A stretch of 49,078 nucleotides of DNA, from contig LT635924.1 of NCBI GenBank assembly GCA_900128565.1, positions 1 through 49,078 of the forward strand, in the 5' to 3' direction. The notes under the pieces were generated by a model. The model searched no databases, was not told the origin of the DNA, and saw nothing but the letters and a program-made list of their open reading frames with translations. The translations under genes and the position numbers were made by a program. This document shows, piece after piece, positions 1 to 49,078 of the stretch. Source of the stretch: Stramenopiles sp. TOSAG23-6 (lineage: Eukaryota > Sar). Every line of letters starts with the position of its first letter. Position 1 is the first letter of the stretch.

Positions 1-74
1 ATTTATTTATTTTTTCGTACGAAATTCCGTACCTAACAAATTTTACAAAAAAAAATATATTTTTCACAATACAT
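1..74 (+). repeat. Introner-like intron, 3' part
   Basis: Right-hand part of an intron of the KH gene. It contains the core (CGTACGAAATTCCGTACCTAAC) and ends CACAATACAT, with the exon resuming TGGAACC. The exon begins with two bases of a split codon, so phase 1. Confidence 0.8.
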
Positions 75-902
75 TGGAACCAAATCTTTTAGAAGGCTAT
101 GTGAAAGTCGAACCCACTCGTTTTCATGTACGTTTTCTTATTTATTTCAAAAATGTCTTTTTTTTTTTTCATACGAAATTTCGTACCTAACAAATTTAAA
201 AATATATATATATTTTTATAATACATGATATTTACGGGAAAGGTGGAAAAATCATTCGCTGCCTCCAGGACAAACTTAATGTTAAGATAGATGTTCCGAA
301 AGACACAAAAGGTATTTCATCTAATTTAGTATCTCATCGCGTTTCGATCGTTGGTGATAAGAGTGATGTAAAAAAAGCGAAGGAGACAATCAAAAATCTC
401 ATAAAGTTCCACTATATACGTTTTATATGAATTTCTAATTTATTTTTTTTCATACGAAATTTCGTACCTAACATTTTTTTTAGATTTTTTGAAATATTTT
501 TTCACAATACATACAGAAATTACTCACCCTGGATTTACACATTCCTTGGTTGAAGTTGAAGAGTCAAAATATAGTCTTATTATTGGCATACGAGGTCAGA
601 CAATCAAAAGTATCGAAGGAGATACCAGGGCAAAAATTCATGTACGTTTTCAAAATTGAATTTTTATCTACATTTTTTTTCGTACGAAAATTTGTACCTA
701 ACAAAAAAATATTGAATGTAAAATATTTTTCATAATACATATACCCGGAAAGAATCACTCTGGTACACAGGTGATGATTGTGGGCCTTCCTGCAAACGTT
801 GCTAAGGCAGAAAAACGAGTTAAAGCGATCATTGATGATACATATTCTAACCGTTCTGCTCTTGCTGAGGATGTTGAAGTTGTTAATGATGATGAAAAAT
901 AA
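75..902 (+). CDS. Multi-KH-domain RNA-binding protein, vigilin-like (5' partial)
   Basis: Exons 75-127, 227-415, 513-641 and 741-902 (stop TAA) join in frame after removal of three introners; the gene continues off the left edge. The joined protein shows two KH domains. The first, from about VKVEPTRFHDIYGKGG, carries the GxxG loop GKGG. The second, from VEVEESKYSLIIGIRG, carries GIRG and runs across the last intron (...AKIH joined to IPGKN...). Tandem KH repeats at a C-terminus with a short acidic tail (DVEVVNDDEK) fit vigilin/Scp160-type RNA-binding proteins, which bind mRNA at polysomes and the ER. The KH assignment is visible in sequence; vigilin identity is inference because the rest of the gene is missing. 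The introns fall within or between KH units. Confidence 0.8.
128..226 (+). repeat. Introner-like intron, KH gene
   Basis: 99 nt, phase 0, starts GTACGTTTTC and ends TAATACAT. CAT precedes the element and CAT closes it. Joining TTTCAT to GATATT restores the KH frame across FH|DIYGKGG. No AG at the 3' end. Confidence 0.88.
416..512 (+). repeat. Introner-like intron without 5' GT, KH gene
   Basis: 97 nt, phase 0. The 5' end reads ATACGTTTTA instead of GTACG, and the end is CACAATACAT, with AT repeated on both sides. Neither end can be GT-AG, yet the frame on both sides (KFHY|TEITHPG) is kept only by removing it. Confidence 0.85.
642..740 (+). repeat. Introner-like intron, KH gene
   Basis: 99 nt, phase 0, starts GTACGTTTTC, ends CATAATACAT, with CAT on both sides. 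Removal joins AKIH to IPGK inside the second KH domain. The unspliced frame hits TGA within 18 nt. Confidence 0.88.
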
Positions 903-1300
903 TGAAGAATTTTGGGATGAGTCTGCTTTGATAAGGTATATTCTAGTTTTTGTCCATAATTAGGGTTAGGGTTATTCTAGTTTTTGTCCATAATTTTTCT
1001 AGTGAAAATGGATTCATGTTTTTATGTACCATGTAGCAATTTACCAATAAACAAATACGAATATTTTCTCCAATATTTTATTTTGATACAATTTTGATTT
1101 TTTTACATTTTTGTTGAGAAATTACGTACCGACAGACCTGCTTTTATTATAGGAATACGAATGTGTCTTTTGGCCAAAATTGTAGGCAAGTGCGCTGAAT
1201 CGATCTAGGATAGCTCTTCCGTCACACTTCGACTTTGGCTTCTTACAAAATACTACTTTAGTCGAAGTGTTTATGTTGTGATGTCAACATCCTAGAGAGC
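903..1300. other. Intergenic spacer, KH gene to Tim17-like gene
   Basis: No coding region recognised. It holds a 23-bp direct repeat separated by a TTAGGG-type motif (described separately) and AT-rich sequence that should include the 3' UTR of the KH gene and the promoter of the next gene. Confidence 0.6.
939..995. repeat. 23-bp direct repeat around a TTAGGGTTAGGG motif
   Basis: Positions 939-961 and 973-995 are identical (begin TATTCTAGTTTTTG). The 11 bases between them complete two TTAGGG-like units (960-973). It looks like a small tandem duplication with a telomere-like motif at the junction, just after the KH stop codon. Confidence 0.8.
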
Positions 1301-1951
1301 ATGGCAATGGAAAAGCAAACATCCAGGTTTAGGAGTAACGCATGTACACCAATTGCTCAGGGTGCTTTAGTTGGTGGTGTATTTGGTAGTGCTTGGGGTG
1401 GTATTTTAGGTACTCTACGAAATCAACCAGTAGGGTTTTACTCCACAGCAATGGGTTTTAATTTCTTTATTGCAAGTGGTATTTATTGTAGTGCATATCA
1501 ATGTATAAAGTCGATGCGAGGTGGAACGGATTCTCCATGGAATGCTGTTATTGCAGGGGTTTCAAGTGGTAGTTTGTTATCCGGTTTATTCGCTGGTCCT
1601 CGCAAAGTTCCTATTGGTGCTTTCATGTTTACAGTAGGAGGACTTGGGATTTTCTATACTCAGCAAATATATTACGACTGGAAAGAAAATGCTCGTAGAA
1701 TTATGATAAATGAAATAAACAATGAATATAGAAAGAAATCTCAAAAGGCTGTACCTAAAGAGTTCAAAGAACAGATTCAAGAGAGCTCACAAGAGAGCTG
1801 GATTCCAAACTGGTCTCCAATTCAAAAAGTAGATCATATAGAATACCGGAATAAGTTGAAGAAGAGATTGCTTGAAATAGATGCTGAGCTTGAAGGGAAA
1901 GTATATAGGGGTAGTAATGATGATGGTGATACTGATAATTCTTTGTATTAG
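1301..1951 (+). CDS. Tim17/Tim22/Tim23-family inner-membrane protein
   Basis: Uninterrupted 216-aa ORF starting MAMEKQTSRF. Residues about 15-125 form four Gly-rich hydrophobic segments typical of the Tim17/22/23 fold: GALVGGVFGSAWGG, then FNFFIASGIYCSAYQ, then the family signature region RGGTDSPWNAVIAG, then AFMFTVGGLGIFY. The tail (about 130-216) is charged and probably helical. The family includes the channel subunits of the mitochondrial inner-membrane translocases TIM22/TIM23 and relatives such as TIMMDC1. The R-x-x-x-D-x-x-N pattern and glycine zippers support membership; which paralogue it is cannot be told. No introner interrupts it. Confidence 0.82.
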   Translation: MAMEKQTSRFRSNACTPIAQGALVGGVFGSAWGGILGTLRNQPVGFYSTAMGFNFFIASGIYCSAYQCIKSMRGGTDSPWNAVIAGVSSGSLLSGLFAGPRKVPIGAFMFTVGGLGIFYTQQIYYDWKENARRIMINEINNEYRKKSQKAVPKEFKEQIQESSQESWIPNWSPIQKVDHIEYRNKLKKRLLEIDAELEGKVYRGSNDDGDTDNSLY

Positions 1952-1991
1952 AATGTAATTCGCAATTTTATACAATATTAAATAATATATA

Positions 1992-4546
1992 CTAAACTTT
2001 GTTTTCCTCATGTAGCAAATTTTTGGTCAGAGCAGCAATCAGTGCTTCGTGGTGTGGTTGTCCGCTCCTTTTCTCAGAAGTATCTGTAGATTTCCCATAA
2101 AAATCACTATAATCAATAGATGAATCGATAGAGGAATCAATAGCATGATCACCGAGAGATTTTCGCTGCTGAACGATATGATACTCCCGCTCTTCTCTTA
2201 ACTCCTCCTCGGCTGCTCTCGCTCGATTTCGTGCTGCTTGTAATTCAGCCCTGCAAGATATTAATGTCTGCATCGCTTGTGACTCTTGTGAGGATTCATT
2301 CAAATGCAACTTAACTTTATCTTTCAATTCTTGTAGTTCTGCTTCTGTTGTGCGACATTTCTCTCTAGATTTCTGTAATTCTACTCGACTATGTTCAAGA
2401 GCCACCTCATGTATTGTGAAAAAAAAAAAAACTCAAAAAAGATTTGTTAGGTACAAAATTTCGTATGAAAAAAAATAAATTTGAAATTCATAATGAAAAC
2501 GTTCCAATTCTTCTATTCCAGGTGACTTTTTCTTTAATATTGTTTCTGCGAGATGTTTCTGTAATTCTACTAAATCATTATGTACTGCCTTCTTTTTCAT
2601 TTTTTCTGTCCCTAACAATACCAATGATTCATCGAGTTGGTCAGATAATGATGCTATTTTAATCTTGAAGACCTTTTTTTCAACTATATGCTGATCAATT
2701 TTGTCTTTAGCTAATCCATGCTGTTTTTTTATATGATTTACGTGCCTTTTTAATTTTCCATGTAATTTTTCTTTATCTTCTAATTCTTTCATTGTTTCTT
2801 TGTGAATTCCTGCAAGTTCTGAATGTTCACATTGTAATCGATTTACCGATTTTTCCATAATTTCTCTATAGACTTCATGTATTGTGAAAGAAAAGTACAC
2901 AATTTTTGTTATTAGGTACAAAATTTCGTACGAAAAAAAAATAAATTCGAAATTAAAAAAAAATAATGAAGACGTACATAGTCTGAAAGTTCTTTTTTCA
3001 CTCTTTGAAGTTCTAGATGCATCTTTTTTTGAGAAATTCGTTGTCTTTCGTGCTTGCTACTATTCATTTCTGTTAATGCAGCGCATTCTTTCCTTGAAGA
3101 TTTCAATTCTTCGGAACTTTTTTTTAATTGACGCCTTGACAATTCTAATTCTTCGGAACTTTTTTTTAATTCATTCAATATATTTGATATAAAACTAAGG
3201 GCTTCATCTCCGCCGTTAAGAATGATTTTTTTTGTGTCATCTGAAAGTTTAAGTCCTTCATTTTTCTCTTCACTAATCGATTGAACTTTCTCATTTACAT
3301 TTCGTAGAGTTCGAGGCTTTCTCGGATTTCGTGTTGTTGTTGTTGTTGTTGTTGTTATTTTCGCTGAAGAAAAAAAACGTGGGTTTCTACTTCGTGTTTT
3401 TTTTACCATACTATTTTGTTTTTTAATTTCATTCTTTAGATCTTTTCCAGATTTTTTTTTTACCACTATACTCTGCTGGTCAATTTCATTCTTTAGATCT
3501 TTTCTAGAAATTAAAGAATTCTTTGGTTGTTTCGTATTTCCTTGCTTAGTTGCAGCACGCATTCTTTGTGCAAATTTCAAACAGGTTAGATTTTCTGCAA
3601 TACAACTTTGTTGGTGTGAAAGAGCTGTTATAACACTACAATGAGCTTTACACAGAACAGCACCACGAAGTACCTTGGTTATAGTCGATTTATGATATGT
3701 GGTATTTACACCTCTCTCGTCTGTAGATAAAAATGCATCCAGTGTTAATTTCCATGGTGCTGTTTTATTTTTCCCACTATTATTTGAACTTTCAATCAAA
3801 TCACTTGACGCAGATGCAATGATTAAGGTTTGAAAAGTTGATGACAAAGGTTCAGTTTTGAGCTTGTCTTCTTCATCAGATTGTAGCGAAATAGTTAGTA
3901 GTAGATGATTAGATTTACTATGGATGGAGTCATTCGAATGATTCATCGTCGTTGTAAAATATTCCTGTATACTATTCATACTACGATGCAGCTCATCTGG
4001 GCTTCTAACAGTAACTCTTGTTTGCCCAGGAACAATAAAACTTGGTTTAGAAACATCCACACTTTCATTCAAGATCTGATTAGAAATGTCCTTTTCGTTA
4101 CTCCCTGCAGCATGTGCTAAAACATCAATAACTTTATCGTCGGATAAAAGGAGCCAGGAAAAGTGAAGAGTTGAGTGGCCTTTCTTGAACATCATATCTG
4201 TTGCTAAAACTGTCATTCCGTAGGCTAATTTGTCAACCGGATCGTTTGAATGCTTTGTACTTCGACCTGTAATAATTAAAAGTGCATTCTCCCCATCACA
4301 TACTTCACGCACCAACGGCATCACGCTTTTAGAGAATATATCAGTCAAGACTGTTCGATTTGTGTGACAAGAATCCATTTCAAAGCTGTACATACAGCTG
4401 AAATCTTCCTCTGGGCAGATTACAGTATTGCCTGAAAACTTCAGAACTGCGGGTAAAACTTTACCATCCACTTCTGTGTCAGAACTAAGTGGTTCACTAG
4501 TAAGAGCACATGCAGCAATATGTGAGACCTGTGCATTTTGTGCCAT
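1992..4546 (-). CDS. Kinesin-like protein with degenerate motor and coiled coil
   Basis: Exons (minus strand) 4546-2978, 2876-2505 and 2408-1992. The first about 330 residues follow the kinesin motor layout. There is a segment like YSFD...VF (YSFEMDSCHTNRTVLTDIF), a region where the P-loop should be (LLIITGRSTKHSNDP), a switch I-like stretch with SIHSKSNHLLLTI, and a motor end resembling the usual SxxxxETxxTLxFAxRA (SCIAENLTCLKFAQRMR). The Walker A GxxxxGKT is absent and the switch II DLAGSE is not preserved, so ATP hydrolysis is unlikely. A polythreonine run from a TTG-type microsatellite (about 3335-3360) precedes a long coiled coil (ELKKSSEELELSRRQLKKSSEELK, then exons 2-3). It is probably a pseudo-motor or structural kinesin. 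Kinesin ancestry is inference from layout and not from catalytic motifs. Confidence 0.6.
2409..2504 (-). repeat. Introner-like intron without 5' GT, kinesin-like gene
   Basis: 96 nt, phase 0. On the minus strand it starts GAACGTTTTC and ends CACAATACAT. It is one of four complete copies lacking the matching dinucleotide before the element (TG versus AT). The junction joins IEEL to EVALEHSR in the coiled coil. Confidence 0.75.
2877..2977 (-). repeat. Introner-like intron, kinesin-like gene
   Basis: 101 nt, phase 0, starts GTACGTCTTC and ends CACAATACAT on the minus strand, AT repeated. The junction joins KKELSDY to EVYREIMEK. Read-through reaches TAA at 2912. Confidence 0.83.
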
Positions 4547-4905
4547 TTTTCAAAAGAAAATAATACCGACTTTCTGTTCACCTAAAAAGATCCGAAAGAT
4601 ACTACAATAACTGTCGGCTAAATTTAGCATTGATCGAAGAACATCTCTATCACACGAAATCTGGTTTTTTTTTTTTAAGGTTTTCGTGTATTTTCTTCGC
4701 ACTGGTGCTCTTGAGATCAGTTCATCAAACCGACAGGTAGTAGTACATCTCCACGCACTCTCCACTCTGTGAGGCAGTCTAGTGTATAAAAGTTTTCAAG
4801 CTGCGAATTCAGAGAGGGTAAACTTGTGATTTAGTATACTATTCAGTGAAAAGTCTGGGTATTATTTTCTTTCGTTTAAATTTGTAGTAGATTGTCCGTT
4901 GCAGA
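4547..4905. other. Divergent intergenic region
   Basis: Separates the outward-facing starts of the kinesin-like gene and the apyrase, so it should hold both promoters. I see no recognisable gene. A short minus-strand ORF here (up to 4765) has no recognisable domain and runs into a stop just upstream of the kinesin start. Confidence 0.5.
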
Positions 4906-6486
4906 ATGTCGGAGAGACGTTATTTCTTAGTTGTAGACGCTGGTTCCAGTGGTTCACGAATCTTCGTGTATGAAAACGACAACACGAAAACCCTTCCCAG
5001 TGAGCGACTTCAGCTAATTAACGAAAAATATGGTCGATCTAAGACTGAGCCTGGTCTGTCTTCATTTTCAGAAAGCGGGGACTATGCTGGTGCTTGTACA
5101 TCTATCTCATATCTTCTGGACTATGCTGTAAGTGTTATCCCTGAAGAAATGCAAAAATCAACCCCGTTATTAATATTTGGTACCGCTGGATTACGCGTAG
5201 TGGATAAAAATAAGCGGAATGGTTTATTTGATTCACTTATTTCCTGTATATCTAGTAAATATGATTTTTTTGTGACCAGCGATAATGTTAGAGTCATAAG
5301 CGGGAATGAAGAGGCTGCTTTTGCGTGGATTGCTACCAATGCGAAGCAAAATCTTTTAGGTTCAAAGGAAGCTGCAACCATCGGTTCTTTAGATCTTGGT
5401 GGTGGATCGATGCAAATTGCGTTTCAACTGAAGCCATCTGACATTGTAGATGATAAACATATAACGGAAGTTTTCGGGAAAAAACTCTTTACTGCATCTT
5501 TCCTCGGGTATGGGGCGAATGCTGTAAGAAAAAGAGACATCAAAAATAGAATAGTTCCTCTAGCTAAAAACTTATTACTAAATAATTCGAATGGTCATGA
5601 GGTAGAAGTAATAGATCCGTGTCTAAATCCAGGTTATCTTGCTCGTTACAAATTGGTGGATGATAATAAAAATGCGATATTTATTGACGATAATTTTTTT
5701 CCACCCCACAAATTAAATCCTAACCCTAACCCTAATGGATCTACTGGTGATACGTTTGTTTTAGCTGGCACGGGTGATTGGGCTAAATGTCTCCTGGCAA
5801 TGGAACCATTATTGAATAAAAATGATTCGTGTAAAAACAAGAAAACATGTGGAATTAATAATACTAATATTCCTGATATCCGTTCGTATTCCAGTCCAAC
5901 CGGGCTCGGTAATACTTATAGAACGAAATGGTTTGCATTTTCTGAATATTATTATACTTTAGAAGATATATGGCATATTGGTAAATCCCCATATAACGCA
6001 AAGGATGTGAAAATATATTCCGAAGAATGGTGTGCAAAACAATGGTCCGAACTTTATGATAATTTTGATAAAAGTTATAAGAATAATATTTCACAAGATC
6101 GTCTTCACAACCAATGCTACAAGGCTGCTTGGATGGCATTAACATTGGAAGGTTTAAATTTTTGTCAATCAAATCCAACTAATCAGTCTTTATCTTTTAG
6201 ACAAATACAAGAAAATGGATTTCCCATTCATACTACAATGATACCTAACCACCCTGATGGGATTTCTTGGACGCTAGGCGCAGTTATAGATAAATTTCCA
6301 TCGGCAATGATAAATGAAGTGGTCGACTCTCAACAAACATTTTATGTCACAGTTATCTTCTGGTTATTAATGGTTGGTGGTCTCTTTGCTACTTTTATGG
6401 GCTTACTGAGGTTAAACAGGATTGGGAAAATTAAAATTTTTGGTAAAAAACTTAAATCATATAGTCGTTTAAGACTTTATTCTTGA
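4906..6486 (+). CDS. Apyrase / nucleoside di- and triphosphatase (GDA1/CD39 family)
   Basis: 526-aa intronless ORF. The apyrase conserved regions are readable: ACR1 VVDAGSSGSR (9-18), ACR2 FGTAGLR (91-97), ACR3 ISGNEEAAFAW (131-141) with its catalytic-type Glu, and ACR4 SLDLGGGSMQIAF (161-173). These bind phosphates and activate water for hydrolysis of NTPs and NDPs. A single hydrophobic segment lies near the C-terminus (about 479-503, VTVIFWLLMVGGLFATFMGLL) followed by a basic tail. The catalytic domain starts only eight residues from the Met, with no signal peptide or N-terminal membrane segment, unlike lumenal or ecto-apyrases, so topology is unclear. NPNPNPN at about 270-276 is encoded by a telomere-like CCTAACCCTAA run. 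Confidence 0.93.
   Translation: MSERRYFLVVDAGSSGSRIFVYENDNTKTLPSERLQLINEKYGRSKTEPGLSSFSESGDYAGACTSISYLLDYAVSVIPEEMQKSTPLLIFGTAGLRVVDKNKRNGLFDSLISCISSKYDFFVTSDNVRVISGNEEAAFAWIATNAKQNLLGSKEAATIGSLDLGGGSMQIAFQLKPSDIVDDKHITEVFGKKLFTASFLGYGANAVRKRDIKNRIVPLAKNLLLNNSNGHEVEVIDPCLNPGYLARYKLVDDNKNAIFIDDNFFPPHKLNPNPNPNGSTGDTFVLAGTGDWAKCLLAMEPLLNKNDSCKNKKTCGINNTNIPDIRSYSSPTGLGNTYRTKWFAFSEYYYTLEDIWHIGKSPYNAKDVKIYSEEWCAKQWSELYDNFDKSYKNNISQDRLHNQCYKAAWMALTLEGLNFCQSNPTNQSLSFRQIQENGFPIHTTMIPNHPDGISWTLGAVIDKFPSAMINEVVDSQQTFYVTVIFWLLMVGGLFATFMGLLRLNRIGKIKIFGKKLKSYSRLRLYS
5719..5735 (+). repeat. Telomere-like repeat inside the apyrase coding region
   Basis: CCTAACCCTAACCCTAA, nearly three CCCTAA units, read in frame as part of LNPNPNPNG in a loop between conserved regions. 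Confidence 0.85.
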
Positions 6487-6543
6487 AGAAATAAAAACAA
6501 ATAAAACGTTTAAACATTTTAGGCTGAAGAAACAAAAAAAACA

Positions 6544-6613
6544 AAATTGGTCCTTTTCCTTCGGGTAAATATTAAAAAAACAAATTGGTCCTTTTCCTTC
6601 GGGTAAATATTAA
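6544..6613. repeat. 32-bp direct repeat
   Basis: Exact copies at 6544-6575 and 6582-6613 (begin AAATTGGTCCTTTTCC), 38 bp apart start to start. The second copy overlaps the stop codon of the minus-strand gene at 6610. It sits between the convergent 3' ends of two genes. Confidence 0.9.
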
Positions 6614-7071
6614 TCATGGTCTGCATTTTCCCTTCTGTTTCTTTCGGTCTGCTTCTTGTAGAATTTGATATCTTTTTCTAACCACGACTCATCGTCAAAG
6701 TCAGACAACTCGTCAAAATCAGACAACTCGTCAACATCAGACAATTCGTCAACATCAGATTCGCGGTTCGTATGGGAAGGAGGTAGAAATTTATTTAACC
6801 TATACAAGCTGTCCACATACACATTTGTTTCTTCTTTCATTTCAAATCCATTAAAAAGTACATCTCTTGGTTTTAGGATGCTTTCCCGAGTCACTGTAAG
6901 CCTGCCATAAGGGAAACGCTTTTTGTTATAGGCGATTGTTTTAAAAAACTTACGTTGGCGCATCGCTGGTAAGTTTTGAAGATGGCGTATACGTCGAAGA
7001 CCTGTAGTACATCCTTGAATTTGGACTATTTGTATTCCCAAAAACAACAACAACAACAACAACGGGGGCAT
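6610..7071 (-). CDS. Small predicted secreted protein with acidic repeats
   Basis: 153-aa ORF with a clear N-terminal hydrophobic signal (MPPLLLLLLFLGIQIVQIQG); the leucine run is encoded by a TTG-type microsatellite. The middle is basic (RRIRHLQNLPAMRQRKFF). Residues about 103-128 are a short acidic repeat built on VDELSD / FDELSD units, then a charged C-terminus. No domain recognised and no function proposed. It is transcribed divergently from the FAD monooxygenase (215 bp gap) and convergently with the apyrase. It could be an ER or secreted protein; a spurious ORF is less likely because signal sequence and repeats are in one frame. Confidence 0.6.
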   Translation of the reverse strand: MPPLLLLLLFLGIQIVQIQGCTTGLRRIRHLQNLPAMRQRKFFKTIAYNKKRFPYGRLTVTRESILKPRDVLFNGFEMKEETNVYVDSLYRLNKFLPPSHTNRESDVDELSDVDELSDFDELSDFDDESWLEKDIKFYKKQTERNRRENADHD

Positions 7072-7286
7072 TTAAGTGACTTGGAGTGTTGCTTATCTAT
7101 CTAAAGAGGTAGCTACGATGCTTTAGTAGTATTACTATACTAGAAAGGTACGCTATATTTGAAGTGAGTCCAAAGCCTCCGAGGTCAACAAACAAACTGA
7201 CTCGCAAAAATCGAAATAAATTTTGCAATACTATACGTCCTCTCAGCTCACCTTATCATGCCACTACTATAGTAAGCTAGAGAATC

Positions 7287-9704
7287 ATGATTCCCACTTC
7301 GTTTGTGTGCATGTCATGTGATGGTTCGGGGAAACGTCGTGGTAATTTGACAAAGAATGCACGGCGTATGTTACGTGCAGCAAAAATCTGGGGCAAACCA
7401 AAACCTAATGTAGAGTCTATGAGACTTGTTGTTAAGTGCAAAAGCTGTGATGGTTCGGGTCTCATTTCTGATATTACAGGTACAAGTTTGTCAAAGGAAG
7501 CGTGTGGTGCAGCACGTGATCGCGATGACTTCGTTGTTGGTGTTGCGGGTGGAGGTATCGGTGGTCTTGCTGTTGCTTTGGCTTTACAGCAGCGTGGTAT
7601 TCGTGTCATCGTATATGAAAGAGACGTTTCCTTCAATGAACGTAGTCAAGGCTATGGTCTTACGATGCAGCAAGGCGGTGCTGCGTTAGAGGCATTAGGA
7701 ATACGTTTTGAAGAAGAAAGTATATCATCTTCTGCGCATTATTCATTTAAACCTTCCGGTGAAGTTATCGGTTGTTATGGTCGTCGGCTTCGAGCTGCAG
7801 CACAAAGAGGCAGTTCAAACGAAAGTGTTGATGATGTCAGTGAAAAAGAGACAATTACTATGAGTAAAAATACACCAAAGCAGAATATGTATCATTTACT
7901 CAGGGACCCTCTCTTGAAAGTATCTATAGCAAAGAAAACGGATGAAAATCGCGGACTAAAAAGATTTCGATCGGCGGAGAAATCGACAAATACATCTGAA
8001 AAACGTGGTAATACTTGTAATACTAGTAGTAATAATAATAATAGTAATAATAATAGTATACCAATAGAAACTGAACAAAAGAAATCTAAAAAAAAGAAAA
8101 ATATAACATTCGATTCTCAGCCTCAAAAAACGAAAACTGAAAAATGTAAAAGTAGAAATAAAAACACGAAAACTGAAAAATGTAAAAGTAGAAATAAAAA
8201 CCGACATATTCCTCGACAACGACTTAGACAACTTTTATATGAAAGATTATTACCAGGTACTGTGCAATGGGGCTGCCGAGTAGTAGAATATAATGATAAT
8301 AGAATGAATAAAGTTGAACTTTCACTGTATAAGAAACAAAAGCACAAAAGTGTTGACAATGAGAAGAGCACTCAGCAAATTCGAAATTCGTTAGGTACGA
8401 AATTTGGTACGGATTCGAATCGGCCAACCAAAGAGACGATGTTTCAGCAAACAGTTTCTGTATTAGTAGGTGCTGATGGGATATTTTCAACCGTGAGAAA
8501 AGTAAAATTAGGTGATGATAAACAAAGCTTGCGTTATTTAAACGTCATGGTTATACTCGGTATTGTAGGTTTTTATTATGAATTTTGATTTTTTTTTTTT
8601 CGTAAAAAATTTTGTCCCTAACAAATTTCAAATTTTTAAAAATATTTCCTCAAAATAAATGCTCCTTGTGATTACCCAGGATATAATGAAACTGTATGTC
8701 AGACATTAGATGGTGACACGCGATTATACTCCATGCCTTTTACTAGCCCTATCCAAGAGTCTGGTGTTTATCATAATAGAAATTCATCAAATGATAATTT
8801 AAATGAAACAAAAAATTCTAATATTCCAAATGTTGTCAATTCAGCAGTTGCAGCAGTTGGACATGGTACAACTATGTGGCAGCTTTCTTTTCGAGCGACT
8901 GAAAATGAAGCAAAACAAATTGTATGTTTTATTTTTTTTTTTTGTATGAATTTTTTTTTCGTACGCAATTTTGTACCTAACAATTTTTTAAATTTTTTAA
9001 AAATATTTTTCCAAAATACTTGCTTCAACACCAAAAACTTTGAAAAGTGAAGCACTTCGTCGATGTTCGACTTGGCATGAACCGATCCCTCAGCTTTTGC
9101 AAGATACTGATTTCGAATTAGTTACTGGATATCCTTGCTTTGATAGACACCTACTTTCTGCTGAACGATGCAGAGGAGATTCTAATTCCAGGGTTACTTT
9201 TTTAGGTGACGCTGCTCATGTATCTTTTATTTTTTTTTTACAAAAAAATCGAATTTATTTTTCGTACGAAGTTTTGTACCTAACAAATTTTAGTTTTTTT
9301 TTTTGAAATATTTTTCCAAAATACATCCGATGTCACCTTTCAAAGGTCAGGGTGCAAATCAAGCGTTGCTTGATGCTGTCCTCCTCGCTCAACATTTATA
9401 TACATCAAATATAGCTACAAATGTTCGAAAAGAAAACGAGAAAATAGCGAATTCTTTGAGAAAAGCTGACAAAGTTAGAGGTTCCACAAAATATGAAATT
9501 CCTGATAGAACTGTAATTGATGCTATGGCTGCATATGAACGAATAATGTTAGATCGAAGTTCTATAAAGGTGAAGCAATCAGCTGAGGCAGCAAAAGTTT
9601 TACATATGAAGGAAGCGACAGCTGCTGTTGGGGGACAAACACGGGCAGCTGTGGCAATAGCTGCAATTCAAGGTCAGAATTTACAAACTCTGAATCATTC
9701 TTAA
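7287..9704 (+). CDS. FAD-dependent monooxygenase with N-terminal CxxCxGxG zinc motif
   Basis: Exons 7287-8564, 8661-8921, 9022-9219 and 9327-9704 give 704 aa, all intron phase 0. Two zinc-binding-type motifs open the protein, CMSCDGSGK (C8, C11) and CKSCDGSGL (C51, C54), like half of a DnaJ zinc finger. An aromatic-hydroxylase/squalene-epoxidase-type flavoprotein follows: Rossmann GGGIGG (88-93) with the acidic end of strand 2 (VIVYERD), VGADGIFSTVRK (about 393-404), and GDAAHPMSPFKGQGANQALLDA (from 575), the FAD pyrophosphate/ribityl motif, restored exactly at an intron junction (AAH|PMS). A low-complexity insertion (about 165-385) with Asn runs, a 12-residue duplication and an antisense introner fragment separates the two halves. 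The substrate is unknown. The family inserts oxygen using NAD(P)H. Confidence 0.88.
8130..8201 (+). repeat. 36-bp tandem duplication in coding sequence
   Basis: Two identical 36-bp units (8130-8165, 8166-8201) encode TKTEKCKSRNKN-type repeats inside the low-complexity insertion of the monooxygenase. Confidence 0.9.
8375..8426 (-). repeat. Antisense introner fragment retained in exon
   Basis: On the minus strand this reads GTACCAAATTTCGTACCTAA, then CGAATTTCGAATTTG, the introner core and the segment after it. On the plus strand it is open and encodes QIRNSLGTKFGTDSNR in exon 1 of the monooxygenase. Being reversed, it cannot be removed as the others are. Confidence 0.78.
8565..8660 (+). repeat. 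Introner-like intron, FAD monooxygenase
   Basis: 96 nt, phase 0, starts GTAGGTTTTT, ends CAAAATAAAT (AATAC degraded to AATAA). Only a single T is shared by the two flanks. Joins ILGI to APCDYPGY. Confidence 0.78.
8922..9021 (+). repeat. Introner-like intron flanked by TT, FAD monooxygenase
   Basis: 100 nt, phase 0, starts GTATGTTTTA and ends CCAAAATACTT. TT precedes the element and TT closes it, so the repeated dinucleotide follows the insertion site and not a fixed end. The frame has no stop inside, but the length shifts the frame if retained. Confidence 0.85.
9220..9326 (+). repeat. Introner-like intron splitting the GDAAHP motif
   Basis: 107 nt, phase 0, GTATCTTTTA ... CCAAAATACAT with CAT on both sides. 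Exact removal recreates GDAAH|PMSPFKGQG, a well-known flavoprotein motif, which fixes the boundaries to within the CAT repeat. No AG is available. Confidence 0.92.
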
Positions 9705-9767
9705 TATTAATACATTTATAAAAGAAATTGTACTATAGATTTCTTAATTTTGTTTATAGATAATCAT

Positions 9768-12700
9768 CTAGTCGTCGTCGATAGATGAGTTACCCCATTG
9801 AATAGCTATTTTTAATGCTCGTAGCATGGCTTTCTGTGAAGAATACTTTGGCAAATCAATTTGAAAAAAGCATGTATGAGCCGAAGGTAGAGCAGCATCT
9901 TTCCCGGGTTTTGAGTGCACAGTAAAATTATGTGTCCAGCCTTGCTTACCTAATGGAAGCCTTCCCCTACCCCAGCAGAATCTAAGGAATCCTTCACGCT
10001 CCGCATCACTAAGTTCGCCCAAAGATTTCCAAAGCCATTGTTGGTACTTATGATCTTTATTATAGCTCTTCCATGTAGTATGTGCTTTCAATCGATCAAT
10101 ATCAAATCCAGATTTTCCACAGACATGTAATTGAAATTCTTCCCAAGACCATAATGATAATAGAGATATAGGCACAATTGTGGACAAACCAGCTCGCATA
10201 GCTAATGCTTGAGGGCGAATTTCTTCTAGTCGATATTCTTCGCATAATGAAATATATTTCAATCTTGAATCGTATGTTACAGGTGTATTCTCACCTCCAC
10301 GGAAAAGAGGAACTTCGATCCCATTGTTATTGATTACTACATGATTCAGTTGCAATGTTTTTTGAAAATCTCCATCGGAATCTTTCCATTCGCGTATTGA
10401 TTTATTTAGCTGACAAAAACCTTCATCTATTGCTTTCATATCTGATTCTGTTGGTTTTTCATCAATAATCATTTTCCAAATTACTGATGGGAAATCAAAA
10501 TCTAGAGGATTGTGAATACGCAGTGCAATTCCCATAATTTTGCCTACAAAACACCACATGTGTAAATGATCTTTGCTTTTGTACTTTGGATTTGGCACCC
10601 ACTTATCCCTACCAGTACTACCATCATTCAGTCTGTTATTTGGACATGGAATAACCATTCCAACATGTACTTCACGCAAGTCTGATATACACTGCCCCAA
10701 TGTATCTCTAAAAGGACCACCTTGATCAATAGCTGATTCACCTTCAAACTTCACCTTCCAGACTCCGTGAGGTCCTCCAGCTTCGCGGGACCGCTGACGG
10801 AGACATTTGGGTGGCAAATGATTCAAGCCCGTATATATTTGACCAAATATAGATCTTTTCAATGATTCTGTCGTTGGTGTTGCCTGGCCAGTATATTTGA
10901 TGGACTCTAAACGATTAATTTTTATTGATACTTGGTCTTCTTCCGAAGCATGCGTCTCTTCCAAAGCATCATGCCATATTTTGAGTTTGGGCTTCGAATA
11001 TATCAATTCACGACAGGCTTTCATTTTAGCTCCAATATTACTCGATCCTCCGATTTGAGACATGTCTATTAAAGGGAGCAGTGATTCAACAGCATTGTTG
11101 AATATTTGAAGCAGAGAAAATCGAGAATTCAATTCACTCTGAGTTCGTGTTGTAAGCAACCAATATGCAGCTGCATCTTTTGCTTCGAATACCATAGACG
11201 AATCTTGTAGCCCGTCAGCATCAGCAATATTTTCGGTCAGAGTAGTATTCTCATTAACCGAGTTAATATATCGAACAAGCTGTGTATCAGCTTGGTGCTC
11301 AAATGAATGTATCATTGTGAGAAACTCTTGTTGTAATAAATTTTGGTCATGGTATAGTTGGCTTACCATTTCTTCTGCTGCGGGGTTTTCAATATCTGTA
11401 GATACTGCTACAAACTTTACACCAAACAAATTACCACTCTCCCTTCTCGAATGTGTTGGAGACTGGCGGTCAATAGTTTTCATTTTTCCATTCTCATTTT
11501 TATTCTTTGAAATTAGCTGAACCGTGTCCCCGGGTTGAAATAAAGTTACATAAGGGAAGAGAGATTTACCATGAATATTTGTAAACGCAATGCCTTGGAA
11601 TGATCCATTGACATTGAAACATAATGTGTTTGCATTTTTATCTAATACACATTCAATTATATCGCCGTCGTGAGCTTTAATACCATACGTGGATTCATCC
11701 TTAGAACTAGCTTTCTCACCAGTTTTTGTATTATAGTGCCAAAACTTTCTACTTTTACCGATCGGTATTTCACAAACACCAATGTATGCTTTTTCAACCG
11801 AAATCAACTTCACTTTGAATGAATTCTTTCGTGCTGACAATGGCATATTACATATCACCGTCCTATTTGGCAAATTGGCGCGACCAATGTAACGAAGAAT
11901 GGAAGGATCTTCATCATCAATTTCAACCAATACACTGTATTTTTCATGCCCCTTGAGGCATTTTCGAAGATCCTTTTGAAGATCCCATGTGAAAGATTCC
12001 CTAACAGGAAAATGCCAAAAGAATTCTCCGACAGGTAAATTAACGACGCGGTCTTCTGAAGAAATCTTGTTTTGATGGCCAAGGTATAAAAATTCTCCTT
12101 CAACCCCAAGATGATCTTTAGACTCTTTATTTTCTGCATGTCGGAAAACTCTGAAATATGCTGCTGGTTGATGTTTAACACACATCAGTTCATTTTTACA
12201 TTGCTGATTAATACTTATAGGCAAACCTTTATGACTCGGTCCGACACATATTAAAGAAATTTTTCCATTATTATATGCCGGCAACCAAATTGAAGCTTTG
12301 GATGCAAGCACGCAGTTATTCCGTAAAGTACCTACATTTGAAACTTTTATATAATTACCATTCATACTTTTCATACGAAATGTGTCCCTATTTGCTATAT
12401 CTTTTTCAGAATTATCTTTTGATACTTTTTCAAATGTTATCTTTTCTTTTAATGAAACGTTTTTGATATCTGTGGTCGATTTTTCCCATGCGTTTTTCTT
12501 TGAAGGCACTACAGCGACGAAATCAGATGTAAAAGTCAATACTCTACCTGGTGTGTACTCCATGGATATTATATTTGATATAATAGTGTGATATTTGCTC
12601 ACAACACCAACGCGGGCAATCTCGTCTACCATATATTTATCTTTACTAAATACGATACAATGGTCCGATTCTATCTCTGTTTTTACATCAAAAACAATTT

Positions 12701-15700
12701 TTGTATTAGTAGCATGTGGCAAGATAATATGAGAAGTATTTAGTGTGTCAACATATGGATACGGGCTTCGGCCTGTTATACCAAAGCGTGACGGGTTCAT
12801 CTTGACCATGACGCGAATTAAAGAAGGTGGCATCACATCGCTTGAAAGATTTTCTGATATTGTACAATCGGTTCCTTTTGATTCAACTTCATCAACTATT
12901 TTACTTTCTAGAATCGTAGGTGGTGTTGAATTGAAAACTTTCATCGTACTATTTGCTTTATGCGTTTCCCCCAGTGTTTGTATTCTTTTGCTGAATATAT
13001 CGAGTAATGCTAGTGCAGTTTCAGCTTTACTAAACCAATCAGGTCGAGATCGCCTCATTGAAGCAGGAGCCTTCACGACACATTCAAGTTTTGACAACGC
13101 GATTTCCATTTCAACTAATGCTGACATATATGCACTGTCTCTTAAAGATCCATGTTCATGCAATGTTTCAAGCTGACCCGAGAAATGACCTAGCATAGTT
13201 TTAAGTATATTGTTTTGTCTTACAAGATTTTTTGTGGGTGTATCACTTTCAGAATTTGATGTTGTACAACTTTCCTCCAATACAAGCGTTAAAGTGTGCA
13301 TTGCTTCAATCCGAATATTTCCATCACTAGATGTAATAAATCGTAGTATTGCCTTTACGAGAAAAATAAGACGATCTTTTGGTAGTGATTGTGTTTCGAT
13401 CAAGAGTTCGATTAACCAAAATGATAACCGCGGGTTAGCTCTCTCAAGAGCATGTTTGTCACACATAATTAGTAAATGATTTTTCTCTGGATCATCTTGT
13501 GGTTCATTATTATCGCTACTTTCTGAATTCTTATTTCTAAGTAAACTATTTGATTTCAAGCTCACTGGACGCTGTGCATGACATGCACGAAATAAATGAC
13601 AAATACAAGTGTCAATTAAAGTTACTGCAATATCTTTAGTGTCATTTTGACCCGTGGGCATCGCTACAACATCTGTCTTGGGTCTTGAAAAATCTTTAGA
13701 CAATAAAACTTTTTTTAATACACTCTTAAAATTAGACAATAAACTACTGGATGCTACAGCTCCGTGAATAGCCGGAATTTTAAGTTCAGAAGAAAATTTA
13801 CCAGCAAGTAACTGGCACATTGACACAAGAAATGAAGATCCCCCAATAATATTCACTGAAGTAAATGCATGTATTGTGAAAAAATATTTCAAAATAAAAT
13901 CGTTAGGTACTAAATTTCGTATGAAAAAAAATGTAAATTAGAAATTCATATAAAACGTACATCTGAAGGTAAATTCTGTAATAGGGCAATGTACAAATCT
14001 CGTGCAAATAAAATCGATAGACTTTGCATCGCATGAATTCCGTGTGAATATACGGACAACTGCCAAAAGTTTTGATTCATATGAACTTTCGCTTGCTTTT
14101 TCAATTGGGTTATTTTGTCTTTTTTTGTATTTATTTCATTTCCATCTGTCGCTTTCGAACATTCTTCGGTTCGAGGACATCCATCAAAAGTCTCCATAAG
14201 ATTGTTATTTGAACGAGTTCCCAAATCACCGACTGGTAATTCTCTTTTAGCTTTATTACTTGATACAAGTGTATCTAGGGTGTCTTTTTCACCATCCATT
14301 ATATATTCAGATAAAGATCTCTCATGAGAATTTTCGACGGGCACATATTTTTCTTTGAACAATTCTCTTAACACAGAATCAAAATCTCCATTGTGTTGTT
14401 TCAGGATTTTAGATGTAATATCTACTTTAAATCCAAGAGTTTTGGTAAGTTCTTCATTTAGAGTACAATCTAAAATACCATTTTGATACACATTTGTGTC
14501 ATTGCCTCTAATAAAAGTATACATATCCCCACAATTGTGCATAGTAACACAGGGATATAACTCTTTACCCAGAAGATTTCCCGTATATTGAGCAGGATAC
14601 CAATTATCATCGTTCAGAGCCCACTGAATTGACCCAACGAACATATTTACACGAACTCGGACAATTGTCCCTGATCGAAAGCTTTTATCTGTAACTCGAT
14701 TTGAGCCACTGTTGTAACACTCCCCGTTATGATACAATGCATACCCTGATCTGTTTGTGCCACAATAGCTACTCAAATTTTGATTCCTTTCTGCCACTCC
14801 AACGAAGCCATATTTTTTCATTTTTGTGACTTCCACTGAAAACTCCGTAATTCCACTTTTTGGTATAGGTTCTGAGGCCAACACGGATCTGTAAGAGTCA
14901 TTAGATCCATTATCATCCTTGTATCGAACACAGACGTCTGACAAAATTTCAATGCGTTTATGGCACCCTCTAGGATCCCAGACAAAATTATGTGTCGTAA
15001 TTTCGTATCTATTTTCCATACTTGGAATTTTCTTGTACAACCATTTCCCATTAGCTATTAATCCATGCCGTTGTCCTATTCGATCAAATGCAAGACATCC
15101 TATACCAGAAGACATTGGCCACCAACCGATTAGTTGTGGGCTCAACGGTTTACATAAATTTTGAAATTCCTCAAATTTGTCTTCATTTAAACTTTTGTGC
15201 CAAATGCGTACGTCTCGAAATTCCATTCTCATTTGTTTTAACACATTTGGCTCTGTAAAATTTTGTTGTTTCGTTTCTATTACATCTGAATTCACTATTG
15301 AAGTATGATTTACGTTCGTAGCACATCCTCCAAATATCCACCCACCGAATTTAATGTTTGATGGTGAAGTTTTCAATGGGCATTCTCCAACTTTAACTCT
15401 ATTTCGATAAAGATACCAAGTTCCCCCGTCTGATGACACCAAACTATTTTTATCAATACCTATAGGAAGTTTTGATGGATTACCATCAATTGTAACTTTA
15501 TCAGATGTGAGATCCATAAGAACAAATGGATGCCATATAATACCACGAGGAATAATTATTGATGTTTGGAGTGAACCATTCTTATAGAATACTATTCTAC
15601 CATTATCACAGTCAAGAAAACAACCAATAATATCGCCACTTCGGTATGTATCAATCGGCGAACCATCAGCTTTTGTATCAATTGTAGTTCCACCGGCTTC

Positions 15701-18700
15701 GCATCTGTTTCCCCTCGAACCATTATAGTAGCTATATTGGTCCGCATGGCCACGAATGTGCGAAGAAGCAGGTAATCTACGATTCATACTGATCCCAATC
15801 CACATTTCATCACCTAAGCCATCAACTTCGATATTCCAGTAATGTTTCCCGGAAGACAATTTCTTGTTCGTAAATATATTATTACAATCATGCACTATCG
15901 AAGTTTTATAAACGGTTTGATCATTATTGGAGAATACAATCTCTCCTGGAGCATAAATACAATCTTCGGTGACAAAACGCCAACTATTTGTTTCGTACAC
16001 AGCAGCTAAATGTACCCATTGGCCCCGGTCTTCATCTTGGATTGAAGAAGACACGATTGTTTGAGAAGGTGTTTTTTCTAGCGAGTGCATTCCAGTTTCA
16101 TAGCAATTTTCGGATAACCGAAGAAACAAACCTAATTCTTCTGTTCCGTATCGGATTATAGGTTGAGTATGCATTTGTTTTGATGTCCATTCATCTTTTC
16201 TTGGAACAGTTACCCATGCCTCAATGGTAAGCCCAGTGACTTGCGAAGGTGGATGTAGCTCAATTGGTCTACCAACAAGCACATATCCTGTATGATCATC
16301 ATCTCCTGGATCTTTATTTGTACATTTACTGTTTAGTCCTAAAGATAAAACATTGCTCATCGAAGGTTCATTTTTACTTTTTAATAAAACAAATGAATGA
16401 CCATGTTCGCCTCTACCGATGAGAATTTTTCCATCCTTAGAAAATGATAATGAAAATGTATTTGGTGTAAATCCAATAATTGAAGAAATTCCAACTCGTT
16501 TCGGAACTACACCCCAAAGATTTAAATCTTTTGCCGATATCGTACCAGAAACATCTTGTCCTTTCATACTACATTGAGGATGTTTTCTGAGATTAGGGAA
16601 AGACATGACACCAGAGAAATGGCCACTTTTCGAATCTCTCTGATTGACTTTAAGTTCAATAAAATCACTCGTTAGGTTGAAATCTTCGTAGAGGCTCCCA
16701 ATTTCTCCTAATAATTCTGCACCTTCCGCAAGTTGCTCTTGAGACTGTGGGTAACGAAGTAAACCTGAAAATACTGCACCAGCTTTTATCGTATCACTTG
16801 TTTTATATTCTCGAGGCATACTTTCCAAGTATTGCTGGCATGACATTCCAAATTGACCTTTGTTGATAGGTAGAATAGTACAGGCTGCTACGCCAGACAA
16901 CCATATTGCTGGTCTCATTTTTGCAATAGGATTTTGATAAACATTTCCAAGACGTTTTCCATTTCGAGTAAATAAAATTTTCCCATTACGATAATCACGA
17001 CCAACACCAATTGTATCACCAATTTTCCATTCTCTCGAAAAAACACGCTCGCCAATATTCTGATCATGTGTGAGCGCATCTGCTACATGTGGGTCTATAA
17101 ATTGCGAGTAATCTTCTACATCATAATCTTTATTGTTATTTTGTGTTTTATTTATTGGTTTCTCATTTGAAAGTATTTGTCTTTGTATGTCAGTAATATC
17201 ATCTGTAAAATGTACAGGACTGGGTGGTTCTGAAACTGCGTCCGAGTCACAATCTGTAAAATTACTAAAGCGAAACTCATCCGATGCACTTTCAGCAGGG
17301 AATGACGGTGGATTTGGTGGTGGAGATGGGATATTTGGCAAATGTACCTTACTACGAGGAACCACATTAACTATAGGATTAATTTTCTTTTGGGGAGATG
17401 CCATTACAGAATACATCGAAATATTTGTAAAGTATGTTGAGTGCACCGATGCAACAGTGCGTACCCATCGTGCTTTATCATTTGATACTTCAATTAGTTC
17501 TGTTGTTTGAATCCCTGAAAACTCTACAGGAATGAGTGTTGCGCTCATCAATGAACTTGCAGATACAAAGCGTGGTATTTCAGAATGTGATTTTATAAAG
17601 AGCTCAATTGCAAATATTTTTGAGGGGTTTTCTTCTTTTCCTCCAACTGTGATTTTTTTGTCGTCAATGGAATGTTGATTCTCAATTTTGTTTTCAGTTG
17701 TGGTTTTCCAATATCTATAGAAAAATAGTGCTTGTTCTTCAGTTGGGATCATTTTCTTTTCCATTTCAGCGCGAATTGTCGCATCTGGAATACCATTATT
17801 TTTCATGGAAGCATATTCTTTGAATTTTTCTGGGATTTTACTATGATTAATAACTTTCCATGACCCTTTTTTCCTGACGACAATTTTCTTTAATTTAGTA
17901 TTTGCTACTTTAAAAGTGAATGTTCCGCCAGATTTGAGCTGTAGCTGACAACTCATATGTGCAGACCAATTAAGAGAAAGCCAACGCTTCTCTATCCAAC
18001 GGCCTTCATAAACACCAGCAGGAGCACTCATGCGATCTCCATTTGAAAGTATCGTGATACTTGATTGTTTGAAGTCATCAGTGTTTGTGTTTCCTTCATA
18101 AATAGAACTTACTTCAGAAGCTTGCAATGCACGAGGATAAAACCTCATATCACGTAAATGGCCTTCTAAGAAAAAATCATCTGGGTGTCGTTTACCTATC
18201 CATACTACACCATTACCTTGCCCAAGGCTATCATAAAAATTGCGTGCTAGTGATGTTTTCTTGATGAGCAATCCATCTACATAAAATGCAACGGAAGGAT
18301 TTTCAGTAGTCCAAACACAAACTGCAATGTGGTGCCAATCTCCATCATTAGGTAAACAACTAGGGGTCTCAATTTGATTGCGAGAAAATCCATCTCCTTC
18401 TGAATGAAATAGACTTAATGTACGATCATCAGCTGCGGCAAAAATGGCCATAATTCTCACATCCTCATTTTCTCGTGGGACACTTTTACATATAATATGA
18501 CAGCGATTTGATGAATTATCTTGTTTCATCCAAACGCAAATTGTCCAACTCTCAATGTTGAAATCAGGATGCTGATCCTCTGGTAGTCTAATATATGTTG
18601 AAGGGTCAGATTCTTGAAATTTATGATCCTTGTTCAGTAGTACTTGAAACCCTTTCTTCTTTGCTTCTTTATCTTTACGTTGTTGAATCAGTCTTGTTTT

Positions 18701-21700
18701 GAATGATCGTTCCTCTGGTGTTAGTTCATAGCTAGCTAAGCGAGCTAACATTACTTTTGCATCAGAGTCACAAAATTTACCAGAATTTGAAAAGTGTGTC
18801 TTCTTTGTGATCTTACAAAAAGGAGTAGTCACAGTCGGAAAAGAAATCAAATGTGATTTTTGCTTCTGTGCTTCATTATAATTGGATGTGGCATTATCTG
18901 AATTAACTTCGTTAGTTTTACTTTTATATTTTGATTCTTTTGATTCGAATGACCTTTTAAAGCTTATAGCATCATAGTCAAAATTATTTAGAAGTTTTCC
19001 ATCGCTGCTCCACATTAATGCAACATTGTTAGGGGGGCCTACAGCACCCCATGATTCACATCCCTCGAGACTACTTTCTGTAACCAGCCCAACCGAAACG
19101 CGCCCTAAATAATTAGATTCTATTCGAATTTCAAAATAGTCCGATGGTAAATATTTAAAAATTTCACCATCATCACATTGTTTTTCCCAAACAGCATCTT
19201 GACCATCGAAAACGCTTTGCTGCATTTCAGATGACGAAACTAAACGAGATAAACCTTGTGATGGAATGCAGAAGATTGATTTATTTAGTTGGGAACTCGG
19301 CCATGCGGTTCCAATCACACCACCACCAGAATCTATATCAGAAGGTGTTGCATGCCTGATGAGAATAAAATCTGTCATCTCGTTTTCAATACCAACATTA
19401 GTCGTAATATCTAATGTAATTGATTTCGTAAATTTAGATATATTACCTAAAATTGATTTGACCTCTTTTGTGCCACCAATTAGCGGTATCCTTGCTTCAT
19501 ATGATAATCCAGATACTTGCAATAATTTCATGAGTAAAGCATCTTTGTTGCCAAACTCATTGAGAATTTTTACAGGGTTTGAAGCAATACGGCACAATTC
19601 ATCAATAAAGAAGTTACAACTATTATTTTTCATACTCATTTTTGATCCAACTTCCGACAGCATAGCAATCGGTGCGGCTGGGTTCGGTAGAAGTGATCGA
19701 AGCACACACATCGCTTTCATGCGAAGCATCCAAAATGTGGCCGATGGAATCATATATGTCATGGATTGCTCATTCGTGTTGCTGAATTTTATTAGATGTG
19801 CAAGTCTTTGTACAAGTGTTTTTACTTGATCCACTGGAAAATTTTCAACATCCAGTGCTGGTGAAACTGCTGGCGTTAATAAATTGAGTGGTATAGTTTC
19901 AATTGAAGTTCCATCGCCTAATGCTACCATTGCACTAGTTCCAGGTTGAATGAATCTTACCACAGTTCCAACTTGTGGCATACCTGCGTTGTCGATGGGG
20001 GCAACATTAACCTGAAAGCCAACACGAACAGCTTCCATATGAGCACCCAAAACATCTAATGCAGATCGCGTCATACGTAATTTGTGGCGTATTTCGGAAG
20101 ACTTCAGAAGAGATGCATCACAGGAAGGTGTAATTCCTAAATCATATATTGAACTAACTTGTTTGACTAAAATGTTTAATGTAAGTTGCGACCATATCTT
20201 AGAACGTTGGAGGGCACGAACCACCATGACCAACTCTGCAGAAAATTCCGATGCACATGTTCGAGAAAAAATATTTCAAATTCGAAATTTGTTAGCCACA
20301 AAATTTAGTAAGAAAAATGAATAAATTTGAAATTTATGATGAAAACGAACACTGGGAAGAAGGTATAGCATGGGGTTCCGTGTAACCATCGGACGCATCA
20401 TCTAAATAATAATATGATGTAGATTTCCCAATTAATTCAAGTAGCGAACATACGACGTCTTCTGCCGTCCAGTTAACACCAAGTGCAGAAGAAACAATCT
20501 CTGGGTCAATGTAGGGTAATGCCTCACAAAGTACTCGAATAACTCTCCTGCGAACATCAGGAGTGACGAGTGTGAATCCGGCATTGATATGTTTGTGCAA
20601 CAACAAAGGCACCGAACTTAAATGTCTGGGCGAATCACAGTTTTGTAAATGTTTATGAGGCGGTGATCTAGTTGCAAATCTACCACCTACCATTGATAAA
20701 AGCAGCCGTAATGTATCACTATCGCACACACGAGATCTCCCTACTGGTGATCGTACACAATGAAATAATAGTTGAAGTAGCCAATCGACACCTTGACTTG
20801 TTATTCTTCCAATTTCACCACCTGCCGCGGGCTTGCTACGAAAGGCATGGTGCTTCACCCATTTTTGTAGTTTTGCATAGGACAGCGAATCAGAAGTTTT
20901 ATCATTCAAAGATAAAGGTTTTATATGTAATGATCTAATCCAAGAGTGCATACCATGAGTAATTTCTTCTTCAGATTTTGATGAAAACGAAGGTGGCAAT
21001 GGTGGAGCACCCACATAAATAGGCGGAACATTAATTTCTCGTTCATTGGAGTTCACTCGTTCAGTGGCAGATTTTGGGTAAGAAATACAACTGCTTCGCA
21101 TGATTCTTAGCTCGTCATGAGGACCTTGACATTTCAGATCCATCATAGTTGCATGTGGAGGAACGCTTTTGTTACGCCATACACGCACCCCACCAATCCA
21201 ACCAGAAAATGTTAGTTTAGGCGAAAATAAAGAAAATCCTATACCTAAGTACCCACCAGTAGGTGGTACGGGTTGTCTTGCATCTTCCTGGAGTAGTTTG
21301 TTAAATACTAGAAGTTGACCATCAATGTATATGCATATTTCTTCCGATATGCTGTCATATATAGCACATATGTGATACCATTTCATTTCTTCCAATGTTT
21401 CATCAGGATTTGCTGGGTTGAATGGGCATAATGTGTTATTATCAGATCTGGTTTTGGTTTTGGAATTTTCAGTTACAAATATAAATTCAACAGTTGTTTT
21501 GTTCATTCGAAGTTCCCAGCCTGTTTCAGTACCATTCGTCGACAAAATTGGATTTTCGAATGTTTTGTCTGAAATATCCGATATACTTTCAATGCGAATC
21601 CAGACATGGGCTGTAACTGAATCATTATTATACATTACAATGTCACCCATATCTTGGTATTTAACCTCTTTTAGATTCCTTGTGTCATGAATGTATGCAA

Positions 21701-24700
21701 CATCTTTAGCCTTCTGTAAATACAAGTTATCTATTTGGGTTGTGATGTCGATTTTACCCCCGATATTTGTTTTGTGTTTATTTAGTTCACTCATGCTTGT
21801 GTAAGGGTTTTTGCAATAATCGTCATAAGAGTCTGCTTTCATTATTATTGATGTACTTTTGCCTGCTTTCTCATCTATGTCAACCAGCGATGTGTCAATT
21901 TCACCATCGATAATTATCGACATCCGCTCAATCGTATCACTATCTTCTTGATTTGTAATGATCTTCTTTGAAGGAACGTAAACGAAGCCGATGTGCACCC
22001 ATGTCTGAAGTGGGATTGATTGTGTTGATTTTACAGAAGATACTTTCCCTGAAAACTTAAGTTGTCGAGAATTACCGTCAAGGAGACATCTCATATGAGG
22101 TTTGCTTGATCCCCAATTTCCATGTTGCCATATTATATATGTTTTATCTTTTTCAGATTTTTCAAGTCGAATCCATAATGATAGTGCAAAACCATTTGCA
22201 AGTGATGGAGGTCGAGGTACAACAATGCCTGCCATACCAGACTCCATATGTAAAAGCACTGAGACATTCTGTAACAAAATCATACCCTGGTCCTTAAGAC
22301 CTGCTTCTCCTTTATCATCAATATTACTTGTATCAGCAATATCAAAAGAAAAACGACGTTCTCTCGGTTGAAGATATCGACGTAAAGCTGAAGGAATCAT
22401 GCTAAATAAATGATGGAGATATTTTTCGTATACTTGTCCATAACTACCATGTGAATTATTTTCTAATGCCGATAATACTAATGTGCCATACACTGCTCGG
22501 GCTGACTGTAATAGTGACATCTTTTGCGAGGGCAACAATTCGGTAAGCTTCCGCTGTACAGTTTGTTGCACTGTTTCATCATCGGATTCTTCCTTTGATG
22601 ATATATTCTCTTGAGACAACTGTCTCACAAGTGCAACAGCCAATGACGTTTCGTCAATACCAAATTTTGCTTCATCTGAAGTTTCGGGTTTTTTCCAGTC
22701 TTCTTCACTCAACGTTCCGCATATTATATCAAATCGGCCCACAAATTCTTCCTTTAGAATACGACCAGATTTTGTTTTGACACATCGTTCATAAAAAAAT
22801 TTGGTCAATCTTCCACTGCTTGTACATCGAAGTACCGAAAGAATTTGAGATAATTTCAGTTTCAATTGGGCTGGTGGGGCACCGATACCATTTTTACCAG
22901 TAACACATTCAATAGCCGAACAAGTTTTATCCAATATACGACCACATAAATGTCTTAAACCGGCAATCAGCACCCCGCCCTCTCTTGTTGTAGTTAGTGG
23001 TTCTTCGCCCCATTCCTCATTCCATACATCTGCACAGAGGGATTCGCTTCCTCGATTTCCACGATCAGTACACAATTCGTATAATTCAGCAAGTCTAAGA
23101 CTCATACTATTATTGATACTATTATTGTCCATCATATTCACAAATCTAAATAATCCAGCCCATCTCCCCCCCTCGAATTGTTCTTCGTGTTGTTCCATCT
23201 CTTCAGCCTCTAGCTCAAGTCCTAAAGATAATAATTGTAATAACTTGTCTAAAAGACCCTCTTGCCCTAGCTTTGATTGCTCGTCTGGTGGAAATTCTAA
23301 ACACAATGCATCTAAGGCTAACAATTGCAATGCCGTTGTTGTACCAAATTCGGAACCTTTAGAGGCCAAACTTTTATTCAAAGGCTCAACACCAATTAGT
23401 TGAAGCATAGGTTCGAAAAATTTTCTACTTGCCTGTTGTAGTTGCATAGCAGCGCTGGGACCACATCCTTGAAGGTTATCCATTACTGAAGCAACAACCA
23501 TATGGGGTTTCCCATCCTGTTCACCCTTATCACCACGAAATGCATTCGCAGCATGTCTAAGTAATTCCAAGGCAGCTCTATGAGCAGGTCCATTGACCCC
23601 GGATCTCAACGAAACTAATGCAGACCCTGAGTCCGACGAACATGCATTTAATAGTAACAACAATGCGTCAAGGCCACGAGCACGCAATCGTGCTCGATGG
23701 CGCCGTTGTTGCAAACAAAACTCCAAGGAAGAAACAGATAAAGATGATGTAGCAAAACGCAGGACCAGAGAAGCGGGTGATGCAACACCAACAACATTGT
23801 CATTTTCCAGGGAATGCTGCCCACGAAGCATTTGAAATCTGAAATTAATGACACGCCTCAATTTCGAAAGTTCATCAACGTTATTATCATCTACTGTACT
23901 TGTATCATCATCACTAATACTATTCGTTGATTCCCGTCGAATTTTGTTTGTCTGTTCAGCGATTTGATTCAATTGATGTTGAAACGAACGAATTTGCTTT
24001 CCAAAGACAAGGGGTTGCTGCATTCTAAGTAGAAACATTGCCCTCTCTAGAACTTCTTCTGCAATTTCGGCAAATGATTTGTCTTCAAGCCGTTCGGTTT
24101 CAATAAACCATCTTCGCTTGGCTGTAACAACTTTCCACACATAGTTAAGTTCCATAGGAGGTTTATCCCAGTACCGACGGGGTGAAGTTTTCGGTCCTGA
24201 CTTGGCATTTTTCCATGCTATTGATTGAGCTATTGCAATATCTACAAGTCCCTCATGAACCAACGCAGATAGAAACATGACACGAATGGCTTTGTCAACA
24301 GCAACACCGCCCTTTTTAGCAAAAACACGAAGTTGAAAACTTTGCCGTGTATGCTTCTTTAAACCCTGAATTAAAACACATGCTTGAGAATTGATAACTT
24401 CTTTAAAAAATTCATTCACTTCATCTAAACCAGTTTTACTTCGTGAAAGTATTGGCTTCATTCGTGCTGGGGGATTTGGTGGAATGATAATACTAGAAGG
24501 TAATGTATATTTCTTCGTTTCTTCACTTTCTTTTAGCTTAGTCGCGTCAATTTTTATTTCATTTTCAAATGAGATTTGTTTTGCATCCTTCTTTTCCAAA
24601 TGATCGGTGAAAGAGCCAAAAATGAGAGGCGGGCCTAATTCACCAGTGAATATTTCCGTTTTAAGCCAAAATGAAAATTTTTGTTCAAGTTTGTTCACAC

Positions 24701-27700
24701 AAGGACCATCCAGTAAAGTTCTCGCACAGCGACCAGAAATCCATGCAAGTGTGATATGTAATTCACGTACAATGGTCCAAGCCCGTGCTGTTTCGGAATG
24801 AATGCTTAGATCTTGCATAGCTGCTTCCATTGCAGCCTGTGCCATTGCTTGTGCTCTTCTTGTTGCTGGAGATTCTTTGTTTATTGGTGATCGAACTATT
24901 ATCTGTGCAGCAAATACAGTCGTCCCCTTTTCATTATGACTTGCAGAGTATCTGCGGTAAGTGATTATATCGCCTTCTTTTGGAGGCCATGTTACAGGTG
25001 CATCTTGAGGACAATACCATGCAGCTCTTCCTATCACGTCATTCCCTGGTAAGCGCACTGATATATTAATATTTCCTTTCGGGTTATAAAAACCAATATA
25101 GTTTCCAGAAGTTATAGATATAAAAGGTTCTTTCAATTTCAAGTTAAGGCGACCCGTTGGGTAAACAAATGAACTACCATCTGCATTTTGCCCTGTTACT
25201 AGTGCCTCTGGCAAATGTACTTCTTTACATGCTTTGATAGTAAATTTCTTCGTCTCTCCGTCTACCAATTGAGCAGTATATATCATTATCGAGCTTGGAT
25301 TCCCTACAGGAGCTTTTTCAAAGCGGATAAATACATCTGTAATCACACCTGACTTTTCTGCGGGGAAATCCAGTATAAGATGACCAGTTCCCCATGCGGA
25401 TGTAGTAGCAAATATATCCGGGCCAACACGGCATAATATTTCATCTTTTCCTGTGATCGAACCCATTACATCTACAGCGATCGGCGCTCCACCGCTAGCT
25501 TCAAGATCCAGAAGACCACTTTCAGGCATTTCTTTAACAAGTTCACCACATGTAGCGAAAAGTTCACTTAATGGGCCCAATAGTTGCTCCGACAGCTGAC
25601 ATCTACATGCGAATGCTGACAGGGCTGTAAATAGTGGTAACGTTATTGATGAAATAATCGATGGTGAATCTGTAATATTCTGAACAATAGTTGCGCGAAT
25701 TTCTTGGAGGTGTTGTTTCGACGATCGTAATGATTCAATGCCAGAAATTGCCTCACATAGTAGATCTCGCGCTGCATTTGCACATCGAATAGCATGTGAC
25801 AAAATAATGCGACAAGCATGTGACATGGGTTGTTTAGTTCCACTTTGACTTTTCTCAAACCCTTCCAAAGTACAGCAGCACAAAACTTGGACTTGAATAG
25901 CGCCAAGGGACAACAATGCAGACTTTTCAATATCATCATATTCTAATTTTGGGGATTTACCTTCCTGAATATATTTTAGAGTCCTCAATAAACGTAATTG
26001 TGCACCCTGTAAAGTTCGCGATAGAAGTGATTGAAGTAAATGATTCAAAACACAAGCATCGGGGTTATGCTGTCGTGGGGTAATTGTCTTTCCTGCTTCA
26101 TTATTTTGGTCGAACTTTTTATTTTCATCTATGATTAATTCGATTACTAGCTTACGTGCGGTTGATAGCTTCGTAAAGCACTGCAGCAAACTTGAAAGTA
26201 AAATATTTGCACTTTCTCTATTGCTTACAATTTGAATTGTATCAGATAGAAGCTCTCCTTGTTCGGCTGCCGTTGGATAAAACAAATCGAGGCCTGCGGA
26301 AATTACCGTACACGCTTCCGTTCGAACTTTTTCCCATGGTTCTTTTGCTTCAGTAGGTTTTGACTTTATGATACGGATTATTTCTTTCCGCAATTCAATA
26401 ACTAAATTAGACCCATATATTATATTTATTCCAGCAGATAAAGCTGAGCGTCTTACACTATCAGATAGCTGCAAAGATTCAACTGGATGTCGACTCATAA
26501 TAAGTTGATGTATTTTGGAAAAATATTTAAAAAAAAAATTGTTAGGTACAAATTTCGTACGAAAAAAAAATCGAATTTGAAAAAAAATAAAACATACATG
26601 TACGTGGACCTTTAGCAATTGAAGACACGAGAGTACTATATAGAAGTTACCTTCATCGGTTGCTAAATTGTCTTTCAACAAAATCAATAATTGGAAGAAA
26701 GTATCACCTGATAGATCATATCCAAGAGGTACAGATAGGAGGCTTGTCCTTTTCGACTCTTGGTCAACTTCTAAAACTCCAGAAGGACCGAATGCTTCAG
26801 ATAATTGAACTAGTCGCGCAAGAAGTGCAAATCCAGAATCAGCAAGAGAAATGCATTCACTCCCTGTAACAGACGTAATGACATGTTTGGATCCCTTAAA
26901 TACGAGATTTGATCGTTCATGCTTAGTTAACATCGAAGGAGGTTTAATTTGAACTGAATTATTAAAACATGCTGAATTATCCCCTATTGTTTCTAATATT
27001 GGAATTCGCCCAATGGGCGTTCCTGCATTTGAATATCGTTCAAGCAGAAGCTTTTCACACACTGTATTACTGTTTGAGGAAACTCTACTCATACGCCATA
27101 CGCTATTACCATTCCAATCATAACAAACACCAGCCCCTTCGAGTCCATTTGTTGGCCCTGATTGAATACAATAACTACTTAAAAGTCTCCCACTCACCAA
27201 GCAAAATACATAACAAACATTCCATATATTTTCTCCAATATCATGTGAAGCGGGTACTATGACAAGTTCATGCCCATTTGTAAACATTGTAGAGCTTTGC
27301 GTCCAATCCTTATCAATAAAATTGAGTTGACTCAATGGGGCGCTTTTCCTATGTGGCATCTCTCGTATAGCAATTGCAGATACACATGGCCGAAGTCCTT
27401 CAAACTCTATGCACATTGAAATGTTTTCTCGTTTACTTTTTTTCACAATGTCGGTATACCGTTTAATATCAAAACAAACTGGAAAATGATATTCAACAGA
27501 TTTAAATTTCCCTCCTAATTCTTGAAATGGCCTAAAGTTTGCCATAACTGTGCACCCATCAATAACTACATTAAATCGACGCTCAGTGCTATCAAATGTA
27601 CAAAAACTAACTGTGACCATAAAGTAGCATGTATCTGCCGTACCCCTATGACTCGGGGTTTCTATTGGAATGTCATACTGAAATTTCATTGTATGTGATC

Positions 27701-30077
27701 GAAGATGCCGAAAGAGTTCTTCATCTGCGGTACCATCAATTGACTTGTCTACTTTGCACTTAATGCGATCCTGGGCCCGAAATGGCGTTTTTGCATCACA
27801 CGAAAAAAAGCGATCTGAAGAGAATTCAATCCCAGTAGATGAACAGTAACCTGGCCCACCGCAATTTACTGCATTGATTAATCTAAATTCCTTCATTTCA
27901 GATGTACTTGGACCTTGGCATCCTCTACCCCCTTTCACGGAATGCTCAGCACCCTCAAAGGATTTCAAGGTAACACTTCGTAACCACCCATTATTTTTAT
28001 CACAACATATCAGTTGTTTGCAAAATTTAGCATCGTAAATGTCAATGATTGTCTCCTCACGTTTTGTATCATTGTCACTGCGTTTTCTGAAGCTATATAA
28101 AAATTGCCCATCTGAAATTAATGGCGGAGGAGCTTTCATAAATTCTATTTTCTTCACTTGAGGCTTTTCTAATTTAGCATAAGTGGATGTGTCACTTTGT
28201 AGATTTGTGGATAATGGCTTACAATTAAAACAAAGATCAAAACCTAATTCCGCATTAAACCAGCGACTCGTGCCAGGTTCATAGCTAATACCACAATGAT
28301 CACAGAAGAAACCGCCCATGTAAGGACCATCAGCATACTCAGATATTTCTAAATCCATATGCGCATATTGTTCTAATTGATCTTCTCCTGCATCTTGACC
28401 TTGATCATCTTGAGTATTCTCATCTTCAGATATATGATCTTCATCTCTTTCTAATTCTACTTTTGTCTCTTTCATAATTTCTATTTTTTCTTCTACTAAA
28501 TCATTACATACTCCCCCGAAATGCGAACGTACTAGTTCTAAAGTACTACACTTTACTACATCTAATCTACATTCTACATTTGATGGCGACGATGCTATTA
28601 ATCGTCGTAAGAATAAAAAACCACCAGCACACACTAATCGACACCCCAACACCCCTGAATATTGTATTGAAGAATATGTTTCATCTCTTTTACTATCAGT
28701 ATCAGTAGCAGCAGATGAAACTACTAAAAGCTTAGGAGAATGGACATATAATTTGCCTGCGACAGTACCACTACCTGGCGAACCCGTTCCAATCTTTAGC
28801 AATCCAAACTCCGAAGTATATACAAAGATATAATATCCATCTGTTGCTATCGTAATCCTGGATTTAATCTCAGAATGAATTACCTTTACAGGAATTACAA
28901 GAGGCCATGACCCTCTAGCATGTGATGGACCTAAACTTCGCAAATAATGAGTGTATCGAAAACGCCGAAGAGCAGTTAACGATTTGAAATGAAGCTCAGA
29001 ACTCCTAGCTTTATCCGAATTACGAAATTCAATTACATTATTTTCCCACTGGAGGATTGGTCTTACAACAGCGAGTATACCACTAACAGAACCTCGAGCA
29101 ACTGCGATCGATACCAACAAATCCAATAAATTGGATACACTGATTGGGGCTTTATAAAAATCATTTTGTTTACTACTACTAAAGTTATTTGGTTGCTTAT
29201 TTTGAGGCAGCAAGACACCAGACAACTTTAACAAAGATGACGCTAAGTCTCCAATACTATTTATAATTACTGGTGACAAAGGAGGGCCGCAACATATTGA
29301 TAATGGCTCCAAACAATTTCCTAAAGATGACTGGAGTATTTCTACAACTTCGTCAAATATATCAGGTTCATGACGCGACGCACATTTTAGAAGTACAACA
29401 GCCATACGAAGACCAGCGGTGACACAGGAAGATAAAATAGTTTCATTTGAGAATGTTTCTTTACTACCATTCATTCGAATAAGAGAGACGGAATCATTAT
29501 TTAGCGTTGCTATTCCACCCGCGTTAACATCCGATTTCTTTGAATTTTTTGAGTCATTGCTCTCATGATAATATGTGCGCTGAGCCTCGCGATGCAATGA
29601 CCTCTGTGCTTGACGTAAAACTCTCAAGCGCGTTTCTAAAGTAGGTGCAAATGCAACGGGTCCTCTAGCAGTAGACGATAAAGAAGATACCCTTCGTAAA
29701 TATGCGTTTGCTGCTCCACGTTTTCCTACTTGGTCACCTCGCATAACAACAGCGGTAACAAGAGTTTCTATTTCTGCTGCTTCAATGGAAGCATTACTAT
29801 TCACCTCAACTTTTACTAAGTAGCCGGGCTTAAATGAATCTAAATTTCCTGCTAGTCGCTCACTAGCTTCACATGCAGGAAGTAGTTGAGATAATAATCC
29901 GACGTTGAATAGGTCATCAGGGGACTCAACAAGGGAAAGCCATTGCTGATCATCTCGTATTGTTTTCTGAAGTTCCTCTGGGTCTGTTTCTAAAAGTGAC
30001 GTATCATGAAGCAATGATTGCTCTTCTTTTTTTAGACTTGGAGATCTTACTACAGAAATACGATTTCCCATAGTCAA
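9768..30077 (-). CDS. Giant HECT-type E3 ubiquitin ligase with LamG, SPRY, UBA and ZZ-like domains
   Basis: Four minus-strand exons, 30077-26598, 26507-20351, 20256-13961 and 13868-9768, join in frame to about 6,677 aa. The C-terminal HECT domain (about 6345-6670) begins KVKFEGESAIDQGGPFRDT and ends SAHTCFFQIDLPKYSS, with the catalytic Cys near 6644 that accepts ubiquitin from an E2. Upstream: a ZZ-like zinc finger CDHCG...CFNCK (about 588-620) after an acidic stretch; two LamG-like domains (about 2580-2970); a LamG (about 3770-3930); SPRY domains near 4284, 4678-4804 (inside another LamG), 5014-5138 and 6000-6098; and a UBA-like segment NEELTKTLGFKV... (about 5144-5180). Long helical stretches fill the rest. 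Size and N-terminal adaptors recall HERC1/2-class ligases, but no RCC1 repeats were seen. Substrate unknown. It faces the J-protein gene across a 284-bp divergent spacer. Confidence 0.9.
13869..13960 (-). repeat. Introner-like intron 3 of the HECT ligase
   Basis: 92 nt, phase 0, minus strand GTACGTTTTATATG ... CACAATACAT, AT repeated (GAT before, CAT at the end). Joins NLPSD to AFTSVNIIGG. Confidence 0.87.
20257..20350 (-). repeat. Introner-like intron 2 of the HECT ligase, divergent
   Basis: 94 nt, phase 1, starts GTTCGTTTTC; core altered (TTTTGTGGCTAAC) and end TCTCGAACAT. The boundary can slide over four positions, and none gives GT-AG. Joins SSQ-C-ASEFSAELV. Confidence 0.8.
26508..26597 (-). 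repeat. Introner-like intron 1 of the HECT ligase, stop-free
   Basis: 90 nt, phase 0, GTATGTTTTA ... CCAAAATACAT, CAT on both sides. It has a multiple of three bases and no stop in frame, so a retained copy would add 30 mostly Phe/Lys/Asn residues (VCFIFFQIRFFF...). Spliced junction KVHVH|QLIMSRHP. Confidence 0.83.
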
Positions 30078-30361
30078 CCCCTCGAAAGGAATTTATAAAA
30101 AAGGTTTGGACACACTCTCTCTGTCTCTTGGAAAGTGAGACGCGGCCGTTATATCTCTCTCAACGGTTGTTTTTTGCAAAATTATAAATTCCAAATTCAT
30201 CGAAGTCATTCCCGATTCGAACGATTCGAAGTTGATTGATGTCAAAACACTCGTAACTCGTACTCGTGTGTCGTGATGAAGCACTCTGAGAGTCCTGTTT
30301 ACTACAAAATAAAACACACTGGTCAGCATTAGTCCATTTGTTCCCCCGTTAAATTAAAACA
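30078..30361. promoter_or_regulatory. Shared divergent promoter region
   Basis: 284-bp gap between the outward-facing start codons of the HECT ligase and the J-protein. No repeat or ORF of note; it must carry both promoters if the starts are right. Confidence 0.45.
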
Positions 30362-31012
30362 ATGACAGATTATTATAGCACTTTAGGGGTGGCAAAGACT
30401 GCGACTGATCGAGAAATAAAAAAGGCTTTTAGAAAGCTCGCTCTAGCTCACCACCCTGACAAAGGTGGCGATCCAGAAATGTTCAAAAAAATAAGTGAAG
30501 CGTTTGCAACCCTCAGTGATGTTGACAAGAAACGCGAGTATGATAGATATGGTGCAAAGTCATCACGTGGTGTTGGCAATAGTAGAGGGTTTCGTCAAGC
30601 TGATGCGGATGAATTGTTCCGTCAATTTTTTGGCAACCAAAGTGGTGCTAGTGGGATACATGTGCAGAGAGGAGGGTTTACCTTTGTATCAGGTGGACCT
30701 GAGATGTTTTTCGGTAGTAATATTAGAGGGAGCCCTTTTTTTAGAATGTCACAGCATAATCGGAGAAGACGTGGTTCAACAGAGTCTTCGAGTGCAGCTG
30801 CGACAAACAGAGAAACATTTCGACACGCTCAAAACCGTCAAAGTAGTCCAATTTTAGTTTTTTTAAAAGTGTGTGGAATGTTATGTTGCCCCCCAGGTTT
30901 ATTTTGTTATACTTTATGTTTCATAATGTTGTATTGGCTGGGATTTATGTCTTACCTATTTCCGTCGCCATCGGCTGATGCTAAAAACGACGAGATTGTT
31001 TGGGAATTGTAA
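30362..31012 (+). CDS. Membrane-anchored J-domain protein
   Basis: 216 aa, intronless. Residues 4-65 are a J-domain (DYYSTLGVAKTATDREIKKAF, HPDKGG, DKKREYDRYG), whose HPD tripeptide (36-38) stimulates Hsp70 ATPase. A Gly/Phe-containing linker follows (about 70-125), then a Ser/Arg-rich stretch. Near the C-terminus a Cys-rich hydrophobic region (about 163-200, ILVFLKVCGMLCCPPGLFCYTLCFIMLYWLG) probably spans the membrane once or twice. A tail-anchored co-chaperone of the ER or mitochondrial outer membrane is plausible. There is no zinc finger or C-terminal substrate-binding domain, so it is a minimal class III-like J-protein. Likely recruits Hsp70 to a membrane; compartment not determinable. 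Confidence 0.88.
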   Translation: MTDYYSTLGVAKTATDREIKKAFRKLALAHHPDKGGDPEMFKKISEAFATLSDVDKKREYDRYGAKSSRGVGNSRGFRQADADELFRQFFGNQSGASGIHVQRGGFTFVSGGPEMFFGSNIRGSPFFRMSQHNRRRRGSTESSSAAATNRETFRHAQNRQSSPILVFLKVCGMLCCPPGLFCYTLCFIMLYWLGFMSYLFPSPSADAKNDEIVWEL

Positions 31013-31043
31013 TTTCCTACTAAAATATGTCAAAATTTTGATT

Positions 31044-31080
31044 TTGTTTTGTTACGTACAAAATTTTCTACCAAAAAAAA
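31044..31080 (-). repeat. Degenerate introner-like core in intergenic DNA
   Basis: Minus strand reads GGTAGAAAATTTTGTACGTAAC after a T run, close to the introner core. It lies between the convergent J-protein and Hv1-like genes. No matching ends found. Confidence 0.55.
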
Positions 31081-31243
31081 AAAATGTAGATGAAAATGAA
31101 GTGATGGCTAGCTAAATAGAGTTCTAGTATAGATTTCCTACTATAATTAAATACAATTTAACCAATACAAATCTAATTTATAACACAATAGTGAATTAAT
31201 ATAAAATAATAATTTAAATTTCTCACATCATTTGAAAATCAAT

Positions 31244-31274
31244 TTACTACAAAATTCCATACCTAACAAATTTC
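31244..31274 (+). repeat. Degenerate introner-like core in intergenic DNA
   Basis: Plus strand reads TACAAAATTCCATACCTAAC followed by AAATTTC, as in introners, just downstream of the Hv1-like stop codon and in opposite orientation to that gene. No GTACG-type 5' end was found nearby. Confidence 0.55.
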
Positions 31275-31285
31275 AAAAGTCTTTA

Positions 31286-32539
31286 TTACCCCCATTTTTT
31301 ATTCCTTGAAGATTTCTGCCTTGTATCAGAATAAGCACCACTTTCTCCAACAATCACAGTTTTACTGACTCGACGTCCATCGTCAGATTTTTTACGATCA
31401 TCAACGACATTTTGTATTGTGAAAAAATATATATTTTTTTGTTAGTAAAAAAAATCGTTAGGTACAAAATTTGGTACGAAAAAAAAATAAAATTTTGATG
31501 AAAAAAGTACGCTATCTCCTCTAGTAGCTTGTGCGACAGTCTCGGCCGCAATTTGAAGTGCCTCCCTCAAAGTCTCAACTTCATTCTTGTATCTTTGCAT
31601 CATCGTTTCGACATGTTTTCTTGCCTCATCCTCCTTTTGGACATTTTGCATCCTCTGCTCAAGTAGAAGTTGTACTTCAGCAACTTTTTCATTGGAAACA
31701 TCAAGCATAATTTGTGAACAAATATTTTTTTTGTTTTTTTTTTGTTAGGTACGGAATTTCGTACGAAAAAAAATAAATTCGAAATTGAAAAAAATAAAAC
31801 ATACATAATTTGAAGTTCTGTACACTTTGCTCTACTCGTAGCTAAAATTCGCCAAAAAAATTCGCAGACCTCGCCACAAGCGTAATATTCCAAGCATTCT
31901 TAGACTGATACTATATCCATGAGAGTGTTGATATAATGAGATACTAATAATTGCCATATCAGTAAAGTAACCAAGGTGAAGAAATACACGAAATCCAAAA
32001 CAAACACATAAGAGTGACAATTCTGTCACAAATATACACTGTGTTATATGCAGGACAATAGACACAATTAACTGTAGATTAATAAAATCAGGAGTAGACA
32101 ATCCAAAGCGTATACCAGAGACCATTAAAAGTGATATGACAACTGCGCATATGTCTACAATTGTGACAACAACTAAAAAAAGTTGCATGAGTGTCGTTTC
32201 TAATGAGCTTCCTATAATGTATCGAAGGCTTAGTCCAGAAGAAGCATGCTTATGAGTTGATTCTTTCTCTGTCACATTTTTCATTTTATCTGAGTGAGTA
32301 GAGGATTTTTTTTTCCGCTGCCTTAGTTCTGATCCTTTTATCTCATCATGATCAGATTCGATATCTTCGTTTTCAACTTCTTCGTCATCTGCTTCTTCAC
32401 CTAATTTATCTTCGTTTTCTACTGTTGCATCATCCAATGAGTTCTTTAATTTCCTTTGCTTCTCATCGCGCTTTCTTTTCGCATCCCATTGACTATAATC
32501 CAATTCGCGCCCATCATTCATCAAATCCTCATCAACCAT
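31286..32539 (-). CDS. Voltage-gated proton channel (Hv1-like), frameshifted at a homopolymer
   Basis: Minus-strand exons 32539-31805, 31706-31511 and 31411-31286. An acidic/basic N-terminus of about 100 residues precedes four transmembrane segments. S1 (LFLVVVTIVDICAVVISLL) has the Asp of the selectivity filter, S2 (ITQCIFVTELSLL) has the Phe and Glu of the charge-transfer centre, S3 (YFTDMAIISISL) has its Asp, and S4 (ILRLWRGLRIF) has the Hv1 signature RxWRxxR. There is no pore domain. Right after S4 the frame runs into TAG, but skipping one base at an A7 run (31854-31860 plus strand) restores WRILATSRAKCTELQIM and leads into a coiled coil (EKVAEVQLLLEQRMQNVQKEDEARKHV), as expected for dimeric Hv1. 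The extra base may be an assembly error, a real mutation or frameshifting. It would release protons from the cell. Confidence 0.8.
31412..31510 (-). repeat. Introner-like intron 2 of the Hv1-like gene
   Basis: 99 nt, phase 0, GTACTTTTTTC ... CACAATACAA. The flanks differ (GC before, AA at the end), so this copy lacks the dinucleotide repeat. Joins ATRGDS to NVVDDRKK. Confidence 0.72.
31707..31804 (-). repeat. Introner-like intron 1 of the Hv1-like gene, long flanking repeat
   Basis: 98 nt, phase 2, GTATGTTTTA ... TTCACAAATTAT. The eight bases CAAATTAT precede the element and also end it, the longest direct repeat at any introner here. Joins LQI to MLDVSNEK. Confidence 0.8.
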
Positions 32540-32805
32540 CAGATGTAAAACCGTAGATACAAAAGATTACTTAAAAACAAAAGTCTAACATTACTTGAAA
32601 GGGAAAAAAAAACTTACCTACCAAAAAAATACTAAAATAACGGACACACGAAATCCATAAAAATTTAAAAATGTCAAACATCAAGAAAAAAGAACTGCAC
32701 AATGAATCACTCTTTACATATGGTGTTTCTTTTTCATGCGAGAAGGATCAACTAAAATTTTCCAAGTAATGATGAATCACTTGATCTAAAATATTATATT
32801 ACGAC

Positions 32806-33489
32806 ATGACAATTACCCTTGCAAACAGCAACGCTAGTAATGAATCTTTCAGGAATGATAGACTCATCAGTATAGATGACGTACACTGCAGTTTAGCAAC
32901 TCTACTGCAGTGGCGTTTTATCAACTGTACGGCTGAGAGAGCCTTTGCTGCACAAAAAGCAAGAGCTAAAGCTGATCTAGTAGCACTATGGCACCACACA
33001 GAAGCTCGACGACACCGGTTAGCTCAGCTTCGTATGCGAATTGCACAACGACGACAAAAAAAAATATCAGAGTTACATCAGTCTTCCAGGCGCATGGAAA
33101 AAGTTAAGACAGAAACGTTTATCCCGACTCACGAAAAATTGTTAGATACATTAAAATATGAGAAAATAAAGAATCAAAGTTTTTTGAATTCAAAATTTAA
33201 AAAAAGACATCAGAATAAAGCAAATGATAATGCAGTAGATTACTCAAGTTTTCAAAATGCTTTGAGAGTTGTATCTACTGCTGTTGAAAAGTATAAAATA
33301 AACCAAGATTTTGCGAATGAAGGAAATGAAGAAAATGAATTAAGGTTAGGGTTCGAAGTAAATAAGTTGAGTGATTTGCTCAAAGAAAGAACAACTAAGT
33401 ATATTTCTCAGAAGAATCAAATAACAAACTTAATTTGTGAAGAGTTTGAGCAGTTTGATTTTGCTGTAAACAATATGGTCAAAGTGTGA
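32806..33489 (+). CDS. QWRF / HAUS8-like augmin subunit
   Basis: 227 aa, intronless, mostly helical. Residues 33-75 (LLQWRFINCTAERAFAAQKARAKADLVALWHHTEARRHRLAQLRMRI) match the hallmark of the plant QWRF/AUGMIN8 family, with the QWRF tetrapeptide followed by an Ala/Glu-rich helix and an LxxLR-type stretch. HAUS8 is the microtubule-binding subunit of augmin, which recruits gamma-tubulin to existing microtubules. The long basic N-terminal microtubule-binding region of plant homologues is almost missing (about 30 residues). The C-terminal part ends in predicted coiled coil (VNKLSDLLKERTTKYISQKNQ). The motif is seen; the role is inferred from the family. A GGTTAGGGTT motif (33344-33353) lies within the reading frame. 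Confidence 0.65.
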   Translation: MTITLANSNASNESFRNDRLISIDDVHCSLATLLQWRFINCTAERAFAAQKARAKADLVALWHHTEARRHRLAQLRMRIAQRRQKKISELHQSSRRMEKVKTETFIPTHEKLLDTLKYEKIKNQSFLNSKFKKRHQNKANDNAVDYSSFQNALRVVSTAVEKYKINQDFANEGNEENELRLGFEVNKLSDLLKERTTKYISQKNQITNLICEEFEQFDFAVNNMVKV

Positions 33490-33506
33490 AAAATAAATAT
33501 TTTAAA

Positions 33507-33523
33507 TTACGAAATTTAGTACC
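33507..33523 (+). repeat. Introner-core-like fragment in spacer
   Basis: TTACGAAATTTAGTACC resembles the introner core without the CTAAC part. It lies 18 bp after the HAUS8-like stop codon. Too short to be certain. Confidence 0.4.
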
Positions 33524-33644
33524 AGGTACCGCTACTAAGCGAAGGGTCTAGAGAGTCAGTGTTTTTTTTTCAACAATGTCTTTTTGGGCGGGCTACCGTA
33601 TATATTTTACCTAAGCGAGCGTTGTGGATGTTGTATTGAATAAA

Positions 33645-36600
33645 ATGCTTTCCACATTTCTCTGTATAGTTATATACTTAGGTGTATTTCAAGTATGTCC
33701 AAGTTCAACAACTCCACGTCTACGTCCGCTTGCTGAAAATTTTTTAACCTTGGAAGATCTAAAGACTACCGCTCATGTTCTATTCAGTAAAAGAGGAGAC
33801 GCAGATTTGAAACTTTCTAGCAATACAGATACGAATCTGTATCGTATCGTCGAAATGATTGGAATGTTTCCATCAGAACGGGTTATTTCTCCAGAACATG
33901 CAAGAGCCGAAGTGTTGCCAAAATTACTAATACTTATTCAAGGTTTTAGAAGTAAATTCGTTTCGCGGGATGCACTTTCAAAAGCCAAACTGCATCTATA
34001 TGGTTCTGCAAGCTATGGTGCATTCATACCAGGGATATCGGATATTGATATTAGCATTGAAATTCCTGGATTCGATGATCCTAATCCAGGGAAGCAAATT
34101 AGTTTTTTAAGTGAGCTTCGAACATATATCAAACGACAATCGTTAGAATTTACAGTTTCACAGCTAATTCCAGCCAAAAAAGTGCCTCCTTTGCTCATTT
34201 TGCAGTACGATACTTATGAGACTAAGATTGACTTTTCAATATTGACAACTAAAAGCAATTCAAGAAAAAGTGTCGAAATAGCCAAAACATTTTTGGAAAA
34301 TGAAAATTATAAATATGCAAATGAAATTGTCTTATTGCTGAAGGCCTTTTTAAATAAAAAGGAGTTGAATAATCCATCAAAAGGCACTATGGGTAGCTAC
34401 GTGTTGTTACTCATGGTCAAGTTCTTCCTAAGCGCTGGTTGTAGTGACACGGATATGAAAGTTTGCTTACTACAGAAATCAAAACATCTTTCACTTGGTG
34501 AAACACTAATAAAGTTCTTGGATTGGTTTTCGCCTGGAAGCCCATTCCTAAACAAATATGTTGTAAAATTATCAACAAATCCTTATAGTAGATACGTTTT
34601 CGATGAAAAGGTTACTCATTATAATTCTTTATTTATCGTAGATCCATCTACTTCAAGAGAAAATAACGCAGCCGGTAGCATGTATCAGTTTTCTCTAGTA
34701 TCCGAGGCCTTCTTGGAATTGGCTAAATCACTAAAGGCTACAGGAGTCGACCAATTAATTGCAAGTCAATTTGGAATCGATGCTGCCGCCGCTATTGGGA
34801 AAACGCTTACTGAACCAGAACCAGAAGCGCATGGTCCCCTACCACCACAAAAACAACCAATTAAAAAAACTGAACTCAAACCAGATCCAGAACCAGAACC
34901 AGAACCTGAACCTGAACCTGAACTAGAACCAGAACTAGAACCAGAACCAGAACCTGAACCTGAACCTGAACCTGAACTAGAATTAGAAGTAGAACTAGAA
35001 TTAGAACCAAAACCAGAACCTGAGCAAAAACCAATATCAAAAGGAGCTAAAAAAACAAAAAAAACAAAAGAATCAAAAGAAAAGAGCATTCAATTGATCT
35101 TGTTTCGCACAATGGAGTTTCGCAAAGAAACCAAAGAAAACGAACTTCTTAAAACAACTAAAGATTTGATTTCTAAAGCAAAAGAATTGATTTCTGAAGC
35201 AAGAGAGGAAATCAAAATTGAAGACGTTACTGAAAAAAGTTTAAAAAAACGAATTAAAAGGCTTCGAAGAATAGAAAAAGAAACGCAGCTGGAAACACTA
35301 CGCAATATTGTGGATCAAGCAAAAAAAATGATGCGTGACAATTTAGAATCGATCCACGGGACAGATAAAAAAGGTGGTAGCAAAATTTCCAAGTCCATCA
35401 TTAAATTCGAAGGGTTACATAAGTTACAGAAGTATGAATTGTACCGTCTTGATTTAAGACTAAATGAATTTGAAAAATACTATATAACCACAAAGGACCG
35501 TATCTATGGCGATGATTCTTTCCGCAAATCCGAAGAGGAAATCATTACTTGGAGTGACTGGGTGAAGCGGAAAACATGGATGGTGGTGGAAAAGAAACAA
35601 TCTAATAAGAGGGTTGAAATATCTACTCGCATTGATAATATGATCAGTTGTCCTGCAGAAACATTATTAAAGCAAGTTGCAGTTGAATTGCATTCAAAGA
35701 CAGCACAGGCAATGTCAACAGGACCCATTGACCCTTTGCTAGAAGCTGAGATATTTAAGTTATTAATTCATTACACGATGTGCTATGAGAAGTATACTAA
35801 AGATTTTCGGCTTCTACCTGAAGATATACAAGAAATATTTGTAGAGGAATTCAGCTCCTACAAAGAAGATTATGAGGGTTTTGTCGCCACACAGAACAGG
35901 TTATTGAATACAGTCAAGAAGCCCGACTTAATGGGGGAAGAGACTGAAATGCCTTCTGATGGACGTGTGTATAGCTGTGAGGAGGCTAGAGAAGCTCAAT
36001 TCATGGTTGATCAATGTTGTTTTCAAGTACGTGATTATACCTCAATGACGTTTTCGGAACTTTCCAATAAGGATATAGATCACGTGAAAATGAAAGTTAT
36101 TGAAATGACTAGGAATTGGATGAAAACTTACGAAGTATACATGCTAAAGTATAATGGATTAAAACGTGAAGAAAAAGAGCGTTTTAAACACGAATATTTA
36201 AAACTTGAGGAGGAAGATCGAAATTTTACACTTTCATGCGCAGCTCTAAGTATCATCTTAACTGGACGTCATAATCCAACAGTGTCAGAACCTGAACCTG
36301 AAGCCATATCAATGTCAGAACCAGAACCTGAAGTCACATCAATGTCAGAACCTAAAACCTCAAGAATGAGGCACAAGGACTTGATATTGCGGTTGAAAAC
36401 CGCTGAAATTGAATTTACGAAAGAGAAACAGAGAATAAGAAATGTAAAATTTTTAAATCAAATAGAGGAGTGGAAAAAATATTGGCACCAGGTTCATGCA
36501 AAGGATCAATCCTTTGTTGGTCCAGATTTCTCAGCTGAAGATTTGGACGAACTACATTCTTACGAGATCATGAAAGTGTGGAATTTCTATAAGAAACATC

Positions 36601-36809
36601 ATGCATCTTTGACAAAATTTCATAGTAGTGAAATGGAAGACGTCAAAAGATTCCAAGATCTTCAAAACTGGAAACCAAATAAATACATATACGAGGATCA
36701 TAGTTTTCATTTTGAAAAGCGAATTCAAAAGAACCCTAAGATTCGATTTAAAGCTTCCGTTAAAAGAAAGAAAAAAGCAAAACCGAATGCTAAAGATGAA
36801 AACGAATAA
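33645..36809 (+). CDS. Poly(A)/TUTase-like nucleotidyltransferase with signal peptide and Glu-Pro repeats
   Basis: 1,054 aa from the first ATG in frame. The N-terminus ([21 protein letters not shown]) looks like a cleavable signal peptide. A DNA polymerase beta-type nucleotidyltransferase follows: GSASYG (120-125), SDIDISI (132-138) with metal ligands D133 and D135, and the third carboxylate in KIDFSI (D196). A PAP/TUTase-associated segment comes next ([36 protein letters not shown]). This family adds nucleotides, mostly A or U, to RNA 3' ends. A Glu-Pro/Glu-Leu repeat (about 408-465) joins it to a 580-residue helical, charged C-terminal region with no domain I recognise and a second small SEPEPE repeat. 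A secretory signal is odd for an RNA-modifying enzyme. Confidence 0.82.
34881..35025 (+). repeat. Hexanucleotide-like Glu-Pro coding repeat
   Basis: Imperfect tandem GAACCA/GAACCT units encoding [11 protein letters not shown]-type sequence; third-position variation (CCA/CCT, some CTA for Leu) shows it is not freshly expanded. Confidence 0.85.
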
Positions 36810-37069
36810 AAAGCTTATAGATTTCAGATGAATAACATATTTATTTATAAAATTCAAAGATATACATTTAGATCGAATTATAAGAATTTAAATAAAAAAC
36901 TTTGAAGAAACATACAATATGATATTTATTTACAATGAATGAATCAATCTCTTAGAAACGTTTTGAAAATGTATACCTACTGAATCAAATTTGAAATTAA
37001 TTATTATTGAAAATACTGTTTATAATAATAATGATAGTAATTTATTTTTGTACATTTCAGAGTCCCTTT

Positions 37070-37894
37070 TTAATTTGGATAATTAAATTGTAAACCATCA
37101 GAAAATGTTTCTTCTCTCTTACCACTTAGTGGATCCCATATTAAAAGTGTCTTATTTGACTCTTCTCCTCCTCCATTATCTTCGGTAGTGTATGAATAAC
37201 CATAAACAGTCATCCAATGATTTGGACTGCCATATGCAAACATTTGATTGTTATTTATTTTAGATTTCACTTCAGTCCATGATAGTGTCATTGTTCCACT
37301 TATAAAAGTTGGAACATATCTTGAAACTTGTAATTCGCCTTTATTATTTTCGCATGCGTTTTTCACAGCTTGAGAACGACCTGGATTACAACAACATAGT
37401 GTATTAGGGACTGCACATTCAGGAGGAATTGAAATATTAATGAAGTCATGTGGTTCTCCGACATTGAAAAGACCTCTGTTATTTTCTGAAGCAATCTCAC
37501 ATTGTCTTTTTTGCGCAGCTCCCATGAATCTCATTATAGTGGCAGTAGTGGCTGCGTAACACATGTTCGGCCCCTCTTGAATATCGAGGGACCTGTTAAA
37601 ACCTCCACCTACTGGCCAATTGACAGTTGTCGCATGCTTCGTTAAATTTGCTGGAAGAGGTGTTGGACCAGGTGATGATTTTGATTTTACCGCAAAAGAA
37701 ACTCCAACAGCGGTACCAACTATAATAGTGATACACAGGACAGCAATTAGTACCTTTTTCATCATTGGCATATCTTGCTTCTTTGCATTTGGCATAGCGA
37801 CTGACATTTTACATGGCGCTATAGGTACTGCTGTATCTGGCAATACAACTGACACTGCGGTGGGATAAATTACCGCTGTTTCTGGCTTCATCAT
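37070..37894 (-). CDS. Membrane-anchored papain-like cysteine peptidase (C70/C39-like)
   Basis: 274 aa, intronless. A basic segment (KKQDMPMMKK) leads into one transmembrane helix (about 47-69), giving a type II topology with the enzyme outside or in a lumen. The catalytic pattern is NMCYAATTATIMRFMG (Cys112), SPNHWMTVYGYSY (His226) and IWDP (Asp254). The spacing Q...C-x-A-A...QCEIA...CCC...C resembles the AvrRpt2/C70 and C39-like papain-fold peptidases, where Cys attacks the peptide bond. Several further cysteines (CAVPNTLCCCN, KNACENN) suggest disulfides, consistent with an oxidising compartment. The usual W after the catalytic Cys is Y here. Substrate unknown; a non-peptidase homologue cannot be excluded. 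Confidence 0.7.
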   Translation of the reverse strand: MMKPETAVIYPTAVSVVLPDTAVPIAPCKMSVAMPNAKKQDMPMMKKVLIAVLCITIIVGTAVGVSFAVKSKSSPGPTPLPANLTKHATTVNWPVGGGFNRSLDIQEGPNMCYAATTATIMRFMGAAQKRQCEIASENNRGLFNVGEPHDFINISIPPECAVPNTLCCCNPGRSQAVKNACENNKGELQVSRYVPTFISGTMTLSWTEVKSKINNNQMFAYGSPNHWMTVYGYSYTTEDNGGGEESNKTLLIWDPLSGKREETFSDGLQFNYPN

Positions 37895-38324
37895 TGTACT
37901 AGAAAATCAAATTTATTGAAAAAGATACCAAGAGTTAATCCGCACGAGGTCCTCGTCAGCTTATAAGTAGAATTAGTTACTAGAAAAGTTATTAATTAAT
38001 GTTGACGACGATTGCCAGTATATATATACTACCAGTAGTTCCTCGCTAGTTCCTTTTAGTTCCTAAGTCAGCCTCCCGAAATTTGGTACAGATTTTTATA
38101 CCTAATTGAATATCGATTTGTTACCAGTAATTTTGGTACAGATTTTTATAGTTCGATTTTTGGTACAGATTTTTATAGTTGAATTGTTTTTTTTTGGCGA
38201 AATAAACGCCTTCAAAAATGCATTTAACCGTCGAAAAAATGTCTTCTTCTGGTTGGAATACAGGTACTATTTTGGAGCCTATATTAGATTATAACATGTT
38301 TATTGCCGTGTAAACCTCAGGAAA
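37895..38324. other. Divergent spacer with triplicated 18-mer
   Basis: No ORF of interest. It contains a TATATATATAC stretch near 38021 and three copies of an 18-bp motif, close upstream of RAB28. Confidence 0.5.
38083..38177 (+). repeat. Three copies of an 18-bp motif upstream of RAB28
   Basis: TTGGTACAGATTTTTATA occurs at 38083-38100, 38133-38150 and 38160-38177. The contexts GAAATTTGGTACAG and ATACCTAATTG recall introner core pieces, so this may be a rearranged introner relic; a repeated regulatory site is the alternative. Confidence 0.7.
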
Positions 38325-39017
38325 ATGCATTCAGTTTGTAAAATAGTATTCCTTGGTAATGGAAGTGTTGGTAAATCATCGCTGATCCAACGTTTCGTCC
38401 AGGACGGTTTTAAGAAAGTCTATGAACAAACTGTAGGCATTGACTTTTTCACAAAGACAATTCAAATTAAAGGCAAAGAAACTGTTATGCAAGTGTGGGA
38501 CATTGGGGGTCAGTCTTTTACGAGTAAAATGCTTGGTAAATATATCCATGGTTGTGATTCTGTGTTATTAACGTATGACATTACAGATAAACAAAGTTTT
38601 CGTGATTTAGAAGACTGGCTTTCCACTTTGCGACGTATCCAGCGAAAAATCTCAACAAAGTCTAATAAACCTAATATATTCCTGCTAGGAAATAAGAGCG
38701 ACCTCTCTCATCAGAGGACAGTGAGCGAGCCAAAGCATGATGCGTTTATCAGAGCACATAATTTAGATGGCGGTTTTTTTGTATCTGCTAAAAGTGGGGA
38801 TCAAGTTTTAACTATAATGCACCAAGTAGCTGCAAAAGTAGCGGGTGTAACTCTCTCGTCTTATGAACTCGAATTTACCAATCGTAACCTAAAAACTTCA
38901 ATTTCTAGTCAAGACGATAATGCTCGTACAAAATATGCAGATAAAATTGCAGCAGAAGATGAAAGGTTTGAGGCAAATAGAAATAAAAATTTTATTTCGT
39001 GTTGTATTGTTCAGTGA
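38325..39017 (+). CDS. RAB28: Rab28-type small GTPase
   Basis: 230 aa, intronless. All G motifs are present: G1 GNGSVGKS (11-18), switch I with TVGIDFF, G3 WDIGGQ, G4 NKSD, G5 SAK. Rab28 hallmarks are the WDIGGQ in place of WDTAGQ, KMLGKYIHGCDSVLLTYDITDKQSF (compare the family's MLDKYIYGA...YDIT...SF), and a C-terminal CaaX box (CIVQ, preceded by another Cys) instead of a double-Cys geranylgeranyl motif. Rab28 is a farnesylated ciliary/flagellar GTPase linked to BBSome and intraflagellar transport, so its presence suggests a flagellate stage. A CCCCTAACCCT telomere-like motif follows the stop codon (39024-39034). Confidence 0.92.
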   Translation: MHSVCKIVFLGNGSVGKSSLIQRFVQDGFKKVYEQTVGIDFFTKTIQIKGKETVMQVWDIGGQSFTSKMLGKYIHGCDSVLLTYDITDKQSFRDLEDWLSTLRRIQRKISTKSNKPNIFLLGNKSDLSHQRTVSEPKHDAFIRAHNLDGGFFVSAKSGDQVLTIMHQVAAKVAGVTLSSYELEFTNRNLKTSISSQDDNARTKYADKIAAEDERFEANRNKNFISCCIVQ

Positions 39018-39403
39018 ATCCTACCCCTAACCCTTTATGAGAAACTATAAAAATATATAAAACTACAGTGATTTATTATAGAAAAATATATAGAACGAAA
39101 GTGATGTATTACGATTTAGATATGGAGATTTTAAAGTTTTGCTTTTTTCTTTTCTTTTCTTTTTTGATTCGGTAAATAAACAAATTTCAAAATCAAACAA
39201 GATCATATCGTAGTACTAGGTAGGTAGGGTACCGGGTCCAAAAAAGTTCAACACTATTTTTGCTACCAAACGTAAAGTATTTTCATTAGGTACGAAATTC
39301 CGTATACAAATTTGACTTCAGAGATTCAGCCCAAAATGATGTGATCCACTTCTTCTCTACTATCGCACGCTTTTATCGTAGTAGAAATAGTATTTACTTT
39401 GCG
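39018..39403. other. Spacer between RAB28 and DnaJ genes
   Basis: Holds a telomere-like motif at 39024-39034, a TTTTC-type pyrimidine run near 39143 and a minus-strand introner-like relic at 39275-39304. The open frame from 39341 has no ATG before 39404. Confidence 0.5.
39275..39304 (-). repeat. Truncated antisense introner relic
   Basis: Minus strand reads GGAATTTCGTACCTAATG then AAAATACTT, the core joined almost directly to the 3' end of an introner (AAAATAC plus TT). The central A/T-rich part is missing. Confidence 0.6.
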
Positions 39404-40819
39404 ATGCATGCAGCCGATGCTCTCCGGACGGCTGTTCGTGTAGCACATCATTACAGAGGATGTGTTGTTCGTGGATATACAATATGTTCAAATGGTCAGC
39501 GTAAGGCACTACCTCTCTTTGGTGGAGTTCGTGCCCTTCCTGCGGGAAGTCGCTGCATTGGTGGTTTTAGTGGTTTTGGCGGTGGAAGTGGTGGTCGCGA
39601 TACGAAATATTATGATTTACTGGGTATATCTTCTGATGCAGATAAGAAAGAAATCAAAAAGGCCTTTCGTAAAGCTGCAATGAAGCATCATCCTGATCAA
39701 GGTGGAGATATGGATAAGTTCAAGGAGATTAAGCAAGCATATGAGGTCTTAGTCGACGAACAAAAACGTGCTGCTTATGATCAGTTTGGTGAAGCTGGTG
39801 TAGATGAGTCTGCTGGTGGTGGACCTGGTGGTTTTGGTGGCGGTGGTATGGATCCCAACGACATATTTAGTCAGTTCTTTGGAGGACAGCAGGCGCAGCG
39901 CCCGCAGCAGCCACGCAAAACGGATAATATCAATTCTGCCGTTCAGTTGACACTTGAGGAGTTGTATGAAGGCACAACAAAATCTTTAGCATTTAACAAG
40001 ACTGTGTTATGTGGCACATGTGATGGCCTTGGCGCAACATCTACCAAAAGCATTCGAACTTGTACTGTTTGTAATGGCTCGGGATACGTAATTCGAACTC
40101 AGCAGATGGGTCCAATGTTGCAACAGTTTCAAAGTGTTTGTACAGCATGTGGAGGAGAAGGGAAATCTATTGATCCAAAAGATCGTTGTGGTACTTGCCA
40201 TGGAGCTAAAGTTGTCTCAAAACGGAAAGAATTGGAAGTAACAATAAAACCTGGCTTAAAGCACGGTCAGAAACTAGTCTTGCGTGGTGAAGCAGACGAA
40301 GCACCTAATCAGGAACCTGGTGATATAATATTAACAATTCATGAAAAGCCACATCATACATTTTCTAGATCTGGTAAAGATTTGTTGTATAAACATACAC
40401 TATCATTAAATGAAGCTCTCACGGGTTATCAAATTCCTCTTGTATTAGTGTGTGGGAAAACACGCGCTTTGAAATCAGTCGATGGAGAAGTTATAGCTCC
40501 AGGGGATCTTCGTGTTTTGAAAGATGCTGGAATGCCTTTACCTGGTACCCAAGCAAAAACAAAAAATGATGAAAAAGATCCACCTCGTGGTGATCTTTTT
40601 GTTCAATTTGATGTGGATATGCCAAATTCATTGACAGATGAACAAAGAAAATTAATCACCGAAGTGTTTGGTGAAAAAAAGTTAAGTGGATCCGCAAAAG
40701 AATATAAACAAGTGACTTTAGAACCTGTTTCAAAATCTCGGGTGAAACAATCCATGAGTTCTGGAGGTTCAGATTATGGAGGAAATGGCGAAGAAGGGTC
40801 TGGATGTAGACAAATGTAA
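39404..40819 (+). CDS. Type I DnaJ (Hsp40) co-chaperone with possible presequence and CaaX-like end
   Basis: 471 aa from the first in-frame ATG. The N-terminus (MHAADALRTAVRVAHHYRGCVVRG) is Arg/Ala-rich and lacks acidic residues after residue 5, compatible with a mitochondrial presequence. Then J-domain (KYYDLLGISSD...KHHPDQGGD), Gly-rich linker, and a zinc finger with four CxxCxGxG-type repeats: CGTCDGLG, CTVCNGSG, CTACGGEG and CGTCHGAK. The C-terminal substrate-binding domains contain the DNAJA-type EKPHHTFSRSGKDL. The protein ends CRQM, formally a CaaX box as in cytosolic Ydj1/DNAJA1. Presequence and CaaX point to different compartments. It delivers unfolded clients to Hsp70. Confidence 0.9.
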   Translation: MHAADALRTAVRVAHHYRGCVVRGYTICSNGQRKALPLFGGVRALPAGSRCIGGFSGFGGGSGGRDTKYYDLLGISSDADKKEIKKAFRKAAMKHHPDQGGDMDKFKEIKQAYEVLVDEQKRAAYDQFGEAGVDESAGGGPGGFGGGGMDPNDIFSQFFGGQQAQRPQQPRKTDNINSAVQLTLEELYEGTTKSLAFNKTVLCGTCDGLGATSTKSIRTCTVCNGSGYVIRTQQMGPMLQQFQSVCTACGGEGKSIDPKDRCGTCHGAKVVSKRKELEVTIKPGLKHGQKLVLRGEADEAPNQEPGDIILTIHEKPHHTFSRSGKDLLYKHTLSLNEALTGYQIPLVLVCGKTRALKSVDGEVIAPGDLRVLKDAGMPLPGTQAKTKNDEKDPPRGDLFVQFDVDMPNSLTDEQRKLITEVFGEKKLSGSAKEYKQVTLEPVSKSRVKQSMSSGGSDYGGNGEEGSGCRQM

Positions 40820-40889
40820 ATTTGTTTTTAATCCCATAATAAAAAATATGTAGGAAGTCGTCCCCCCTATACCGGCCACTTTTGATTTT

Positions 40890-40909
40890 GTACGAAAATC
40901 AGTACCTAA
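40890..40909 (+). repeat. Introner-core match inside the transposon's left end
   Basis: GTACGAAAATCAGTACCTAA matches the introner core at both eight-base halves (GTACGAAA, GTACCTAA) with the same four-base spacing. It is 23 bp inside the left terminal motif and is followed at 40929 by GTACGTTTCC, which resembles an introner 5' end. Confidence 0.65.
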
Positions 40910-41103
40910 GCAAAACTGAACAAAAAATGTACGTTTCCTATTCCGGCCGGTACTATGATAAGATCGAAAAGATACTTTTTTTCTAAGACTACGTAGGTAA
41001 GTATATAAGTGTTCCTATGAATAAAAGAGTATTTATTAAATTAATCTTAACATCTTGTTCTTTTGTATCACCCACTATTGTACCAACTTCACGTTAAAAA
41101 TTT

Positions 41104-44100
41104 CTACGCTTCGCTATCGTTGTCGCTTTCACTCTCAGACTCGCTTTCGGATTCGGATTCGCCTTCGCCTTCAGATTCATCATCCGTTTCGCTATTGGAA
41201 CTTTCACTATCAGATATTTCTCTATTAGAACTCTCGCGATCTCGTGCAGGCTCGTCGAAACAACTCTCGCAACAAACCCATCTACTGGATTTGCTTTCAT
41301 ATCTTGGTATTTGTAAGTCAATGTTTACGCCACAGCAGTTGCAAATGCAAACATCTCCAGACAACTCTCCAGACTCCGTAAAAATAAGCTCCTCCTCACT
41401 AAATTCATGACGACGCAATGCTTTATGTTTTTGTAATTCATCATATGTATAATCGGTAGATCGATCTTGGGTGCTTGCCCACCTAATTGTGTATTTTTCA
41501 TTTTCATAACTAACTACTGTTGCTTCTAACCAATCACCTTTCCAAAGAGCCAATACTGATTTGTGATTCATAAACCATTCATGATTTTCTTTTTTCTTTG
41601 CTTGTCTTGCTTTTTCTGCTTTGCTCATTTTTTTCTTTACGACGTATTGTTTTTTATTTCTAGAATTATACTCATCTAGAAAAAGCTGCTTAAGTTTCTT
41701 CGAATCAAATTGAATTGGTTTGTTTGAGCCATTTTCTTCCGACACAGAAATCTTCCATGAGAGAAGAATTGCTTTATAATCATTTTTGTATAGTGTTTCA
41801 TTTGATTCCATTTTGCTAATTGCACTATCAAGTATTTCTTTTTCTCTTGCTTTTTTTTGTTGAACTCTTTTTTCTTGTGCTTCTTTCTCTTTCTTTTTTT
41901 TCTCTTCTCTTTCTACAACTGCAGCAACAACATATTTACATTTATACTTAGCCTCATATTGCTCCTCAAATACTGCCTCTATTTTTGTTTTAGCAATCTT
42001 TGAGAGTTTTTTTCCATCTATATTATCTATTCCCCAACTCTCAAGAATTGCACGATGTTTGTTTACAGTAAGACTCTTTTTAGCATTCATGTCTTCAACA
42101 GCTTCCTCACGTAGTTTCATTTTTTTACGGATTAATTCCTGATCTTTAATAACTTTATCTTTTTTCTTTTGCTCTTTATCTTTTTTCTTGTCATCTCTAT
42201 TCTTTTGGACAGCTTTAACTTGTTCTAATTGTTCCGCAAGTGAAAAATCTGCACCATGAGAAGTATTGACACCTACTCTTTTTCTTTTATTTTTTTTTCT
42301 TTTTTGTTCTTCGGCATTTGCGCGTCTTGTTGGTTCAAACATCCCAGTCTCCAGAGATTCATATACTATACTTCTAATAACAACATCTCTTTCAAGAGGA
42401 ACTTTATATATCAAAACTTTGTCTGCATTTTCAGGTTTATTCCGTGGTGATACGCGAAGAGGTTTTGCTATATCTAAGTCTTTCGGAGCTTCTTCGAGGT
42501 AACTAAACATATCGATAGCCGTTTGCCAACTGGAATTATAACGGTCAACCGGATAAACACCGCACCTTTCAAACGCTCTTGTGACAATATTACCAACTTT
42601 AACTTCTTCAAAACCAAGTATATTGTTTTCCATGTACATATCATACCCATTTTTTTTAATTCGTGAGTCAATTAATTCTTTCTTTAGCCTTTCTGTAACT
42701 GTCATCCATGAACGACTGATAATTTTGTTATAGTCCGAGATCGAATACTTATTTGTATAGTTTAATTTCTTCCAATCATCAACTAACACTGAATATGCTG
42801 CACGGAGCATAGAATTGATCCCAACATCATTTGGTTGAGACCAAGATGATGTATGCGACGCAAGACAAAAGGGAAATACGTTATTATCCCGCAGTGTCTT
42901 CATTGCTGCCATTGACCACCGAGAAGCATGCCCATCAAAAGTCAAGATGACAGGTTTTCCATTCTTTCCGTATCCTTCTGGCAGTCCTTTGACAAACCAC
43001 TCACAATAACGCTTAAAAATTTCAATAGTCATAGAACCACTTGTAGAAACTTCCACTCTCCAGCCATTTGTCGAAATATCCGAATTAGGGTCACCTTTCC
43101 AAATAGGTTCGTCTAGTTCAAAGCCTGATAAGTGGTTTTGGTTTCTTTTTGGATTAGTTACACCAGGAGATGCGTGAATCACCATTGATGGTAAAATTGC
43201 TCCATCAGCCCTTGAAGTAACTACACATGTAGCATGGAATTCCGGATGATCTGAACCAAGTTTCGATCTCTTTCTTTTCTTTTTCCCTCCTCTATTAGGA
43301 ACATGAGCTTTACCAACAACTTTATTCCGCTTTCCATCTTCTTTTCCTCCAAACTCATCCATGTTGTAAATTTGTTTTGAAAAATCATTAACATCAAATT
43401 TTCCAGGAAACTCTTCTCCTAACCTCTTTACCAAACTTTCCAACTTCGAAAACACGGCATCTCTGACTTTGGTATTGGCCTTTTTTGCTCGTTCAAAGCT
43501 CAGAACTGCAGTTTTGTACTGTTTTAACTTCGGGTGACGCTTCAAGAATCCATGAACAAATGACCGTGTGCAGCCTTTCTCATACCCTAGCCTTGTAACA
43601 ATATGACTGGCAAAAGAGGTGATTTGTTCAATAGTCATTCCTAGACCAAATCCATCCATTTGTATTATAATTTGTTCCAACCACAATTCTTCATCATCAG
43701 TGAAATACCGCTTGAAATTTGGGTTTCCTGTTGATTTCAGTTCAAATTCCTCATTAATCAGACGAGTCATTCTTTTCTTGGTTTGTTTACCAATTTTTTT
43801 TCCGTATTTTGAGCGGGGTTTCCCAAAAAAACGTTCGAAATTATCAGATAATGTAGAATGTGGTATTCCATACTTCTTTGCGCAAGTATTCCGACCTGAT
43901 CCGTCTACCCATTCTTTCAAGGCATCCTTCATCCTTCTGAGACCTCGACCATCTTCTTTCCATTTCAATTTTTTTTTCTTTACAGTACGCTCCTCACGCT
44001 CCGCCGCAATCACCCGCTTGCGCTTCTTTGACTTCGCAGCTCTTAGAATGCGTTTGGGCAGACTGAAATTGATCTCCTTCAGTTTCCCACTAGTATAAGT

Positions 44101-44295
44101 GGGAGTGGTCTGAAGAAGATCTTTTTCAATCGGAGACGACAAAGACGAAGCTTCTTGTCGCTCTTTTTCTTCCTCCAATAAACGATTTCTGGAAGCCAGC
44201 CTCTCTTTATCAGCTTCCAACTGTGCAATTTTGAGGAGCAACGCCTCTTTATTAACATCATCTTCATTACTTTTGTGCGCAAGTGTTGACAACAT
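41104..44295 (-). CDS. Pogo/Tc1-mariner-type DDE transposase with Tudor-like and Cys-rich C-terminus
   Basis: 1,063-aa uninterrupted ORF. It has an N-terminal coiled coil (about 10-55) and a basic region with KKKRK-like nuclear signals. A psq-type helix-turn-helix follows (about 122-155, DALKEWVDGSGRNTCAKKYGIPHSTLSDNF). The DDE_1 catalytic domain has YNMDEFGG (D313), TFDGHASRW (D454) and SQPNDVGIN (D490); the second and third acids are 35 residues apart, as in pogo-type DDD enzymes. After about residue 640 come Lys/Glu-rich helices, a Tudor/agenet-like stretch (WKGDWLEATVVSYENEKYTIRW), a Cys cluster (CICNCCG...CCESC) and a Ser/Glu/Asp tail. Such chromatin-reader-like additions are not typical of pogo. 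All catalytic residues are intact, so it could be active or domesticated. Confidence 0.88.
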   Translation of the reverse strand: MLSTLAHKSNEDDVNKEALLLKIAQLEADKERLASRNRLLEEEKERQEASSLSSPIEKDLLQTTPTYTSGKLKEINFSLPKRILRAAKSKKRKRVIAAEREERTVKKKKLKWKEDGRGLRRMKDALKEWVDGSGRNTCAKKYGIPHSTLSDNFERFFGKPRSKYGKKIGKQTKKRMTRLINEEFELKSTGNPNFKRYFTDDEELWLEQIIIQMDGFGLGMTIEQITSFASHIVTRLGYEKGCTRSFVHGFLKRHPKLKQYKTAVLSFERAKKANTKVRDAVFSKLESLVKRLGEEFPGKFDVNDFSKQIYNMDEFGGKEDGKRNKVVGKAHVPNRGGKKKRKRSKLGSDHPEFHATCVVTSRADGAILPSMVIHASPGVTNPKRNQNHLSGFELDEPIWKGDPNSDISTNGWRVEVSTSGSMTIEIFKRYCEWFVKGLPEGYGKNGKPVILTFDGHASRWSMAAMKTLRDNNVFPFCLASHTSSWSQPNDVGINSMLRAAYSVLVDDWKKLNYTNKYSISDYNKIISRSWMTVTERLKKELIDSRIKKNGYDMYMENNILGFEEVKVGNIVTRAFERCGVYPVDRYNSSWQTAIDMFSYLEEAPKDLDIAKPLRVSPRNKPENADKVLIYKVPLERDVVIRSIVYESLETGMFEPTRRANAEEQKRKKNKRKRVGVNTSHGADFSLAEQLEQVKAVQKNRDDKKKDKEQKKKDKVIKDQELIRKKMKLREEAVEDMNAKKSLTVNKHRAILESWGIDNIDGKKLSKIAKTKIEAVFEEQYEAKYKCKYVVAAVVEREEKKKKEKEAQEKRVQQKKAREKEILDSAISKMESNETLYKNDYKAILLSWKISVSEENGSNKPIQFDSKKLKQLFLDEYNSRNKKQYVVKKKMSKAEKARQAKKKENHEWFMNHKSVLALWKGDWLEATVVSYENEKYTIRWASTQDRSTDYTYDELQKHKALRRHEFSEEELIFTESGELSGDVCICNCCGVNIDLQIPRYESKSSRWVCCESCFDEPARDRESSNREISDSESSNSETDDESEGEGESESESESESESDNDSEA

Positions 44296-44594
44296 GGTAT
44301 TTTTGAGCTTGAGAGTGAAGAAAGCATAACTTTGTGAACGAGTGGTTCAGAATCCAACTTCAAATTGAGTGGTTCTGATTCAATGGTATGTAATGTTTCC
44401 CGCGCTTTTTTTTTTATGCCTACAAGCCAATACATATTTGATAATCTTTATGGAGAATATTGTGAATGGGCATACAATGCTTCAAGCAGTATTACTGCTA
44501 AAAGCATACTAACGTTACGCGAATGTTCACATGTATGGTATCTTTTTAGTATCTTTACGTTATTGGTACGAATTTTCAGGCTTAACGGTCGATG

Positions 44595-44610
44595 TTAACC
44601 CTAACCCTAA
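44595..44610 (+). repeat. Telomere-like motif in transposon end
   Basis: TTAACCCTAACCCTAA directly adjoins the CGTGGCCGG terminal repeats at the right end of the pogo-like element. Confidence 0.8.
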
Positions 44611-44650
44611 TCGTGGCCGGAACGGCCGGAATAGGATTCGGCCGGAATAG

Positions 44651-45098
44651 TAAAGAGTACTTCCTAGTAAAGTTGTAATGCCTTTTTTTTTTTTTTGTTA
44701 CATTTCTCATTTGTATACATTCTATAGAATTTTTTAGATGTTTGTTTTAGATTTTTTTGTTACATTTCTCATTTGTATAAATTCTATAGATTTTTTTTGA
44801 TGTTTGTTTTAGCTTTTATGATCTATTAGATCTCAGATCGGTATTGCATCGATCATCGGGTCTCTCGTTTTACTTTTTTTTTGACTGTTCTTTTTGATTG
44901 ATTGAAATCGAATTAATTGGCCGTGTGCGTGAAACTTTGGATTCTTTGAGATCAGCTAGATCAGCTCTCGACAATATTAAAATATTTTGAGTCTTTTACA
45001 TTATTCAATAAAGATATTTTTCTAGCATACTGCTCACAAAGTGACTAAGGGTTACTGAATTTCATTCACTTTATGAGTTCTCAGTGTGTTTAAAAGTC
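44651..45098. other. Spacer upstream of the PH-kinase gene
   Basis: T-rich, with a 61-bp tandem duplication (separate entry). No ORF recognised. The last part should hold the kinase promoter. The ATG at 45073 is followed by an early in-frame stop, a possible upstream ORF. Confidence 0.5.
44690..44812. repeat. 61-bp tandem duplication
   Basis: 44690-44750 and 44752-44812 match apart from a few changes (both contain GTTACATTTCTCATTTGTAT and GATGTTTGTTTTAG). It borders the right end of the transposon. Confidence 0.88.
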
Positions 45099-48084
45099 AT
45101 GACAGATAATATGTTACAAGATTGGGGTCAATTTACAAACGTAGTACGTGATACGGAAAAGCCTAGTTTAGGCCAGGTAAGTAAAGAGCCTTCGAATCAT
45201 AGTTCATTAAACGAAACCCAAAAGCAACATTCTATCATAGAACCATTTAAGGATGCTAATTCTACAACTTCTACTATAAATGATCGCAAAGACGATACAC
45301 AAATTAGATCTTTTTCTAACTCAAATTTGTTGACCACTACCCCCTCTTGCCCTAGTTTAAAAAATCTCAGTAGTGTTGCTGAATCAAACGTATCAACTCT
45401 TTTATCACATAATACTTCAGTAAATACCAATGATCTTCAAAAGAATCGAATAAATGGAGATTCATCATCAAATTTGGGTGTATCCAAAGTCCATCCATCT
45501 TGTCCAGATATGAAGGCACTTGCTCAAAATAGGGTAAGTCAGTCACGACAGACCCGAATACACCTCAGTGAAGCAAAAGCTGCATTATTTAGACACTCAC
45601 TCACCGGGGTCTTAGTAAAACGAGGTTTCGGAGGATTTAAGCGATGGGTACCAAGATATGTGACTTTGCGAGGGCGTATGCTCTCCTATTACACATTGAA
45701 AGATTCCAAAAAATGTGATATTGTTCGTTTTCATCATGAAATTTCGATTGTTTTTTTTACCTACGTTTTTTTTCGTAGACAATTTTGTACTTAATCATTT
45801 TTTTACTAAAATTTTTTTTTCACAATACTTGATTCTGTACACGCCAGAGGAGTTTTGGAACTTACAAAACATACAGTTATTAAAGCTGTACACTTCGATA
45901 CAAATGTATGTTTTATTTTTTTTTTTTCAAAAAAATCGAATTTTTTTTCGTACGAAATTTTGTACCTAACGAGTTTTTTTTTGAAATATTTTTCTAAAAT
46001 CCATATCGCTAATAGTCAATTTGGTATAAAGATTATTCCTATCAAAGAAAATACTTTAAATAATGATTTATATGACACTCAAACTCCAGGAGGCATAGAA
46101 CCGAATTTTTGTACTCAAAATAAAAATTCATTTGGTTGGTGGCGTGATAGAGCTTCATCAGCCCAATGTCCTCTACAGTTTGTTGATGAGTCCTTCAAAA
46201 ATAGTAATAATATGACGGATAACTCCAAAATAATAAAGCAAAGAAACAAAAGTATGCCTCCTCCGACTCGATCAGTCATCTCTAGTAAAAAGTTGTGGAT
46301 GTACATTTTCATTATTTATTAAAATTTGATGTTTTTTTTTGTACCAAAATTTGTACCTAACTAAAAAAAAATTTGAAATTGTTTTTCATCATTTATTTCA
46401 AATGTATTTGTTTTTTCTTTTTTTACGTAAAATATTTTTGTACCCAACGAATATTAAATATATATTTCAATCTATATGTGTATTTTTTCACAATATATGC
46501 TCATTGCAAGATCTGCCGACGAGCAGAATCGATGGTTAGAAAATCTTGCAAAAGTAATCCAATTGATATCACGTGTTGAAGAACCTGCAACACTTCGTGG
46601 CATGGGTACAGTCTATGATCATTTTTTTGTTGGTGAAATTTTAGGTCGTGGAAGATTTGGAATTGTTAGAGAATGTATACATAAAACAACAAATAAATTA
46701 TACGCATTAAAAATGGTTAATAAAACGAAAGCGTTCACCGCTGAAGGATTAGCTGCTCGAAGAACACTTCACAATGAATTAGCTGTTTTGAAACGATTAA
46801 AACTCGTCCTCGGACCTCATCCAGCTATATGTAATACATTTGAAGTATATAATGATAAATTTATTACTTATATTGTACTTGAGCATTTAGGTGGAGGTGA
46901 TTTATTTGATAGATTAGTTCAATTAGGAAAATATACAGAAGCAAATGCATCCACTTTGACGCGACAGTTACTCACAGGATTACAAGAATTACATCGTCGA
47001 AATATTATTCATCGCGATGTCAAGCCAGAAAATATTTTATTTTCATCAAAAGATAAAAACAAATTAGACGTAAAATTAGCTGATTTTGGTTGTGCCTTGA
47101 TTCTGAAACGGAACCCTAATGTACGTTTTTTATTTTTATCATGATTTTTTTTTACAAAGAAAATTTAAAATTTTTGTACTTATGAAAATTTTGTTGTACT
47201 ACAAAAAATATTTTCCCAAAATACATGCAAGTCAAAGACGGACTCAAAAGTTTCTGGATCGAACAATCGTAGGGACACCTGGTTATATCGCTCCAGAAGT
47301 GATACTGAAGTGTGAATATACTCCAAAATGCGATGTGTGGGCTGCAGGAGTGATATTATATATAATGCTTGTAGGCTATGTACGTTTTATTTTTTTTTTT
47401 AGTATGAATTTTTTTTTCATACGAAAGTTTGTACCTAACGATTTTTTTTTGAAATATTTTTCCAAAATACATCCTCCTTTTTATGGTAAAAATGAATGGG
47501 AAATATTTGAAAGAACAAAGCGTGGTTGCCTTAAATTTGATAATTCTGATTGGAAAGGTATATCTAAAAATGCTGTTGATCTCGTACGAGGAATGTTATG
47601 TGTCAATCCAGAGATTCGTTTGTCAACAAAACAGATTCTACGACATAATTGGATTATAGAGCCACCTTCTTCAAAACTTTTACCAGACACTCTTTCGCGA
47701 TTAACGAATTTGAATACACGAAGAAAAGCAAAAGAAAAGATGAGAAAATCAATGGAAATCGTCCCAAATACAATGAATACAAAAAATACAAAAAATACAA
47801 AAAATACAAAAAATCAAGAATCAGTAAAACATCAAAACTATGAAAATTGTACAAAATTGAATGAAATCGAAAGAAAGCAAGAGGAAGTGAGTAAAGAAAA
47901 TTTTGAAATTTCGAATACTCGAATGGATCAAACCAAACGACTAACACCAAAAGATATACGCCATGTAGATCAAAAATGTGACACAGTAAAACCATCAAAA
48001 AAAGCAACACCTGGCAGTTTGAATTTTACAGACAAGGAAATTGCAGAAATTAGAAGTAAAGTGAAATTTCGATCTATGGGATGA
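45099..48084 (+). CDS. PH-domain serine/threonine protein kinase
   Basis: Exons 45099-45722, 45831-45905, 46005-46300, 46499-47120, 47227-47379 and 47473-48084 give 793 aa. The first 165 residues are Ser/Asn-rich. A pleckstrin-homology domain spans about 167-353 (GVLVKRGFGGFKRWVPRYVTLRGRMLSYY ... LWMLIARSADEQNRWLENL), with a long insertion in its last third; it should bind phosphoinositides. The kinase domain (about 373-650) is complete: GRGRFG loop, ALKMV lysine, HRDVKPEN, DFG, GTPGYIAPE, GYPPFYG, and RHNWI at the end. GYPPFYG and the end pattern resemble CaMK-group kinases. KNTKNTKNT (from an AAATAC microsatellite) begins the charged tail. Three of the five introners split the PH domain and two the kinase, all with exact frame repair. 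Start: first in-frame ATG after an upstream stop. Confidence 0.9.
45723..45830 (+). repeat. Introner-like intron 1 of the kinase, flanked by TT
   Basis: 108 nt, phase 0, GTTCGTTTTC ... CACAATACTT. TT before and TT at the end, the second TT-type site in the window. Joins KKCDI to DSVHARG within the PH domain. Confidence 0.87.
45906..46004 (+). repeat. Introner-like intron 2 of the kinase
   Basis: 99 nt, phase 0, GTATGTTTTA ... TAAAATCCAT (a C where others have A in AATAC). AT repeated. Joins HFDTN to IANSQFG. Confidence 0.85.
46301..46498 (+). repeat. Fused double introner, intron 3 of the kinase
   Basis: 198 nt, about twice the usual length, phase 2, GTACATTTTC ... CACAATATAT. It has two cores: CAAAATTTGTACCTAAC in the first half and TTTTTGTACCCAAC in the second. 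A second 5'-like end, AAT then GTATTTGTTTTTTC, starts at 46404. Joins KLW-M-LIARSADE exactly in the PH C-terminal helix. Confidence 0.83.
47121..47226 (+). repeat. Introner-like intron 4 of the kinase
   Basis: 106 nt, phase 0, GTACGTTTTTTA ... CCAAAATACAT, AT repeated; the core is degraded (TTTTTGTACTTATG). Joins KRNPN to ASQRRTQKF between the DFG and APE motifs. Confidence 0.83.
47380..47472 (+). repeat. Introner-like intron 5 of the kinase, stop-free
   Basis: 93 nt, phase 0, GTACGTTTTA ... CCAAAATACAT, AT repeated. Removal restores GYPPFYG, a strongly conserved kinase motif. A multiple of three with no stop in frame, so unspliced mRNA would encode a 31-residue Phe-rich insert. Confidence 0.9.
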
Positions 48085-48152
48085 AAACATAATAAAATAG
48101 TTCAGAAATCAAAAAAAATCAAAAAAAAAGAAAGATGAGAATAAAATCAATT

Positions 48153-49026
48153 TTAGAGATCAATTTTTTGAACGCTTTCAATTGCTCTTTTCCTCCAGCG
48201 TTTCACTAAATATGACGTCAGACACGAGTTCTGTTGACTCAAATTATCTATATTTCGTGTATCACTATTTTGATCAATTATTGGTAATAAAGGTAAAATA
48301 GAGGGTTTGGTCATAATTTTCCTATATTTTTCATCATTCATTGTATCAACTTCATGTAGAATTCTAGATAACAAATTATGTGATAAGCGACCATCAGGTG
48401 CAGCCTTATCAATTGCATAAAGTGCTTGTATAAGTTGGGTCAAAGCAGCGGTTACATTTCCAAATATAGAACTTTTTTCATCAACATCGGATAATAATTT
48501 TCGAACAGCTGGAATAAATATTGTAGTGTGAGTTTCTGTCAATAAAGATACTTTTTTATCCTTTTCTATTTCCTTTAGCACTCTTTGTTGATTGATCGAA
48601 AATGGATCTTCTGTTACATGTATTTTGGAAAAATATTTCAAAAATTAAAATCGTTAGGTACAACATTTCGTACGAAACCGAAAAAAAAATTCATAGTAAA
48701 AAAAAAATTAAAACACACATCATTACTTTTTGTACTCGATCTTAATTTTAAGCCAATACCATCGTGACGTATAGAAAAAAAAGAATGTAAATGGCTAGAG
48801 GAATCATTTTCATTTTCATTTGAAATTTCATTTACATTTTCATTCAAATTTTCATTTTTATTCAATCTTGAACTGTTTGATGAGTCTTCTTCTATTTCAT
48901 TAATTTTGTTTGTTTCAAATTTCTGTTGTATATTTGTTGATGTTTTCGTACTTTCAAATAAATTCTTATTTCGTGCATCAGGATAAACTTTGTGCAGAGC
49001 TGATCGTTTCGCTAATCCACCACCAC
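48153..49026 (-). CDS. Unrecognised Asn-rich protein (5' partial)
   Basis: Minus-strand exons 49026-48719 and 48617-48153 (stop), with the gene continuing off the right edge across another introner. The visible 256 or so residues start GGLAKRSALHKVYPDARNKN, followed by an Asn/Glu/Ser-rich low-complexity stretch (NENLNENVNEISNENEND). The second exon is helical (VLKEIEKDKKVSLL..., FIPAVRKLLSDVD, ALTQLIQALYAIDKAAPDG). No domain recognised and no function proposed. It converges on the PH-kinase gene with 68 bp between stop codons. Frame continuity across the introner (KSND|VTEDPF) supports it as a real gene. Confidence 0.65.
48618..48718 (-). repeat. Introner-like intron in the Asn-rich gene
   Basis: 101 nt, phase 0, GTGTGTTTTAA ... 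CCAAAATACAT on the minus strand, AT repeated (GAT before, CAT at the end). Confidence 0.85.
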
Positions 49027-49078
49027 ATGTATTGTAAAAAAAATTAAATTCGAAATTTGTTAGGTACAAAATTTCGTA
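49027..49078 (-). repeat. Introner-like intron, 3' part, at the right edge
   Basis: Minus strand reads TACGAAATTTTGTACCTAAC ... TTTACAATACAT and then exon GTGGTGGATTAGC. The exon starts with two bases of a split codon (phase 1). The 5' half is outside the window. Confidence 0.8.

Follow-up and report, generated by a model that had tools for sequence, protein, structure and literature searches.

A single introner family with apparent AT 3' splice sites accounts for the detected introns of a probable MAST-3 stramenopile

Introduction

The window analysed here – the whole of contig LT635924.1, 49,078 nucleotides, from assembly GCA_900128565.1 – contains genes that are split by many variants of one short sequence, and thus raises a double question: where did these introns come from, and how could they be removed if no AG marks their 3' ends? 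The host is an uncultured ocean protist, and its assembly (8.03 Mb) is incomplete. One of its spliced genes differs at a single residue (1 of 553 aligned) from a protein of the EukProt set 'GSMAST32', on the strength of which the source organism is very probably a MAST-3 stramenopile; a search with universal rRNA patterns returned a mitochondrial rRNA contig and nothing else. For the single-cell genome of MAST-3F, 2694 genes and a BUSCO score of 37% have been given, and complete protein matches were too few to train the gene finder (Seeleuthner et al. 2018, PMC5778133). The parts of that paper on which we draw, which deal with MAST-3 single-cell genomes, make no mention of unusual introns.

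Results

One element family splits seven genes of the window

An earlier note on this DNA had counted 19 complete and two partial introns in seven genes, and a recount gave the same figures (one of the 19 is a fused double). All represent one AT-rich element, whose copies measure roughly 80–130 nt. The core of the element, TACGAAATTTTGTACCTAAC, has 21 matches in the window at up to three mismatches, compared to none in 100 shuffles. Eighteen of these lie inside introns (16 complete, two cut by the contig ends), while the remaining three comprise an antisense fragment within the FAD gene (8390) and non-genic fragments at 31051 and 39285. Three further complete introns, beginning at 26508, 45723 and 47121, carry a weaker core.

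On the forward strand (carets mark intron borders) the KH gene contains a copy whose 5' part is lost at the contig start (1–74), followed by AT^GTACGT...AATACAT^ (128–226), AT^ATACGT...AATACAT^ (416–512) and a fourth copy at 642–740. The FAD monooxygenase gene contains TT^GTAGGT...AAATAAAT^ (8565–8660) and TT^GTATGT...AATACTT^ (8922–9021; a TT/TT duplication), and removal of a third copy in this region (9220–9326) restores the motif GDAAHPMSPF. In the PH-kinase gene are a degraded copy, TT^GTTCGT...AATACTT^ (45723–45830), AT^GTATGT...AATCCAT^ (45906–46004) and the fused double (46301–46498), which on removal counts as a single intron. Within the kinase domain lie a decayed copy without the CTAAC core that is still bounded by GTACGT...AATACAT (47121–47226), and a copy whose removal restores GYPPFYG (47380–47472); the whole domain spans these two introns. 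On the reverse strand the coiled-coil gene is split by TG^GAACGT...AATACAT^ (2409–2504) and by a second copy (2877–2977), and the HECT gene by copies at 13869–13960, 20257–20350 (degraded, with a 3' end, ...GAACAT^, that was re-set by eye) and 26508–26597. The same strand carries GC^GTACTT...AATACAA^ (31412–31510), AT^GTATGT...AAATTAT^ (31707–31804), AT^GTGTGT...AATACAT^ (48618–48718) and a copy that has lost its 5' part at the contig end (49027–49078). Once the introns are taken out, the genes are open and encode KH, FAD-binding, PH, whole protein-kinase and HECT domains; at the SHMT and RecQ junctions, alignments after removal are without gaps.

The family in the wider genome

A profile search of a 248-kb sample found 153 copies and none in the reversed sequence; the core, counted over the whole assembly, has 2215 matches. 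Similar introns thus recur in many unrelated genes. Viral contigs contain no match to the core. A DDE_1 transposase gene in the window (41104–44295) was considered as an autonomous partner and rejected: its terminal repeats are CCGGCC, the introner ends differ, and no link was found. The invasion had been called recent, and this stands only in part. Identity between nearest neighbours has a median of 0.86 and a maximum of 0.98, and several copies are badly decayed. In a relative (P0220, about 77% identical) a single frame of 1749 nt on a contig of 4863 nt runs uninterrupted over one intron site.

Copies sit in coding sequence and mostly in the sense orientation: of 126 that could be classified, 112 lie next to sense coding, be it on one side or on both, without an antisense signal, nine are mixed, four are antisense only and one is neither. 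To what extent other introns occur was addressed with coding breaks in the same 248 kb, a scan that may miss short in-frame introns without stops. Every insert-bearing break (57/57) contains the element. The 22 breaks without a profile match resolve into six decayed copies, 12 gene ends, one single-base frameshift and three overlapping frames (L011), the last four breaks having no insert. A single introner family thus explains all intron-like inserts detected in 248 kb, and the view that one family underlies the introns, with no other type present, extends within the limits of the scan from the window to this larger sample.

Insertion appears to duplicate two base pairs, one copy of which would leave with the element

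The copies are flanked by two identical dinucleotides, usually AT, but also GT or TT. Identity of the two holds for 57 of 72 copies, compared to 40.5 expected (p≤5e-5), and when only copies with a non-AT 5' flank are considered, for 12 of 30 compared to 3.5 expected (p≤5e-5), as for a target duplication. Any terminal inverted repeat is confined to a short imperfect match, GTA...TAC. Under a codon model that makes no use of homology, the removed length equals that of the element plus two (modulo 3) in 83 of 90 copies; the seven that depart from this count against our preferred explanation. The introns had been taken to end at ...AATAC: this needs correction, in that two more bases leave with the element, giving GT...AATAC+AT.

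Which of the two dinucleotides stays in the exon is indistinguishable where both are AT (62/90 copies), and there GT...AT introns and AT-AC introns – cut before the 5' AT and after AATAC, perhaps by the minor (U12-type) spliceosome – amount to the same product. The register was examined at junctions where the two dinucleotides differ, three of which were judged by homology. In an axonemal dynein intermediate chain, keeping the 5' copy encodes T and keeping the 3' copy encodes N: of 1247 homologues found, 119 were examined and 117 could be aligned, and 116 of the latter have T and one has S; in five solved relatives the residue is likewise S or T. In a nucleotide-sugar transporter the 5' copy gives M and the 3' copy T, while in solved CMP-sialic acid transporters this residue is M or V. 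At the third, in PIG-A, the choice is between V and G, but the solved relatives did not span the site; both this and the small number of junctions so judged count against the GT...AT reading. Judged by these conserved proteins, the predicted exon retains the 5' dinucleotide where the two differ, which makes the introns GT...AT: neither GT-AG nor AT-AC. On the discordant junctions a TG-CA register was rejected as well.

Other measures of register are less telling. At 20 discordant junctions, codon usage gives no preference for a retained 5' copy: the log ratios sum to −19.0, with one mis-modelled copy contributing −8.2. As a test it is uninformative and slightly against, leaning as it does toward the 3' copy and so toward AT-AC. 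Silent differences at these junctions are no commoner than in permutations (p = 0.27), and an association of discordance with codon phase (Fisher, p = 0.017), coming from a hand-filled table with one estimated cell, was given no weight. Among discordant copies the 3' AT varies less than the 5' AT, as AT-AC introns would have it, but such introns would also have their first two bases vary freely while the GTAYGT behind them stays conserved. The 5' and branch consensus of U12-type introns is unlike the motifs found here. Together with the dynein and transporter residues, this leaves the AT-AC reading distinctly unlikely.

An ordinary GT 5' end and a candidate branch motif, without a 3' AG

Of 74 sense copies, 65 begin with GT and 50 with GTAYGT, a U1-type 5' splice site. 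CTAAC is present in 68 and places a candidate branch A 30–52 nt from the end. At the 3' end the last two bases are AT in 60 copies and AG in two; in the window, none of the 19 complete introns ends in AG, as had been noted. Genome-wide, AATACAT outnumbers AATACAG by 767 to 28, and three of the 28 lie behind an AATACAT. The description of the ends as non-GT-AG is thus correct for the 3' side, whereas on the 5' side most copies have an ordinary GT.

Could a nearby AG be used nonetheless, the AT being an artefact of reading? The public EukProt gene model for the dynein does this, treating the intron as GT-AG with the AG in AGATACAT, and a few copies, including the decayed L018, do end in AG. However, only eight of 74 copies have an AG anywhere in their last 25 nt, and the EukProt model pays for its AG with two extra residues that are missing from relatives P0220–P0222 and with the loss of conserved exon stretches. 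Conventional splicing of this kind we regard as highly improbable.

A different possibility is that pairing between the intron ends guides removal without fixed borders, as for the non-conventional introns of euglenids, hemistasiid diplonemids and Amoebophrya. The weakly inverted ends (GTA...TAC), the direct repeats that overlap the borders and the near-palindromic core would fit, and pairing between the first 12 and the last 18 bases occurs in 29% of 94 copies compared to 14% of shuffles. Yet 71% of copies show no end pairing, the mean folding z is −0.7, no stronger than chance, and the palindrome lacks covariation (all seven of its pairs form just as often as expected), its right arm – the one containing CTAAC – being the better conserved. 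The fixed, U1-type GTAYGT border is also at odds with the variable borders described for such introns: structure-guided removal appears most unlikely.

Excision from DNA, or skipping by the ribosome, would dispense with splicing altogether. Excision of ciliate IESs is alike in that 2-bp direct repeats flank the element and one repeat copy is removed, but an IES has no reason to face the gene: the strong sense bias and the strand-specific GTAYGT and CTAAC indicate a nuclear RNA process, and these explanations are almost certainly wrong.

Of the splicing machinery, Prp8 is present (E = 2e-88). Neither U6 (sought both by family and by pattern) nor U2 (by pattern) nor U2AF35 (by protein) was found, which in an incomplete assembly, and with searches lacking a positive control, shows little. 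By their motifs the introns would work like U2-type introns, but given the missing 3' AG we do not file them as canonical members. The protein-coding evidence supports an altered splicing rule, and one in which the 3' end alone appears to have changed – to an AT supplied by the target duplication – while the 5' end has stayed GT.

Discussion

The explanation that we favor, with considerable confidence, is an introner that duplicates 2 bp of its target and is spliced out by a U2-type spliceosome for which a 3' AG is no longer a requirement. On this view a mobile element, short and non-autonomous, would have spread by transposition across the genes of a MAST-3 stramenopile, carrying a yeast-like 5' splice site (GTAYGT) on its left, CTAAC as the likely branch site together with a T-rich stretch, and an AATAC end. 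Insertion would take place near CAT^G and duplicate two base pairs, usually AT. The spliceosome would then cut the pre-mRNA twice, once ahead of GTAYGT and once behind the second dinucleotide, releasing GT...AATACAT and restoring the exon as it was before insertion; with the second cut at this position, the target duplication itself would be the 3' splice site, AT in most copies. This implies that the spliceosome of this lineage would accept an AT 3' site without AG, probably through altered (U2AF-type) 3' recognition. A more far-reaching version, to which we give somewhat less than an even chance, is that one transposable element gave rise to essentially all introns of the lineage and that its AT duplication turned the 3' rule of the major spliceosome there from AG into AT; U2AF35 would then probably recognize AG differently or no longer at all.

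Comparison with known systems is based on parts of the papers cited. Introners (Gozashti et al. 2022, PMC9860276) are likewise near-identical introns across unrelated genes, with target duplications and weak inverted ends; a splice-site dinucleotide can come from the duplication, and there are families that bring a 5' site of their own and take the 3' site from that duplication. Their duplications measure 3–9 bp, however, compared to 2 bp here, and the variant sites described are rare GC and GA 5' sites, no family with an AT 3' end being mentioned in the sections used. That survey considered annotated introns, including those of Tara genomes, and could thus have missed the present family. Amoebophrya (Farhat et al. 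2021, PMC7789003), also a marine protist, has introners whose borders are not GT-AG and which carry direct as well as inverted repeats, but these form many families with 3–5 nt repeats, unfixed border dinucleotides and hairpins, and about one third of introns are GT-AG; here there is one family with a fixed GTAYGT, one dominant 3' dinucleotide and little structure. In Fritillaria borealis (NAR 2026, PMC13326754) a U2-type spliceosome is described for introns that mostly break the GT-AG rule, some with AU 3' ends, and a link is drawn to introner-like elements with weak splice sites. Fritillaria is a tunicate, and recognition there involves duplicated U2AF, whereas here the 5' site is canonical and the 3' rule alone would have changed. 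Hemistasiid diplonemids (PMC12621601) are comparable in that ~97% of their introns are non-canonical, but differ in their diverse borders and extensive end pairing, and in not having one repeated family.

If our explanation is true, this would be a genome whose detectable introns all go back to one mobile element, with the requirement for a 3' AG relaxed to fit it. Whether a relaxed spliceosome or the invasion came first would be open to study in MAST-3 relatives. Where public gene sets for MAST-3 assume GT-AG, they would be in error at junctions of this kind, the dynein model being an example, and the low gene counts of such single-cell genomes may in part reflect annotation.

Abundance of the element

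The assembly comprises 8.03 Mb in 408 contigs (G+C, 0.31-0.40), of which the window is one complete contig, C382. The window contains 21 matches to the 20-nt core of the element, compared to 0 in 100 shuffles; three are fragments outside introns (8390, antisense; 31051; 39285). Over the whole assembly a 19-nt core, allowing up to two mismatches, gave 1159 + 1056 matches and the reversed pattern none. Such genome counts contain repeats of single copies, owing to duplicate (C13, C14) and palindromic (C2, C4, C27) contigs: these palindromes and near duplicates, together with the many contig ends that sit in an introner, are assembly or amplification artefacts at repeats.

A profile built from 90 copies was searched against the window plus 20 further stretches (~199 kb; 247,651 bases in all), giving 153 matches at E<1e-3, with none at E<=10 in reversed sequence. 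The merged set holds 160 copies, 145 of at least 20 bits. Scaling the local ratio (145 such copies per 111 core matches) to the 2215 core matches suggests that the assembly holds some 2900 copies, with repeats counted.

Extent of the removed segment

The element begins with GTAYGTTTT and ends with AATAC. Of 90 full copies, 73 have the same dinucleotide on either side, where shuffling would give 54.4: AT/AT in 62, GT/GT in 7, TT/TT in 3 and AG/AG in 1. Because 12 of the 30 copies whose 5' flank is other than AT nevertheless match their 3' flank (3.5 expected), identity exceeds a mere preference for AT. The pre-insertion target approximates C-A-T|G (A, 0.71; T, 0.89; following base G, 0.54; n = 72).

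The frame shift across each copy was scored, independently of homology, with a codon model derived from long open frames. Modulo 3, the removed length is the element plus two nucleotides in 83 of 90 copies, plus one in 3 and plus zero in 4. Junctions in SHMT and RecQ align without gaps to solved structures, and a protein kinase domain spanning two introns matches Pfam profile positions 3 to 263 of 263; these conserved proteins rule out other lengths of equal remainder.

Splice register and intron ends

Since identical flanks leave GT-AT, TG-CA and AT-AC indistinguishable, register was judged from discordant copies, in which the flanks differ. One such copy, in an axonemal dynein intermediate chain (stretch L043), has CT on its 5' side and AT on its 3' side: the junction reads FMTVGDW if the 5' copy of the dinucleotide stays in the exon and FMNVGDW if the 3' copy does. 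The motif is present in 117 of 119 homologues examined (T in 116, S in 1), and the junction residue is T or S in five solved relatives: T, not N, rules out AT-AC. A second, in a nucleotide-sugar transporter (L013), is flanked by AT (5') and AC (3'); its junction reads VMKS with the 5' copy retained and VTKS in both other registers. Solved CMP-sialic acid transporters carry M, M and V here, which rules out TG-CA and, again, AT-AC. The PIG-A junction (L009) reads V or G depending on register, a tentative case at a site that solved relatives do not reach. A pattern search for copies with CT before and AT after found 10 places (9 distinct), among which the dynein copy is the one judged by homology. 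Codon usage at discordant junctions was of no help in choosing a register, its tilt being opposite to keeping the 5' copy.

End statistics were taken from 74 copies that show the plus-two length and are flanked on each side by coding sequence in sense. The first two intron bases are GT in 65, AT in 5, GC in 2 and GA in 2; the last two are AT in 60, GT in 6, AG, AC and TT in 2 each, and TC and AA in 1 each. CTAAC occurs in 68 copies, and any AG within the final 25 nt in 8. Assembly-wide, AATACAT lies within 15-45 nt downstream of TTGTACCTAAC in 767 places and AATACAG in 28, three of the latter behind an AATACAT. Together these counts point to putative introns with an ordinary 5' splice site and no 3' AG.

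Gene context and other introns

Context was examined for 133 copies, 7 of which had too little flank to be classified. Of the remaining 126, 112 are flanked by sense coding, on one side or on both, with no sign of antisense coding; 9 show mixed signals, 4 show antisense coding alone and 1 shows neither. This strand bias fits splicing and argues against excision at the DNA level.

A profile match lies between the members of 51 of 73 pairs of neighbouring same-strand coding segments (gap <=400 nt). The other 22 breaks are 12 gene ends, 4 frame breaks without an insert and 6 decayed family members (window position 47121, two in L012, and one each in L023, L026 and L018); the L018 copy has AG at its 3' end, and the end of the L026 copy is ill-defined. 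Thus 57 of 57 inserts at coding breaks are members of the family, in a scan that could miss short in-frame introns. In the window, a single gene of ~6680 codons (9768-30077, minus strand) with HECT, SPRY, malectin and laminin-G-like domains has three introner copies as its sole interruptions. Stretch L011 holds, at ~1430-3520, a local tandem duplication along with three frame changes that overlap, and is possibly a decaying gene.

An element-middle fragment (8348-8437, minus strand, core at 8390; 22 bits, profile 39-73) lies antisense in a FAD monooxygenase open frame, is translated within the exon, and looks like an exonised antisense copy. Core-like minus-strand fragments outside genes, at 31007-31089 (core 31051) and 39275-39327 (core 39285), are decayed or truncated copies. 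A DDE_1 (pogo/Tigger-like) transposase gene of 1063 aa (~40870-44650) carries inverted repeats of CCGGCC type close to each end; nothing was found to connect this locus with the introner. Telomere-like TTAGGGTTAGGG repeats are chromosome-internal at ~1040 and ~44590 of the window, and one lies within an introner copy at ~790 of L024.

RNA structure and motif retention

Folding of 94 copies gave a mean z of -0.7, barely beyond dinucleotide shuffles; the ends pair in 29% of copies vs 14% of shuffles, and no covariation was found in the palindromic core. Eleven weaker copies retain CTAAC in 9 cases and GTAYGT in 7, as use by the spliceosome would predict. Prp8 is present in the assembly.

Organism and age of the family

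EukProt P0219 (labelled GSMAST32) and the spliced dynein protein are identical at all but 1 of 553 aligned residues. Three exon stretches, of 9, 7 and 8 residues, are missing from P0219, which also carries two additional residues (IH) at the intron, as would be expected if a GT-AG gene model had taken the AG in AGATACAT. We take the label GSMAST32 to denote a MAST-3 single-cell genome. The clade is more likely MAST-3F, because loss of dynein genes is reported, in the available part of PMC5778133, for MAST-3A and not for MAST-3F, though the assembly measures 8.0 Mb vs 21.1 Mb for MAST-3F. A mitochondrial contig (C136, sampled as L034) carries LSU, SSU, atp9, nad2 and ribosomal-protein genes (names partly by eye); TGA apparently encodes tryptophan in its nad2, and it has a 100% match to P0099 among public metagenome proteins.

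No description of such introns in MAST-3 was found in the available text of openly licensed papers on introners, non-canonical introns, single-cell genomes and MAST-3. Among the 63 better copies, identity to the nearest neighbour has a median of 86% and a maximum of 98% (at least 95% in 4), and in a relative with 77% identity the frame runs uninterrupted across the dynein intron site: the introner family therefore comprises both young and old copies.
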